Below, in pieces: positions 1 through 44,534 of a stretch of DNA of 44,534 nt. Origin of the DNA: a virus. The notes beneath the pieces were generated by a model. It was not told the DNA's origin, searched no databases, and was given only the letters and a program-made list of their open reading frames with translations. Numbering within the stretch: the stretch's first letter is position 1; every line of letters begins with the position of its first letter. The stretch is taken from positions 1 to 44,534 of the IMG/VR virus record IMGVR_UViG_3300034358_000002. One strand, given 5' to 3'. A program made the position numbers and the translations under genes.

Positions 1-127
1 GTAAACACCAAGAATGCCGCGCATGTGAATGCTCAGCGGGCTGCGGATCTCGGAGCTGCTGTGGACGTATCGGGTCGGGAAGTAGGTCCGAGCTACGGGC
101 CATCCGCAGCGGCTGGTATGCTGGGGC
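1..127. repeat. Terminal direct repeat of the contig, left copy
   Basis: The first 127 bases are identical to the last 127 (44408-44534). The repeat lies inside one continuous reading frame. It is better explained as the overlap left when a circular assembly graph is cut open than as a biological terminal repeat, because phages of this type carry their terminal repeats outside genes. Confidence 0.95.
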
Positions 128-906
128 AGGGTAACATTGATCTGAATGCACGGCCCACTGTGAACAACGCAGACGGCAGCATCAGCACTGTGCGCTCCAT
201 CTCCGCCAACTTCGATGGCAAGGAGACGTTGATCCCAACTGTCAGCGATGATGGGCGGATCATGTCCAACGAGGAGGCGATCCAGAGCTACCTGAAGACA
301 GGTAAACATCTGGGCCAGTTCGACACCGTGGAGCACGCTAATGCGTACGCAGAGCAGCTCCATAACGCACAGGCCAAGCAGTACACCAAGCAGACTATCG
401 TGATTGACGGCGGTAACGCCAGCGGTATGCAGCGTCGTGGTGTGTACGACTGGCGCCGCGATATGCTGAGCCACGAAGGCTACAGGGATGAAGTGTACCA
501 AGACAATGGTAAGATGGCGGTAGGTGTGGGCCACCAGATTTCTGGTGTGCCTGAGGGTACCAAGATCCCCAAGGCCCAGCTTGAACGCTGGTTCGCTGAG
601 GATACCGACAATGCCCTGATCGCTGGTAATAAGATCGCCAGGGAGCTGGGCGTCACCAACCCGCAGGCCATCCTCGGTCTGTCTGGTGCCGCATTCCAAC
701 TGGGCGAGAGTGGCTTGGGTGAGTTCAAGGCCACCAAGAAGGCCATCCAGAATAAGGACTGGGAAGGCTTCAAGCAACAGGTCCGCGATAGCAAGTGGGC
801 ACAACAGACACCTGGGCGCGTCAAGGCGTTCCTCGGGTACATGGAACCCCACTTCACTGACATGAGCACCGGTCCCGACTGGTACACTGAAGCAACTGCG
901 AGGTAA
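1..906 (+). CDS. Internal virion protein with lysozyme domain, C-terminal part
   Basis: This is the last 301 residues of a 1004-residue protein whose first 703 codons lie at 42299-44407. The frame is continuous across the contig join. It corresponds to the phiKMV gp36-type virion-associated muralysin, which is ejected into the cell envelope and opens peptidoglycan during DNA entry. The end of the protein is a T4-lysozyme-like (GH24) domain: E862, eight residues, D871, then GKMAVGVGH. In T4 lysozyme a Thr lies six residues after the Asp; here that position is V877. Before it is a segment (about residues 745-825, with LIPTV and [12 protein letters not shown]) of a kind often found next to such domains. 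The stop is followed after two bases by the start of the next ejection protein, so the pair is co-translated. Confidence 0.85.
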
Positions 907-908
907 TA

Positions 909-3900
909 ATGAGCGAAGCCAAGGGCAAACTGACCCCTAAGAACCCGATGACCCCTGCCGAAGTACTGAGTGCCCAACAGGCTGTCAGTCCGGTACCCGG
1001 CGTTGGGTTGGACGCTGTAGGTGGTCAAGTGGTACAGGGGCAGGTTGCCGCTGGCCAAGCGATCAACGCAGAGAACCTGAAAGGCATTAAGGCAGATCAG
1101 GATCGGGCGGCGCTGGACACGGCGTCGGCGCTCCTGCAAGAGAGCACGGTAGCTGGTCGGGCAATCGACGAGGCTAGCCAATGGTTCGGTCCTGAGGAGA
1201 CTCAGATCGACCGTGGATTCAATGCCGGCACGTACGCCACCAAGCGGTTCGCCGAGTTGGGTATTCCCCAGAACGACCGGTACACCAAGGCCATTGCACA
1301 GGCCGCAAACGCACAGGATGCCGAAGAGATCATCGGGCGCATCCAGAAGCACGAGGAGAACCAACGTGTCGTTGCAGATAACCCGTACTGGAACTTTGGA
1401 GCAACGATGGTGGACCCTGTTGCTCTCGGCATGGATGCTCTTACTTTTGGCACCGGGCGAGCACTGCGACTTGGCCGTGGCGCTATGGCTGCTGTCGGAG
1501 GTGCCGGTCAATTCGCTTACGTCGGCGCGATGGATGCGGTTGACATGGAAGTGGATACCAGTACCTACATTCTGGCGGGTGCTCTGGGCGCAGGTATCGG
1601 CGCTGTGTTCGGCAAGGGTGCGGGCCAGTTAGGCCGCGATGCAGTAAATCCCCCTCCGGCTATCCGGCCTGAGCCTATCCCATCCCCTACACCAACCCCG
1701 GCATCAGCGGTGCCAGGCGCTCCGCCAGTCACAGCTCCAGTGGTTAATCCGCTGGTAGATCAGGGCCTGCGGGTAGACACCCTGATGAAACAGGAAGTCA
1801 TGCCTACCGTGCCGCGTGCAGCCAGTGCCTTCGAGGATGCCCTTGTACAGGGTGCCCATGGCAAGCCAGCTAGTGAGGCCGCCTCCTTCCTTGCAGCCCA
1901 TGCCGACGTCCCAGTGGGTCTGCGGGCTGTAGCTGCCAAGGTTGGCGACACGCTGCGCCGTATGGAAGCTGCCGGGCAGACTACCCTGTTCCGCGTTGTG
2001 CGCGGTGGCGATCAAGCACCTGAGAGCTTCCTGCGCCCAGGTACCGCCGGCATCCACGTCACCCACGAAGGTGAGTCCCTTGTGGCTGTGCGTGGTGCCT
2101 CAGCGCCGGGTCGCGATGGTGCCAACCCTGTGACAGCCCTGCATGAGCTGACGCATGCTGCCACGGTACAGATTATGCGTGCGGCTTCTGCTGCGCCGGA
2201 GACTGTCTCAGCCGCCTCCCGCGAGGCTCTAGCCACCCTGCAAAACGTACTGGCCACCGTCAAGGTACACGTAGCAGGTCTGTCGGACAACGGCCTGACT
2301 GACTTCGAGCGGGCCATTAAGGCAGGACACAACAACTCCACAGCGAACACAATGGAGCTGGTATCGTGGGGCTTGACTGATACACGCATGCAGGCCCTGT
2401 TGAACAAGATCAAGATGCCTAGCGCACCGGGCACCCTGTGGGATTCATTCGTGGGTCAGGTTCGTCAACTGCTCGGCATGTCCGTAGCCGATGACACTGC
2501 GCTGAGTCAAGTGCTCCAATCTGCTGGGCGCCTCATGGATGAAGCACCGGGCTACACTGCCCAGACACAATCGTGGGCAGCCAAAGGCGCCCCGTCGATC
2601 CAGCCTAGCTGGGAGTCCATCGGGCAATCGGCGAAGCAGAAGGCAGCGGCATCCCTCGGGTTCGTGAACCGGTTCTTCTCTGAGGCTGACTTGCTCGGCG
2701 TCACTGGGGAAGCACGTACACTCATGGGCCGCTTGATCGACGACCCTGTACGTCGGGAGGGCTTCAGCACTAACGACAACGCGGCGAGCTACCTGCGCCG
2801 CTACCGTAACGAGTTCGACGGGTACGTGAAGCAGTACGATGACATGGTTGCCGACGTAATGGCCCAGCGTGGGGTGTCGTGGAAGGACCGGGCACTGGCC
2901 ACCAAGCGTGGTGTGGCTGCACGGGATACCTTGAATGACGAGGTATCCGCAGAGCTGCTCCGCCGTAACCGCTCATGGACCGCCGACGGCTACGTTAGCG
3001 ACGTGGCTGATCTGGACCCGAACGTGGCCCGCCTCGCTGATATGAGCGACAACGTACACGGCCTCATGGGCCAGCGTGCCCGCGAGGCAGGTGTGCGGGG
3101 CTTCGAGGACTTCGTGCCAGTACCGGGTTACTTCCACCGCTCATGGAACTACAGCAAGATGCTGGACCTCGACAACGTGCAGCCGGGCTTAGCGGCCAGC
3201 ACCATCGGTGAGGCTGTGTTCCGTGGACTCAAGACTCTGGAGCATGACGACGCCCTGACCATCGGTAAGGCTATCGTGCAGCGCGCCAAGGATCGGGCAT
3301 CAGGCATCCGCTCGGAGTTCATGGGCGCACTGGGCGTGGCTGATACCACCTTCATCCGCGAGTCGCTGGAAGCAGCGAATGTCAGCCAAGTGAAGATCGA
3401 CAGCATCATGGGCAAGATCGAGCAGAAGGCATCCGACCAAGGTACTGTGAAGTACGGGAAGGGCCGCTTGAATCTGGATATGGATGTCGAGGTGAATGTG
3501 GGTGGCAGCGTGTACCGTGTAGCCGACCTGATCGACCGTGACTTGGATCGTCTGATGGAGAACTACGCCGGCAGTATCTCGGGCCGATCTGCACTGGCTC
3601 GGGCAGGTATGCCGGGTGACAGCGAGATCGAGGCATTCATCCGGGAGTACACCAAGTCGGTGAACCACCTCGGGGTAGCGAAGACGGAAGAACTCACCGG
3701 CCAACTGCGCGGCGTGTTCGGCGACTTCACCGGCAACGTTCCGAAGGAGCACCAGCTTGGCCCATTGGCTCAGCGTGCCTCCGGCCTGACTGCTGCGACC
3801 ATGCTGGGATTCTCTGGTGTGTACCAGTTGGCAGAGATCGCCACCATCATGCACCGTCAAGGTGTGGCGGCTACCTTCGGGGAGATGATGAAGTCCTTCA

Positions 3901-4883
3901 ACGGGGGTATGGGTAAGATCCTTGGCATGGCTAATCGGGACCCGGATCTCGCTGCTGAGATGCAAACTGTGCTTGGTCTGGACCTTGCTCGGGATGTGCG
4001 TATGAAGCCGTGGAAGCGGCAGTTCGATACCTTCCTGAACTCCAGCGACACCACGTTTGACCGGCTGCTGCATAGCGGTAAGCAGGCCACCCCAATCTTG
4101 AACGGTATGAAATTCGTGCATGGCATCCAGTCCCGCATGAACGCCAACCTCACGCTGAACAAGATCGCCCGTGCATCCGCCGGGGACGCTGACGCCCTGG
4201 CTGTACTCAAAGCGTACGGCAAGGACGTGGACTGGGACCCCCTGTTACAGCGGGTTCGCGGTTATGTCTCCCTTAACGGAAAGAACGCTACAAGCATGAA
4301 CTGGGGCGTATGGCCAAAAGCCGACGTGGATACCGTGATGAACACGGCCCTGCGACTGATGGATGACTCGTTGCTGTTCGGACGGGTAGGCCAGAACGCA
4401 GGTTATGCCCGCTCCCCAGTTGGCCAGATCCTCGGCCAGTTCCGCAGCTTCGTAGCATTCGCACATAACAAGTTACTCCGAGGCACCTACGAGAACAACG
4501 GGGTGCTCGGCGTGGCGTCACTGCTCGCCTTGCAGTATCCGCTTACCGCCATGATGATGGGTGTGAAGTCTGCCATCAACGGCAAGCTCGATCTATCAGA
4601 GAAGGGCTTGAAGAAGATGGCCATTGACGGCATCAGCTACACCGCAGGTCTGGGCTTCACTGCCGATATGTGGGGCGTGGTATCTGGGAACGGGCGCATG
4701 AGTGCGCCTGTCTTCGGGCTGGTCGAGAACACCGGGGAAGTATTCCGGGGTGTTAAGGGCCTGCTTGGGGATGATCCTAAGGGCGCCGTGGGTGACATCA
4801 CTAGCGGAGCAGCAGGCTTGGTTCCGTTCGTGAACGTGTTCCCAGCATCTAAGCTGCTTCTGGAAAGCATTAAAGGAGAGTAA
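909..4883 (+). CDS. Large internal virion (ejection) protein with zincin-like domain
   Basis: This 1324-residue protein sits where T7 gp16 / phiKMV gp37 sit, between the lysozyme-bearing virion protein and the tail fibre. Such proteins form the inner core and are ejected to make the trans-envelope DNA channel. The visible parts are a hydrophobic Gly/Ala stretch (about 185-240), a Pro-rich linker (about 248-280) and an HELTH motif at residues 412-416. ELVSWGLTD follows, with E483 as a possible third zinc ligand. A long hydrophilic helical body (about 560-1300) resembles gp16-type proteins. The HExxH plus downstream Glu pattern is that of zincin metallopeptidase domains of large polyvalent phage proteins; T7 gp16 instead has a transglycosylase at its N-terminus. 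Position and size make the role secure, but peptidase activity is inference. The gene also contains a copy of the TATGTCTCCC element at 4259-4280. Confidence 0.85.
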   Translation: MSEAKGKLTPKNPMTPAEVLSAQQAVSPVPGVGLDAVGGQVVQGQVAAGQAINAENLKGIKADQDRAALDTASALLQESTVAGRAIDEASQWFGPEETQIDRGFNAGTYATKRFAELGIPQNDRYTKAIAQAANAQDAEEIIGRIQKHEENQRVVADNPYWNFGATMVDPVALGMDALTFGTGRALRLGRGAMAAVGGAGQFAYVGAMDAVDMEVDTSTYILAGALGAGIGAVFGKGAGQLGRDAVNPPPAIRPEPIPSPTPTPASAVPGAPPVTAPVVNPLVDQGLRVDTLMKQEVMPTVPRAASAFEDALVQGAHGKPASEAASFLAAHADVPVGLRAVAAKVGDTLRRMEAAGQTTLFRVVRGGDQAPESFLRPGTAGIHVTHEGESLVAVRGASAPGRDGANPVTALHELTHAATVQIMRAASAAPETVSAASREALATLQNVLATVKVHVAGLSDNGLTDFERAIKAGHNNSTANTMELVSWGLTDTRMQALLNKIKMPSAPGTLWDSFVGQVRQLLGMSVADDTALSQVLQSAGRLMDEAPGYTAQTQSWAAKGAPSIQPSWESIGQSAKQKAAASLGFVNRFFSEADLLGVTGEARTLMGRLIDDPVRREGFSTNDNAASYLRRYRNEFDGYVKQYDDMVADVMAQRGVSWKDRALATKRGVAARDTLNDEVSAELLRRNRSWTADGYVSDVADLDPNVARLADMSDNVHGLMGQRAREAGVRGFEDFVPVPGYFHRSWNYSKMLDLDNVQPGLAASTIGEAVFRGLKTLEHDDALTIGKAIVQRAKDRASGIRSEFMGALGVADTTFIRESLEAANVSQVKIDSIMGKIEQKASDQGTVKYGKGRLNLDMDVEVNVGGSVYRVADLIDRDLDRLMENYAGSISGRSALARAGMPGDSEIEAFIREYTKSVNHLGVAKTEELTGQLRGVFGDFTGNVPKEHQLGPLAQRASGLTAATMLGFSGVYQLAEIATIMHRQGVAATFGEMMKSFNGGMGKILGMANRDPDLAAEMQTVLGLDLARDVRMKPWKRQFDTFLNSSDTTFDRLLHSGKQATPILNGMKFVHGIQSRMNANLTLNKIARASAGDADALAVLKAYGKDVDWDPLLQRVRGYVSLNGKNATSMNWGVWPKADVDTVMNTALRLMDDSLLFGRVGQNAGYARSPVGQILGQFRSFVAFAHNKLLRGTYENNGVLGVASLLALQYPLTAMMMGVKSAINGKLDLSEKGLKKMAIDGISYTAGLGFTADMWGVVSGNGRMSAPVFGLVENTGEVFRGVKGLLGDDPKGAVGDITSGAAGLVPFVNVFPASKLLLESIKGE
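4259..4280 (+). promoter_or_regulatory. TATGTCTCCCTTAACGGA element, copy 1 (inside ejection-protein gene)
   Basis: These 22 bases are identical to the copy at 33973-33994 although this one is inside a coding gene. The GGAGA arm that lets other copies fold into a hairpin is broken here (GGAAA), so the conserved feature is the sequence and not the stem. It lies about 600 bases upstream of the tail-fibre start. It is a candidate phage RNA polymerase promoter. Confidence 0.45.
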
Positions 4884-7172
4884 ATGGCACACTTCGTCTA
4901 CATCCCCGAGTCCACCCATATTGGGACCGGGGCTGAAACCATCTTTGGTTTCGACTGGCCCTACCTATCGCCTGACGACATTCAAGTGACGGTTGATGGG
5001 GTAGATGTCCCAACTGTGCTGTCCGGCCTAGCGACCGTGCTGATCACACCCGCACCTGCACTGAATGCGGCTATCCGCATTTACCGCGACACCGATGCGC
5101 AGAACCCTGCGTACCAGTTCGCAACTGGCGTACCGTTCCTGCCCCGCTACGTGGATGAGAACAACCGCCAGACCCTGTACGCTGTGCAGGAGGGATACCT
5201 GTTTGCAACTGATGCTGTAGAGACAGCCAATGCGGCACTGGCCCTCGCCACCACAGCAGACGCTAAGGCTGACGAGGCCTTGACCAATAGCGATAACGCG
5301 GTAGCTGACGCCGCCGCTGCATTGCTTGCGGCGGGTAACGCGATGACCGCTGCATCCACCGCGCTGACTGTGGCCAACGGCGTAGACGCCAAGGCGGACA
5401 CAGCGCTGGCTGACTCGGCTGAGGCACTGGCCTTGGCGCAGCAGGCCATCGACGCGGTAACAGCATCCGGTGTGGCCAGCTTTAATGGTCGCTTTGGATT
5501 CGTGGTACCTGCTGCTGGCGACTACGCCGCAAGTATGATCGCCACCTCAGTGTCCGGTCAAACTGTGCAATCCACTCTGGATGCTCAGCGTGCCGCGCTG
5601 GAGCTGGCAATCAACAACTACGCCGATCAGGTGAACGCCGCCCTCGGCTCCAACCTCATTGGCTATCGTGGACACACTGTCCGCACCGAGTTGGATACGA
5701 AGCTGCGGTACCACACCCCGGAGGAGTATGGGTATGCCATCGGCAACTCACTCGCCTCCCGCACTGCGGCCCTGCAAGCATGCCACAACGCGGCCAATAC
5801 CGACAAGCGATCCGTGTTCTACAGCGACGTGTACGTCGTCTCCAAGCTGACCCTGAGCGACCACACCGAGTACGCCATCACTGGTACCGGCGGCATCGCT
5901 GCTGGTGATGCGGTCACTGCGTACAGCTCCCTACTGGAGATCGTGAACAGCACTGCGCTAAAGACCTTCGGGTCTATCTACGTCTCCTGTGGCGGCAACA
6001 CGAACTACACGGCAGGCATCAAAGTCTGGGGCTCCGGCTCTGGTCCGGGCGGTCTGCGCACTTGCTCCCTGCACTATCTGGGGTTCAACGTGATCGGCGC
6101 CAAAGTGGGTTGGCAGTGGGGCGACCGTGCTGCACCTGACAACCTCCTGTCGGAGAACGTCATGTACGGCGGCTACACCTACAACACCCCGATCTCTGTG
6201 ATCGTCATCGGTACCCAGGCTGTTATTGAGGCCAACGGCTACCAGTTGATCGCAGCGGGCTCTGGTGGGTTGGCAGGTATCCTTCACGTTGTAGCCCGGT
6301 GCATCGGCGGCGTACTTACCATCAATGGCGGTGAGTGCCAGATCCCGACTGTCAGCACCGGGTACTGCTTCGAGCTGGCGCCGATTGACTCCCCGTCTTT
6401 CGCGCACACCTACGGTAGCATCGCTGTCAACGGTAGCAAGATCGAGTCTGCCTCCCTGCTCCTGTTCGCGCACAACATCAACACCATCCCGGACATCGCA
6501 GTGGGCTCTGGTAGTCTGTGCATCTCCGGCGGCGGTGGGTACCACTCGTTCACTGGCGCGAGCTTCCAGGCGGACTCCACCTTCAGCGGTAAGCTGGTTG
6601 TGGATAAGCTGGCTCACTTCCACTGCAACGCACTGCGTACTGCGCAGACTGTGGCGTTCAACGGTCCCGCAGAGATCGACATCGAGAACCTCGCGTTCGA
6701 TACCAACTTCCGTCGTGGCCTGTACGGCATCACTGGCGGTATCCCACGGTTTGGCTACCAGCAGATCTTCGAGGTCGTGAACCTCGCGGGTCAGGCTATT
6801 GCTTCCGGCGCGGCTGTAACCCTGAAACCGCAGGCCATCCCTAGCCGGGAGAACAACCAACACTTTTCAGCCAACTGGAACCTTGCGACTGGGGTGTTCA
6901 CAGTTCCGCAGGGCGGCTTGAAGGATGTCCGTGTATTCGTTCAGGTGGATAGCGTTTCGGCGCGGGCTGCCTCGTCGGTGCAGGTCATCATCAACAACGT
7001 CGGTGTAGGTGGGTGGTTCGGGGTTGCTGGCCACTACGGTGCTGGCACCTGTGAGCTGGGCGACCTGCCTGCGGGCACCACTGTAGACATCCGGTTCTTC
7101 AACGCGGACCTTGGGACAGTGACCTTCGGGTCCTCTAACTTCGACCGCATCGTACTCCATGCACGCAACTAA
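4884..7172 (+). CDS. Tail fibre / tailspike, T7 gp17-type N-terminus
   Basis: This 762-residue receptor-binding protein starts immediately after the stop of the ejection protein. Residues 1 to about 105 resemble the T7 gp17 N-terminal domain that fixes fibres to the tail (FVYIPESTHIGTG at the start, YVDENNRQTLYAVQEG near residue 95). An Ala/Asp-rich heptad region (about 110-195) looks like a trimeric coiled coil. A long Gly/Ser/Thr-rich beta region (about 260-620) looks like the parallel beta-helix of tailspike depolymerases. The last 110 residues look like a beta-sandwich head of C1q/TNF type (IVLHARN at the end). The enzyme fold and any polysaccharide substrate are inference. The distal part is expected to vary between related phages because it decides host range. 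Confidence 0.85.
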   Translation: MAHFVYIPESTHIGTGAETIFGFDWPYLSPDDIQVTVDGVDVPTVLSGLATVLITPAPALNAAIRIYRDTDAQNPAYQFATGVPFLPRYVDENNRQTLYAVQEGYLFATDAVETANAALALATTADAKADEALTNSDNAVADAAAALLAAGNAMTAASTALTVANGVDAKADTALADSAEALALAQQAIDAVTASGVASFNGRFGFVVPAAGDYAASMIATSVSGQTVQSTLDAQRAALELAINNYADQVNAALGSNLIGYRGHTVRTELDTKLRYHTPEEYGYAIGNSLASRTAALQACHNAANTDKRSVFYSDVYVVSKLTLSDHTEYAITGTGGIAAGDAVTAYSSLLEIVNSTALKTFGSIYVSCGGNTNYTAGIKVWGSGSGPGGLRTCSLHYLGFNVIGAKVGWQWGDRAAPDNLLSENVMYGGYTYNTPISVIVIGTQAVIEANGYQLIAAGSGGLAGILHVVARCIGGVLTINGGECQIPTVSTGYCFELAPIDSPSFAHTYGSIAVNGSKIESASLLLFAHNINTIPDIAVGSGSLCISGGGGYHSFTGASFQADSTFSGKLVVDKLAHFHCNALRTAQTVAFNGPAEIDIENLAFDTNFRRGLYGITGGIPRFGYQQIFEVVNLAGQAIASGAAVTLKPQAIPSRENNQHFSANWNLATGVFTVPQGGLKDVRVFVQVDSVSARAASSVQVIINNVGVGGWFGVAGHYGAGTCELGDLPAGTTVDIRFFNADLGTVTFGSSNFDRIVLHARN

Positions 7173-7181
7173 GAGGTAGAC

Positions 7182-7517
7182 ATGAGCGCAAACGGCACAG
7201 CCTCCTTGGAGCTGATGGCCAGCCTGCACGCAATGCTGACGGAGACGTTCATCGACGATCTCCGTTGGTACCGGGAGCAGGGTATCCCTGTCCCTGCTGC
7301 TGAGAAGGCTGCGACCGCCAAGTTCTTGAAGGACAACGCAATCACCTGTGACCCGGCAGACGCCGCAGACATCGAGGCCCTGCGCCAAGAACTGACTGCA
7401 TCCCTGTCCGAGAAACGACGTAAGGCGCTGAGCAAGACCCTCGACGGCGACACTGCCTCCGACCTTGCCGCGCTGTACGGCTTTGATGAGCCACCGAAAG
7501 GAGCTACAGTACAATGA
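7182..7517 (+). CDS. Terminase small subunit
   Basis: This 111-residue acidic helical protein starts nine bases after the fibre gene and overlaps the large terminase by four bases (ATGA), so the two are translationally coupled. Position and size match small terminase subunits of T7-like phages (DNA maturase A), which recognise the concatemer junction and recruit the large subunit. The sequence is too diverged for motif proof by eye. Confidence 0.8.
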   Translation: MSANGTASLELMASLHAMLTETFIDDLRWYREQGIPVPAAEKAATAKFLKDNAITCDPADAADIEALRQELTASLSEKRRKALSKTLDGDTASDLAALYGFDEPPKGATVQ

Positions 7518-9292
7518 CCCCACACGAGCGGTTAACCCTCGCGGCAGAGACTGCCGAGATGTATCCCCGCTTCCGCGACTTCTGCCTGGACGCCATGCTG
7601 TTCCTCGGCTTCACGATGACGTGGATGCAGTTGGACATCGCAGACTACATGCAGGACGGAAGCAACCGGGACATGGTAGCCGCTCAACGTGGTGAGGCCA
7701 AGTCTACCATTGCCTGCCTCTTCGCTATCTGGTGCATCATCCAGCAGCCGAGTGCGCGGGTCATGCTCATCTCTGGCTCTGGTGACAAGGCGGAGGAGAA
7801 CGGGCAGCTCATCACCAAGATGATCATGCACTGGGAACTCCTCGCGTACTTGCGACCAGAGGCCAAATACGGGGACCGGACATCCGTCACCTCGTTCGAT
7901 GTGAACTGGGCATTGAAGGGCGTAGAGAAGTCTGCGTCTGTGAACTGCATGGGTATCACGGCTGCCCTCCAAGGGTACCGCGCCGACCTGCTGATCCCCG
8001 ATGACATCGAGACAACCAAGAACGGCTTGACGGCGACCGAGCGGGCGAAGCTAACTCGGCAGTCCCAAGAGTTCACCAGTATCTGCACCCACGGCAAGAT
8101 CCTGTATCTCGGTACCCCGCAGTCGCGGGAGTCGATCTACAATGGCCTCCCTGCCCGTGGCTTCAACATGCGTATCTGGCCGGGCCGCTTCCCTTCGCAG
8201 GATGAGCAGGATCGCTACGGCGACTACCTTGCACCGGCACTGGTTGCGCGTATCCACATGCTGGAGGCGCAGGGCCAGAACCCACGTACCGGGAAGGGCC
8301 TCGACGGCACCCGTGGCTGGTCTGCTGACCCGCAGCGGTACGATGAGTCCACCTTGATCGAGAAAGAGCTGGACCAAGGCCCGGAGGGCTTCCAGCTCCA
8401 GTACATGCTCGACACCAGCCTCGCTGATGAAGTGCGCATGCAGCTCAAGCTCAAGGACCTGTTGATTGGCGAGTTCGCCTTCGACCGTGTACCTGAGCAG
8501 CTCTCGTGGGCAGCCGACGAACGGTTCAAGTTAAAGTTCGAGCCCCACCTGTTCGCTGTCCAGAAGCCGGAGCTGTACCTGCCGGCTGCGATGGACGGTG
8601 GCTGGGGTCCTCTCCAGCAGATGACCATGTTCGTCGATCCCGCCGGTAACGGTGGCGATGAGCTGGCATACGCCGTGGGTGGCGTGCTAGGCCCGTACAT
8701 CCACATCTGCTCTATCGGAGGCTTCAAGGGTGGCTTCGCTGAGGACAACCTTGAGAAGTGCGTCAAGCTCGCCGAGGAGTTCAACGTGAAGATCATCTTC
8801 GTCGAGAAGAACATGGGTGCGGGTGCCGTAGGGCAGTTGTTCCGCAACTACATGAACCGCATCGACGAGAAGACCGGCAAGAAGCGTGTGGTCGGTATCG
8901 GCGTGGAAGACCGCCAGAAGAACGGGCAGAAGGAGAAGCGTATCGTCGATACTCTCCGGCCTGTGATGCAGCGGCACCGCCTGATCTTCCACCGCCGTGC
9001 TCTTGACGACGACTGGAAGACCCTTGCGCCGTACCCTGCGGACCAGCGAATCATCCGCTCAGTGTTCCACCAGATCCACAACATCACCACCGACCGGGGC
9101 TCCTTGCAGAAGGATGACCGGATCGACGCCCTTGAAGGCTTGGTGCGCGAACTCACCCCGGCCCTTGTCCGTGACGATGAGGCAGCCACCCGAGCCCGCG
9201 AGAAGTCCGCACTGACCACATGGCTTACCAACCCGATGGGGATTCCCAAGCGCCATATGGAGAATAAGCGCAGCAAGCGCAGGAGGAAGTAA
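7514..9292 (+). CDS. Terminase large subunit (DNA maturase B)
   Basis: This 592-residue packaging motor and nuclease works at the portal vertex. The Walker A region is QRGEAKST (about residues 58-65), the Walker B is LLIPDD (about 159-164), and the C-terminal RNase H-like nuclease domain begins with VDPAG (D375). A basic tail (KRSKRRRK) ends the protein. Length and motif order fit T7 gp19 and its phiKMV equivalent. It overlaps the small subunit at its start, and its stop overlaps the holin start by one base. Confidence 0.95.
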   Translation: MTPHERLTLAAETAEMYPRFRDFCLDAMLFLGFTMTWMQLDIADYMQDGSNRDMVAAQRGEAKSTIACLFAIWCIIQQPSARVMLISGSGDKAEENGQLITKMIMHWELLAYLRPEAKYGDRTSVTSFDVNWALKGVEKSASVNCMGITAALQGYRADLLIPDDIETTKNGLTATERAKLTRQSQEFTSICTHGKILYLGTPQSRESIYNGLPARGFNMRIWPGRFPSQDEQDRYGDYLAPALVARIHMLEAQGQNPRTGKGLDGTRGWSADPQRYDESTLIEKELDQGPEGFQLQYMLDTSLADEVRMQLKLKDLLIGEFAFDRVPEQLSWAADERFKLKFEPHLFAVQKPELYLPAAMDGGWGPLQQMTMFVDPAGNGGDELAYAVGGVLGPYIHICSIGGFKGGFAEDNLEKCVKLAEEFNVKIIFVEKNMGAGAVGQLFRNYMNRIDEKTGKKRVVGIGVEDRQKNGQKEKRIVDTLRPVMQRHRLIFHRRALDDDWKTLAPYPADQRIIRSVFHQIHNITTDRGSLQKDDRIDALEGLVRELTPALVRDDEAATRAREKSALTTWLTNPMGIPKRHMENKRSKRRRK

Positions 9293-9525
9293 TGCAACTT
9301 GATACCACGAGTGAGGCTGTAAAGAGCACCGTCGTGATCGCTGGCGCTACGGCCTCTGCCATGAGTCCTAACGAGCTGGCCTCGCTGGCTGCTGCTGTAC
9401 TGACTGCCCTGTTCGTGGTGGCTCAGTTCATCACCCTGCTGCCTAAGATGCTGGATGCGCTGAAGGAGCTGCGCAAGCGATTCTTTGGCCCGTCTGTGGA
9501 GGCTAGCGATGACGATTCGGAATAA
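9292..9525 (+). CDS. Holin, probable pinholin
   Basis: This 77-residue membrane protein has a strongly hydrophobic segment at about 30-51 (ASLAAAVLTALFVVAQFITLL). A weaker small-residue segment lies before it at about 10-25 (KSTVVIAGATASAM). The tail is charged and ends DDDSE. A weak first segment that can leave the membrane plus a pore-forming second one is the pinholin plan of lambdoid phage 21. It fits the SAR endolysin encoded next, which needs only loss of membrane potential for release. The gene overlaps terminase by one base and the endolysin by 17. Confidence 0.8.
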   Translation: MQLDTTSEAVKSTVVIAGATASAMSPNELASLAAAVLTALFVVAQFITLLPKMLDALKELRKRFFGPSVEASDDDSE

Positions 9526-10012
9526 GGCCATCTCCGGGGCAGTGCTTGCGCTGGCCCTGGGTGGCTTAACCCAACTGGAAGACGTTCGGTACACCGCGTA
9601 CCGCGACATCGCTGGTGTGCCTACCATCTGCATGGGTTCGACTGCGGGCGTCCGTATGGGCGACGTGGCGACCCCTGAGCAGTGCTACCAGCTAGCACTC
9701 AAGGAGTACCGCCAGTTCGAGGGAGTTGTCCTTCGAGGTGTCACGGTACCCCTGAACGTGAACGAGCAGGTGGCGCTCACGTACTTCTGCTACAACGTCG
9801 GTGCGGGTGCCTGTCTTGACAGCACCGCATTCCGCCTGTTCAACCAAGGCCGCACGCTGGAAGGCTGCAAGGCCATGGCCCTGTTCAACAAGGTCACTAT
9901 CAAAGGCCGTAAGGTCGTGTCCAATGGACTCATGAACCGACGGGCTGCGGAGGTCAAGCTATGCGTTACACCATCATCGCTGTACTCGTTCTCGCCACTC
10001 TTGCCGGAGTAA
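9509..10012 (+). CDS. SAR endolysin (GH24 lysozyme)
   Basis: This 167-residue T4-type lysozyme has the catalytic triad E24-8-D33-5-T39 (EDVRYTAYRDIAGVPT). The N-terminus (AISGAVLALALGGL) is a weakly hydrophobic signal-anchor-release segment in place of a cleaved signal, so the enzyme is exported by the host Sec system and activated when the holin depolarises the membrane. The ATG at 9509 was chosen because GGAGG lies six bases upstream. An upstream TTG at 9485 in the same frame would add charged residues before the SAR segment. The gene overlaps the holin and Rz genes. Confidence 0.92.
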   Translation: MTIRNKAISGAVLALALGGLTQLEDVRYTAYRDIAGVPTICMGSTAGVRMGDVATPEQCYQLALKEYRQFEGVVLRGVTVPLNVNEQVALTYFCYNVGAGACLDSTAFRLFNQGRTLEGCKAMALFNKVTIKGRKVVSNGLMNRRAAEVKLCVTPSSLYSFSPLLPE

Positions 10013-10293
10013 GCTCCTACGGCTACGTACAGGCGTACTCTGCGCTTCAGGTAGTCAAGGGTGAGAACACCACGCTCGCGCAGTCCCTGAAGGCCGAGCA
10101 GGCCCGCACAGCGCGTATCCAACAGACTGTGCAGACACTGGAGTCCCAGAATGCCACAACACGCCGTTCACTACGCGAGGCGCTCAAGTCGTCCCCTACG
10201 TGGTCTAGTACTCCTGTGCCCACTGCTGTTGCTGGCAGCCTGTGCAACGCACCCAGAGTCCGCTGTACAGCCCGTCCTGTGCCGACACCCTGA
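9961..10293 (+). CDS. Rz: Rz-like inner-membrane spanin
   Basis: This 110-residue protein has an N-terminal membrane anchor (about 3-22, TIIAVLVLATLAGVSSYGYV) and then a coiled-coil-like periplasmic helix (about 28-75). That is the layout of i-spanins, which pair with Rz1 to fuse inner and outer membranes at the last step of lysis. It begins within the end of the endolysin gene, and its 3' half shares DNA with Rz1 in another frame. Confidence 0.85.
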   Translation: MRYTIIAVLVLATLAGVSSYGYVQAYSALQVVKGENTTLAQSLKAEQARTARIQQTVQTLESQNATTRRSLREALKSSPTWSSTPVPTAVAGSLCNAPRVRCTARPVPTP

Positions 10294-10396
10294 GATAGAG
10301 CCGTACACCAACGAGGGCCTCACGCTCGCCGTCAGAGCGTACGGTGAGGCCCTAGACACCTGCAACTCCCTTAATGGATTCCCCCTGGAGGATTAA
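10151..10396 (+). CDS. Rz1: Rz1-like outer-membrane spanin lipoprotein
   Basis: This 81-residue protein is read in the +1 frame relative to Rz. It overlaps Rz by 143 bases and runs 103 bases past it. Its basic N-terminus, hydrophobic stretch and LAAC lipobox predict cleavage before Cys31 and lipid anchoring in the outer membrane. The overlapping-start, extended-end layout is a known spanin gene architecture. Unlike many Rz1 proteins it is not Pro-rich after the lipobox. It ends at the base before the next ATG. Confidence 0.85.
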   Translation: MPQHAVHYARRSSRPLRGLVLLCPLLLLAACATHPESAVQPVLCRHPEIEPYTNEGLTLAVRAYGEALDTCNSLNGFPLED

Positions 10397-10828
10397 ATGG
10401 CTACTCAAGCACAACTCAAGGCTGCACGCAACGCCGCACTCAAGCTGGCCGACGCTACCCAACCGTACGCACAAGGCGACACTATCCTGACTGTGGAGGC
10501 ATCTGCCGGCCCACGCGCTGTGATCAAAGCTGCGGCTGACGCTGCTATTGTTGCATGCGCTGCCATCGGCGGTACAGGCTCCGGCACATCCGCTGCTGTG
10601 TCCAATGGCGCGACCATCAACGTGGAGAACTCTGCCGGTAACTTGGACTCACCAGGCACGGCGGTTGTAGCTGGTGGCCTTGTGACCAGCGTGCAGTTGG
10701 CTGCTACCAAGACCATCCTGACGAACGCGCTGAAGTTCTCCGGCGTAACCATCACCGGCACCGGCACGTTCTTCACTCCGACCATCGTGAACGGTGTACT
10801 CACTGGCGGCGTCCTGTCCGCCTCGTAA
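10397..10828 (+). CDS. Unknown late protein, Gly/Ala/Thr-rich
   Basis: This 143-residue protein has GGAGG upstream of its ATG, which directly follows the Rz1 stop. After a helical N-terminus (MATQAQLKAARNAALKL) the rest is rich in Gly, Ala, Thr, Val and Ser with a repeating beta pattern, as in small virion or decoration proteins. The first 20 residues resemble those of the 61-residue protein at 11372. It has no recognisable enzyme motif. A structural role is inferred only from its late position and composition. Confidence 0.75.
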   Translation: MATQAQLKAARNAALKLADATQPYAQGDTILTVEASAGPRAVIKAAADAAIVACAAIGGTGSGTSAAVSNGATINVENSAGNLDSPGTAVVAGGLVTSVQLAATKTILTNALKFSGVTITGTGTFFTPTIVNGVLTGGVLSAS

Positions 10829-10838
10829 GGAGATCTGA

Positions 10839-11342
10839 ATGGCATACGATGCACTTACCGGCAAGTACGCGGAGGGCGCCACGTTCGAGGGCGCCAGCCT
10901 CAGCGTAGACTTGACCCGAGGCTTCTTCGAGAAGCGTACCTTCCGAGCGTACCGCGAGTTCACTGCTGCGACTGTACTGAAGTTCACCTGCACCAAACCA
11001 TTCCTGCTGACATTTCAAGGTCTGTACGTGGATGCCGGTGTGGCTAAGGCTACTGTCTTCCAAGGTGGTACTGAGGGCGGTACCTTCACCACAGTACCCA
11101 CCAAGTTCTGTAAGTACCTGCTCGACGGCCCAATCGCTGGGAACGCAACCGTCGGCGTGGGCGGCACTATCACTGGCGCAACTGAGCGTGAAGTCCTGCG
11201 CGCATCTAGTGGTGCGGGTGTAGGTATCGTGAATACTGTCCAAGGCGTTCGCGCGCTGGCAGCAGGCACGTACTACATCAGCATCGCAGTAACCGGCACT
11301 ACCTCTGGCGTGTACACGCTTGAGTGGGAAGAACTCCCGTAA
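10839..11342 (+). CDS. Unknown late protein, beta-rich
   Basis: This 167-residue protein has a GGAGA ribosome site eight bases before the ATG. It is dominated by alternating hydrophobic/Thr/Gly strands and ends with a YTLEWEELP strand, suggesting a beta-sandwich that could decorate the virion. I do not recognise the family. It lies in a three-gene late unit between the spanins and the probable right genome end. Confidence 0.75.
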   Translation: MAYDALTGKYAEGATFEGASLSVDLTRGFFEKRTFRAYREFTAATVLKFTCTKPFLLTFQGLYVDAGVAKATVFQGGTEGGTFTTVPTKFCKYLLDGPIAGNATVGVGGTITGATEREVLRASSGAGVGIVNTVQGVRALAAGTYYISIAVTGTTSGVYTLEWEELP

Positions 11343-11371
11343 CTAACCAATCCATCCGAAGGAGACACACC

Positions 11372-11557
11372 ATGGCTACTCCAACTAAAGCGCAGATCAA
11401 AGACGTCCGTAACGCTGGCATCAAGCTGGAGCTGGTTATCCAGCAGTACTACCAGTCGGGCCGTCAGTACGCTGACCTGACCATCGCAGAGCAGAAGGCT
11501 TATGTCACTGCAATGAAGACCGCGGTCGATGCACTGAACACCCAGTTGAACGCGTAA
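11372..11557 (+). CDS. Unknown small late protein, last gene before the genome end
   Basis: This 61-residue helical protein has a strong ribosome site (GAAGGAGA). An upstream in-frame TTG at 11324 overlaps the preceding gene and lacks such a site. Its N-terminus (MATPTKAQIKDVRNAGIKL) aligns with that of the 10397 protein, so the two share a module. Its function is unknown. Confidence 0.75.
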   Translation: MATPTKAQIKDVRNAGIKLELVIQQYYQSGRQYADLTIAEQKAYVTAMKTAVDALNTQLNA

Positions 11558-11565
11558 GTTAAGTC

Positions 11566-11594
11566 GAGCACTTGTCGAAGTTTGTCGAGTGCTC
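11566..11594 (+). terminator. Hairpin after the last late gene
   Basis: Seven-base perfect stem GAGCACT / AGTGCTC with a 15-base loop, starting eight bases after the stop codon. There is no U run, so it may be a transcript end, an RNase site or a packaging-linked structure and not a classical intrinsic terminator. Confidence 0.4.
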
Positions 11595-12298
11595 CGCTGA
11601 GTTTATGCTAGTCCTGTCTCCTCCTGTGCTCGTTCTATGCGCACTGGGAATTTTATTTAGGCACGAGTGACACCTCCCGACTCCGAGCAGCCCAGGCATC
11701 CCCCATGGCACCCTCCTCGTGCTGGCTATCGTTCCGTTCCATGCAGCCATCGTATCCCTCTCTGCCTAGGGATGCAACACCCTAGCTCAGTGCATCGGAG
11801 CGGAGTGCGAAGCACGAAGCGGAGATGGCTTACCGTGCTACGCTGTGCAGTGCAGTGTGCATCCTATGCGCCATGCGCCCAACTGTCAACCCTTGATGCC
11901 CAGCCTAGCGCCTGGCAGCGTCTGTGGTAGCTCCTGTGCTGCTGAATCCACCAACCCGCATCATCCCTGCGCATTGCTGGTAGCACACCGTCACGGGCCT
12001 GCCTGAGCCCTGCTGCTGCGTAGGTACGCGCTAGTGACATATCAGCCTGCGCGATAGCCCGAGTAGCTCTATCCATTGTGCTTAGCATCGTCATTGCTCC
12101 TGTGTGTCTGTGCGCGGCCTTTCCTCTATCGTGCGTGCGTCTCTGTGCAGCCTTGCTTCCAACACCGCCACAGTACCTCACACCATGCCTCTCTGTCCAG
12201 CCTAGGCCATCCCACTCCGTGGCTACACTTCGTTGCGCGTCATACCGGCTATGCCATTCCTTGCGCGGCGTCATACCGCTTTTACTTCGCTTCTCTTC

Positions 12299-12314
12299 AT
12301 AAAGGGAGACAATA
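12299..12314 (+). promoter_or_regulatory. T7-promoter-like core ATAAAGGGAGACAATA
   Basis: GGGAGACA here is the inverted counterpart of TGTCTCCC in the element at 12358-12377, and ATAAAGGGAGA resembles the initiation end of T7 promoters (CTATAGGGAGA). The -17 to -5 part does not match T7 well. It could be a phage promoter reading toward the first early gene, or one arm of an RNA stem that pairs with the 12358 copy. Confidence 0.3.
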
Positions 12315-12357
12315 CCGGAAGGCCTTGTATTGCGCGGCCTGTGGTTCTGTCTTACTC

Positions 12358-12377
12358 TATGTCTCCCTTACAGGAGA
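12358..12377 (+). promoter_or_regulatory. TATGTCTCCCTTAACGGA element, copy 2 (variant)
   Basis: TATGTCTCCCTTA is intact; the second half reads CAGGAGA in place of ACGGAGA. The stem TCTCC/GGAGA with a six-base loop is kept. It ends 15 bases before the ATG of the first early gene, just upstream of that gene's AGGAGG site. Confidence 0.45.
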
Positions 12378-12392
12378 ACACTAGGAGGTTGT

Positions 12393-12884
12393 ATGAAGCA
12401 TCATCACATTCACGATGCAGGTAAGTACTACATGGTGCAGGTGGGTACGCATCCAAACCGCGTGCGCAAGACATTCACCACTATAGAGGCGGCTATTGAG
12501 TTCCGTGACTCGCTGGGGGTTAAGGCTCCTGCACCACGTAAGCCTAAGGCACCCAAGGCCGGGAAAGGTACAGGCATCCTGGGTTTGAGTATCGTTAATG
12601 GGTGCTGGTTGGCTCAGGTAAGTGTTAATGGTGTGCGGCACCGTAGGACGTTTGGGAAGGCCACCGATGCTAACGCTAGGTTGGCTGTGGCTTGGTTAGG
12701 TGGACTGCGCGGCACACGTACCGCTGTGCTGCCTGAGGGTACGGCCAAGGCCCTGGAGGCGGGTGCCAAGGATGCACACGCACGTATTGATGCGTGGGCC
12801 GCTAAGAAGGCAAAGCACGTCCTTACAATGGCGGAGCGCATCGCAGCTAATAAGCGTGCGTACAATGCAAAGCGGAAGGGTTGA
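12393..12884 (+). CDS. AP2-like DNA-binding early protein
   Basis: This 163-residue basic protein is the first gene after the probable genome end. The ATG at 12393 has AGGAGG six bases upstream; an in-frame upstream start at 12330 lies in non-coding sequence. Two short repeats resemble the three-stranded AP2/integrase DNA-binding fold: KYYMVQVG..RVRKTF (about 11-30) and GLSIVNGCWLAQVSVNG (about 64-80), with TFGKATDANAR just after. A Lys/Ala helix ends the protein (KRAYNAKRKG). Such domains are common in phage homing endonucleases, but no HNH catalytic part is visible. DNA or RNA binding early in infection is an inference. Its stop overlaps the -35 box of the first tandem promoter. Confidence 0.7.
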   Translation: MKHHHIHDAGKYYMVQVGTHPNRVRKTFTTIEAAIEFRDSLGVKAPAPRKPKAPKAGKGTGILGLSIVNGCWLAQVSVNGVRHRRTFGKATDANARLAVAWLGGLRGTRTAVLPEGTAKALEAGAKDAHARIDAWAAKKAKHVLTMAERIAANKRAYNAKRKG

Positions 12885-12909
12885 CACGCTGTAGGTTACT
12901 CGATACTAT
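12881..12909 (+). promoter_or_regulatory. Early sigma-70 promoter P1
   Basis: TTGACA, 17 bases, TACTAT. The -35 box is consensus and overlaps the stop codon of the AP2-like gene. It is the first of four similar promoters reading right into the early region. Confidence 0.75.
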
Positions 12910-12953
12910 GGCCACCTCTTCACAGCAAACCACACGGTGCACTGAGTCGAGGG

Positions 12954-12982
12954 TTGACACGGTACGCTGGGATAGGTAGAGT
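12954..12982 (+). promoter_or_regulatory. Early sigma-70 promoter P2
   Basis: TTGACA, 17 bases, TAGAGT, 73 bases after P1. Both P1 and P2 have GGGTTGACAC around the -35 box. The leader begins GGCAGCCAAGCAACGCA, close to that of P4. Confidence 0.75.
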
Positions 12983-13083
12983 GGCAGCCAAGCAACGCAA
13001 CAACGTAGCAAGCCCTTGGGGCAAGGCGTTGGTGGTACGGGGTTAGGTCTGGTTCGCCAGCTTAGCGACTTCCAACCACGGTG

Positions 13084-13112
13084 TTGACAGACACAGAGTC
13101 ACGCTGTAGAGT
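13084..13112 (+). promoter_or_regulatory. Early sigma-70 promoter P3
   Basis: TTGACA, 17 bases, TAGAGT, 130 bases after P2. Its leader contains GCAACACAGGAAC, also similar to P4. Confidence 0.75.
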
Positions 13113-13187
13113 ACGCAACACAGGAACCTGAGCGGATGTCACGAGTAGGGTTCACGGTAGCGGAATAGCTCAAGAGGCTCCGCACTA

Positions 13188-13227
13188 GATAGCACACGCT
13201 ATCAGCGTAGGGAGTGAGACACTACGC
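13188..13227 (+). other. Two adjacent RNA hairpins upstream of promoter P4
   Basis: GATAGC-ACAC-GCTATC (13188-13203) is a six-base perfect stem with a four-base loop. It is followed at once by GCGTAG..CTACGC (13205-13227, 11-base loop). Placed between P3 and P4 they could end or trim the P3 transcript. Confidence 0.4.
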
Positions 13228-13230
13228 CGC

Positions 13231-13259
13231 TTGACAGCAACACAGGCAGCCGATAAGAT
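13231..13259 (+). promoter_or_regulatory. Early sigma-70 promoter P4
   Basis: TTGACA, 17 bases, TAAGAT, 147 bases after P3. It is the strongest match of the set and the last clear one before the early genes. The leader is GGCCGCCAAGCAACACAG. Confidence 0.78.
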
Positions 13260-13479
13260 GGCCGCCAAGCAACACAGAAACATCGCTCTTTAGTCGTACA
13301 AGGAATGGTCCACCTACGCTTAGTAGAGTGAGTCTAGTGTAAGTCCAGCAAAGCTTCCCTCGGGACGGTAGCGCAGGTTACTAGCATCGAACGGGACAAC
13401 GGATAACCGATACGCTGGGAAGGTCGTCTCCGCCAGTCATTGAGAACATGAATAGTCTCCGCACCGCCGGCATCCCTCA

Positions 13480-13508
13480 TTGGACGTTAGCCCGGACAGC
13501 GATAGAAC
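13480..13508 (+). promoter_or_regulatory. Weak fifth sigma-70-like site
   Basis: TTGGAC, 17 bases, TAGAAC. It has the same spacing as P1-P4 but poorer boxes, so it may be chance. Confidence 0.25.
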
Positions 13509-13601
13509 GGCGTGAGTACCCTTACGACATGGGCAATGACCGGTTTGGACCGGCAACGTGGCTAGGCGGACAGATGCTAGCAGGAATACACTTCGGTGAT
13601 T

Positions 13602-13680
13602 CCTTGAGTGACTTAGGCGGAAGTACACGGCTTAAGCGCTTAGGTAGGTTGGTGCAAGTCCAGCCACTAGGTCACTCAAG
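13602..13680 (+). ncRNA. Folded RNA block with T-arm-like hairpin
   Basis: CTTGAGTGACTTAG pairs with CTAGGTCACTCAAG over 14 bases with one G-U pair. Inside, GGTTGG-TGCAAGT-CCAGCC is a six-base stem with a seven-base loop that looks like a tRNA T-arm (TGCAAGT against the usual TTCRANY). GGCTTAAGC can form further pairs. About 50 bases lie between the two strands of the long stem, too few for a normal tRNA. It ends about 20 bases before the first early operon gene and could be a processed leader, tRNA mimic or RNase III site. Confidence 0.4.
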
Positions 13681-13700
13681 AAACCACCGAGGACATGGAT

Positions 13701-14105
13701 ATGAATGCACTCGAACGTAAGCAACTCCGCAAGTTTCGCAGCAAGGTTAGACGCCTTGAGTCGAAGGGTGTGGCAGTGAATATCGAAGCTGTGATTCGTC
13801 ACAGCGCAAGCTCTCCCATCAAGATCAGCGACCGTGCTGTCGATGCGAACCAACTGCATACAGCAGCTCGGAACGACATGGACATGCGCATCAAGCTGAC
13901 CGATATGTGGCGAGCTGGGAATGTACAAGCTGGCAAGCGCCGCCGTGCCCTGAATGATTGGGAACTGGCGACTGATCCGGCTGGTCCTGTCGATGCCTGG
14001 CAGGAAGACTCGAAACACAAGCCTAAGACTGGCGGACGCCGTGCGGTTGGCAAGTGCGATGTAGACGCTGTTAAATCCCTGAACAAAGCTAAACGAGGCT
14101 ACTAA
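13701..14105 (+). CDS. Unknown basic early protein
   Basis: 134 residues if started at the second ATG (13701), which has GAGG eight bases upstream. The first ATG (13695) is only two bases from that site. The protein is rich in Lys and Arg with no signal or membrane segment (MNALERKQLRKFRSKVRR at the start, KAKRGY at the end). Its stop overlaps the next ATG (TAATG). I do not recognise the family; early position and charge suggest binding of host factors or nucleic acid. Confidence 0.75.
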   Translation: MNALERKQLRKFRSKVRRLESKGVAVNIEAVIRHSASSPIKISDRAVDANQLHTAARNDMDMRIKLTDMWRAGNVQAGKRRRALNDWELATDPAGPVDAWQEDSKHKPKTGGRRAVGKCDVDAVKSLNKAKRGY

Positions 14106-14632
14106 TGAATACCCTGAATCTCCCTGCTGTAATCGCTCCGGTCGTGAAGATCGCTTTCACCGGCAAGGCTGACATTGAGCGCGCTGTTGCCGTGATCAAA
14201 GTACGTGGCGAAGAGTTCGACCAAGCTGTACAGATGGTCCAGATCTCCGTGCTGAACCATGCGGAACTTCACGGCGACATCACGCTGTTCGAAGCGCTGT
14301 TCAACGCACTACCGAAGGGCTCCCGCCGCAATGCCCTGGCTGAGCATGCCAGCAAGTACGGCAAGATCAGCATCAACATGGACGAGGACCAGAAGAAGCG
14401 CAAGGCCAAGCCGTTCTTATACGACAAGGCAAAGAAGACCGACCTCGTTGCCGCTGAAGCTGAGCCGTGGTTTGAATGCCTGCCTGAGAAGCCGGTGGAC
14501 ATGGCGTTCGACTTCAAGGCGCAGTTGCTGGCCCTGCTCAAGAAGGCCGACAAGTCCGCTAACGATCCGCTCAAGACCTTCGCCGGTCGTGACCTGTACG
14601 AAGCCGCCCAGAAGCTGATAGGCGCGGCTTGA
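14105..14632 (+). CDS. Unknown early protein
   Basis: This 175-residue soluble protein of mixed helix content is translationally coupled to the previous gene. It shows a helical centre (ITLFEALFNALPKGSRRNAL) and a Lys-rich middle (QKKRKAKPFLYDKAKK). It looks like an abundant early protein of phiKMV-like phages, but I cannot name its activity. Confidence 0.75.
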   Translation: MNTLNLPAVIAPVVKIAFTGKADIERAVAVIKVRGEEFDQAVQMVQISVLNHAELHGDITLFEALFNALPKGSRRNALAEHASKYGKISINMDEDQKKRKAKPFLYDKAKKTDLVAAEAEPWFECLPEKPVDMAFDFKAQLLALLKKADKSANDPLKTFAGRDLYEAAQKLIGAA

Positions 14633-14793
14633 GTCCTAAGCTGGCGCTGGCCCGGTATCTCTCGTACAGTCAGAGTTACCGGGCGTATGGCTGGACAGGG
14701 CGCATGTCCCTTCGCCGCTACATGGCTCGCGGCCAACACCTCATTAACCCATGGCTATCGCGGCCTGACGGCTGCATCTCACAGGACAATTAG
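14629..14793 (+). CDS. Possible small early protein with TTG start
   Basis: A 54-residue frame fills the gap between two genes exactly. It starts with TTG overlapping the stop of the 14105 gene and ends one base before the next ATG. Third codon positions are mostly G or C as in neighbouring genes, and the product is Arg/Tyr-rich (YLSYSQSYRAYGWTGRMSLR). The ribosome site is weak, so an internal ATG start is possible. Confidence 0.45.
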   Translation: MSPKLALARYLSYSQSYRAYGWTGRMSLRRYMARGQHLINPWLSRPDGCISQDN

Positions 14794-14794
14794 T

Positions 14795-15133
14795 ATGAAA
14801 CTCACTTACGAACAAGCGCAGACCGCACTGGCTGGCCTGCGCATCCTGCTGGCTGATGGACCTACGGACCCTGGGTGCGGCATCTGCTGGAACCTCGGCG
14901 CCGTGCTGGAGTACCGCCAGGACGAGCGAGACGTGGACTCGTACGAGCTGGTATCCCGTATGGCGGTGGATTGGCCGGGCCGCACTGGTGAAGTGTATTC
15001 TGCCGAGGATGTGCAGCGCTCTTGCTACCCCATCTACAGGAAGCGCTATGAGCCACTGTGGGATGGCGAGCAACTGATCCAGCGTCGGTCCCTGATGCTG
15101 TACATGATCCAACAGTTGGAGGCGGTCCTGTGA
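14795..15133 (+). CDS. Unknown early protein, 112 residues
   Basis: The ATG at 14795 has AGGA about eight bases before it; an in-frame upstream ATG at 14687 lies within the preceding small frame. The protein (MKLTYEQAQTALAGLRILL at the start) has CGIC near residue 28 and several Trp and Tyr. Its stop overlaps the GTG start of the next gene. The family is not recognised. Confidence 0.75.
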   Translation: MKLTYEQAQTALAGLRILLADGPTDPGCGICWNLGAVLEYRQDERDVDSYELVSRMAVDWPGRTGEVYSAEDVQRSCYPIYRKRYEPLWDGEQLIQRRSLMLYMIQQLEAVL

Positions 15134-15336
15134 GTAATCGTTGGCAAGTACAGCGTCTGGTGTCAGAGGTCAAGGAGTCCGACGGCGACATCCGCAAGGA
15201 GTGGCGCGATGTCCGCACAGACGGGACACAGAGGTACTACGGCCCCGGTACTAAGGCGCAGGCAGCAGAGGTGATTGCGGACCTGCGTAGACTGCACCCA
15301 ACCGAGGTGTACCGCACCGTGAAGCTTGGTAAGTGA
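15130..15336 (+). CDS. Unknown early protein, 68 residues
   Basis: The GTG start has GGAGG eight bases upstream and overlaps the previous stop (GTGA). The small basic protein looks like a beta-beta-alpha unit: WQVQRLVSEVK, then RDVRTDGTQRYYGPGTKAQ, then a helix. That pattern is common in small phage nucleic-acid-binding proteins but is not diagnostic. Confidence 0.7.
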   Translation: MSNRWQVQRLVSEVKESDGDIRKEWRDVRTDGTQRYYGPGTKAQAAEVIADLRRLHPTEVYRTVKLGK

Positions 15337-15455
15337 GGTTCCCGGCCCTGCGTGCGGCGCTGTACGGTGCCGCTGAGGTGATTGGTTACGGCGCCCTTGT
15401 GGTTGGGTGTCTTGCCGCCGTGCTCAGCCTGAGCGCTACAGGAGGTGCCGTGTGA
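15333..15455 (+). CDS. Small single-span membrane protein
   Basis: A 40-residue frame with GTG start overlapping the previous stop (GTGA). Residues about 13-35 are hydrophobic (EVIGYGALVVGCLAAVLSL), predicting one membrane span. It overlaps the start of the next small gene by four bases, the same coupling as its neighbours. The ribosome site is poor, so it may rely on coupled translation. Confidence 0.5.
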   Translation: MRFPALRAALYGAAEVIGYGALVVGCLAAVLSLSATGGAV

Positions 15456-15544
15456 TCGCATTGCTATTCATGGCGCAGGGTATGTACCGTGCGTTCCGTA
15501 CAACGAAACAACCAACACTGGAGACGCATCGTGGCAAAGCGTGA
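15452..15544 (+). CDS. Very small early protein, 30 residues
   Basis: The GTG start has a perfect AGGAGG six bases upstream. The product (MIALLFMAQGMYRAFRTTKQ at the start) is a short hydrophobic then basic peptide. It overlaps both the 40-residue membrane protein before it and the 82-residue gene after it. The strong ribosome site is the main evidence. Confidence 0.55.
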   Translation: MIALLFMAQGMYRAFRTTKQPTLETHRGKA

Positions 15545-15779
15545 GCAACTTAAGGCCGGGGATCTGGTGCGTGCGCCAGCTCGCAGCACTAAAGGTCAGT
15601 GCTGTGCGGGCTTCCGGCAGGGGCAGGTGGTGGAGGTACGGGGAGTGGAAGGGCGCGTCATCGCACTGCATGGTAGCTATAGCGGCTTGCTGTTAGACCA
15701 GTGGGTTGAATGCAGTGAACTGAAGCTAGCCAAGCAGGCTATGAAGAAGCGTGACCAGTACGCAAGCCGTCGAGGTTGA
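15531..15779 (+). CDS. Unknown early protein, possible SH3-like barrel
   Basis: 82 residues from a GTG with GGAG eight bases upstream. The sequence LKAGDLVRAPAR, RQGQVVEVRG and GRVIALHG gives short strands with Gly turns like SH3/KOW barrels that bind nucleic acid. It is overlapped at its start by the 30-residue gene. Confidence 0.7.
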   Translation: MAKREQLKAGDLVRAPARSTKGQCCAGFRQGQVVEVRGVEGRVIALHGSYSGLLLDQWVECSELKLAKQAMKKRDQYASRRG

Positions 15780-15785
15780 GCAAGT

Positions 15786-15810
15786 AATGCGCATCTAGTT
15801 GGTGCGCATT
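15786..15810 (+). terminator. Perfect 8-base hairpin between early genes
   Basis: AATGCGCA and TGCGCATT with a nine-base loop, just after the 15531 gene and 27 bases before the next ATG. No U run follows. It could be an RNase III site or partial terminator. Confidence 0.4.
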
Positions 15811-15823
15811 GCTGGACTAACCA

Positions 15824-15836
15824 AGCGAGAATCGCT
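15824..15836 (+). promoter_or_regulatory. Short palindrome abutting a start codon
   Basis: AGCGA-GAA-TCGCT ends at the base before the ATG of the 15837 gene. The small stem covers the place of the ribosome site and may lower translation. Confidence 0.3.
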
Positions 15837-16205
15837 ATGACAACCAAGATTGCAACCTGCATCGCCAGCACTACAGGCGAGGACATCGTAACCCTCGCCG
15901 TCGGCCTGTGCCGTAAGCACAGCATCGACCTGAATAGCACCCGCATTGGTCGCAGCTACACGCCAACGCGTGGCTGGTTCCCGTGCGTGTTCATCGTGCA
16001 AGAGCTGCAACGAGTGGCTGAGATTATCGAGGTGCGCTGCATCCAAGAGCGCGTACCGGTGTGGCACCTGCAAGGCGGGCCTGACTCAGGTACGCTCCAG
16101 CAGTACACTACAGGCGAGCCGTCCTACCAGTACAGCTCTAAACCTCAGCCGCTGGATCAAGTGATCGAGTACAACGGAGCTACATTGTATGTCCAAGGTA
16201 AGTAA
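15837..16205 (+). CDS. Unknown early protein, 122 residues
   Basis: The soluble protein begins MTTKIATCIASTTGEDIVTL, with Cys at 8, 25 and 50 and several aromatic strands. It overlaps the next gene by 17 bases. There is no classical ribosome site; only GAG within a small palindrome precedes the ATG. The family is not recognised. Confidence 0.7.
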   Translation: MTTKIATCIASTTGEDIVTLAVGLCRKHSIDLNSTRIGRSYTPTRGWFPCVFIVQELQRVAEIIEVRCIQERVPVWHLQGGPDSGTLQQYTTGEPSYQYSSKPQPLDQVIEYNGATLYVQGK

Positions 16206-16428
16206 AGGCGACACGGTGCGTCTGGTGCGTGCGGCTGTGTGCTGGATGCAGGCGGATCGCCGCAACATCGGCAAGCATGGCGAAGTCACGGAGGTTATAC
16301 GCGACGGTAGCCTCACGTACTATGAAGTGACCCTGAGCAACGGTGTGACTGAACATGCCGAGGCGCAGGCCCTGACCATCGTGCGGCGCTGTACTCGCAC
16401 TTCATCCAAGCGGGAGTTACAAGCATGA
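16189..16428 (+). CDS. Unknown early protein, KOW/SH3-like
   Basis: 79 residues with KGDTVRLVRA, GKHGEVTEV and YYEVTLSNG, a Gly-punctuated strand order like KOW or SH3 barrels seen in RNA-binding and transcription factors. It overlaps the next gene (ATGA) and carries a CTGTACTCGCA site near its end. A binding role is inference. Confidence 0.7.
   Translation: MSKVSKGDTVRLVRAAVCWMQADRRNIGKHGEVTEVIRDGSLTYYEVTLSNGVTEHAEAQALTIVRRCTRTSSKRELQA
16389..16399 (+). promoter_or_regulatory. CTGTACTCGCA site 1
   Basis: Exact copy, inside the end of the 16189 gene (read there as C-T-R), 25 bases before the next start codon at 16425. Confidence 0.5.
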
Positions 16429-16823
16429 GCTTGCCAGTGGCTTTGAATAGCGTAGAACGTAGTCAAGCGCTTCGCTTCCTGTGGACGCTAAAGCGTCGGG
16501 AGACTCCGTTCGACCAGACCATGCACACAGGCCGGGGTATATGCCACCAGATGACGGTAGCTCGGGATCAGGGCTGGCTGAGCTACCGGGGTATCACCGA
16601 GCTGAAGTACTGGATGCTGCACTGGCCGGAGTATTCTGGCTCACCGGGCTATCCAGTCCCCGCGCCTAAATCCATCGGGATCTCTCCGGCAGCTACGGCG
16701 GAGTACTGGTACGACCAGCATGCGGCACCATTCGGCCAGATGTGGTCGGGCAAATACGGCGGAACTCGTATCCGCCTGCTGAACTTCCTGATCCGCACGC
16801 TGGAGGCGCAAGATGCTGAATAA
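16425..16823 (+). CDS. Unknown early protein, 132 residues, Trp/Tyr-rich
   Basis: Starts within the previous stop (ATGA) and overlaps the next gene by 11 bases. The protein has many Trp and Tyr (YRGITELKYWMLHWPEY) and an Arg-rich C-terminal helix. No membrane segment or known motif is visible. Confidence 0.72.
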   Translation: MSLPVALNSVERSQALRFLWTLKRRETPFDQTMHTGRGICHQMTVARDQGWLSYRGITELKYWMLHWPEYSGSPGYPVPAPKSIGISPAATAEYWYDQHAAPFGQMWSGKYGGTRIRLLNFLIRTLEAQDAE

Positions 16824-16992
16824 GCCGCTCAAGAAGTATGTGCTCGTGAACCTTGACGGGAACACGTGGCCGCTCGGGGAAGATAACCCAGCCATCCTGT
16901 TCAACAGCAAGGGGAAGGCACTCAAGCGCGCCAAGAAGGTGTACGCTGAGACGTCTAAACTGTGGTCTGTGCACGAGGTGCGCCGGAAATGA
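16813..16992 (+). CDS. Small basic early protein, 59 residues
   Basis: The ATG has GGAGG seven bases upstream, within the end of the previous gene, and the stop overlaps the next ATG (ATGA). The Lys-rich product begins MLNKPLKKYVLVNLDGNTWP and ends HEVRRK. Strong coupling on both sides supports it as a gene. Confidence 0.68.
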   Translation: MLNKPLKKYVLVNLDGNTWPLGEDNPAILFNSKGKALKRAKKVYAETSKLWSVHEVRRK

Positions 16993-17240
16993 ATTTGATC
17001 CACAAATCGAAGTCGGAGGGTATACCCTTCGATTCACTAGTGGTCGGGCAAGTGTATCGAGACTTAATGCCCAGCTCCCGACTGCTGGTGTACATGGCCT
17101 GTACGAACCCTGGGCACAACGGTAAGCCTAAGGTGGATTTCCTCCTGAACATGGAGACAGGCTGCCGAGTGGTACCGTCGATTACACGGCAGTACGGCTT
17201 CAAGCACCTCCCTAACGCAACCCTGAACACAGGTGAATAA
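16989..17240 (+). CDS. Unknown early protein, 83 residues
   Basis: Uses the ATG overlapping the previous stop (ATGA); an upstream in-frame GTG lies inside the previous gene. The protein shows short strands and turns (SLVVGQVYRDLMPSSRLLVY). It is followed after one base by the next start. Family unknown. Confidence 0.68.
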   Translation: MNLIHKSKSEGIPFDSLVVGQVYRDLMPSSRLLVYMACTNPGHNGKPKVDFLLNMETGCRVVPSITRQYGFKHLPNATLNTGE

Positions 17241-17241
17241 C

Positions 17242-17730
17242 ATGGCAATCCCTACTGGCAAGAAACGCAAGGCACTGGAACGGGTAGCACGCTGGCTCGA
17301 AGCTGGTGCGCCGCATCGTGACGATAACGGCGTGGAGACTCATGGCTTTAATATGAGCTTCGCTGTGGCTACGGGTGAGTACGGCCATGGCGTTGATCTC
17401 GGCAATAACTGCGGCACGGTGTGCTGTATCGCCGGTGCAGTGTGTCAGTTCCAGCGTATCCCATTCGCAGACTTCGGCGGTTTCTTCTCCGCCAACTCCG
17501 GCCCCGGTACTGTGGCACAGGAGTACCTCGGCCTATCTGATAGTGAGGCCCGCTACCTGTTTATGCCTTTCGACTACCACGAATCCCATGGCATGGACTA
17601 CACGCCGGCCATGGGTGCCGCTACAATCCGCAACTTCCTACACACAGGTGACGTGGTATGGGAGTACGCCGACGGCACTGTGGTTAAGAACGGCAAGGGC
17701 GGCTACACCGCCTCCAGCACCTTCGACTAG
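17242..17730 (+). CDS. Unknown early protein, Cys- and His-containing
   Basis: 162 residues with AGGTGA five bases before the ATG. A cluster GNNCGTVCCIAGAVC (about 54-68) and H/D-rich FDYHESHGMDY (about 109-119) could bind metal. The N-terminus is basic (GKKRKALERVARW). I do not recognise the family. Confidence 0.72.
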   Translation: MAIPTGKKRKALERVARWLEAGAPHRDDNGVETHGFNMSFAVATGEYGHGVDLGNNCGTVCCIAGAVCQFQRIPFADFGGFFSANSGPGTVAQEYLGLSDSEARYLFMPFDYHESHGMDYTPAMGAATIRNFLHTGDVVWEYADGTVVKNGKGGYTASSTFD

Positions 17731-17731
17731 C

Positions 17732-17742
17732 CTGTACTCGCA
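17732..17742 (+). promoter_or_regulatory. CTGTACTCGCA site 2
   Basis: Exact copy, intergenic, directly after the 17242 gene's stop and 125 bases before the ATG at 17868. A 10-base inverted repeat lies between it and that gene. Confidence 0.55.
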
Positions 17743-17761
17743 CTAGATAAGTGAGTTCGTC

Positions 17762-17822
17762 ATGCACACTGTCCCTGATAAGGCCGCAGCCCCGGCTGAT
17801 CCCGGCGCGAGGCAGTGTGCAT
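17762..17822 (+). ncRNA. Leader hairpin with perfect 10-base stem
   Basis: ATGCACACTG at 17762-17771 pairs exactly with CAGTGTGCAT at 17813-17822. The 41-base interior can form GGCCG/CGGC pairs. It lies in the untranslated leader of the 17868 gene, downstream of CTGTACTCGCA site 2. It could stabilise or regulate the mRNA. Confidence 0.45.
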
Positions 17823-17867
17823 GTCGGGCAACCTTCCGCCCAACAACTATTACACAGGAGATACACC

Positions 17868-18281
17868 ATGTCCGAAGCACAAACCGCAGCCCTGACCCTC
17901 GTTCGTAAGCCAGTTACCTCGGCTGACTTCAAGCAGAACGCTGAGTTCTACTTCGCCGCCGCCAACAAGGCTACCGTGGTGTACAACGATGCGCTCGCAG
18001 CGTACCAGCACAGCGTGAAGCTGGAGTCGGTGGGTACTGGTACCGACATCGTGTTCAACGAAGGCAAGGGCGACACTGCGCAGGTACTGTCCGGCAAGGT
18101 GCTGGCCCGTCTGGAAGATGGCAAGTACCAAGTGCTTATCCAGTTCGTCGGCGAGAAGGCACGCCTGATCGAAGTCAAGCCGTCCGACATCAAGGCCGTG
18201 CGTGATGAGGCGGTCGAGGTGCAGGTAAGCGAGGAGCCTGTCGAGGCTCCAGCCGTAACTCCGGAGTTCGATGCTCAGTAA
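17868..18281 (+). CDS. Unknown acidic early/middle protein
   Basis: 137 residues with an AGGAGA site nine bases before the ATG and a long structured leader. The front is helical (DFKQNAEFYFAAANKATVVY), the middle has strands (KVLARLEDGKYQVLIQFVG), and the tail is Glu/Pro-rich and flexible (EEPVEAPAVTPEFDAQ). Its strong site, separate leader and following hairpin suggest high expression. It shares the MSEAQ start with the 26814 protein, which may be chance. Confidence 0.75.
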   Translation: MSEAQTAALTLVRKPVTSADFKQNAEFYFAAANKATVVYNDALAAYQHSVKLESVGTGTDIVFNEGKGDTAQVLSGKVLARLEDGKYQVLIQFVGEKARLIEVKPSDIKAVRDEAVEVQVSEEPVEAPAVTPEFDAQ

Positions 18282-18295
18282 GCGATAGCGTTTGT

Positions 18296-18325
18296 AAAGC
18301 ACCTAGCGTATTCGCCGGGTGCTTT
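18296..18325 (+). terminator. Hairpin after the 17868 gene
   Basis: AAAGCACC and GGTGCTTT form an eight-base stem with a 14-base loop, 15 bases after the stop. No long U run follows. It is a plausible terminator or mRNA-stabilising end. Confidence 0.45.
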
Positions 18326-18357
18326 GCAGGTGACTATCCATAACGCAGGAGAATCAA

Positions 18358-18369
18358 ATGCGAACGTGA
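18358..18369 (+). other. Minimal frame Met-Arg-Thr with a good ribosome site
   Basis: CAGGAGAATCAA stands before ATG CGA ACG TGA. The site is nearly identical to that of the 18689 gene (AGGAGAATCACC), but the frame is three codons long. It may be a remnant of a lost gene or a ribosome-holding leader in the 190-base gap before 18472. Confidence 0.35.
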
Positions 18370-18424
18370 GCCCGCAGGCAAGCAACCGGCCCGCCTATAT
18401 GCACGCCGGTCAGAGGAGTTAGTC

Positions 18425-18447
18425 GGTGGCCTTCCAAGAGGGCCACC
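18425..18447 (+). other. Hairpin GGTGGCC / GGCCACC
   Basis: Seven-base perfect GC-rich stem with a nine-base loop, 24 bases before the 18472 start. Its position suggests mRNA processing or stability. Confidence 0.4.
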
Positions 18448-18471
18448 CGCTAAACGAACTGGAGCTACATC

Positions 18472-18678
18472 ATGTCAATCGTCCGCACCTTCAACGGTGG
18501 CTATGTGGCCGTCGGGAGTAAGCTGAGCATCACTAGCGGCACCTCCAGTGAGGTGCGGGGTTACATCCTCGAACGTGAGGAACGTGATCGTGAACGCCGC
18601 AAATCGTACCGGAAGTCCCGGAGCATTCGCCCCGGCGCTACTGGGGACATCTTCAAAGAATACAACCCAACCTGCTAG
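18472..18678 (+). CDS. Small basic early/middle protein
   Basis: 68 residues with GGAG eight bases before the ATG. After a beta-like front (MSIVRTFNGGYVAVGSKL) comes a highly charged stretch (EREERDRERRKSYRKSRS) that should be helical or disordered and could bind RNA or DNA. Family unknown. Confidence 0.7.
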   Translation: MSIVRTFNGGYVAVGSKLSITSGTSSEVRGYILEREERDRERRKSYRKSRSIRPGATGDIFKEYNPTC

Positions 18679-18688
18679 GAGAATCACC

Positions 18689-19120
18689 ATGTCCAAGAAT
18701 AACCGTATGCACGTAGTAGCGCTGCAAACCACCGTTGCGCAACTCACCTCCGATAAAGCCGCGTTAGCGCAGGCACTAGGTGAACTGGGTTACTGCCACG
18801 ATCAGCAGACCGCATTCATTACCGCCAGCATGTCCGGTGCCGATGGTGTGATCTCGCAAGCCACCTTGCTGGCCGAGGCTAAAGCTGCCCTCGCGGAAGC
18901 AGTGAGCACGAACAAGACCCTGTGCGACGACATCGAGTTCCAGGAGTTTCGCTTCGAGGGGCAGAAGCAACTGGTGGGTCAGCTCGGTAAGACCTGTGCG
19001 GACTTGACCAAGCAGATCGTGGAACTCACTAGCAGCCGTCACTGGTCCCGCGTTGCCGCTATCGCAGCGGTGGCTGTACTCGCAATCGGTGCGTGCTACC
19101 ACTTGAATGGGGTGCTGTGA
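18689..19120 (+). CDS. Tail-anchored coiled-coil membrane protein A
   Basis: 143 residues with AGGAG nine bases before the ATG. Heptad-rich helices fill most of the length (LTSDKAALAQALGELG, AEAKAALAEAVSTNKTL, LGKTCADLTKQIVELTSS). One C-terminal membrane span ends the protein (VAAIAAVAVLAIGACY, about 122-137). The long cytoplasmic part with a C-terminal anchor is like the next gene's product, to which it is joined by a one-base TGATG overlap. They may act together at the inner membrane. Function unknown. Confidence 0.72.
   Translation: MSKNNRMHVVALQTTVAQLTSDKAALAQALGELGYCHDQQTAFITASMSGADGVISQATLLAEAKAALAEAVSTNKTLCDDIEFQEFRFEGQKQLVGQLGKTCADLTKQIVELTSSRHWSRVAAIAAVAVLAIGACYHLNGVL
19074..19084 (+). 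promoter_or_regulatory. CTGTACTCGCA site 3
   Basis: Exact copy, within the membrane-span codons of the 18689 gene (read there as V-L-A), 35 bases before the next ATG at 19120. Confidence 0.5.
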
Positions 19121-19542
19121 TGGGCCAGTGCAAAACTCGGGGCTGCACCTCGTGGGCCAAGCAGGGCCACTGGTACTGCTATCAGTGCTACCGCGCATGG
19201 CAGGTGGAGATGGGGCGCATCGCTGCACCCACTGAGCAGCATACAGCGAACGTCTGCGTAGGTGCTGAGCAACTGGCTGAGAAGGATGCCCAGATCTCCG
19301 TGCTACATGCCGAGGTGGCTGCGCTTGAGCGTACTGTACGGGCTATTCGCGGCACTCCCTGCCAGTGCCCCAGCAACAACGTGCACCCATCCGCCCAGAC
19401 TGGTGAGTACGTCCCACGTTCCCGCCAACTGGACCGGATCGAGAGCCTCGCCAAGCAGGGCGCCTCCCGCAGCGTGTTCTGGCCGTGCCTCGCAACATTC
19501 CTCGTCACCATCAGCCTGATCTACGGGCCTCAATTGGTATGA
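19120..19542 (+). CDS. Tail-anchored protein B with zinc-finger-like N-terminus
   Basis: 140 residues. The start overlaps the previous stop (TGATG). The N-terminus has C4, C9, C20 and C23 (CKTRGC and CYQC), a likely zinc site. A coiled-coil stretch follows (EQLAEKDAQISVLHAEVAAL), then a CQCP loop and a C-terminal membrane span (FWPCLATFLVTISLIYG, about 120-136). The zinc, coil and anchor order in a small phage protein is unusual. A membrane-linked complex with protein A is inference. Confidence 0.72.
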   Translation: MGQCKTRGCTSWAKQGHWYCYQCYRAWQVEMGRIAAPTEQHTANVCVGAEQLAEKDAQISVLHAEVAALERTVRAIRGTPCQCPSNNVHPSAQTGEYVPRSRQLDRIESLAKQGASRSVFWPCLATFLVTISLIYGPQLV

Positions 19543-19546
19543 ACAA

Positions 19547-20125
19547 ATGCAAATCATCAACCGTCACTTCTTCAACCAGCCCGGTGAAGACCCAAACTAC
19601 TTCGCGAGAGTCTACGGTGCAGCACGTCGCTTCCACAAGCACCGCGCTTCACTTGACACTCAAGCCGAGCTGATCTGTACTGTAGCTCAGGCGTACTGGA
19701 AGTACATCCAGGCGGCGGATCCTCTGGGCAGTCGTGACTTCGTGAAGCGCCTGTTCTGGCAGTCTCGCTGCCGGGTACGGGTGGCTGTGGAGTACGATGT
19801 GACTCTCGGCGGCTATATCGTGCTTAACGGGGAACTGAAGGCGTTGTGGTCGGATCGTTCGGGCCTTGGCCGAAAGTTGATTGTCGACGCCATCAAACAG
19901 GGTGCGTATAAACTCACCTGCTTCGATGGGTACCTCGTAGGTCTGTACTCGCAGTTCGGATTCGAGGTTGTCAGCCGCGAGCCTAATTGGGTCGAGGGTG
20001 GCCCGGACTGTGTGCGTATGGAACTGCGCGCCAGTTGCCGCAGCAGTCACTGCGAGTGTAGTGAATCTGACCGGGCACACTGTGACGCGAAGCTGGAAGA
20101 CCGACAGCGAGCCGACAGGGTATGA
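19547..20125 (+). CDS. GNAT acetyltransferase-like protein
   Basis: 192 residues. The segment LWSDRSGLGRKLIVDAIKQG (about 101-120) looks like the acetyl-CoA loop and helix of GNAT enzymes. FDGYLVGLYSQFGFEVVSR after it is the typical strand-helix-strand end. The last 35 residues are Cys/Asp/Arg-rich and look disordered. GNAT-like proteins occur early in several T7-like phages; the substrate is unknown. The ribosome site is poor. It carries CTGTACTCGCA site 4. Confidence 0.65.
   Translation: MQIINRHFFNQPGEDPNYFARVYGAARRFHKHRASLDTQAELICTVAQAYWKYIQAADPLGSRDFVKRLFWQSRCRVRVAVEYDVTLGGYIVLNGELKALWSDRSGLGRKLIVDAIKQGAYKLTCFDGYLVGLYSQFGFEVVSREPNWVEGGPDCVRMELRASCRSSHCECSESDRAHCDAKLEDRQRADRV
19943..19953 (+). 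promoter_or_regulatory. CTGTACTCGCA site 4
   Basis: Exact copy, inside the GNAT-like gene (read there as L-Y-S-Q), 211 bases before the primase start. Confidence 0.5.
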
Positions 20126-20164
20126 TGATCCACCTCTACCACTGCCTTATGATGGGGTTGCATT

Positions 20165-21031
20165 ATGGCGGGTTTACCCCTGAAGGATTGGCTGCAATAT
20201 GCCAAGCGTCTTCCAATCGGCCAGACCCAGCGTCTGCGCCACCAGTGCCCAGGCCGGGTGCGCAGCACGAACGCCACGAACATGGTGGTGTCGAACAAGC
20301 AGGATCGGTACGTGGCGTACTGCCAGAGCTGCCGGAAGGGCGGTGTGGAGATGAAGACGCATGTGCGCCTAGTCTCCGTGCCCGACCAGCACAGGTTCAT
20401 GCCGTGGCCCGACGATGCTGTGAACTGGCAGGATGTCGAACAGGCACCTGCCTTGCGTGCCTTGCTACTCGACAAAGGAATCGACGCGCAAGTAATGTGT
20501 CCAGACCAAGTGATCTGGTACAGCAAACGGCAACAGAGGTTGCTATTCGGCACAGCGCTTGGATGGATAGGACGTGCAGCGGCTGGCCAGAGCCCGAAAT
20601 GGACTGGTTATGGCTATCCCTCGCCGGCATACCACAAACATCCCGCCGATGATTGGAAGGATGTTTGGGTTGTAACAGAGGATTACCTGAGTGCCTTGAA
20701 GGTGCGATGGGCGACCCCTGAATTCACGGCTGTAGGACTGTGCGGCACTGCAATGCCAGATGCACTAGGAGCACAGCTCGTGAAGCAACAACCGACTCTA
20801 GTGGTCACGTTCATGGACGGCGATAAGGCCGGACGCGACGGGGCGGTTAGGGTCGCTCACCGGGTCCGAGGGTTGGGCTTTGAGTGCGTAGATATTGCGA
20901 CACCTGAAGGCTGCGATCCTAAGGACCTTCACCAGCAACAACTGAGGGACTTGATTCATGGAGCTGTTAACACTGCACGCTCTGCGCGACAAGCAGAAGT
21001 ACAAGATGCTGCGCGGTGCCGTCCCGACTGA
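20165..21031 (+). CDS. DNA primase
   Basis: 288 residues. A possible zinc site is near the front (H26, C28, C53, C56). The TOPRIM fold shows TEDYLSALK (E172) and VTFMDGDKAGRDG (D218, D220), the acidic residues that hold catalytic metals. It makes RNA primers at the fork. Primase and helicase are separate genes here as in phiKMV, unlike the fused T7 gp4. Its last 74 bases overlap the helicase gene in another frame. Confidence 0.9.
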   Translation: MAGLPLKDWLQYAKRLPIGQTQRLRHQCPGRVRSTNATNMVVSNKQDRYVAYCQSCRKGGVEMKTHVRLVSVPDQHRFMPWPDDAVNWQDVEQAPALRALLLDKGIDAQVMCPDQVIWYSKRQQRLLFGTALGWIGRAAAGQSPKWTGYGYPSPAYHKHPADDWKDVWVVTEDYLSALKVRWATPEFTAVGLCGTAMPDALGAQLVKQQPTLVVTFMDGDKAGRDGAVRVAHRVRGLGFECVDIATPEGCDPKDLHQQQLRDLIHGAVNTARSARQAEVQDAARCRPD

Positions 21032-22238
21032 GATGTTAGGTGGCGAAGCTGTCATGGTGCTGAACTGGTACCAGCAGTACTTCAACGCGTTCCCCGACGA
21101 GACTGCCGTGGATGTACAGGGCCTGATCTCCCTGATTAAGCTGCGCTCCGGGTATGATGCGAACACGATGGCGATGGTGATGCACATCATCGGCAAGCTG
21201 GAGGCACCGTACAATCAAGCGCTGATTGACGGCGTGGTGAATCAACTGATCGAGCTGGACTTCTCGGGTAAGGTGGCGCAGTTGGTGAGCGCGTACCAGA
21301 ACAACGAGGAGGTAGGTGATGGCCTTGCGTATGAGGTGGCAAGGCTGGCGCAGCAGTCCCTGCGAGAGCAGGGTGTCTCGGCCCCGACGGATTACATCAC
21401 TGAAGACGTGATGACGATCCTCGACGACGAGGCAGGGGACCACGGTATCAAGCTGCCCACGACTGCGCTGAAGCTGTACGTGAAGGGCCTGCTTGGGGGT
21501 GCATCCATCTTGGTAGCCGCGCCGCCTGACGCAGGTAAGACGAGCCTGTTAGCCTGCATTGCCGCTGAAGCTGCACCGCAGATCCCCACGTACTTCCGTG
21601 AGGACCGTCCGATCCTGTGGCTGAACAACGAGGGCAAGGGTCGCCGTATCATCCCGCGCCTGTATCAGGCCGTGTTAAAGGTAGACCTCGATACCCTGCA
21701 CAAGATGGGTAACGCCGGTACCCTGCATGATGCGTACACAAAGGCCATTGGTGGCCGGGCTGACCGCATCCGTATCAAGGACTTCCATGGCGGTAGCTTG
21801 GCGCAGGCCGAGCAGATCATCGAGCAGATGAAGCCGTGCATGGTGATCTGGGACATGCCTGCGAACATCAAGTTCAAGGGCTCAGGTCAAGGCGGGAACA
21901 AGACCGACATCCTCGAAGAGAAGTGGCAGGAGATCCGTGAGATGGCCTGCCGCCACGACTTCATCAGCGTGGGTACCTGTCAGATCAGCGTGGAGGGGCG
22001 TAACAATCTGCATCCTCCGCAAGAGGCGCTGAAGGACTCGAAGACGGCAATTCAAGGCGCGGTCGATGTACAGATCCACCTCGGCGCGATGACTGGCGCA
22101 GGCTACCAAGACCTGCGCGGCATCAGCACGCCGAAGAACAAATACCAAATGCCCGGCATGTCCTCGAACTTCGAGGCCACCGTCGGGTTCAACGCAGCAC
22201 AATGTCAATTCGTAGACGGAGAGGTGGCTCATGCGTGA
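20958..22238 (+). CDS. Replicative DNA helicase, DnaB/RecA-type
   Basis: 426 residues. Walker A is PPDAGKTS (K194) and Walker B ends with D299 in VIWDM. A helical N-terminal domain (1 to about 150) resembles DnaB-type primase-contact domains. LWLNNEGKGRR after the first motif and VGTCQISVEGRN (about 335) complete the RecA-like core. It unwinds the fork ahead of the polymerase. The start lies within the primase gene and the end overlaps the nucleotidyltransferase gene. Confidence 0.88.
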   Translation: MELLTLHALRDKQKYKMLRGAVPTEMLGGEAVMVLNWYQQYFNAFPDETAVDVQGLISLIKLRSGYDANTMAMVMHIIGKLEAPYNQALIDGVVNQLIELDFSGKVAQLVSAYQNNEEVGDGLAYEVARLAQQSLREQGVSAPTDYITEDVMTILDDEAGDHGIKLPTTALKLYVKGLLGGASILVAAPPDAGKTSLLACIAAEAAPQIPTYFREDRPILWLNNEGKGRRIIPRLYQAVLKVDLDTLHKMGNAGTLHDAYTKAIGGRADRIRIKDFHGGSLAQAEQIIEQMKPCMVIWDMPANIKFKGSGQGGNKTDILEEKWQEIREMACRHDFISVGTCQISVEGRNNLHPPQEALKDSKTAIQGAVDVQIHLGAMTGAGYQDLRGISTPKNKYQMPGMSSNFEATVGFNAAQCQFVDGEVAHA

Positions 22239-22788
22239 TCTCACTGAGTGGTTCCAGAAGAACAAGCCGGAGGAGCTGGGCAAATTCAGCAGCCTCCTGC
22301 TCCAGCTTGACGCTAACGTACCCGCCCAGGGTGGGGTAGCCCTTGCCGGTGGGTACCTGCGGGATCTGTACTTCGGTAAGGCGCCGAAGGATATGGACTT
22401 CGTGTTCTACGGCCTGAATCCAGTACAGTTCCTCGCGGCTGTGACTATGTGGTTCGAGCGCATCCCCGGCGAATTCTCTTACGAGGTATTCGACGCAGAC
22501 TACAATGGCAACGATACGGACATCCTCTCCGTGGTCAAGGTGACTTGGGAAGGTCAGGCCATCGACCTGATCCTGTACAACTCGAACAGTATCACAGGGG
22601 CACTCCAGCGTTTTGACCACAGCCTGAACGAATTCTACGCCACCTACGATAGCGACTTTCGCCTGCGGGTTGGGCATCGTGATGGCTGGGGCGTCTGTAC
22701 TCGCAATCCGTATGTGGACTTGACACAGGAGCGCGTAGATCGGATGCGGGAATACGCACGCTACATTGACTGGGAGTACGTGGCATGA
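22231..22788 (+). CDS. Nucleotidyltransferase-like protein (poly(A) polymerase head-type)
   Basis: 185 residues. The motif LAGGYLRDLYFGKAPKDMDF has G40-G41, R44-D45 and D54-x-D56, matching the polymerase-beta-type core of CCA-adding enzymes and poly(A) polymerases. The protein is only the head domain, with no tRNA-binding body. It may act on RNA ends or nucleotides, but the substrate cannot be told. It sits between helicase and ligase with overlaps on both sides and carries CTGTACTCGCA site 5. Confidence 0.75.
   Translation: MRDLTEWFQKNKPEELGKFSSLLLQLDANVPAQGGVALAGGYLRDLYFGKAPKDMDFVFYGLNPVQFLAAVTMWFERIPGEFSYEVFDADYNGNDTDILSVVKVTWEGQAIDLILYNSNSITGALQRFDHSLNEFYATYDSDFRLRVGHRDGWGVCTRNPYVDLTQERVDRMREYARYIDWEYVA
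22695..22705 (+). promoter_or_regulatory. CTGTACTCGCA site 5
   Basis: Exact copy, inside the nucleotidyltransferase gene (read there as C-T-R), 79 bases before the ligase start. Confidence 0.5.
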
Positions 22789-23720
22789 GTAAGCGCGATG
22801 TTGAGCTAGTAGTTAAACCCTGGCGCGGTGTGGATTGGAATGAAAAGGCAGTCGCCAAGCGCCTTGAGCAAGGCTCGCTGTGGATGGGTCCAAAGGTTGA
22901 CGGTGTGCGTCTGCATCTGATCGCCGGAAGCTGCGGTGAGATCATCGCGCTGAGCCGCGCCGGCAAGAAGTTCCCCGCGCTGGGTGCGCATGCCTTGATC
23001 CATATCGGGCGCCAACTGGACCTCAATGCCATGCTCTACGGGAGCCGTGCGCTCGACTGTGAGCTGTGGATCGACGGATTGCCGATGGAGAAGGCCAACG
23101 GTCGCTTGAGTGAGCACCGCGACATCGACGGCGACGAGCTGGCCAACCTCCGCATCATGGTGTTCGATGCACCTACCGTGGAGGAGTTGCAAGGTCTGAG
23201 CAGTACCGGCGACACCCTGCACCGACGCCGTAGCTTTGCGAACGCCATCATCAAGCACGGGCATCAGATCTCACTGGAGTCGCTGGCCGAGGTGCGTAGC
23301 CTCGAAGACATCGAGGCCCTGTACGAGGACCTGCGACTCTTCGGCTATGAGGGCGGCATGGTTAAGGACAGCGACCTCCCGTACCGCAATGGCAAAGTGT
23401 CCGGTATCTGGAAGCGCAAGCCAAAGATCAATGTGGATGGTGTCATCACTGGCTACGTCTGGGGCGAACCTGACAAGGCCAATGCGGGTAAGATCGTGGG
23501 CTTCCAGATCAAACTGGAGAACGGTGTGACTATCCGCGCCACGGGCCTGACTGTGGCGCAGATGGATGAGTTCACCTTCGCCTTGGAGTTGGACCCAACC
23601 GCCTACATCGGGCGCCAAGCCGAGGCCACTGCAATGGAGTACACCGCCGCTGGTGCCCTCCGCCACCCATCGTTCAAGCGCTTCCGCGACTTGGACACTG
23701 ATCCGGGAGTCAAGGTATGA
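22785..23720 (+). CDS. ATP-dependent DNA ligase
   Basis: 311 residues. Motif I is K37-V-D-G-V-R, with K37 the AMP-accepting lysine. EGGMVKD (about 189-195) is motif IV and WKRKPK (about 209-214) is motif V. An OB-fold follows (VDGVITGYVWGE onward). It seals Okazaki fragments and nicks. Its length is in the range of small phage ligases. It overlaps both neighbours by four bases (ATGA). Confidence 0.92.
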   Translation: MSKRDVELVVKPWRGVDWNEKAVAKRLEQGSLWMGPKVDGVRLHLIAGSCGEIIALSRAGKKFPALGAHALIHIGRQLDLNAMLYGSRALDCELWIDGLPMEKANGRLSEHRDIDGDELANLRIMVFDAPTVEELQGLSSTGDTLHRRRSFANAIIKHGHQISLESLAEVRSLEDIEALYEDLRLFGYEGGMVKDSDLPYRNGKVSGIWKRKPKINVDGVITGYVWGEPDKANAGKIVGFQIKLENGVTIRATGLTVAQMDEFTFALELDPTAYIGRQAEATAMEYTAAGALRHPSFKRFRDLDTDPGVKV

Positions 23721-23914
23721 GCATCGAAACCCTGAGCCGACGTTGCAGCCAAGTGCCTAGCGATAGCCTTGAATGCGACCTGGTGGCTGGCACCATCTAC
23801 ATCGGGGCCTATGTGGCCGGCGAGCAGAATGACATCGCCATCACAGCAGAGACGGCCCGTGAGTTCGCTGAGTGGCTGGAGCGTGCGGCCTTGGTTGCGG
23901 AGCAGTCGGAATGA
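23717..23914 (+). CDS. Small unknown protein, 65 residues
   Basis: Lies between ligase and the next small gene with ATGA overlaps on both sides. Acidic product with a strand pair (CDLVAGTIYIGAYVAG) and a helix (TAREFAEWLERAALVAEQ). Family not recognised. Confidence 0.72.
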   Translation: MSIETLSRRCSQVPSDSLECDLVAGTIYIGAYVAGEQNDIAITAETAREFAEWLERAALVAEQSE

Positions 23915-24234
23915 GCAGTCAATCGAATCGGTATGCACTGGAGGCGGCGATCAGCCGCTCCTACAAGACGTTGGACTTGATGTTCCCCGGCGTCGAGTTG
24001 GAGGTAGTGCCCGACAAGTACAATATGCGGGACTGCATCATGGTCCGGTACACCCACCCCAAGCTAGGGCGCCTCGGGTGGAACGTCTCCGTGGATACGT
24101 GGGCTATGGATCGGCACGAGGGGTACGTTGAGTACCTAATGCGGGACATCCCTAAGGGGTTCACGTATGCGCTGCTTGAGGCGGCGGAGAACCACGCTAG
24201 TGCTAACCGATACACCTGGGGAGGTAGCGCATGA
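23911..24234 (+). CDS. Unknown protein, 107 residues
   Basis: Uses the ATG in the ATGA overlap with the previous gene; the polymerase gene begins in its own stop codon. A compact alpha/beta protein with several aromatics (DTWAMDRHEGYVEYLM). The position between ligase and polymerase suggests a replication-linked role. Confidence 0.72.
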   Translation: MSSQSNRYALEAAISRSYKTLDLMFPGVELEVVPDKYNMRDCIMVRYTHPKLGRLGWNVSVDTWAMDRHEGYVEYLMRDIPKGFTYALLEAAENHASANRYTWGGSA

Positions 24235-26594
24235 AGATTCGAATCCTAGACCTTGAAACTGAGTCGCACACTCACCTCGGTCGCAAGGGTTCACCGTACT
24301 GTCCAAAGAACTACATCGTCATGCCGGGCTGGCGTGACGATACTGACGGTGCGGTAGGGCCGAAAGAGTACCGGCACTTCACATCCCGTGCACAGGCAGA
24401 GGACCCCGCTAACCCGTGGTTCGACCTGACCGGCGTGGATATGCTGGTGTGCCACAACGCCATGTTCGAAATGTCGTGGTTCTTCACCCGGCATCACGAG
24501 GAGTTCGTGAAGTTCCTCCGACGCGGCGGGCGTGTAGTCTGCACCCAGCTAGCCGAGTACCTGCTGAGCCACCAGACGTGGACTTATCCTGCATTGGATG
24601 AGGTAGCCCCGAAGCACGGCGGCACCCACAAGGTGGACGGCATCAAGGCGCTCTGGGATCAAGGCGTACTGACCAGCGAGATGGATCCGGCACTGCTGCA
24701 CGAGTACCTCATGGGGCCGTGCGGTGACATCGAGAACACTGCGCTCGTGTTCTACAGCCAGATGCAGAAGCTCATGGCTGCCGGCATGTGGCGCATGTTT
24801 CTTGAGCGCTGCGAAGGTATGCTGGCCTTCAGTATCTGCGAAGTGTCCGGCCTGAAGGTTGACCTCGAAGTGGCCCACAAGAACCACGCGAAGCAACTGG
24901 AGGAGCTGGCCGGTATCCGTGTAGAGCTGGACAAGCTGGTGCCTGAGTTGCCTGAGACGATGGAGTTCAACTGGGGTAGCGACTACCACATGTCGGCCCT
25001 GCTGTTCGGTGGTGAGGTGCGGTACCGTAAGCGTGTGCCGTATGATCCGATCCAGTACGAGAAGGCAGACTTCATCAAGTTCAAAGACGGTACGCAGATT
25101 GTAGCCGGCGAGGGCTGGGAAGCTGACGAATCAGCGACTACGAATGTCATGCAGCTCGCCGTGGAACGTGGTGGTGTCGAGACGTACAAGTCCGGTAAGA
25201 ACAAAGGGCAGGTGAAGGTGTTCCGCGAGGATACCAACATCGAGAAGATGAAGTGGGATGAGGATGGTCGCTTCCGTTTCCCCGGCATCATCCGCTTCGA
25301 TGCCATGCCCGACGTACTGCGCGACAAGTACACTGGCAAGCGTGCTGAGTTCCAACAGGCTCGCGCCCTACCTGACGGTACTCCCGTGTACAGCACCAGC
25401 GGTGAGTCGCTGAAGGCGTTGGAGACGTTCGGCTTTGAGCAGGCCAAGATGTTGCAGCGTGCCGCGACCCTTGAGAAGGACAACGGCTCATTCTATATCA
25501 CGCACGAGTACGACAAAGACGGGAACATCAAGAAGTCGAAGGGCATGCTTCAGTACGTGGATGAGGATGGTATCATCCACCACAGCCTGAACCAGTGTGC
25601 CACTGCCACGACTCGCCTGTCCTCCTCGAACCCGAACCTCCAGCAACTGCCGAAGAAGGACGAGGATAACGCCGACGCAGGCAGCCGGGTGAAGGAGATG
25701 TTCGTGTCTCGCTTCGGCCCGGATGGCAGCATCGGGGAGATCGACTACACGGCGCTGGAAGTTGTGTGGAACGCCGCGCTCTCGGGCGACATGGGTCTGC
25801 TACGTCTGCTGCTGGATAACGTGGACATGCACTTGTACCGCCTTGCTGGTAAGGCGAACAACTGGAACGGCTTCGACTTCGACACGCTCGTGAAGATCAA
25901 GAAGGACGAGTCGCATGAGTGGCATGGCCGTGTGATGAAGGCGCGGTCTGAGATCAAGCCTAAGGCGTTCTCGGCACAGTACGGTGCGCAGGCCATGGGC
26001 ATTGCGTTCAACACCGGCTGCACCGTAGAAGAGGCGCAGGCATTCCTCGATAACGAGGAGGCGCTGTTCCCGCAGTCCATTGCGTTCCGTCAAGTCATCC
26101 GCGACATGGTGCAGAAGACTGGCGACACCATGGAAGGCTTGTGCCGCGAGCAGACGGAGTTCGGCTGGACCGTGTACCGCCGTGGTTACTACCAAGCCCC
26201 AGGTGGTACGTGCTATAGCTTCCGCCAGTTCCAGAAGTGGGATCGTGCAACCCGGCAGTCTGTCATGGACTACAAGGATACGCAGATTGCGAACTATTGG
26301 AACCAGGGTGAGGCAGGGTACATGATGACCCTGAGCATCGGTCGGGTGGCTCGCTGGATGATTGCCCGTCCCGGCTTCATGGTGACGGAGTTCCTGATCA
26401 ACAACGTACACGACGCCGTGTACACCGACTGCCACAATGACACACAGCGGGAGGTGAACCTCGGCATAAAGGCAATCCTCGAAGATGCACCGAGGTACAT
26501 GAGCGAGCAGCTCGGGTACAGCATCGGCCACATCCCGTTCCCGGCAGTAGCTGAGTCCGGGTCCAACATGTTCAACAAGACGCACCTGCACTAG
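24231..26594 (+). CDS. DNA polymerase, family A
   Basis: 787 residues. The N-terminal 3'-5' exonuclease domain has D7-L-E9, HNAMFEMSW (about 75) and CGDIENT (about 163). The polymerase domain has motif A EIDYTALEV (D505), motif B RSEIKPKAFSAQYGA (R572 to Y584) and motif C NVHDAVYTD (H727, D728). It is the replicative polymerase, comparable to T7 gp5. The second exonuclease motif has Glu where family A enzymes usually have Asp, so proofreading strength is uncertain. Confidence 0.95.
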   Translation: MKIRILDLETESHTHLGRKGSPYCPKNYIVMPGWRDDTDGAVGPKEYRHFTSRAQAEDPANPWFDLTGVDMLVCHNAMFEMSWFFTRHHEEFVKFLRRGGRVVCTQLAEYLLSHQTWTYPALDEVAPKHGGTHKVDGIKALWDQGVLTSEMDPALLHEYLMGPCGDIENTALVFYSQMQKLMAAGMWRMFLERCEGMLAFSICEVSGLKVDLEVAHKNHAKQLEELAGIRVELDKLVPELPETMEFNWGSDYHMSALLFGGEVRYRKRVPYDPIQYEKADFIKFKDGTQIVAGEGWEADESATTNVMQLAVERGGVETYKSGKNKGQVKVFREDTNIEKMKWDEDGRFRFPGIIRFDAMPDVLRDKYTGKRAEFQQARALPDGTPVYSTSGESLKALETFGFEQAKMLQRAATLEKDNGSFYITHEYDKDGNIKKSKGMLQYVDEDGIIHHSLNQCATATTRLSSSNPNLQQLPKKDEDNADAGSRVKEMFVSRFGPDGSIGEIDYTALEVVWNAALSGDMGLLRLLLDNVDMHLYRLAGKANNWNGFDFDTLVKIKKDESHEWHGRVMKARSEIKPKAFSAQYGAQAMGIAFNTGCTVEEAQAFLDNEEALFPQSIAFRQVIRDMVQKTGDTMEGLCREQTEFGWTVYRRGYYQAPGGTCYSFRQFQKWDRATRQSVMDYKDTQIANYWNQGEAGYMMTLSIGRVARWMIARPGFMVTEFLINNVHDAVYTDCHNDTQREVNLGIKAILEDAPRYMSEQLGYSIGHIPFPAVAESGSNMFNKTHLH

Positions 26595-26602
26595 GAGGCA
26601 CT

Positions 26603-26770
26603 ATGAAACTGCACTTCCGCTTCGACTCCGCACCCGGCCCGCAGGGCCCTCGATTGATTGAGGTGGAGGACGCTGACGGCAATAGCGTATGCGCAGGAAC
26701 GTGGGAGCAGGACCCCGCATCCGAGGACTGGTTCCTCGTAGTGGAGATGGATGCACCCGTAACTCCGTAA
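26603..26770 (+). CDS. Small acidic protein after the polymerase
   Basis: 55 residues with AGGAGG five bases before the ATG. Acidic with a few strands (MKLHFRFDSAPGPQGPRLIE at the start, WFLVVEMDAPVTP at the end). CTGTACTCGCA site 6 begins two bases after its stop. Function unknown. Confidence 0.7.
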   Translation: MKLHFRFDSAPGPQGPRLIEVEDADGNSVCAGTWEQDPASEDWFLVVEMDAPVTP

Positions 26771-26772
26771 GC

Positions 26773-26783
26773 CTGTACTCGCA
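26773..26783 (+). promoter_or_regulatory. CTGTACTCGCA site 6
   Basis: Exact copy, intergenic, 30 bases before the ATG of the 26814 gene. In this copy GTAC-TCGCA-GTAC also makes a small palindrome. Confidence 0.55.
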
Positions 26784-26813
26784 GTACCTTTCTTAAATCT
26801 GTAGGAGATCCAC

Positions 26814-27809
26814 ATGTCTGAAGCACAATTGAATCCGCTCGCCGCCGCCCTTGCCCTCGCTAACGCGGCGGCAGAAACCACCACGGTGGACATGAGTGAG
26901 GTGTCCCAAGGCGGTGGCGGCGAGCGCCGTGTGTACCCTGAAGGCTTCGCATTCGCCCGCTTTGTCGAGTACGTCGAGTACGGCGAGCACATCGCAGAGT
27001 ACGACGGTAAGCCGAAGCCGCCGGCAATGAAGTTCCGCATGGGCTTCGCTATCTGGGGCGACTCGAATCCGCAGGCAGCCGACGAGGCTGGTCAGCCGAT
27101 ACCACAGGATCAGCGCCCAGACGACCTGTTCCACTACATCGACAAGGAAGGCAACAAGCAGCCGGGCTTGATCCGTACCTTCGACATGTACCTCGGGAAC
27201 AACGAGAAGGCCAAGACCAAGCTGGCGTTTGACAAGATGAACTACGCCAAGCGTGCTGGTGTGAAGTCGTTCGGTCAATTCCTCGGCCAAGGCTTCCTGC
27301 TGCCGATCAAGCGCGTGAAGATTACCAAGGGTGTGAACGCTGGTAAGTTCCGCAACGACATCAACTGGGCGAACCTGTTGAAGCCGTTCGATCCGGTGCA
27401 GGGCACCCCGTACGCCATCCCGGAGGCGCCGGCTGAGTTGATCCGGTACTTCTTCTTCGACAAGCCGACCCCTGAGACTTGGGCATCGCTGGCTATCGAA
27501 GGCACGAACGACAAGGGCGAGTCCAAGGACTTCATCCGCGACGACATCAAGAAGGCGGTGAACTTCGAAGGCTCGGCCCTGCACATCATGCTCGGTGGCT
27601 CGGCCGCGGTCGGCAGCTTGCCTGCGGTGCCTGATGTGACTGCGCAATCCGTCCCGAATGTGCCGGTCGTAACCCCTAGCACTGTCGTAGCTGAGGTGCC
27701 TGTGGTTCCGGTACAGGCGGCTACAGTGGACGTGACCAAGGTGGATGTGCCGTTCGATGGCGGCGTCCCGGTGCAGGTACCAATGGTGCCTATGGTTCCG
27801 GTGATGTAA
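26814..27809 (+). CDS. Putative ssDNA-binding or replication accessory protein
   Basis: 331 residues with GGAGA seven bases before the ATG. The middle (about 40-240) is beta-rich with many aromatics (FARFVEYVEYGEHIAEYD, MKFRMGFAIWGD). The last 75 residues are Pro/Val-rich and flexible. Proteins of this kind between polymerase and 5'-3' exonuclease are common in phiKMV-like phages. An ssDNA-binding role is inferred from place and layout; it lacks the acidic tail usual in phage SSBs. Confidence 0.6.
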   Translation: MSEAQLNPLAAALALANAAAETTTVDMSEVSQGGGGERRVYPEGFAFARFVEYVEYGEHIAEYDGKPKPPAMKFRMGFAIWGDSNPQAADEAGQPIPQDQRPDDLFHYIDKEGNKQPGLIRTFDMYLGNNEKAKTKLAFDKMNYAKRAGVKSFGQFLGQGFLLPIKRVKITKGVNAGKFRNDINWANLLKPFDPVQGTPYAIPEAPAELIRYFFFDKPTPETWASLAIEGTNDKGESKDFIRDDIKKAVNFEGSALHIMLGGSAAVGSLPAVPDVTAQSVPNVPVVTPSTVVAEVPVVPVQAATVDVTKVDVPFDGGVPVQVPMVPMVPVM

Positions 27810-28766
27810 GTGCTAGCCCTTCCAGATAGCTCGTATTGGGAAGGGCGTCCTGATCTGTTCGAGGGTGCGCCTCCGGGCCGTATCCTCCTGCTAGATGCCG
27901 ATGGCCCTGCCTATGTGGCGTCGTCATCGGCGAGGACGCTGGATACCGCTGTTCGGCGGTTCATCAAGCTCGTGCTCACGGATCAGTTCCTGACCAACAG
28001 TGAGAGCACGAAGGTGTACCTCACAGCCAGCGGCTGTGTAAAGGCGTACCGTGACTGCTACCCAACGGTAAAGCCGTACCAAGGGAACCGCTCAGGGAAG
28101 GCTAAACCGCCGCTCCTGGAGCCCCTGCGGTGCGCTATCAGCCGTATGGCGGAGACAGGCACCGGGCTGCCCGAGGAACTCTCGGTGGAGCTGCATCACT
28201 ACTGGGAAGCAGATGATGCGATGATCATGGATGCGGAGATCCAAGGACCACAGGGCCTCATCAAGAGCGCCGATAAGGACCTCAGGCTCACCTCCGGGCC
28301 GTGGTACGACGAGAAGACGGGGAAGGTGGACATCATCGACGGGCGGTACGGCTGGATCGACGAGGAGTACACCCCGGCGGGTAAGCTCAAGGTGGTAGGG
28401 CACGGGACGAAGTTCTTCCTTGCCCAGCTCCTGATGGGCGACACCGCTGACAATGTGAAGGGCCTGAGCAAGTTGGCCGGGCAGGCTATCGCTGAGCGGG
28501 GCACATTGAACTTCCTTGGTCCAATCGAGGATGAGAACGAGGCCATCGACGCGATCCTCACAGCGTACACCAGGAACCAGCAGAACCCACTTGCGGAGGC
28601 CGAGTGCCTATGGCTCCGCCGACATCAACACGACAGCGCCTTCGCGTACTTCATGGAAGCCGACCTCAAGCCAGTGTTCCGCAACTGGCTGACTGAGTTG
28701 CATGAGTACCACGCCGAGCTGATCGCCATCGAGAAGGAGCGCCGGCATGCCGCAAGTTTCGAGTGA
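27810..28766 (+). CDS. 5'-3' exonuclease (FEN-type, T7 gp6-like)
   Basis: 318 residues starting at GTG directly after the previous stop. ILLLDADG (D29, D31), YWEADDA (about 130-136), SADKDLRL (about 154) and the H3TH-like GDTADNVKGLSKLAG (about 210-224) are the metal and DNA-binding motifs of the family. It removes RNA primers and degrades host DNA. No good ribosome site precedes the GTG, so coupled translation is likely. Confidence 0.9.
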   Translation: MLALPDSSYWEGRPDLFEGAPPGRILLLDADGPAYVASSSARTLDTAVRRFIKLVLTDQFLTNSESTKVYLTASGCVKAYRDCYPTVKPYQGNRSGKAKPPLLEPLRCAISRMAETGTGLPEELSVELHHYWEADDAMIMDAEIQGPQGLIKSADKDLRLTSGPWYDEKTGKVDIIDGRYGWIDEEYTPAGKLKVVGHGTKFFLAQLLMGDTADNVKGLSKLAGQAIAERGTLNFLGPIEDENEAIDAILTAYTRNQQNPLAEAECLWLRRHQHDSAFAYFMEADLKPVFRNWLTELHEYHAELIAIEKERRHAASFE

Positions 28767-28974
28767 CCTGCGGTTCGAGTGGCAGGTAGACCTCAACGAG
28801 GAGGGCCGTATGGAGCTGAGGTGCACATCGAGTCGCCGGCCTGCCAGCGGCCTTAAATATCAGGTGGTGTACGTGACTTCTACCCCGGTAGATCAGGTAG
28901 ACCTATTCACCAGCGTCCATGGCGTACGGCGCGAACATGTGGCCGCATGGTCTAAGGAGGTGAGTGTTGTCTAA
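28747..28974 (+). CDS. Small unknown protein, 75 residues
   Basis: AGGAG nine bases before the ATG inside the exonuclease gene end. A beta-rich small protein (LRFEWQVDLNEEGRMELRC, LKYQVVYVTST). It overlaps the start of the endonuclease gene. Family unknown. Confidence 0.68.
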   Translation: MPQVSSDLRFEWQVDLNEEGRMELRCTSSRRPASGLKYQVVYVTSTPVDQVDLFTSVHGVRREHVAAWSKEVSVV

Positions 28975-29392
28975 CCCAGTCGCGTACAAGATCCCACGCA
29001 GCCAGCAGCGTACGTTTGTGTTCAAGCTGCACAAGGAGCAGGGCGGCATCTGTCCACTCTGCCAGCGTGGCATCGATCTGAAGATCAAGGGTGAGGCGGT
29101 GATGGACCATTGCCACGAGACGGGACTTGTGCGGGGCATCCTGCATCGGTCGTGCAACGCGGCGGAAGGCAAGGTGGCCAACGCAGCGGGGCGCTGGGGT
29201 GCGAAGACCATGGACTACGAGTCGGGTGTGATCCCGTACTTGGAGAATTTGGTGGCGTACCTGAAGCGGCCCAAGCACAATCTGATCTACCCATCGCACC
29301 TCACCCCTGAGGAGCAGAAGGATAAAGCTAACCTGAAGCGCCGTTCAGCGGCTGCTGCAAAGAAGGCGGTCATTGCTGCCAAGGGGCTATAA
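28964..29392 (+). CDS. Endonuclease VII-type Holliday junction resolvase
   Basis: 142 residues. C30-x2-C33 and H61-x2-C64 form the zinc site, and D48-H49-C50-H51 in between is the His-Me (HNH-like) active site. N65 in CNAAEGK is also typical. It cuts branched DNA before packaging, like T7 gp3 or T4 gp49. The start is GTG 28964 or TTG 28967; AGGAGG at 28955 fits the TTG slightly better. It overlaps the next gene (TAATG). Confidence 0.9.
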   Translation: MLSNPVAYKIPRSQQRTFVFKLHKEQGGICPLCQRGIDLKIKGEAVMDHCHETGLVRGILHRSCNAAEGKVANAAGRWGAKTMDYESGVIPYLENLVAYLKRPKHNLIYPSHLTPEEQKDKANLKRRSAAAAKKAVIAAKGL

Positions 29393-30609
29393 TGAGTCGT
29401 ATTGAATGCAAGTACACCCAGACGCCTAATGGCGGTATCGTAGGTGAGTACCGCTGGGTAGATGCCGCGACTGGTAAAGTGTACCAGTACGAAACCTCGG
29501 AAGGCGCCCAAACTGCTGACGGTACGCATGTTCGGGCAATTCTAAATGCTGATGGAAGCTACAGTTTTAAAAGTTCGACGTGGCCTGACAAGCAATTTGT
29601 GTTAACCCCAACCCACAAGCAAGAGGTTCCATTGACTGACTCCAAGTGCCCTATCCGTTCCCAGTTCACCGACCAGCAAGTGCGCGATGCGTACGACTTG
29701 TCCGGCAAGAGCGTTAAGCGTACAGCGGAGGCCCTCAGCATTGAAGGTGGCGTATCCGTTTCCCGCCAACTCTGCCGATTCTGGTTGAAGGGCCTCAAAC
29801 TGCACACGGGTAAGGTTGCCGCTGGCAAGAAGTCGCCACGTGTGCTGCTAATCGACATCGAGACTGCGCCGATCTTGGCGTACGTGTGGTCGCTCTGGAA
29901 ACAGAACGTCGGCTTGAACCAGATCAACAACGAGTGGTACATCCTGAGCTTCTGCGCCAAGTGGCTGGGCGAACCGGAGGTCATTTACAAGGACATCCGC
30001 GACACCCCGCACGATGACTCCAGCCTGATGCAGCCGCTGTGGGATCTGCTGAACGAAGCCGACATCATCATCGGCCAGAACGGCAAGGCATTTGACATGC
30101 CGAAGATCCAAGCTCGGCTCATCATGGCCGGTCACTTGCCGCCGCGTCCGTACAAGGTGATCGACACCCTGCTCATGGCGAAGCAGCAGTTCCGCTTCAC
30201 CTCGAACAAGCTGGAGTGGATGACTGGCGAGACTGCTGGCCTGACCACTGTGTCGAAGTCCAAGCACAGCAAGTTCCCAGGCTTTCTCCTGTGGTCCGAG
30301 TGCCTGAAGGGCAACCCGGAAGCATGGGACGAGATGAAGGAGTACAACATCCCCGACGTCACGTCGATGGAGGAGCTGTACATCAAGTTGCGCCCATGGT
30401 ATGTCGGTCATCCGAACATGGCCGTGTACTTGGACACCGACAAGATCGCCTGCCCGAAATGCGCCAGCCACGATGTGGTGCAGGACGGCTTCACGTTCAC
30501 GCAGGTCGGCAAGTACGAACTGTACAAGTGCAACGGTTGCGGCGGCTTCAGCCGTGGGCGCTATACTCGCAATTCAACCAGCGTGCGTAAAGCACTGCTA
30601 TCTAACTGA
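29392..30609 (+). CDS. DEDDy 3'-5' exonuclease with zinc ribbon
   Basis: 405 residues. The core is of RNase H-like/DnaQ type: LLIDIETAP (D155, E157), GQNGKAFDMP (D235) and YNIPDV (Y318, D322). Before it (about 90-135) is a helix-turn-helix-like stretch (DQQVRDAYDLSGKSVKRTAE). The end has a zinc ribbon, C354-x2-C357 and C380-x2-C383. Such stand-alone exonucleases occur in many T7-like phages. It could trim DNA or RNA ends or complement proofreading; the target is unknown. The first 90 residues have an AT-richer patch. Confidence 0.82.
   Translation: MSRIECKYTQTPNGGIVGEYRWVDAATGKVYQYETSEGAQTADGTHVRAILNADGSYSFKSSTWPDKQFVLTPTHKQEVPLTDSKCPIRSQFTDQQVRDAYDLSGKSVKRTAEALSIEGGVSVSRQLCRFWLKGLKLHTGKVAAGKKSPRVLLIDIETAPILAYVWSLWKQNVGLNQINNEWYILSFCAKWLGEPEVIYKDIRDTPHDDSSLMQPLWDLLNEADIIIGQNGKAFDMPKIQARLIMAGHLPPRPYKVIDTLLMAKQQFRFTSNKLEWMTGETAGLTTVSKSKHSKFPGFLLWSECLKGNPEAWDEMKEYNIPDVTSMEELYIKLRPWYVGHPNMAVYLDTDKIACPKCASHDVVQDGFTFTQVGKYELYKCNGCGGFSRGRYTRNSTSVRKALLSN
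30561..30571 (+). promoter_or_regulatory. CTGTACTCGCA site 7 (one mismatch)
   Basis: CTATACTCGCA, inside the end of the exonuclease gene (read there as Y-T-R), 47 bases before the ATG at 30619. Confidence 0.4.
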
Positions 30610-30618
30610 GGGGACACC

Positions 30619-31158
30619 ATGCGAGAGTACAAAGTAGTCGAATGCCCTGGCAACAAAAAGCATGCAGGTAAAGTGGGTACCCTCAGCGAGCTTGGCGTTT
30701 TCGTGGACCACAGCAACTCCTGCCGGTTTGAGGGTCTATACAACATTGGCCCCGGCCTGTACAAGAACGCCAACCTCACTATGGTGGCTGAGATTGTCGA
30801 GCCGACGGGTTGCTCTGGTGTTGAGGCTATACAGCCCGGACAGGCCTTTAAGGAAGACGACGGCAAGCCAAACTGGTACCTGCTGATGTCCGCCAAGGGC
30901 TGCGCCTCCGCGCTGGCCGGCGTTGTACGAGTTCTGTCCTTCGCTGTTCGTGCGAAGGACAAGGGTGGCAAGGGCTACATTGAGCATAGCTGGCGCGAAG
31001 TCCCTAATGGCAAGGAGCGCTACGAGGCCGCGCTGTACCGGCACCTAAGCAAGGTCCATCTCGGGGAGTTGGTGGATGATGAGTCCGGGGAATCCCACTG
31101 GGCACATATCGCCACGAACGCCTTGTTCTTGGCTGAGCTGCACAAGTCCCGTGAATAG
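30619..31158 (+). CDS. dATP/dGTP diphosphohydrolase-domain protein
   Basis: 179 residues. The second half follows the pattern of the dATP/dGTP diphosphohydrolase N-terminal family: KPNWYLLM (about 83), ALAGVVRVLSFAVRAK, then YEAALYRHLSKVHLGE, DDESGESHWAHIATNALFLAEL. This MazG-like helical fold has conserved Glu/Asp/His that hold metals. It may adjust the nucleotide pool. Some phages with this family make diaminopurine DNA, but no PurZ-like gene is seen here. The first half (1-75) is an unassigned strand domain. Confidence 0.72.
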   Translation: MREYKVVECPGNKKHAGKVGTLSELGVFVDHSNSCRFEGLYNIGPGLYKNANLTMVAEIVEPTGCSGVEAIQPGQAFKEDDGKPNWYLLMSAKGCASALAGVVRVLSFAVRAKDKGGKGYIEHSWREVPNGKERYEAALYRHLSKVHLGELVDDESGESHWAHIATNALFLAELHKSRE

Positions 31159-31366
31159 CTACATCCTAGTGGCGGAGCGCAACTCCGCCACAGACCCAGA
31201 ACTCCCGGACTACCACTTCGTTGCCCGCAGTGATGCGGAGGCGTTCGATGCAATCCGGGTGGACCTGCGGTCCCGCAAAGAATCCTCAGGTGATATTGAG
31301 TTTCACCTGTATCGCACAACCCACCTAGGGAGTCTGTATGGACCTGAATTTCTTGAAGATGAATGA
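31151..31366 (+). CDS. Small unknown protein, 71 residues
   Basis: GTG start overlapping the previous gene by eight bases. The upstream in-frame ATG at 31076 would duplicate coding DNA of the previous gene. Alpha/beta layout (MNSYILVAERNSATD, ARSDAEAFDAIRVDLRS). The site before the GTG is weak. Confidence 0.62.
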   Translation: MNSYILVAERNSATDPELPDYHFVARSDAEAFDAIRVDLRSRKESSGDIEFHLYRTTHLGSLYGPEFLEDE

Positions 31367-31502
31367 GCGCTGGTTCCGGGCTGAGATCATCAGCATCAGC
31401 GAGTTCCGCGAGTACCGAGCCGGTAGCGTAGATGAAGCTGCTGTATTGGCCGCCGAAGAGTTCGGCGAAGACGACATTGGCCGCGTAACCCAGAAACGCT
31501 GA
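31338..31502 (+). CDS. Small acidic protein upstream of RNA polymerase
   Basis: 54 residues with GGGAG about eight bases before the ATG. Starts MDLNFLKMNERWFRAEIIS and ends DDIGRVTQKR. It overlaps the previous gene by 29 bases and ends seven bases before the RNA polymerase start. Its layout (strand then acidic helix DEAAVLAAEEFGE) resembles the 31151 product. Function unknown. Confidence 0.62.
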   Translation: MDLNFLKMNERWFRAEIISISEFREYRAGSVDEAAVLAAEEFGEDDIGRVTQKR

Positions 31503-31509
31503 GGAACCT

Positions 31510-33960
31510 ATGACCGACCTGATTGCCCTCCAAATCGAACACGAAGACAACCTGCACGGGGAGGCTGTGGATAATGCGAAGACACGTCTCCAGCAGGCGC
31601 TGGAGGGCGGTCAGTTGGACAGGGTGCCACGAGCACGGGTCCTGATGCTGCGCCTGTTCCAGCAGACACAGGAGGCGATCCAGCGAGAGATCGACGGCAA
31701 GGCAGCAGGGCCGGCGGCGAACCTCCGCCATATCCTGCGAGCCCTGCCGGCTGATGTGTCTGCGGCGCTGGCGCTGCGTACGGGGCTGATGATGGTCATG
31801 CGCGGTGATCGGGTAGGGGTTGTGTCTGTAATGGCTGCAATCGGCTCACAGGCCCTGAAGGAGATCGAGGTGCGCACGGCTATCAGCCTGAATAGCGCGT
31901 ACTACGACCGCACCCTTGAGTACCTGCGAACCAGCGGTACCGTGAGCCCACGGCACATCGCGAAGACCATGCAGGCTGTGGTGAACGCCGTGGTGCCTGA
32001 GAGCGCACGTATGGAGCTGTCTCAGACGGATCTGGTGAAGTTCGGGAAGTTCTTCTTTGACCCACTGATCGAGTGCGGCTTACTGGAGACGGTGCGCTCC
32101 TCGAACAAGGGCGGCACGGTAGTGTCGGTGGTCCCGTCCGAGGAGGCCCGGAAGTTCCTGATTGAGTCCGAGGTGATCAGCCTCTGGGGCGGCGTAGGGA
32201 CGTCTGTGTGCCTAGCCCCGCCTATCCCATGGACTTCAGTGTTCGAGGGCGGCTACCACACGGAGAGGACGCGGAAGGCGCACTTGTTCCTACGGCGATC
32301 CAAGCACCAGACACGGAAGGCCCGACAAGTACAGCTCCGGGCGGCTACTCTGGACAAGATGCCGAAGGTGTTTCAAGCTGCGAACTACTTGCAGTCGATC
32401 CAGTACGAGATTGACCCTGCGATGTTTGCCACGATCCAGACGATCTGGCATGAGGGCGGTGGCGCCCTCGGGGTGCCTACAAAGACATTCCGAGACAAGC
32501 CTGAGTTCCCCTTCCAAGAAGCTTGGGAGAAGGCACAGGCATCTCCTGGGGAGCTGGAGGGGTTCAATGCTTGGAAACGACGAGTTCACCGATGGCACAC
32601 AGCGAGCACAAAGCACCGCGCAGCTCAACGTGACTTTGGCGCACTGTATAGAGTTGTGCAAAAGCACCACGGAACAGGCATTTGGTTCCCTTGCCATGTC
32701 GACAGCCGGGGGCGGTTCTACTATTGGGGTTCCCCGAATCCCCAAGGAACCGATATGGCTAAAGCCTGCCTCCGGTTCCGCACGAAGAAGGCACTGGGTA
32801 GACGTGGTGTCTTCTGGCTTAAAGTACAGATTGCTAATACCTACGGTGCCGATACGGGTGAGTTTGCCGAGCGGGCTGCTTGGACGGAACATCGACTGGA
32901 TGATCTTCGACGAGTTAGCGCTGAAGGAGCCGACTCCGAGTTCTTGGCAGATGCAGACTCCCCGCTATGCTGCTTGGCGGCAATCCGCGAACTCCTCGCT
33001 GCGATTGACAGTGGCGCACCCGAGTCGTTTAAGTCTGGCCTTATCATCCACATGGACGCCACCTGCTCTGGATTGCAGCACTTCTCTGCCCTCCTGCGAG
33101 ATCCTGTGGGCGGGCAGTACGTCAACCTCGTCAACCCAGGGAAGTCCAAGGCGGACATCTATCAGCGAGTTCTGGACCTATCCATGGCCCGGCTCCGTGC
33201 TGAACTGGTGGCCGGTGATGCTGACACCGCCGCTTACGCTAACCTGTGGCTGAGCTACATCGAAGCAGGGAAGGGTCGCAAGCTGGCCAAGGGGCCGTGC
33301 ATGACGCTGGTGTACGGTACGACGTTCCGTGGGATCGTAGACCACTGCCTTGACTGGCTTGAGGATAACGGGCACACGGTACCTAAGGGAGTCCCTGCGC
33401 TTGCGCTGGCAGGGCATATGACCCGTACCCTACTGGATGCTATCCGTGAGACGGTACCGGCTGCTGTAGCGGCCATGGAGTGGCTCCAGTCACTTGTGCG
33501 CAAGGTGGACAAGGACGGTGTGATCTACTGGGAGACGCCGCTGGGTATGCAAGTATTCCAGCAGTACCCTGTGATGAACGACACCCGAGTGCGCCTCCGT
33601 AGCCTAGCCACCGAGTTCGCTATCGTTAAGGAAGCCACAGACGTACTAGACATCAGGAAGTCCGCCAACGGCATCTCACCGAACTTCGTACACGGTCTGG
33701 ACAGTGCGCACCTAGGTGGGACAGCTATCCGTATGGAGGAGTCCCAGTGCGAGATGTCGGGTATCCATGACTCTGCTGGGACACACGCTTGCGATGTGGA
33801 TACCATGCACATCCACCTGCGGGCAGAGTTCTTCGAGATGTACGAGCGCAAGTGCTGGTTGACTGAGTTGCGAGATGGCTTAGGGTTAGATACTCCTGTA
33901 CCTGTCCGTGGTTCTCTTGACCTAAGTAAGGTGAAATCCTCCTGGGCTTTCTTCTGTTAA
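31510..33960 (+). CDS. Phage single-subunit DNA-directed RNA polymerase
   Basis: 816 residues, against 883 for T7 and 816 for phiKMV. Catalytic motifs: MDATCSGLQHFSALLRD (D516, equivalent to T7 D537), KGPCMTLVYG (K594 and Y602, equivalent to K631 and Y639), and NFVHGLDSAHL (D731, H734, equivalent to the D812 motif). The C-terminus ends SWAFFC where T7 has FAFA. It transcribes the late genes from phage promoters. Its place just before the head genes, not among the early genes, marks the phiKMV-like plan. GAGGAA precedes the ATG. Confidence 0.97.
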   Translation: MTDLIALQIEHEDNLHGEAVDNAKTRLQQALEGGQLDRVPRARVLMLRLFQQTQEAIQREIDGKAAGPAANLRHILRALPADVSAALALRTGLMMVMRGDRVGVVSVMAAIGSQALKEIEVRTAISLNSAYYDRTLEYLRTSGTVSPRHIAKTMQAVVNAVVPESARMELSQTDLVKFGKFFFDPLIECGLLETVRSSNKGGTVVSVVPSEEARKFLIESEVISLWGGVGTSVCLAPPIPWTSVFEGGYHTERTRKAHLFLRRSKHQTRKARQVQLRAATLDKMPKVFQAANYLQSIQYEIDPAMFATIQTIWHEGGGALGVPTKTFRDKPEFPFQEAWEKAQASPGELEGFNAWKRRVHRWHTASTKHRAAQRDFGALYRVVQKHHGTGIWFPCHVDSRGRFYYWGSPNPQGTDMAKACLRFRTKKALGRRGVFWLKVQIANTYGADTGEFAERAAWTEHRLDDLRRVSAEGADSEFLADADSPLCCLAAIRELLAAIDSGAPESFKSGLIIHMDATCSGLQHFSALLRDPVGGQYVNLVNPGKSKADIYQRVLDLSMARLRAELVAGDADTAAYANLWLSYIEAGKGRKLAKGPCMTLVYGTTFRGIVDHCLDWLEDNGHTVPKGVPALALAGHMTRTLLDAIRETVPAAVAAMEWLQSLVRKVDKDGVIYWETPLGMQVFQQYPVMNDTRVRLRSLATEFAIVKEATDVLDIRKSANGISPNFVHGLDSAHLGGTAIRMEESQCEMSGIHDSAGTHACDVDTMHIHLRAEFFEMYERKCWLTELRDGLGLDTPVPVRGSLDLSKVKSSWAFFC

Positions 33961-33972
33961 ACCAAGCCTCTC

Positions 33973-33994
33973 CGGTTATGTCTCCCTTAACGGA
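33973..33994 (+). promoter_or_regulatory. TATGTCTCCCTTAACGGA element, copy 3
   Basis: 22 bases identical to copy 1, followed by GAG so that TCTCC/GGAGA can form a stem. It is enclosed in a longer stem CCGGTTATG/CATAGCCGG ending near 34017. Confidence 0.5.
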
Positions 33995-34096
33995 GAGAAG
34001 CGAGAGGCATAGCCGGTGGAGCGGATCGAAGGATAAGAGATAGAGTATAGTAGTATAAGAGTTACTATAGATATACCTTAATAGTATATAGGGAGA

Positions 34097-34115
34097 TTAT
34101 GTCTCCCTTAACGGA
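34097..34115 (+). promoter_or_regulatory. TATGTCTCCCTTAACGGA element, copy 4
   Basis: Exact core, 11 bases before the ATG of the 34127 gene. The GGAGA arm of the stem (34113-34117) is also the best ribosome site for that gene. GGGAGA at 34091 can pair with TCTCCC as a rival stem. Confidence 0.5.
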
Positions 34116-34126
34116 GAGAGATTAGA

Positions 34127-34372
34127 ATGGCCAGATTAGGGCGCAAAAGTAACCCTCCCGAATATGTCTCCCTTAACGGAGGAACAGCCAAGAGTTCGGC
34201 TCACCCTGTTTACTTCACCCCGGAACAGGTCAGATGGCTTGAGGAGACATTCCCCGAGCCTCAGATCACCCCGGACACTACGATGGAGACAATCCAGTAC
34301 GTAGCCGGCCAGCGCAAGCTGATCCACGCCATGCGAGCCCGTGTTCGCAATATGACCACGGTGCAGCTATGA
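34127..34372 (+). CDS. Small late protein, 81 residues
   Basis: First gene of the structural unit. Its ribosome site GGAGA is part of repeat copy 4, and its codons 13-18 (YVSLNG) are repeat copy 5. The product has a basic start (MARLGRKSNPP) and helices (TPEQVRWLEETFPEP, TIQYVAGQRKLIHAMRARV). It overlaps the next gene by four bases. Function unknown; possibly head assembly. Confidence 0.7.
   Translation: MARLGRKSNPPEYVSLNGGTAKSSAHPVYFTPEQVRWLEETFPEPQITPDTTMETIQYVAGQRKLIHAMRARVRNMTTVQL
34163..34180 (+). promoter_or_regulatory. TATGTCTCCCTTAACGGA element, copy 5 (inside the 34127 gene)
   Basis: Exact 18-base core inside coding sequence, read as YVSLNG in the same frame as copy 1. GGAGG in place of GGAGA shortens the possible stem. 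Confidence 0.45.
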
Positions 34373-34821
34373 GCATTCGAGTCGAGAACACCATCCGGTA
34401 CGCTGGGCAGTCCGCCCGTATCGCTGTACTCGCACTTCCCAGCATCCGCGAATTCAAGGAGCTGCGGCAGAACAAGGATATTCGTGAGGACGTACACCGC
34501 ATCGCTTCCAGCCTCGCGGAGTTCGACCGCACCGAGATCGTGATCTACGACGGCAACGCTGTTGTAGGTGGCGCTACCATCGTTCTTGACGATGACCAAC
34601 ACGTCGGCCCATGCTTGAGCCTGCAATGGCAGTACGTGCTCCCCGCGTACCGCCGCCTGCACTTAGGTCGCCACTTCGTCCGCGAGCTGCTACGGCAAGC
34701 TGGCTGGGCCGGTATCCGTAATGTGTCGTACTCCCACCGCACCGGTGAGGGGCAGTACACAATCACGTACCGAGAGGTAGAGCATGGGCAAGAAAGTAAA
34801 AAAGATTATCGGCAAGGCTAA
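34369..34821 (+). CDS. GNAT acetyltransferase-like protein of the structural unit
   Basis: 150 residues. IVIYDGNAVVGGATIVLDDD then SLQWQYVLPAYRRLHLGRHF (about 82-101) match strand 4 and the acetyl-CoA loop of GNAT folds. It sits directly upstream of the small head gene and portal. A similar small acetyltransferase-like gene is found at this place in several podophages. Whether it is packaged or acts on host proteins is unknown. It overlaps both neighbours and holds CTGTACTCGCA site 8. Confidence 0.65.
   Translation: MSIRVENTIRYAGQSARIAVLALPSIREFKELRQNKDIREDVHRIASSLAEFDRTEIVIYDGNAVVGGATIVLDDDQHVGPCLSLQWQYVLPAYRRLHLGRHFVRELLRQAGWAGIRNVSYSHRTGEGQYTITYREVEHGQESKKDYRQG
34424..34434 (+). promoter_or_regulatory. 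CTGTACTCGCA site 8
   Basis: Exact copy, inside the GNAT-like gene (read there as V-L-A), 349 bases before the next start. It is the last copy before the structural genes. Confidence 0.5.
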
Positions 34822-35131
34822 GAAGTTTACCGAGAAGTGGGACCCGCTGGGCGCTGGTGTACTCAACGAGTACGCCGACGGCCTCTCGGACCAATTCCTC
34901 GGCACCGACTACTCCGGCGCCAAACAGGCGCAGAAGGACCTCGACTTGGCGAACGCCTCCCGAGAAGAACAGGCCCAGACATTCGCCCAGAACATGGGTG
35001 TGAATCTGGGTACCGATAACGTCGCCCAGGTTGAACTCGGCGGCACCGCAGATATGGCCAGCACGGGGAACCGGCGCAAGAAGCGCGCTGGTACTCAAAG
35101 CGCATCTAGCTCCCTCGGCATTAACGTTTGA
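34784..35131 (+). CDS. Small head-associated protein
   Basis: 115 residues. A very basic start (MGKKVKKIIGKAKKFTEKW), an amphipathic helical middle and a Gly/Ser/Arg tail. It overlaps the GNAT gene by 38 bases and precedes the portal by 11. Small basic proteins here in phiKMV-like phages are virion-linked, but I cannot name a function. Confidence 0.7.
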   Translation: MGKKVKKIIGKAKKFTEKWDPLGAGVLNEYADGLSDQFLGTDYSGAKQAQKDLDLANASREEQAQTFAQNMGVNLGTDNVAQVELGGTADMASTGNRRKKRAGTQSASSSLGINV

Positions 35132-35142
35132 GGAGATAGAGT

Positions 35143-36681
35143 ATGAAGCCGCTAACCGCCGCAGCCCGGTGGGAGCAACTTCGAGATTCAGCCGCGATTC
35201 GTCGGGCCGAGGAATTCGCGAAGATGTCCCTGCCGTATATCATGCGGGACCCGCTGCAAGGCGACCACGCTGATATCGAGCACGACTTCCAATCTGTAGG
35301 CGCTGTACTGGTGAATAACCTCGGCGCCAAGCTCGTGCAGTCCCTGTTCCCCACTGGTGTTCCATTCTTCCGATCCGAGCTTACCGACGCCATCAAGGCA
35401 GCGGCTGACGGGCAGGACGTGGACGACAGCGCGGTATCGGCTGCCCTCGCACAGTTGGACCAGAAGGCCACGAAGCGCCTGTTCTTGAACGCATCGCTTG
35501 CGAAGTTAACCCGAGTAGTGAAGCTCCTCATTATCACAGGCAACGCCCTGCTGTACCGCGATAGCGCGAAGGCAACGGTGGTGTGCTGGAGTATGCAGAG
35601 CTTTGCTGTGCGTCGGGACCCAATGGGTGACTGGCAAGAGATCATTCTGAAGCAGCGATTCAAGGCGCAGGATCTGGAGCCTTCGTACGTCGAAGACCTC
35701 CAACGTGCGAACAAGAACCTCCGCCCGGATAGCATTGTCGATCTGTACACCTACCTCAAAAGGGACAAGGGTGCAGTGATGGAGTACTGCACGAGCGAGC
35801 ACGAGATTGACGGCGTACCCGTGGGTCCTCGTGGCTCGTGGCCGGCGCATCTCTGCCCGTACATCTGCCCGACGTGGAACCTCGCCGATGGTGAGCACTA
35901 CGGTCGGGGCCACATCGAGGACTTCACTGGCGACTTCGCTAAGCTGTCCTTGATGTCCGAGAAGCTGGGTCTGTACGAGCTGGAATCCCTCGACATTCTG
36001 AACGTCGTGAACGAGCAGGCTGGCGCAGTCGTAGATGACTACCAAGACGCCGATACCGGAGATTACGTACCGGGCGGTGTGAATGCAGTAACCTCGTACG
36101 AACGTGGCGACTACAACAAGATCAACGCAGTAAACAACTCGATCTCAGCAGTGGTATCTCGCCTCAGCATGGCGTTCATGTACACCGGGAATACTCGGGA
36201 TGCAGAGCGCGTTACGGCTGAAGAGATCCGACAGACTGCCAGCGAAGCGGAGGCCACCTTGGGTGGTGTGTACTCCCTCTTAGCTGAGGGGTTGCAGGGT
36301 CCGCTGGCGTATGTCTGCCTGAGCGAAGTGTCGGTCGATCTTCTGAGCGGCCTCATCAGCAAAGCACACAAACCCACGATCCAGACAGGCATCCCCGCCT
36401 TGGCCCGCAGCATGGCGGTCCAGAACCTCATCAACGCCGGTCAAGTGATCGTCGGCCTAATCCCTGGCCTCAAGCAGGTGGATCGCCGATTCTCCGTGCC
36501 GCGTATGGTGGACATGGTTCTGGCCGCGTACAGCGTGGACTCGTCTGAGTTGTTCCAAACCCCCGAGGAGATGCAGGCAGAAGCCAAGCAACTTGAGCAG
36601 CAGGCCCAGCAGACGCAGGCCGCGCAGCAACAGTTGGTCAGCCAAGCCGGCCAAGTATCCTCAACTATCGGAGCGCTATAA
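35143..36681 (+). CDS. Portal (head-tail connector) protein
   Basis: 512 residues with GGAG before the ATG. Size, position and sequence style (WEQLRDSAAIRRAEEFAKMS at the start, NTRDAERVTAEEIRQTASEA near residue 355, Gln-rich C-terminus) fit T7 gp8-type portals. It forms the twelve-subunit ring through which DNA enters and leaves and starts head assembly. Its stop overlaps the scaffold start (TAATG). Confidence 0.92.
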   Translation: MKPLTAAARWEQLRDSAAIRRAEEFAKMSLPYIMRDPLQGDHADIEHDFQSVGAVLVNNLGAKLVQSLFPTGVPFFRSELTDAIKAAADGQDVDDSAVSAALAQLDQKATKRLFLNASLAKLTRVVKLLIITGNALLYRDSAKATVVCWSMQSFAVRRDPMGDWQEIILKQRFKAQDLEPSYVEDLQRANKNLRPDSIVDLYTYLKRDKGAVMEYCTSEHEIDGVPVGPRGSWPAHLCPYICPTWNLADGEHYGRGHIEDFTGDFAKLSLMSEKLGLYELESLDILNVVNEQAGAVVDDYQDADTGDYVPGGVNAVTSYERGDYNKINAVNNSISAVVSRLSMAFMYTGNTRDAERVTAEEIRQTASEAEATLGGVYSLLAEGLQGPLAYVCLSEVSVDLLSGLISKAHKPTIQTGIPALARSMAVQNLINAGQVIVGLIPGLKQVDRRFSVPRMVDMVLAAYSVDSSELFQTPEEMQAEAKQLEQQAQQTQAAQQQLVSQAGQVSSTIGAL

Positions 36682-37613
36682 TGTCAGGTAACGATCAGCA
36701 ACTGCCCGCAGGTATGAATGTGGCACCGGCGGCAACCCCGCAGGTACCGGGCACCCCGGCGGGTACGCATGTGGTAAACATGCCGAACCCCACACCGGCC
36801 CCTGCGCCGCAGTTCAACCCATACCAGCCGCCACCGAATAGCGTACCTGCTGGCCAGGTGCCGCCGGGCCCTGCGCCGCAAGTCAATCCTATGTTGACTA
36901 CGCTGCAACCGCCAGCAGCCCCTACGGCTACCCCGGAACCAGCTCCAGCGCCACCAGTGCTTCCGGTACCGCCGGTTGTCCCTGCGCCACCTACTGCAAC
37001 CGGCCCACAAGGCCCGGTCGCGGATCTGGCGGGTGCCCTCGGCTCCGATCCAATGATTGCCCCGGCCATCTCGTACTTGGAAGCTGCGTGTACCACAGCG
37101 AATCTGGATGTGTCCCGTGCGTTTGGCCAAGCGGCTGACGAGCTGGATGCCCGCTTCATCGACCGTGCGTACTTGGTCGAGAAGGTGGGTCAGGCCCAAG
37201 CTGATCAGCTCATCAAGGTAGCAGAGTCCAGCATCGTATATGCTGCCACTGCCCGCGAGAACCTGTACACCGAGTGCAAGCAAGTGGCCGGTGGCCAAGC
37301 TGGCTGGGATCAGGCAATCGCCTTGTTCAACGAGCACGCAGACCCTCAGACCAAATCGGCTATCAGCGCCATGTTTGATTCCCTGAATCGGGATCAGATG
37401 CTGTACGCCTCGCAACAGCTCATCGCCTTCGCTCAGAAGACCGGTGGCTTCGTGCAGAACACCGCCCAGCCTCTGGGTGCTGCCGGCTCAGGTGCGGGCA
37501 TGTCCGCAGATGAGTACCGTGTTGCCTTGGCCGCGCTCCCGCGTAACGCCTCGGACGAGCAGTACAATGCGCTGTACCAGCAGCGTGCTGCCGGGAAGAA
37601 ACAAGGCCGCTAA
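36681..37613 (+). CDS. Scaffolding (capsid assembly) protein
   Basis: 310 residues between portal and capsid. Residues 1 to about 115 are very rich in Pro, Ala and Gly and disordered. The rest is helical and acidic (DELDARFIDRAYLVEKVGQA), and the C-terminus is basic (QQRAAGKKQGR), as usual for T7 gp9-type scaffolds that bind capsid protein and then leave the head. The Pro-rich front is long for the family. Confidence 0.88.
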   Translation: MSGNDQQLPAGMNVAPAATPQVPGTPAGTHVVNMPNPTPAPAPQFNPYQPPPNSVPAGQVPPGPAPQVNPMLTTLQPPAAPTATPEPAPAPPVLPVPPVVPAPPTATGPQGPVADLAGALGSDPMIAPAISYLEAACTTANLDVSRAFGQAADELDARFIDRAYLVEKVGQAQADQLIKVAESSIVYAATARENLYTECKQVAGGQAGWDQAIALFNEHADPQTKSAISAMFDSLNRDQMLYASQQLIAFAQKTGGFVQNTAQPLGAAGSGAGMSADEYRVALAALPRNASDEQYNALYQQRAAGKKQGR

Positions 37614-37626
37614 GGCTGCAACACCC

Positions 37627-37646
37627 GCCGCAGGATACCCTGCGGC
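37627..37646 (+). terminator. Hairpin between scaffold and capsid genes
   Basis: GCCGCAGG-ATAC-CCTGCGGC, an eight-base perfect stem with a four-base loop, 22 bases before the capsid ATG. No U run follows. It may be an mRNA processing or stabilising site for the highly made capsid message. Confidence 0.45.
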
Positions 37647-37667
37647 GTACTTGTATAGGAGATTTAA

Positions 37668-38657
37668 ATGGCCTTTTTGACCAATCTGTCCCGTCCACAT
37701 TGGGCAGGCGCCGACGCCGACGTTTCCATCCACCTCGAAGAACACTTGGGTATTGTGGACAAAGCGTTCGCGTACTCCTCGAAGTTCGCCCCACTGATGA
37801 ACATCCGTACCCTGCGCGGTACCAACGTGGCTCGACTGGATCGTATCGGTAACGTGGTCGTTGGTGGCCGCAAGTCCGGCGATGATCTGGTGATCTCGCG
37901 AGTGGTGAACGATAAGTGGAACCTGACCGTTGACACCTTGCTGTACCTCCGTCACCAGTTCGACCAACAAGACGAATGGACCAGCGATCTGGCCATGCGT
38001 AAGGAAGTCGCTGAGCTGGACGGCATCGCACTGGCCAAGATGTTCGACCAAGCGTGCCTGATCGCGGTTGCCAAGGCTGCTGCATTGCCGGCTCCTACCG
38101 ATCTGGAAGACTCGTTCTCCCCAGGCATCCTCTCGACCCTCACCTTGACAGGCACCCCTGCCGAGAAGGCCGAGCAGATCGTCGTGGCACACCGTGTGAT
38201 CTGCGAGAAGTTCGTGGACCGCGACCTGGGCGATGACCTGTACTCGGAAGGCTTGACCCCAGTGTCGGCGCAGGTGTTCACCCTGTTGCTGCAACACAAC
38301 AAGCTGATGAACGTCGAGTTCCAGTCCGGCCCTCCAGGCGCAGGCAACGACTTCGCCCGTGCTCGCATCGCGATCATGAACGGCGTCCGTGTGATGGAAA
38401 CCCCGCGCTTCCCGCGCTCGGCCATCGCCGCTCACCCACTGGGCTCGGCGTTCAACGTCTCGGCTCAGGAGGCACTGCGCCAACTGCTGGTCTTCATCCC
38501 GTCCAAGACTCTGGTGACTGCACAGGTTCAGCCTGTCACTGCCAAGTTCTGGGAGTGGGAAGAGAAGTTCTCGTGGGTCCTCGACACCTTCCAGATGTAC
38601 AACATCGGTGCCCGTCGTCCAGACACCGCCGCTGCGCTGGAAATCACCGGCCTGTAA
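37668..38657 (+). CDS. Major capsid protein
   Basis: 329 residues with a strong AGGAGA site. It is HK97-fold by family: the place after scaffold and the size match T7 gp10A and the phiKMV capsid. The front ([20 protein letters not shown]) and [19 protein letters not shown] are typical. It is bracketed by a hairpin before and two terminators after, as expected for the most abundant late product. Confidence 0.93.
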
Positions 38658-38663
38658 GGGTAG

Positions 38664-38684
38664 CCCCGCTTCGGCGGGGTTTCT
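38664..38684 (+). terminator. Intrinsic terminator after the capsid gene, first
   Basis: CCCCGC-TTCG-GCGGGG followed by TTTCT. Six GC pairs with a UUCG tetraloop and a U run make this a textbook terminator, seven bases after the capsid stop. Confidence 0.88.
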
Positions 38685-38698
38685 CCAAAGTTCACCCA

Positions 38699-38732
38699 CC
38701 CCGTGCCGAGCCTCGCTCAGTGCGGGGTTTTT
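38699..38732 (+). terminator. Intrinsic terminator after the capsid gene, second
   Basis: CCCCG and CGGGG enclose a GAGC-CTC-GCTC hairpin, followed by TTTTT. A tandem back-up of the first terminator, as at T7 T-phi. Leak-through would give lower amounts of tail proteins. Confidence 0.75.
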
Positions 38733-38751
38733 GCGCACTTTAGGAGAAACC

Positions 38752-39306
38752 ATGCTGTTACTCACTGCTGTAAACACTGTGCTGCGAAAGCTCGGTGAGA
38801 TCGACGTACCCTCCCTCGACGAGCCCTACCCCACCCTAGCGGTGGTGCTGCCGGCCCTTGAGGAATCCCGCCAGAACGTCCTGAAGGAAGGTTGGTGGTT
38901 TAACACAATGTTCGAGTGGGACGCAACCCCGGACGTAAACGGGCATGTGCTCCTCCCCGCCAGTACCCTGATGTTCTACCCGGAGGATCCGAAGTACACC
39001 TTCGATGGCGTACAGGTGGTCCTCACCACGAATCAGGACCCGACCATCAACGCCACGGTGCGGGGTAAGCTGATCGTGGATAAGGAGTTCGAGCGGCTGC
39101 CTTATAGCTGCGCGATGGCCATCACCTACCGCGCCGCGTTCGACACGTACATCTCGGACATCGGCCCGGACGACACCAGCAAGTCCATCGAGGCTACCTT
39201 GATGGAGTTCCTGATCTCCCTCGGCGCAGAGCACACCCGGAGCCGGAAGCAGAACAGCCGGACCAAGAAGAACTATCTCAGATGGCGTAGGAGTCTATAC
39301 ACATGA
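38752..39306 (+). CDS. Tail tubular protein A
   Basis: 184 residues; the ATG has AGGAG seven bases upstream (an in-frame ATG at 38608 is inside the capsid gene). MLLLTAVNTVLRKLGE and LKEGWWFNTMFEW are hallmarks of T7 gp11-type proteins, which form the ring joining portal to nozzle. It overlaps tail tube B by four bases. Confidence 0.92.
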   Translation: MLLLTAVNTVLRKLGEIDVPSLDEPYPTLAVVLPALEESRQNVLKEGWWFNTMFEWDATPDVNGHVLLPASTLMFYPEDPKYTFDGVQVVLTTNQDPTINATVRGKLIVDKEFERLPYSCAMAITYRAAFDTYISDIGPDDTSKSIEATLMEFLISLGAEHTRSRKQNSRTKKNYLRWRRSLYT

Positions 39307-41756
39307 GCTACAAGGAGTCCGCACACAAGAACTTGCTGATGGGCGTATCCCAGCAGGTTCCACAGGACAGACTCCCCGGCCAGTTGTCCGCCCAGTTGAA
39401 CATGATCTCTGATCCTGTGACTGGCCTCCGGCGGCGTCCGGGGACGGAGTACATCTCACTGATGCGCTCCATCGACTTGGGTACCTCCCCACGGCCACGG
39501 GTGTACCACACTGACATCAACAGCCGCTCCGTGGTCATCATGGTGTTCGCCCACTCCGGGGACCTGTACGTCTTCGACGACACGACCGGCGAGTTGCTTC
39601 AGTCGTATCTGGCGCGGCCTTATCTGGTCACGGCCCTCCCGAACTACCTGCACTTTGTAACGATGGGTGACGAGGTGTTCATCGCCAACACCGGGGTGAA
39701 GCCCGCTAAGTCTGCCGGCCTGAATACGAAGAATCCAGATCAGTACGGGTACTTCTACGTCGTGTCCGGGCAGTACAACAAGCTGTTCACCTTGAACATC
39801 CGTAACCGGGCGACCGGGCTGGAGTACAGCGCCTCGTACCTGACGCCAATCGGTTCTGGTGTGAACGACCCGGCCCTGACCGCAGCGCATGCAATCGCAT
39901 GGCAGTTGTACGGGAAGATCTACGGACGTACCGCAGTGGTAGGTGACGTGTCCCGCCCAGCGGTGGCAGCAGATCCAGCCCTTGCTCCAGTAGCAGCCGC
40001 TACCGTGACATCCGGTTTATCGGATGGCTACGTCGCCCTGCAATTGGCTCCAGGCTGGGAGCTGACGATCACCACGAACGCCGGCAACCTGTACATGCGG
40101 ACCAGTAACGACATGACGGTACGGGCCTCAGATGAGCTACCGGCTACCTTACCAACCAACGCACCGTACCCAGCAACCTCCGGCGGCACCGCCTTCATGA
40201 ACGGTGTGATCGTGGCTGCGGGCACCAGCTCTAACCTGACGTACTACCGCTGGGATGCTGCCGGCGGGCGTTGGATTGAGGATGCGGACTACGGCGCAGA
40301 TACAGGCATGTTCAACATGCCGGAGCGATTGAAATGGGACTCAGGTGGATGGGCTTACGGGGCACCGGCATACGTCCGCCGCCCTTCCGGCGATGCGGAA
40401 TCGAACCCGGATTTCAACTTCCTCAAGGAGGTGGGTATCACGGGTATGACGACATTCCAAGGACGGTTGGTGCTGTTGTCGAACGAGTACGCCTGTATGA
40501 GCGCGAGCAACGATCCACTTCGGTGGTACAAGCGCTCGGCTGCCGCCCTGAGTGACGACGACCCGGTAGAGGTAGCGGCACAGGGTACACTAACGGCGCC
40601 CTACGTTTACGGCATCACGTACAACAAGGACCTCTTGTTGTTCTCTCGACGGTACCAAGCGGTGATTCCCGGTGGCGGTGTAATCACGCCGCGCACCGCC
40701 TCCTTGTCCGTCACCACGACGTACGAGGTGGACATCGACGCCCTGCCTGTGGCGGCGGGCCGCTCCCTGTACTTTGCCGCACCTCGAAGCCTCGGCTTTG
40801 TGGGTATGCACGAGATGTCCCCGTCTCCAAGTACCGAGAGCCACTACGTCGCCGACGACATCACCAGCCACATCCCCTCGTACATCATCGGCCCCACGGC
40901 GTTCATCGCCGCCGCCAGTACGTCCGGGTACCTGGTGATGGGTACCGAGTCAGGTGATCGGAACGACCTGACAGTCTTCCAGTACATCTGGGCAGGTGGT
41001 GAGAAGGCACAGGCCGCATGGCACCGCTGGGTGTTCAACCCGGAGGTGGTGGCCGCGTACTTCACTGGCGATACCTTGATGATGGTCGTGTATCAGAACG
41101 CAGCCCTCCACCTCCTGAAGCTAAACCTCCGGGCCCTGGCAGGTTCCGCTGGTCTACGACAACCCCGGTACGACATGCAATCCCTCGTAGTCGTCGCGGA
41201 GACGGGCGTGCTCACAATGCCCACGGCGTACTACGACACGATCCGACATGATCCCCGTGCGTACCTGTTGAACCCTATGACGGGGCAGCATCTGGAACGC
41301 AGCGTGTTCGACTACATCACCGACGACGGGTTGGGGTTCACCCATCTGGGATGCCCTGAGGCGATTGTGGGGCAGACGTACGTAGTCGGCCACGGCTACC
41401 TATCGGAGATCGAACCATCCCCGCCAGTGATCCGCGACTTTAACGAGGTGCCCATCACGACCACCCGCGCAACCCTGCGTGGCTACCGTGTGGCCTTCAC
41501 TGACTCTGGGGAGTTCGAGTACAAAGTGGGTGATGCTATTCGACCGGGTAACTGGTTGGATACGACGCCGTTGCGGCTGTTCAGTCAGCAGCTTGGTGCC
41601 GGTCAGCCCTTTGTGGCGAGCGCGGTAGTGGCACTGCCGGCCCGCGTGGATCTGCACACATCCTCGCTGGCTCTCCGCACTTCGGGTCCGTACGACATGA
41701 ACATCAACTCAATCGAGTACGGGTACAAACACAACCTACGCTACAGGAGAACCTAA
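39303..41756 (+). CDS. Tail tubular protein B (nozzle)
   Basis: 817 residues, close to T7 gp12 (794). It starts YKESAHKNLLMGVSQQVPQDRLPGQ with QLNMISDPVTGLRRRPGTEY, typical of the family. Mostly beta, it forms the six-bladed nozzle of the short tail. Its stop overlaps the next start (TAATG). Confidence 0.93.
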   Translation: MSYKESAHKNLLMGVSQQVPQDRLPGQLSAQLNMISDPVTGLRRRPGTEYISLMRSIDLGTSPRPRVYHTDINSRSVVIMVFAHSGDLYVFDDTTGELLQSYLARPYLVTALPNYLHFVTMGDEVFIANTGVKPAKSAGLNTKNPDQYGYFYVVSGQYNKLFTLNIRNRATGLEYSASYLTPIGSGVNDPALTAAHAIAWQLYGKIYGRTAVVGDVSRPAVAADPALAPVAAATVTSGLSDGYVALQLAPGWELTITTNAGNLYMRTSNDMTVRASDELPATLPTNAPYPATSGGTAFMNGVIVAAGTSSNLTYYRWDAAGGRWIEDADYGADTGMFNMPERLKWDSGGWAYGAPAYVRRPSGDAESNPDFNFLKEVGITGMTTFQGRLVLLSNEYACMSASNDPLRWYKRSAAALSDDDPVEVAAQGTLTAPYVYGITYNKDLLLFSRRYQAVIPGGGVITPRTASLSVTTTYEVDIDALPVAAGRSLYFAAPRSLGFVGMHEMSPSPSTESHYVADDITSHIPSYIIGPTAFIAAASTSGYLVMGTESGDRNDLTVFQYIWAGGEKAQAAWHRWVFNPEVVAAYFTGDTLMMVVYQNAALHLLKLNLRALAGSAGLRQPRYDMQSLVVVAETGVLTMPTAYYDTIRHDPRAYLLNPMTGQHLERSVFDYITDDGLGFTHLGCPEAIVGQTYVVGHGYLSEIEPSPPVIRDFNEVPITTTRATLRGYRVAFTDSGEFEYKVGDAIRPGNWLDTTPLRLFSQQLGAGQPFVASAVVALPARVDLHTSSLALRTSGPYDMNINSIEYGYKHNLRYRRT

Positions 41757-42289
41757 TGTTCTGGATTCCACTGCTTATCAGTGGAGCGATGTCTGCCGGT
41801 AAGGCTGCCCTCGACAACAAGGCAAAGGTGCGCCAAGCGAAGCTGGAGAACAAGGCCCGTGAGAAGACGGACCTGCGGAACTTGGCGGAGGCTGCCCAAG
41901 AAGTTGGGAGCCTCGGCCTCCTCGCCGCCCAGTACCGCCAGCAAGCCACCCAGGCCACCACCTCCGCCCAGCGTGAGGTTGGTAAAGCTCGCGGTACCGC
42001 CGAAGCGCAAGCTGGCGCAGCGGGTATCAAGGGTGCCAGCGTCGATGCAGTGTTCCAAGACCTCGACCGTGAATTCAGCGATGCCGAAGTCGCGATTGAC
42101 CGTAACTTGGAGAACCAGCAGTACAACCTCGGGGAGCAACTCCGAGCGCTCCAGTTCCAAACCGCTAACGGCCTACTCGGCCAGCGGAACCCACAAGCCA
42201 ACCTGCGTAACCCCCTATTGGAGGGGGCTGCAACAATCGGCATGAACTACGCTAGTTCGTACTTCCAGTACGGCGCGTCCACCAGTTAA
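41756..42289 (+). CDS. Internal virion protein, gp14-type
   Basis: 177 residues. A hydrophobic start (FWIPLLISGAMSAGKAAL) is followed by Ala/Gln-rich helices (QYRQQATQATTSAQREVGKA). This matches T7 gp14, which inserts in the outer membrane as part of the ejected channel. It is ten bases before the next ejection gene. Confidence 0.85.
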   Translation: MFWIPLLISGAMSAGKAALDNKAKVRQAKLENKAREKTDLRNLAEAAQEVGSLGLLAAQYRQQATQATTSAQREVGKARGTAEAQAGAAGIKGASVDAVFQDLDREFSDAEVAIDRNLENQQYNLGEQLRALQFQTANGLLGQRNPQANLRNPLLEGAATIGMNYASSYFQYGASTS

Positions 42290-42298
42290 GGAGGCCCC

Positions 42299-44534
42299 AT
42301 GGCTGAACGATCATCACAGGAACTAGGGCTACGGCTACCCGCCACCCAACTGCAAGCGTCCCCGAGTGGTGGTCGGGCTACCGTAAAGGATTACGACGTG
42401 GAGTCCCGCGACGGCAGTGCTACTCAGGTGCTGTCTGGGATCTTCTCCGCCGTAGGTGGTATCGCCGACAAGAAGTTCCAGTCGAACGTGCAGGAGCAGA
42501 TCCTGAGCGGTCAGCGCCAACGTATGGCTGGGGTCGCCGAGGAGTCGCTGGATTCCAACCCATTCACCGCCCCCTTTGTGCGTAACGGGTACAAGCAGCA
42601 GGACTACCGGATCAAGCAGGCCGACTTTAGCCTGAGTATGTCGCAGTTGATCGACAACGAGGGTCGCAAGATGACCCCGGCTGAGTTCCAGAAGAAGCTC
42701 AGCACCGAGGCGCAGGGCGTTGTGAGTTCGCTCGACGGCCTTCCGCCTGAGGCGCACATGCAGGCGCTGATGCAGCAAACCAAGGCCGAAGAGACTTTGG
42801 TGACGAAGCAGACGCAGGCCCACTCTGCCTGGACGGTTGAGCAGGGCACCAAGCCATTCCTCGCTCAGGGTAATAGCATTCTTGCCAAGCTCACTCAGGC
42901 GTCGTCCCGAGCCGACGATCTGACGTACCGTGCTGGTACCGAAGAGGCCGCGCTGTACTATATGAACCTGCTGAACACCCCAGCCATCCCGGATGCAGCC
43001 AAGCCGGGTGTAGCGAAGAACTTCCTGCTCGGCGCGCTGGACTTGAATCAGCGCAAGGTGTATGAGGATCTCCGCGATAATGGTGCGCTGGACCCACTGG
43101 GCTTTGATGACCGCCGGGAGCTGAACTCAGCGTATGAGCGCAGCCTTGCCAGCACCCGTGGCCAAGAGAGCATGGTGGATCTGGAGCGTGACGCCACCTT
43201 CCAGACTGGTGTAGCCTCCGGTGCCGTAGGTCTGGACGAGGCATCAGCCTACGCCAAGGATCGAGTAGACCGGAAGCTGTGGGGCGCCGAGCAGGCCATC
43301 AACTTCGTGCAGGGTGCCCAGAAGGGCGTGGCCAACCGGCAGCTCATGTCGAACATGGTGACATCGCTGGAAGCAGGAGATGTGAATAGCCTGAACCGGC
43401 TGGGCTTCTCCACTGACGAGGCGCTGACCAAGTACGACCAGATCCTCGCAGCCAACGGCTCTACCTTGAGCCAACGTCTGACCGCCACCACCAAGCTGGG
43501 CCTGCAACTCGGCACCTTCCCCTCGACCTACGGGGCGGCGGTGGGCGCATCTGTGCGGGCTGTGCTGGCTAGTGGTGAGAAGGGCGAGGTCAACCCGGAG
43601 ATGATCCAGACGCTGAACGCCATCACGGAGCAGGTTGCCCAAGCGGAGTCCACCAACCCTGCCGCCGGCAATACACTGCTGCAAGGCGTACCAGAGAATG
43701 AGCGAGGCGCGATCTCGTACATGCTCCAGCAGTCCAAGCTCGGCATCCCGCCAGGTCAGGCCCTGAAGGAATACGGCGCACAGGATCTGGCGGCTACCCA
43801 GCAGGACGATGCCCAGAAGTTCATCAACAGTCAGTCGTTCCAGAAGTCGTTGGCCACGAAGGTGGATAACACGTTCCTGTCCGGCGCCTTTGGCCGTGTT
43901 GGTAACTTCCTTACCGGCAATGCGAACCTGAGTGACAACACCGCCGTATTGAGCATGTACACCCGCGCCGTGCAATCGGAAGCCGTGCAGCTCAGTGGGG
44001 ATCGCCGCAATGCGGGCCTACTGACCTCGGCGGTCGGCCACGAGTCCCTCCTGAACCTCGCAGCGGCCAACGTGTCGGAGCGGACCATTCAGGTGGGTAA
44101 GGCGGGCGTCCTGTTCGACCGCGAGCGCACTCCGCTGATTCTCCCCCGAGGTACCGGCATTGATACGGTATTCGGCTCCAAGGATAAGCAAGGGATTGCG
44201 CAGGAGCTGGCTGAGCGGTACCCGCCTGATGTTATGGGTACCATGGGCACTGCCGGCGGCTCTGGTGGTGCAGGTGGTTGGATCGGGGAGAAGTCCACGA
44301 TTGCCTTCGAGTACACGAACCAGAACGGCCTGTATCGTATTCAGTACGATCAGAACGGTCAGGAACTGGACCGCATCAAGATCGACCCTAAGGCCATCGG
44401 CAATACCGTAAACACCAAGAATGCCGCGCATGTGAATGCTCAGCGGGCTGCGGATCTCGGAGCTGCTGTGGACGTATCGGGTCGGGAAGTAGGTCCGAGC
44501 TACGGGCCATCCGCAGCGGCTGGTATGCTGGGGC
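42299..44534 (+). CDS. Internal virion protein with lysozyme domain, N-terminal part
   Basis: An open frame from an ATG with AGGAGG upstream runs to the window end without a stop. Codon 704 equals window base 1, so it joins the fragment 1-906 to give 1004 residues. The front is gp15-like (VLSGIFSAVGGIADKKFQSN, then ESLDSNPFTAPFVRNGY). A long helical body follows. It is predicted to line the periplasmic channel during DNA ejection and carries the muralytic domain at its far end. Confidence 0.88.
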   Translation, partial: MAERSSQELGLRLPATQLQASPSGGRATVKDYDVESRDGSATQVLSGIFSAVGGIADKKFQSNVQEQILSGQRQRMAGVAEESLDSNPFTAPFVRNGYKQQDYRIKQADFSLSMSQLIDNEGRKMTPAEFQKKLSTEAQGVVSSLDGLPPEAHMQALMQQTKAEETLVTKQTQAHSAWTVEQGTKPFLAQGNSILAKLTQASSRADDLTYRAGTEEAALYYMNLLNTPAIPDAAKPGVAKNFLLGALDLNQRKVYEDLRDNGALDPLGFDDRRELNSAYERSLASTRGQESMVDLERDATFQTGVASGAVGLDEASAYAKDRVDRKLWGAEQAINFVQGAQKGVANRQLMSNMVTSLEAGDVNSLNRLGFSTDEALTKYDQILAANGSTLSQRLTATTKLGLQLGTFPSTYGAAVGASVRAVLASGEKGEVNPEMIQTLNAITEQVAQAESTNPAAGNTLLQGVPENERGAISYMLQQSKLGIPPGQALKEYGAQDLAATQQDDAQKFINSQSFQKSLATKVDNTFLSGAFGRVGNFLTGNANLSDNTAVLSMYTRAVQSEAVQLSGDRRNAGLLTSAVGHESLLNLAAANVSERTIQVGKAGVLFDRERTPLILPRGTGIDTVFGSKDKQGIAQELAERYPPDVMGTMGTAGGSGGAGGWIGEKSTIAFEYTNQNGLYRIQYDQNGQELDRIKIDPKAIGNTVNTKNAAHVNAQRAADLGAAVDVSGREVGPSYGPSAAAGMLG
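44408..44534. repeat. Terminal direct repeat of the contig, right copy
   Basis: Identical to bases 1-127. Features here duplicate those at the left end. Confidence 0.95.

What the first reader, a model, noticed from the sequence alone, without database searches (positions are those of the whole stretch)
2142..2357. Zincin-type HExxH motif in the largest ejection protein
HELTH (412-416) and a downstream ELVSWGLTD (E483) match the zinc ligands of metallopeptidase domains in polyvalent phage proteins. T7 gp16 carries a transglycosylase in its place. A protease injected with the first DNA could process the ejection channel or cut host defence proteins.
Basis: partly seen in the sequence, partly recalled or inferred. 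Interest (0 to 1): 0.6.

Follow-up and report, generated by a model that had tools for sequence, protein, structure and literature searches.

The report
Protease cargo in phage ejection protein
A protein that this bacterial virus injects to build its DNA-entry channel also carries what looks like an intact zinc-dependent protein-cutting domain, in a place where related viruses carry other enzymes or nothing, so it is probably a passenger weapon and not the cell-wall-cutting part that databases call it.

Summary
The window is a phiKMV-like podovirus. Its largest ejection protein (909-4883, 1324 aa) has HELTH at 412-416 and Glu483. HExxH plus the downstream Glu are invariant in 64 of 64 domain sequences (23 of 23 clusters at 80% identity); 53 of these were collected through another part of the protein and detected with the motif masked. 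An AlphaFold2 model of residues 290-560 (pLDDT 91) resembles anthrax-lethal-factor/PPEP-type zincins, at modest scores. Profile and structure tie the family to the HExxH domain of N4 virion RNA polymerase (E 2e-8; Z 10.7 from a distant relative's model) and to the PhiM1 ejection protein (Z 16.4), whose domain was published as 'endolysin/exotransglycosidase-like'. I find no sequence sign of a lysozyme or transglycosylase there; a lysozyme domain sits in the neighbouring ejection protein. The position is exchangeable: empty in LKA1 and pphageT21, an ART-like domain in an LKA1-like contig, GNAT plus zincin in some Klebsiella-type phages; one LKA1-like contig has a zincin at a second site. Best reading: a co-injected metallopeptidase cargo, probably active, substrate unknown. 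'In place of T7's transglycosylase' is not supported.

The parts
909..4883 (+). Tetrameric ejection protein (T7 gp16 / phiKMV gp37-like), 1324 aa
   Evidence: ORF; phrog_342 E 6.1e-212; 74.8% identity to phiNV3 internal core protein over its length; PDB 9sfn_G phmmer 1706 bits
909..1628 (+). N-terminal segment, residues 1-240, conserved in relatives with and without the zincin
   Evidence: 29% identity to pphageT21 and 25% to LKA1 over this stretch
1776..2588 (+). Zincin-type metallopeptidase domain as modelled, residues 290-560
   Evidence: AlphaFold2 pLDDT 91.1, pTM 0.90; VIA-align and profile matches
2142..2156 (+). HELTH, residues 412-416: two predicted zinc ligands and the general-base Glu413
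   Evidence: invariant H, E, H 64 of 64
2334..2336 (+). Asn476, seven residues before the third ligand, where most relatives have Tyr
   Evidence: Tyr 50, Asn 13, Gly 1 of 64
2355..2357 (+). Glu483, predicted third zinc ligand
   Evidence: invariant 64 of 64
3306..4688 (+). Hub region (residues 800-1260), used as the anchor for the unbiased homologue set
   Evidence: alignment A3, scan
1..906 (+). C-terminal part of the neighbouring (octameric) ejection protein, with a phage lysozyme (GH24) domain at about 469-807
   Evidence: PF00959 E 3.3e-7, 31.1 bits, above its cut-off of 22.3; phrog_2083 'internal virion lysozyme motif'
42299..44534 (+). N-terminal part of the same octameric ejection protein; the gene runs across the window ends
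   Evidence: 127-base end overlap
41756..42289 (+). Smallest ejection protein (gp14 / phiKMV gp35-like)
   Evidence: phrog_805 E 2.7e-36

Best explanation
Residues ~290-560 of the largest ejection protein are a zincin-type metallopeptidase domain with an intact HExxH...E site. It is homologous to the C1 domain of N4 virion RNA polymerase and is carried as inserted cargo. It leaves the capsid with the ejection proteins ahead of or with the first DNA, refolds in the envelope or cytoplasm, binds zinc, and cuts a protein of the host (less likely of the ejection machine itself). It is an accessory effector and not the peptidoglycan hydrolase. Shown here: sequence, homology, predicted fold, invariant site, and natural presence, absence and exchange at the insertion site. 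Inferred: zinc binding, proteolysis, site of action, host substrate.
For: H/E/H/E invariant 64 of 64, although six of the twelve proteins in A1 share only 16-19% identity with the window's domain. Domain detected with motif masked, motif kept 53 of 53. 12 of 12 A1 members match phrog_2206 virion RNA polymerase, best E 1.5e-17. A1 profile matches N4 vRNAP 2124-2330 at E 2.1e-8 with HExxH and third Glu in register. Model 1 (window): pLDDT 91; of the 50 entries shown by VIA-align, ranks 1-44 are the lethal factor / edema factor / Certhrax / PPEP-Zmp1 fold group, PhiM1 TEP or N4 vRNAP, Z 7.9 to 5.3, then 4.6. Model 2 (distant relative L160): PhiM1 TEP Z 16.4, N4 vRNAP Z 10.7. Tyr seven residues before the third Glu in 50 of 64, the spacing of catalytic Tyr190 and zinc ligand Glu197 in PPEP-3 (PMC12828418, passages). 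Cargo behaviour: LKA1 and pphageT21 lack it cleanly; ART-like or GNAT domains at the same site; zincin at another site in L118. N4 vRNAP is packaged unprocessed (Iyer et al. 2017, passage), which argues against a role before ejection.
Against: No experiment shows zinc or proteolysis, here or in the N4 and PhiM1 passages read. Foldseek E for model 1 is 0.066 at best, none at or below 0.001; all its VIA Z values are under 8, and model 2 gives lethal factor only Z 5.1 over a background of 4.7. Some rows of the lethal-factor fold group are, as I recall, non-catalytic receptor-binding domains, so the fold alone does not prove an enzyme. The window's clade has Asn where most of the family and PPEPs have the catalytic Tyr. 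No Pfam zincin model matches the window protein. That the substrate is a host protein is inference.
Confidence: 0.7

Rival explanations
1. Self-processing: the domain cuts the ejection proteins (itself or neighbours) during maturation or after ejection, to release parts or take the channel apart.
For: Iyer et al. proposed autoprocessing for many polyvalent MPTases and cite P1 DdrB processing. A proline-rich linker lies on the domain's N-terminal side (window residues ~245-275).
Against: LKA1, pphageT21, aldrigsur, Bolek and RHEph02 have no such domain in the protein or, by profile search, anywhere in the record (0 of 5 records; 2 of 2 domain-bearing controls found), so ejection machines of this type work without it. 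N4 vRNAP is packaged unprocessed. ART and GNAT at the same site fit cargo better than a channel function.
Confidence: 0.2
2. Peptidoglycan hydrolase: an endolysin/exotransglycosidase-like domain, as published for the PhiM1 protein (Asp268-Asp528), or a metallo-endopeptidase that cuts peptidoglycan cross-links.
For: PMC11440229 assigns it from BLASTP and DALI (passage); many records are named 'internal virion protein with endolysin domain' or 'peptidoglycan lytic exotransglycosylase'.
Against: No Pfam lysozyme or SLT match in the window protein or the 12 A1 domains. phrog_342, which lends the 'endolysin' name, is matched only from profile position 197 on, while SB5, which does have an SLT, matches from position 7. 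A lysozyme domain is in the neighbouring protein. The same domain is in N4 vRNAP, a polymerase that works inside the cell. A cross-link-cutting zincin is not excluded.
Confidence: 0.06
3. A dead zincin fold kept for structure, for example for the outer surface round which DNA spools.
For: PhiM1 authors see density spooling in a groove lined by this domain (passages). Asn instead of Tyr at -7 in this clade.
Against: All four catalytic positions invariant in 64 of 64 against a very diverged background; whole domain dispensable in nature.
Confidence: 0.08
4. A HExxH enzyme that is not a peptidase (such as the alpha-ketoglutarate HExxH enzymes cited beside zincins in the N4 preprint).
For: N4 authors mention both; an HExxH oxygenase domain, 8s5f, appears at Z 2.9 for model 2.
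Against: That Z is inside the background; Glu third ligand and Tyr at -7 follow the PPEP pattern.
Confidence: 0.05
5. It is the missing protease that cuts the host RNA polymerase alpha linker in phiKMV and LUZ19 infections.
For: phiKMV and LUZ19 cut alpha, LKA1 does not; 19 host protease knockouts did not stop the cleavage (PMC7552054, passages). LUZ19 and LKD16 carry the domain, LKA1 does not.
Against: The same paper reports alpha cleavage after expression of Rac alone in uninfected cells, so this domain cannot be required; LKA1's Rac is also diverged.
Confidence: 0.02

Closest known systems
C1 domain (2124-2375) of phage N4 virion RNA polymerase gp50, the zincin MPTase of Iyer et al. 2017
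   Same: Profile E 2.1e-8 with HExxH and third Glu aligned; structure Z 10.7 for model 2, 7.2 for the window model; both in a packaged, injected protein
   Different: In N4 the carrier is an RNA polymerase; here it is the T7 gp16-like channel protein; N4 has neither Tyr nor Asn at -7 in the alignment shown
PhiM1 tetrameric ejection protein gp48, residues 268-528 (8vb2)
   Same: Same protein family, same domain: profile E 9.6e-47 at 273-514, model-2 Z 16.4 at 280-516
   Different: Published as endolysin/exotransglycosidase-like
Anthrax lethal factor C-terminal domain and PPEP/Zmp1 metalloproteases (M34-like)
   Same: HExxH, third Glu, overall fold (Z 7.9 to 5.3 for the window model); Tyr at -7 in most relatives
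   Different: Window clade has Asn at -7; no sequence match; those are secreted enzymes with known targets
T7 gp16
   Same: Largest ejection protein, same role, hub region, gene order
   Different: T7 has an N-terminal transglycosylase (PMC11440229 passages) and, as recalled, no zincin

Membership tests
T7 gp16-like tetrameric ejection protein | Full-length profile match and position after the gp14/gp15-like genes | tested here: met
   phrog_342 E 6.1e-212; neighbours phrog_805 and phrog_2083
Zincin metallopeptidase superfamily | HExxH on a helix plus a downstream third ligand (Glu) | tested here: met
   Invariant 64 of 64; HExxH lies in the helix at model residues 118-139, Glu in the helix at 192-201
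Zincin metallopeptidase superfamily | Zincin fold | tested here: met
   Model pLDDT 91; lethal factor/PPEP group fills ranks 1-44 together with N4 and PhiM1, but Z under 8 and Foldseek E not below 0.066; model 2 to N4 C1 Z 10.7
Zincin metallopeptidase superfamily | Zinc bound, peptide bond cleaved | not testable with these tools
   Needs protein
Polyvalent-protein MPTase as in N4 vRNAP C1 | Homology to the N4 domain | tested here: met
Polyvalent-protein MPTase as in N4 vRNAP C1 | Match of the window protein to a curated zincin model | tested here: not met
   No Pfam zincin family for P0001 or its domain at E up to 1; among the other 11 A1 members a few weak zincin-family hits, best Tox-MPTase4 E 5.3e-4. 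Not a feature that defines the family, so it lowers no claim of homology to N4 C1
M34-like (lethal factor / PPEP) | Catalytic Tyr seven residues before the third Glu | tested here: not met
   Asn476 in the window; Tyr in 50 of 64 relatives. Hence 'works like', not filed as a member
M34-like (lethal factor / PPEP) | Fold closest to that family | tested here: inconclusive
   Best rows for the window model but Z under 8; Z 5.1 for model 2
Peptidoglycan lytic transglycosylase / endolysin (database and PhiM1 label) | Lysozyme or SLT sequence match in residues 290-560 | tested here: not met
   None in Pfam for P0001 or 12 A1 domains; only vRNAP and unnamed PHROGs
Peptidoglycan lytic transglycosylase / endolysin (database and PhiM1 label) | Lysozyme-like fold | tested here: inconclusive
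   Fold lists cannot exclude a family

The most novel reading that the evidence does not exclude
The large ejection protein of phiKMV-like and related podoviruses has a cargo bay: a fixed position after the ~240-residue N-terminal segment into which injected effector enzymes (zincin protease, ADP-ribosyltransferase, GNAT acetyltransferase, combinations, or none) are swapped while the channel-forming parts stay the same, so the DNA-entry channel doubles as an effector delivery system acting before any phage gene is expressed.
Probability: 0.5. Interest if true: 0.75.

Novelty: new variant of a known kind. Interest (0 to 1): 0.55.

Why it matters
Zincin domains in injected 'polyvalent' proteins are known, with N4 vRNAP as a founding case. 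What seems unreported in the papers I could search is that the channel-building ejection protein of a large group of podoviruses, including many Klebsiella, Vibrio and Pseudomonas phages, carries one. One published structure paper and many database records carry a peptidoglycan-hydrolase label in its place. The natural experiment is already in hand: close relatives with the domain, without it, or with other enzymes at the same spot. That makes the old question of what injected virion enzymes do in the first minutes of infection directly testable with a single catalytic mutant.

Tried and rejected
Transglycosylase/endolysin reading: no sequence support in the domain. 'Replaces T7's transglycosylase': SB5 has both. 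RpoA protease idea: attractive match of phiKMV/LUZ19 versus LKA1, rejected as a requirement because Rac alone causes the cleavage. Defence-system link: only JetA at E 0.0087 in PADLOC, residues 578-649, taken as chance. NCBIfam gave only TonB proline-rich matches.

The first alignment-based scan used a pattern containing HExxH, so its 80 loci were not counted for motif conservation; they served for the model alignment A2 (46 locus rows plus the window), and only lists them. A scan of bacterial genomes gave 2 weak relatives from a narrow pattern, not pursued. The ART insert of L115 found no relative in the phage collection and only its own contig and L136 in viral contigs, so no fold was attempted. 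VIA-align gives ranges and not residue pairs, so superposition of the active site on lethal factor or PPEP was not checked. No lysozyme or transglycosylase fold is in the rows shown, which proves nothing. Rows dropped before counts: 7 of 79 hub loci without N-terminus. In the 19-row alignment RHEph02 aligns poorly in this region and its insert is unassigned; L004 is a contig-end fragment whose wrong frame was taken there.

Literature searched: no title or abstract start in the listings, and no passage I read, describes a protease in a phiKMV/T7-type ejection protein. Most subscription papers are not held and no supplementary file was read, so the lists of Iyer et al. may already contain these proteins. 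What I saw of papers: passages only of PMC12633501, PMC11440229, PMC8954989, PMC5512222, PMC11784390, PMC8472413, PMC12828418, PMC3841139; abstract, outline and passages of PMC7552054; searches inside PMC10925440 and PMC10386132 found none of the terms asked; all other papers only in listings.

Full report
What the window is. The window is a virus record of 44,534 bases. Its closest named relative is Pseudomonas phage phiNV3 (Krylovirinae, Kirikabuvirus). The ends overlap by 127 bases, and the gene of the middle-sized ejection protein runs across them, so the record is probably a complete genome opened at an arbitrary place. The ORF at 909-4883 is the largest ejection protein: phrog_342 E 6.1e-212, 74.8% identical to the phiNV3 protein over its whole length, and related along its length to the solved internal virion protein 9sfn_G of 1337 residues. 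phiKMV gp37 has 1337 aa in the table of PMC8954989; that 9sfn is phiKMV is my inference.

The observation. HELTH is residues 412-416 and the downstream glutamate is residue 483, at the coordinates given. HExxH is expected 0.011 times in a protein of this composition.

Conservation without circularity. I aligned the domain from 12 proteins. Six of them share only 16-19% identity with the window, yet H, E, H, A, T of the motif, the later Glu, one Leu and one Gly are invariant. To avoid finding only what has the motif, I searched the viral contigs with the C-terminal hub. Of 79 loci, 72 had the N-terminus. With the motif and third-Glu columns masked in the HMM, 53 of 72 carry the domain and 53 of 53 have HExxH. 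18 have neither, and one (L134) has HELVH but a weak masked score, 4.5 bits. At 80% identity these are 34 clusters: 23 with the domain, 10 without, 1 like L134. In 53 loci plus 11 phage proteins, all four catalytic positions are invariant (64 of 64). The spacing from first His to Glu varies from 47 to 73 residues.

A further catalytic hint, and a flaw. Seven residues before the third Glu there is Tyr in 50 of 64, Asn in 13 and Gly in 1. In PPEP-3 the oxyanion Tyr190 and zinc ligand Glu197 have the same spacing (PMC12828418, passages). The window's clade is among those with Asn, so the family looks like an active PPEP/lethal-factor-type site while this protein's own version departs from it at one position.

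Fold. The AlphaFold2 model of residues 290-560, from 47 sequences, has pLDDT 91.1 and pTM 0.90. Foldseek gives lethal factor first, but only at E 0.066, with none at or below 0.001. VIA-align gives lethal factor Z 7.9 (4.4 A over 168), PhiM1 ejection protein Z 7.4 (2.7 A over 85), N4 vRNAP Z 7.2 (4.7 A over 178), PPEP/Zmp1 Z 5.3-6.0. Ranks 1-44 of the 50 shown belong to that fold group or to the two phage proteins, and the next row is Z 4.6. All are below Z 8, which by the tool's own note can be a common arrangement. A second model, from the distant half of the family (L160; pLDDT 85.3), gives PhiM1 Z 16.4 (1.7 A over 161, chain residues 280-516), N4 vRNAP Z 10.7 (3.7 A over 194, residues 2124-2364), then lethal factor at only Z 5.1 against a background of 4.7. 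So the link to N4 C1 and PhiM1 is firm and the link to M34-type enzymes is suggestive.

Homology to N4. All 12 A1 members match phrog_2206, virion RNA polymerase (best E 1.5e-17). The A1 profile finds N4 vRNAP 2124-2330 at E 2.1e-8, with HExxH and the later Glu in register. Iyer et al. 2017 described that region as a zincin-like metallopeptidase, the most widespread type in polyvalent proteins, and noted that N4 vRNAP is packaged unprocessed (PMC5512222, passages). The N4 structure preprint notes the HExxH of C1; the passages I read assign no activity to it (PMC12633501).

A label to correct. The PhiM1 paper calls residues 268-528 of the same protein endolysin/exotransglycosidase-like, from BLASTP and DALI (PMC11440229, passage). 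The A1 profile covers 273-514 there at E 9.6e-47. I find no lysozyme or SLT match in the window protein or the 12 A1 domains. phrog_342, which carries the words 'endolysin domain', is matched by the window from profile position 197 but by SB5, which does have an SLT (E 1.9e-5, above its cut-off), from position 7. A lysozyme domain lies in the neighbouring protein of the window (PF00959 E 3.3e-7). In public phage records the domain of JKP2 is matched in 327 records and the window's in 108 (tblastn; overlap of the two sets not tested). Of the 40 and 25 rows listed, none names a peptidase; several say endolysin domain or exotransglycosylase.

Cargo behaviour. LKA1 (1003 aa) and pphageT21 (1010 aa) align with the window before residue 240 (25% and 29%) and after 600 (45% and 51%), with almost nothing between. 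A profile search of the whole records of pphageT21, LKA1, aldrigsur, RHEph02 and Bolek finds no copy (0 of 5; both domain-bearing controls found). L115 is 88% and 91% identical to LKA1 on the two sides of an insert of about 190 residues that matches ART-PolyVal at E 3.7e-6, 28.2 bits, below the curated 31.2. L147 is 70% and 86% identical to JKP2 on the two sides of an insert of about 190 residues with a GNAT domain above the curated cut-off (E 7.4e-7), followed by a zincin. Seven phage records cover at least 80% of that GNAT query: SFN6B, myPSH1235 and KpV48 twice each, and ZH5. L118 is LKA1-like with the first site empty and a zincin inserted near LKA1 residue 590, which looks like an independent gain. 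L124 has, by eye, HEYGVH (the HExxxH form that Iyer et al. mention) and an ART-like stretch with only a weak Pfam score (E 0.19). I surveyed 34 clusters for slot size but scanned only 10 N-terminal parts for other domains, so the frequency of each cargo is not known.

How it most likely works. Ejection proteins of this type leave the capsid and form a conduit across the envelope (PMC11440229, passages). The domain would travel with its carrier, refold, take up zinc, and cut a protein substrate. Because the same domain rides on a polymerase that works inside the cell in N4, and because relatives put ART or GNAT at the same place, the likeliest target is a host protein reachable from the inner-membrane side. 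Shown: homology, invariant site, fold, exchange. Inferred: metal, catalysis, compartment, target.

A tempting link that fails. phiKMV and LUZ19 infections cut the host RNA polymerase alpha subunit and LKA1 does not; the protease is unknown (PMC7552054, passages). The domain's presence in LUZ19 and LKD16 and absence in LKA1 matches. But Rac alone, expressed without phage, causes the cleavage, so this domain cannot be required. The window also has a GNAT gene downstream of its RNA polymerase, as Rac is placed (34369-34821).

Verdict. The domain kind is known; its vehicle and exchange pattern look new in what I could search. Activity is untested.

Noticed in passing
window 1-906 and 42299-44534: The octameric ejection protein gene runs across the window ends, which overlap by 127 bases. 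By hand arithmetic it is about 1004 aa, roughly 118 aa longer than phiNV3's (886 aa from the coordinates).
   Followed up: partly
window 34369-34821: GNAT acetyltransferase (PF00583 E 7.3e-7) downstream of the phage RNA polymerase, the place of the phiKMV Rac gene that triggers host RNA polymerase cleavage.
   Followed up: partly
L147 4108-4329 (residues 330-403), with L148 and L149 of similar length: GNAT domain inserted before the zincin in ejection proteins of some Klebsiella, Shigella and Escherichia phages.
   Followed up: partly
L115 1809-2306 (residues 257-422), L136: ART-PolyVal-like domain at the insertion site in an otherwise LKA1-like ejection protein.
   Followed up: partly
L118 residues 663-891: Zincin inserted at a second site, inside the hub, in an LKA1-like protein whose first site is empty.
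   Followed up: partly
L124 residues ~390-560: HEYGVH (HExxxH form) followed by an ART-like stretch at the same site; its PHROG match there is to a family named endolysin.
   Followed up: no
L028-L098: Relatives of the domain in IMG/VR lie mostly in open reading frames of about 1,900-2,800 aa; of four scanned, each matches phrog_9854 or phrog_2206 or both.
   Followed up: no
window 30619-31158: dATP/dGTP diphosphohydrolase N-terminal domain (PF18909 E 3.2e-21), a family I recall from phages with modified adenine.
   Followed up: no

Follow-up and report, generated by a model that had tools for sequence, protein, structure and literature searches.

Localized single-strand nicks in phage genomes have been recognised for about 50 years, and both their purpose and the enzyme that makes them in the phiKMV group are still being sought (PMC11780129, PMC3517423). 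For phikF77, phiKMV, LUZ19 and LKD16 there is an experimental nick consensus, CGACxxxxxCCTA/CTCCGG (Kulakov 2009, as relayed in PMC3517423). The nicks of phikF77 are reportedly repaired early in infection and back late (PMC3517423), and phiKMV is described as the isolate from which one nick has been lost (PMC3072928). Other nick words are TACT/RTGMC, verified in phage tf (PMC3517423), and WACTRTGAC in Rembedalsseter (PMC11780129), while both a read peak and S1 nuclease point to a nick at position 7873 of fHe-Kpn01 (PMC7291057). The first phiKMV-like polymerase whose promoters were measured, in vitro, is that of KP34. Copies of its strong promoter, T[AG]ATGTTACAGGAGTA, are found at 475, directly after the RNA polymerase (RNAP) gene (22197) and within the gene for the internal core protein (33721), and a repeat in the early region that had been taken for a promoter in silico was inactive in vitro (PMC6834552).

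We analysed a stretch of viral DNA of 44,534 nucleotides (the window), which is a complete, circularly permuted phage genome from a circular assembly, its first ~127 bases being the same as its last ~127. The phage is of Pseudomonas type, and its protein matches lead to the phiKMV-like phages. The genes, which all seem to share one direction, run from a DnaB-like helicase through DNA polymerase, exonuclease and endonuclease VII to a single-subunit RNAP just before the structural genes. The nearest named relative is Pseudomonas phage phiNV3 (Krylovirinae, Kirikabuvirus), with identities of 77% for RNAP and 89% for terminase; the corresponding values for LUZ19 are 52% and 77-78%. Viral contigs queried with the single RNAP sequence gave no relatives, alignment queries gave 10 loci in one case and 12 in the other, few of which are closely related to the window, and two DNA-pattern searches gave no additional close relative. 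Three genes of the window bear on the argument:

22785..23720, + strand: ATP-dependent DNA ligase-like gene, matching annotated ligases of LUZ19, LKA1 and MR18
28964..29392, + strand: endonuclease VII-like gene (PF02945, E 3e-15)
31510..33960, + strand: single-subunit RNA polymerase gene (phrog_414, E 3.9e-226)

A dispersed word on the plus strand

An exact match search of the window found seven copies of the 11-letter word CTGTACTCGCA, all on the + strand and none on the - strand, exactly where a sequence-only reading of this DNA had placed them. They are listed here as candidate nick sites, followed by two imperfect copies:

16389..16399, + strand: candidate nick site 1, exact CTGTACTCGCA, inside ORF 16189-16428, next start 26 bp on
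17732..17742, + strand: candidate nick site 2, exact, intergenic
19074..19084, + strand: candidate nick site 3, exact, close to the end of ORF 18548-19120
19943..19953, + strand: candidate nick site 4, exact, in ORF 19547-20125; kept at phiNV3 7040
22695..22705, + strand: candidate nick site 5, exact, in nucleotidyltransferase-like ORF 22231-22788; kept at phiNV3 9823
26773..26783, + strand: candidate nick site 6, in the gap behind the DNA polymerase gene; kept at phiNV3 13948 and L011 320
34424..34434, + strand: candidate nick site 7, exact, in GNAT-like gene 34369-34821; kept at L011 7845
30561..30571, + strand: CTATACTCGCA, one mismatch; probably R-Y-T-R protein conservation and no site
38238..38248, + strand: CTGTACTCGGA, a copy inside the capsid gene with one mismatch; protein conservation is the probable reason

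By synteny with phiNV3 (position 14105 here corresponds to about 2900 there), the sites lie at roughly 12-52% of the linear map. Two copies (17732 and 26773) are intergenic and the other five of the seven are inside genes, where they are read in different frames (C-T-R at 16389, V-L-A at 19074, L-Y-S at 19943). The flanks are also as first described, with T at +2 after the core in 8/8 and C at +4 in 6/8.

Could such a word arise by chance or from protein coding? Markov models predict between 0.03 (order 3) and 0.15 (order 5) copies of CTGTACTCGCA, against the 7 observed, and the most frequent 11-mer in 60 simulations per model reached no more than 4 copies. In 200 synonymous-codon shuffles CTGTACTCGCA kept 2-4 copies, a number that includes the two intergenic ones, which were left unshuffled. 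Chance or coding accounts for the imperfect copies at 30561, 38238 and 9980; for the seven exact copies, which are spread over three frames and two intergenic gaps and are conserved in phiNV3 and, as sister words, in other phages, it is refuted, and as an explanation of the element it is scarcely credible. The dispersed one-strand repeat is thus confirmed as real, and the shuffles together with the conservation in relatives bear out the earlier proposal that selection acts on nucleic acid and not on protein.

The earlier count of a single one-mismatch copy has to be raised to two, 30561 and 38238. At the first, LUZ19 keeps the R-Y-T-R codons and spells the DNA differently; at the second, alignments with phiNV3, L011 and LUZ19 preserve the coding stretch and the word varies; and the near match at 9980 likewise falls in a protein-conserved stretch. 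Since all three stretches are conserved as protein, they are probably not sites.

Counterparts in relatives and likeness to reported nick words

Word searches found the motif conserved in phiNV3, in the partial metagenomic relative L011 and, in the form of sister words, in further phages. phiNV3 has four exact copies of CTGTACTCGCA, again on the + strand only (4/0). Three of these (7040, 9823 and 13948) are direct counterparts of window sites 19943, 22695 and 26773, and the fourth, intergenic at 5175, lies in the same general region as 17732. L011 keeps the 26773 and 34424 sites. A counterpart of 34424 is absent from phiNV3, which indicates that sites are gained and lost.

The gap behind the DNA polymerase gene holds CTGTACTCGCA in the window, phiNV3 and L011, and CCTACTCCGG in LUZ19 and phiKMV. 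Site 26773 thus corresponds in place to 13948 in phiNV3 and to 14422 in LUZ19; the other LUZ19 sites do not pair one-to-one with those of the window. GenBank labels the CCTACTCCGG copies of LUZ19 and phiKMV 'phage-specific promoter'. The Phikmvvirus word is forward-only in 7/7 records, with 3-4/0 copies per record, and phiKMV has one CCTACTCCGG copy fewer than LUZ19. Like the nicks of phiKMV-like phages, the window sites recur on a single strand within the early and middle region, have a TACTC core and include one in the post-DNA-polymerase gap. Unlike them, they use another word, number seven rather than 3-4, have no constant upstream CGAC and are intragenic in five cases. Neither exact CCTACTCCGG nor the Phikmvvirus consensus occurs in the window, and the TACTC core alone is in common; since the nick word differs between nicked groups, the missing consensus limits the claim to a variant.

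A sister word, TG[C/T]ACT[C/T]GCA, occurs almost solely on the coding strand in Achromobacter, Aeromonas and Cronobacter relatives and in LKA1. Coding/reverse counts of TGCACTYGCA are 5/0 in each of the Achromobacter phages Axy21 and Axy23, 8/0 in Ahp1, 8/0 in phiAS7, 6/0 in GAP227 and 2/0 in LKA1; phiAS7 has one reverse-strand copy of the T form. The set is absent from VP93, PP16, KP34 and LIMElight. Both LKA1 copies lie within annotated 'phage promoters', and the 'phage promoters' of Ahp1 are the same sister word (Table 3, PMC5014404). The Ahp1 (TGCACTCGCAGA) and LKA1 (CTGCACTCGCAGC) words, coding-strand sequences that are a one-base variant of CTGTACTCGCA, were annotated as promoters purely by prediction. 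The fHe-Kpn01 nick at 7873 sits in TCTGCACCTGCAGATG, near the Ahp1 version, as a single site spotted post hoc.

The core TACT is common to CTGTACTCGCA, CCTACTCCGG and the tf nick word, and TACTC to the first two. The nick sites of tf and Rembedalsseter resemble those of the window in having many one-strand copies, a bias to one half of the genome and the core TACT (PMC3517423, PMC11780129), and they too are mostly intragenic; they differ in belonging to an unrelated phage group and in the word that follows the core. The tf nick words stay on the top strand even in reversed genes (sci13, sci14), a pattern that argues for action at the DNA level in these phages.

The genes of the window seem to be unidirectional, so that strand bias alone cannot tell a DNA role from an RNA role. 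Another reading is that CTGTACTCGCA regulates transcription or the mRNA, by way of pausing, antitermination, processing or control of translation, and acts through the non-template strand or the RNA. The sequence-only reading had six of eight sites at 25-130 bases upstream of a start codon. The tendency holds, since five of the seven exact sites are within 130 bp of the next start (9, 9, 26, 31 and 80 bp; permutation p 0.002); the exact figure does not, as it varies with the start codons picked. In LUZ19, too, each of the four sites is a short way ahead of a gene, and a link to expression is therefore possible. However, the next start lies over 200 bp beyond sites 19943 and 34424, physical nicks have been reported at the equivalent word of LUZ19 and phiKMV (PMC3517423), and the tf words hold their strand regardless of gene direction. 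We regard a regulatory element as unlikely, at odds of about one in six.

A separate repeat behind the RNA polymerase gene

The role named first in the sequence-only reading was that of a promoter for the phage RNAP. CTGTACTCGCA is repeated on one strand and often lies upstream of genes, and the equivalent motif bears promoter labels in LUZ19, phiKMV and LKA1 in GenBank and in Ahp1 (Table 3, PMC5014404). However, the GenBank labels are predictions, and in the window the positions at which promoters were verified in KP34 are taken by another + strand repeat, TTATGTCTCCCTTAAC|GGAG, which follows the RNAP gene, precedes the early genes and also occurs within the gene for the internal core protein:

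33976..33995, + strand: candidate RNAP promoter TTATGTCTCCCTTAACGGAG, behind the RNAP gene, placed as in KP34 (PMC6834552)
34097..34116, + strand: candidate RNAP promoter, second copy, identical 20-mer
34162..34181, + strand: candidate RNAP promoter, third copy, 1 mismatch
12357..12376, + strand: candidate RNAP promoter before the early region, 3 mismatches
4262..4281, + strand: candidate RNAP promoter in the internal core protein gene, 1 mismatch; also encodes a conserved peptide

Between 33961 and 34126 this repeat occurs twice and CTGTACTCGCA not at all. Repeats of the form T[AT]ATGTnnC...|GG are found in matching layout in phiNV3 (20874, 20996, 21063 and 35701), LUZ19 (21117, 21314 and 35592) and MR18 (19581, 19656 and 32647), and a similar sequence occurs in VP93 at 19867 and 31477. 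In Krylovirinae the core-gene copy encodes a conserved peptide, and the copies behind RNAP therefore bear most of the argument. We know of no phage outside KP34 in which such repeats have been measured as promoters. KP34 and VSW-3 belong to the same general phage group and polymerase family as the window; the KP34 promoters resemble the window repeat TTATGTCTCCCTTAACGGAG in place and form, and the T[AT]ATGTnnC...|GG repeats likewise look like those of KP34. We predict from this likeness that the TTATGTCTCCCTTAAC|GGAG repeats are promoters of the encoded RNAP. A T7-/VSW-3-style TATAG promoter was also considered and rejected, as its one candidate, TATATAGGGAGA at 34085 behind the RNAP gene, is a single copy.

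Further points tell against CTGTACTCGCA as a promoter. Its 11 bp are shorter than the 16-18 bp promoters, with a G start, of KP34 and VSW-3 (TTAATTGGGCCACCTATA), neither of which it resembles; five of seven copies are intragenic; the early and middle region, transcribed by host polymerase in phiKMV-like phages (PMC7552054), holds six of the seven; and the analogous early-region repeat of KP34 proved dead in vitro (PMC6834552). We conclude that a promoter role for CTGTACTCGCA is improbable, with less than one chance in ten.

Candidate nicking and possible enzymes

The element is most likely a fresh sequence version of the known, poorly understood localized genome nicks. Specifically, we propose, with a probability of about 0.65, that a sequence-specific nicking activity of the phage recognises CTGTACTCGCA, a form of the site particular to this lineage. 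The strand bias of 7/0, the gap shared with CCTACTCCGG, the forward-only Phikmvvirus word with its missing phiKMV copy, the common core, the coding-strand bias of the sister words, the fHe-Kpn01 nick and the better-placed candidate for the promoter role argue for this; counting against it, the likeness to the Phikmvvirus word consists of a 5-base core and a position, and the tendency of sites to sit just upstream of genes is expected of an expression role too. The suggestion in the sequence-only reading of a binding site for a phage protein is compatible with a nickase site. In its stricter form, a site bound and left uncut by another phage replication or packaging protein, it would also fit the single strand and the clustering in about the first half of the linear map; we know of no such protein, and the sister motif is nicked (PMC3517423), so we give this form only a slim chance.

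If CTGTACTCGCA is a nicking site, each copy would receive a single cut in the + (coding) strand from a phage nuclease late in infection. Virion DNA would then contain about seven localized single-strand interruptions that ligase can seal, confined to roughly the first half of the linear genome. When the next infection begins, they would be closed by host ligase or by the phage ligase, a task that the ligase-like gene at 22785..23720 could perform. Nicking at the window sites, its timing and the responsible enzyme are inferred. Reported cuts fall differently relative to the core (tf TACT/, phiKMV CCTA/CTC), so the cut position in CTGTACTCGCA is not inferable.

To our knowledge, no nickase is known, and a comparison of genes shared between a panel of phiKMV-like phages and tf gave no specific nickase candidate. 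Genes in common with tf encode a 5'-3' exonuclease, a dGTP_diPhyd_N protein and a LUZ19 gp3-like early protein. Every phage of the phiKMV-like panel has endonuclease VII, which the same search did not find in tf; the endonuclease VII-like gene at 28964..29392 is a possible but unsupported candidate. We know of no sequence-specific nicking by either endonuclease VII or the 5'-3' exonuclease.

More tentatively, and at somewhat less than even odds, programmed nicking may be common to several phiKMV-like lineages (Krylovirinae, Melnykvirinae and perhaps Drulisvirus), each with its own version of an ancestral word (CCTACTCCGG, CTGTACTCGCA and TGCACTYGCAG), as though the nickase and its target had evolved together. 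On this view, what is annotated as a 'phage-specific promoter' in LUZ19, phiKMV, LKA1 and Ahp1 would be a nick site, and the polymerases of these phages would have their true promoters in the T[AT]ATGTnnC...|GG repeats that follow the RNAP gene. A sister lineage whose word differs and whose sites are more numerous offers a comparison set for the nickase and the cut rule. Telling nick words from likely true promoters would correct annotations, which may matter for choosing phage RNA polymerase/promoter pairs. Nicking at CTGTACTCGCA predicts that the polymerase of phiNV3 or LUZ19 is active on TTATGTCTCCCTTA (or TTATGTCACCCACATAGG) alone, and not on CTGTACTCGCA (or CCTACTCCGG).

Promoter-like sequences

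A second repeat, separate from the 11-base motif, is confined to one strand of the window. Its copies are candidate promoters for the single-subunit RNA polymerase (RNAP), at positions that match those of the promoters proven in vitro in the phiKMV-like phage KP34 (PMC6834552). Counterparts in phiNV3 (the closest named relative), LUZ19 and MR18 take the form T[AT]ATGTnnC...|GG. In phiNV3, one copy of this promoter-like sequence, TTATGTCTCCCTAA, is found on the reverse strand close to the left genome end (1032-1045, -). Sigma-70-type sites precede the first early genes of the window, as in other phiKMV-like phages.

Promoter-like features of the window
4262, 12357, 33976, 34097 and 34162, +: TTATGTCTCCCTTAACGGAG, candidate RNA polymerase promoter repeat, placed as in KP34
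12881-13259, +: four TTGACA-17-TAnnnT sigma-70-type sites in series, by sequence pattern
29385-29404, -: CAATACGACTCATTATAGCC, differing from the 20-base T7 promoter at 4 positions
34040-34095, +: TTAATAGTATATAGGGAGA, in a highly AT-rich stretch downstream of the RNAP gene

TTAATAGTATATAGGGAGA, present in one copy, recalls the end of the T7 promoter. CAATACGACTCATTATAGCC overlaps the start of the ORF at 29392-30609, and we found nothing comparable to it in phiNV3. We reason that its likeness to the T7 promoter is probably due to chance, since the expectation for such a match is roughly estimated at ~0.03.

DNA ligase and annotated nicks

22785-23720, +: DNA ligase gene, ATP-dependent ligase-like

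A DNA ligase gene is present in those genomes, the window phage and relatives, that carry several copies of the motif family (candidate nick sites), and none was found in the annotation of VP93, PP16 and KP34/fHe-Kpn01, which lack the motif set. This co-occurrence may reflect shared descent only.

Three annotated nicks of phage tf, from an unrelated phage group, each fall exactly 1 base ahead of an annotated coding start (2102 before 2103, 5267 before 5268 and 20794 before 20795), because TACT/RTG includes ATG or GTG.

Ends of the record

Positions 1-127 and 44408-44534 of the window overlap by ~127 bases; hence, the genome was assembled in circularly permuted form, and position 1 does not mark the physical genome end.

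Follow-up and report, generated by a model that had tools for sequence, protein, structure and literature searches.

Genomic context of the element

The window, by which we mean the whole stretch of DNA analyzed here, is a source record of 44,534 bases with an identical 127-base direct repeat at both ends (1 to 127 and 44408 to 44534), indicating a circularly assembled phage genome that was cut at an arbitrary point; its unit length is about 44,407 bases once the end repeat is counted once. It is the genome of a phiKMV-like phage related to phiNV3, with genes ordered as in phiKMV. The nearest named phage is Pseudomonas phage phiNV3 (Kirikabuvirus, Krylovirinae), with 61% of the right part of the window covered at 76% DNA identity. 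Searching viral contigs with a single protein revealed no relatives, and an alignment search did find relatives. A cognate single-subunit RNA polymerase (RNAP) is encoded before the structural genes (Table 1) and shares 77% identity with that of phiNV3, 52% with those of phiKMV and LUZ19, and 31% with that of KP34. Just upstream of its gene, at 30619 to 31158, we observe a protein with a dATP/dGTP diphosphohydrolase N-terminal domain (PF18909, 3.2e-21). With respect to the ejection protein, residues 404 to 549 match phrog_2206 (2.6e-11), an N4-type annotation as "virion RNA polymerase". The 163-aa AP2-like protein at the left end found no match in phage records; the matched part of the HNH_3 protein of the relative G002 (L099) is C-terminal, and that protein sits at the same place as the AP2-like gene.

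Table 1. Features of the window that bear on the repeated element, in order of position
Feature	Position	Strand	Remarks
Ejection (internal virion) protein gene	909..4883	+	phrog_342, 6e-212; carries copy 1
Copy 1	4263..4280	+	Exact; inside ejection-protein gene, ahead of tail fibre gene; predicted start G4278
Sixth copy, degenerate, leftward	12296..12313	-	ATTGTCTCCCTTTATGAA; left end; score 14.1 with relatives-only matrix
Copy 2	12358..12375	+	Two mismatches; left end; 20 bp before ATG of AP2-like gene; predicted start G12373
AP2-like gene, 163 aa	12393..12884	+	Downstream of copy 2; 52% identity over 48 aa to HNH_3 protein, L099
Four sigma-70-type early promoters	12881..13259	+	10/12 matches each, spacer 17; like sites in LUZ19 and phiKMV
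Single-subunit phage RNA polymerase gene, 816 aa	31510..33960	+	PF00940, 2.7e-87; phrog_414; presumed reader of the element
Copy 3	33977..33994	+	Exact; intergenic; predicted start G33992, 32 bp past RNAP stop codon
AT maximum, 70 bp	34033..34102		74% AT vs 41% overall; between copies 3 and 4; candidate origin unwinding region
Copy 4	34098..34115	+	Exact; intergenic; predicted start G34113; orthologous sites in phiNV3, L018/L019
First late gene	34127..34372	+	phrog_6575, function not assigned; contains copy 5
Copy 5	34163..34180	+	Exact; 36 nt inside first late gene; predicted start G34178
GNAT acetyltransferase gene	34369..34821	+	PF00583, 7.3e-07; phrog_3986; in position of Rac (LUZ19 gp28), LUZ19-like gene order

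Copies of the element in the window

The element is 18 bases long (TATGTCTCCCTTAACGGA) and, across the whole window, occurs five times, always on the plus strand (four times exactly and once with two mismatches), compared with 0.01 copies expected in shuffled sequence. This bears out the sequence-only reading, which had described a cluster of three copies at the start of the late genes with two distant ones, and which had counted 22 bases as identical between copies 1 and 3 (4259 to 4280 and 33973 to 33994). Of the three copies that this reading places just after the RNAP gene, copies 3 and 4 fall between genes, behind the stop codon at 33960, and copy 5 falls within the first late gene. Together with copy 1, this makes two coding copies among the five, not one. 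Copies 1 and 5 are translated in the same frame, each giving YVSLNG, in two unrelated genes. Copy 2, previously described as diverged and as preceding the first early gene, is indeed diverged, and the gene that it precedes is the AP2-like one. Since an equivalent rightward site precedes the HNH endonuclease gene at the left end of G002 (L099:2100), copy 2 probably goes with a mobile gene at the left end.

Conservation of the sites in related phages

The sequence-only reading had pointed to related phages as a place to look for the element, and a conserved set of sites is found there: in phiNV3 (20875, 20997, 21064, and 35702 on the plus strand, 1027 on the minus strand), phiKMV (20492, 20678, and 34956 plus, 710 minus), and LUZ19 (21118, 21315, and 35593 plus, 731 minus), with phikF77 and several metagenomic phages showing the same plan. 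Copy 3 has a counterpart behind the RNAP gene in phiNV3, phiKMV, LUZ19, KP34, and others, and sites lie within the same first late gene as copy 5 in phiNV3, phiKMV, and LUZ19. A strict pattern yielded 21 matches in eight relatives, against 2 for the reversed control. The letter pattern of the element was not found in LKA1, VP93, L022, or L026, and an exact-motif scan of viral contigs returned one match, a lone site in L001 that may be due to chance. In the Erwinia phage Micant, we observe two tandem TTTAGAGTAACASGCTTAGG copies behind the RNAP gene (L016, 20425 to 20545), with KP34-like spacing and other letters, which are likely a promoter of the same kind.

When 35 sites from eight genomes are aligned around the predicted start G, information is present only from −16 to +7 and falls to near 0 bits from +8 on, which fixes the direction of the element as rightward. 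The start position is G in all 35 sites, and TGT and C(−8) are invariant. The span from −16 to +7 is approximately the extent known for T7-type promoters. A matrix built from the relatives only, without the window's own sites, places the five window copies at the top (21.3 to 22.5 bits), followed by scores of 14.1 and 12.2, and a matrix built without the phiKMV sites recovers exactly the four phiKMV sites (17.3 to 22.7 bits; next, 9.1). In random genomes the best score per genome has a mean of 13.3 and a maximum of 21.8 bits, so that a single high score is in itself weak evidence; the site at 15933 (12.2 bits) and the minus-strand copy (14.1 bits) both fall inside this range. The latter, which is absent from the sequence-only reading, is not significant by score alone. 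Its left-end position is held as a minus-strand site in seven relatives (phiNV3, phiKMV, LUZ19, phikF77, G009, G002, and G006), and the window retains only this degenerate leftward site, next to copy 2, which reads rightward.

Furthermore, the site in the ejection gene occupies one orthologous codon position in Krylovirinae-type genomes, and its letters track the consensus of their own genome more closely than those of other genomes (2 of 5,040 permutations fit as well). The encoded residues shift accordingly (YVSLNG, YVTYRG, NVTYNG, and NVTRIG), and the codons there are rare, ranking in the lowest 1.9% of windows here, 0.9% in phiNV3, and 0.04% in LUZ19. It is the DNA signal, more than the protein, that is kept at this site.

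Probable promoters for the phage RNA polymerase

We consider it very probable that each copy is a rightward promoter for the phage's own single-subunit RNAP, with the first G of GGA as the start of transcription. Support comes from three sides: the geometry of the KP34 promoter, the conservation from −16 to +7 around the G, and the recurrent placements (after the RNAP gene, within the first late gene, at the orthologous ejection-gene codon, and at the left end) together with the tracking of each genome's own consensus by the ejection-gene copy. In KP34, the strong promoter of the RNAP is T(A/G)ATGTTACAGGAGTA, and most transcripts start at the next G, nucleotide 22213, as mapped by 5′-RACE; the promoter sequence occurs at nucleotides 475, 22197, and 33721 (PMC6834552). 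The first of these KP34 sites is at the left end, the second follows the RNAP gene, and the third falls within the gene for the internal core protein. The late promoters that the sequence-only reading had suggested are the best-supported reading, with geometry and placement matching the mapped KP34 promoter and with a site set that is conserved in relatives.

From the copies observed here, their positions, conservation, geometry, and co-variation, we infer initiation, start sites, and timing as follows. The host polymerase would make the early proteins and the phage RNAP from the sigma-70-type promoters at 12881 to 13259, after which late transcription would set out from the three copies downstream of the RNAP gene, covering the first late gene, then the Rac-like inactivator of host RNAP, and then the capsid and tail genes. 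The first bases of copy 4, GGAGAGA, lie where the Shine-Dalgarno sequence of the gene at 34127 would be and, because the predicted start is 14 nt before the ATG, the beginning of this transcript could itself act as a ribosome-binding site. Copy 1 would boost transcription ahead of the tail-fibre, terminase, and lysis genes, and transcription from copy 2 would serve the left-end gene before continuing through the early region. Neither a sigma-70-like promoter nor a terminator was found between 33500 and 34800, and an explanation of the late cluster by sigma-70 promoters was rejected given the lack of such a site in this interval.

Counting against the promoter reading are the relatives in which its letter pattern was not found (LKA1, VP93, L022, and L026) and the existing promoter annotations, which do not match the conserved motif. 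The records of LUZ19 (L012, 3130 to 24784) and phiKMV (L014, 6306 to 24157) label CGACCCTnnCCTACTCCGG-type sequences as phage promoters, and this motif has only two scattered matches in the window, with three mismatches each. An ONT-cappable-seq transcriptome study, reportedly from 2024, may already answer part of the LUZ19 case. For KP34, a promoter prediction made earlier in silico did not hold up in vitro (PMC6834552), which calls for caution also with the phiKMV and LUZ19 annotations. While phage RNAP promoters are a known kind of element, the set in Krylovirinae lacks annotation in the records examined; what is new here is the plan of this set in the phiKMV group, its conflict with the annotated promoters, and two testable extensions.

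A candidate replication origin and other readings

In addition to acting in transcription, the promoter cluster behind the RNAP gene could also be the primary origin of DNA replication, a proposal that would add to the promoter reading and not replace it, and which our analysis leaves plausible though on balance doubtful. In T7, the primary origin comprises a tandem pair of promoters immediately after gene 1 and an AT-rich stretch, and this layout is shared by the window, where tandem phage promoters and an AT-rich stretch likewise follow the RNAP gene. In the window, phiNV3, phiKMV, and LUZ19, no 70-bp stretch of the genome is richer in AT than one located between the first of these promoters and the one after it (rank 1 in each), with AT fractions of 0.74 in the window (next, 0.61), 0.79 in phiNV3 (next, 0.63), and 0.64 in LUZ19 (next, 0.57). 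The same stretch is the regional maximum in L018, L019, and L021. T7 likewise has an AT peak right after its tandem promoters: phi1.1A is 26 bp and phi1.1B 101 bp past the end of the RNAP gene, and the stretch that follows them, 5939 to 6008, is one of two AT peaks found in the first 8 kb, with the second lying after phiOL. Transcripts that the phage RNAP starts at copy 3 might melt the adjoining AT-rich stretch or prime replication in it, as at phi1.1A/phi1.1B. Against an origin, intergenic gaps are generally AT-richer, the margin in phiKMV is small (0.61, with the next at 0.57), LKA1, VP93, and Micant lack this AT maximum, and in KP34 the stretch ranks third. In three phages, third-position GC skew is slightly lower to the right of the site than to its left, with no consistent sign change.

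The remaining readings would replace the promoter. The element is repeated, directional, and sequence specific, with one site near the left end, as would suit a binding site of another phage protein (for packaging, or a repressor); we regard this as most unlikely, given that the KP34 geometry and mapped start, the −16 to +7 span around an invariant G, and the late-gene placement all fit a polymerase promoter. An RNA hairpin or RNase processing site has even less probability: TCTCC and GGAGA are able to pair in copies 3 and 4, and copy 4 adds AGGGAGATTATGTCTCCCT (an AGGGAGA..TCTCCCT stem), but neither stem exists in copy 1, in the late-start sites of phiNV3, or in the phiKMV sites. We reject it, as both stems vanish in relatives while the rightward core persists, in agreement with the sequence-only reading, which had favored sequence recognition over structure. 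Its other proposal, in which each copy would produce antisense transcripts from the reverse-strand sequence TTAAGGGAGACATA, taken as an initiation region like that of T7, draws on a resemblance to GGGAGA on that strand only and is rejected as extremely improbable, since its recognition region would fall where plus-strand conservation stops, since the copies of phiKMV, G004, and G006 (TCACCCACA, TCACATACA, and TCACTCGTA) lack GGGAGA and keep the rightward TGT-C-GG core, and with a genuine leftward site at the left end only.

Returning to promoters for the phage RNAP, we propose, more tentatively than the origin itself, that those of the phiKMV subfamily might follow a fixed plan, in which the late cluster around the AT maximum would be the primary origin and a conserved leftward promoter at the left end would face the terminal repeat, away from all genes, possibly for end replication or concatemer processing. 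If this plan is true, the promoters annotated so far in the phiKMV and LUZ19 records would be wrong. Predicted RNAP-promoter pairs are now available for the phiKMV group, where the annotated promoters appear to be different sequences, and orthogonal pairs of this kind are wanted for Pseudomonas expression tools. In addition, one short candidate origin region can be named per genome, and one leftward left-end promoter is left to explain.

Comparison with known systems

The tandem promoters phi1.1A and phi1.1B of T7 resemble the window's cluster in lying directly behind the RNAP gene with an adjoining AT-rich stretch, and the extent of the T7 promoter around its start is similar to that of the element. 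The promoter sequence itself is unrelated, and the AT-rich stretch follows the second promoter in T7 but the first in the window.

Among the papers listed, a matching promoter is printed for KP34 only (PMC6834552), the sole mapped promoter in the group in the literature read here, and one used by an RNAP that is 31% identical to the window's. KP34 and the window share the spacing of ATGT, 10 nt, and GG, with TGT and C(−8) common to both, and their sites occupy three corresponding types of location (the left end, downstream of the RNAP gene, and the internal core or ejection gene). They differ in the spacer (TACAGGAGTA in KP34, CTCCCTTAAC in the window) and in the number of sites, three in KP34 compared with a cluster and two further copies here, and the ejection-gene site lies elsewhere in the gene.

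The sites in phiKMV and LUZ19, which are unannotated, lie as in the window behind the RNAP gene, at the start of the first late gene, and in the ejection gene, with a leftward site at the left end; their consensus is TCACCCACA, and they have two sites at the late start in place of three. The likewise unannotated sites of phiNV3 comprise a three-site cluster behind the RNAP gene, an ejection-gene site at the same codon, and a left-end site, and they differ from those of the window in their consensus (TCTCCCTTAGTGGT) and in a left-end site that is leftward and intact.
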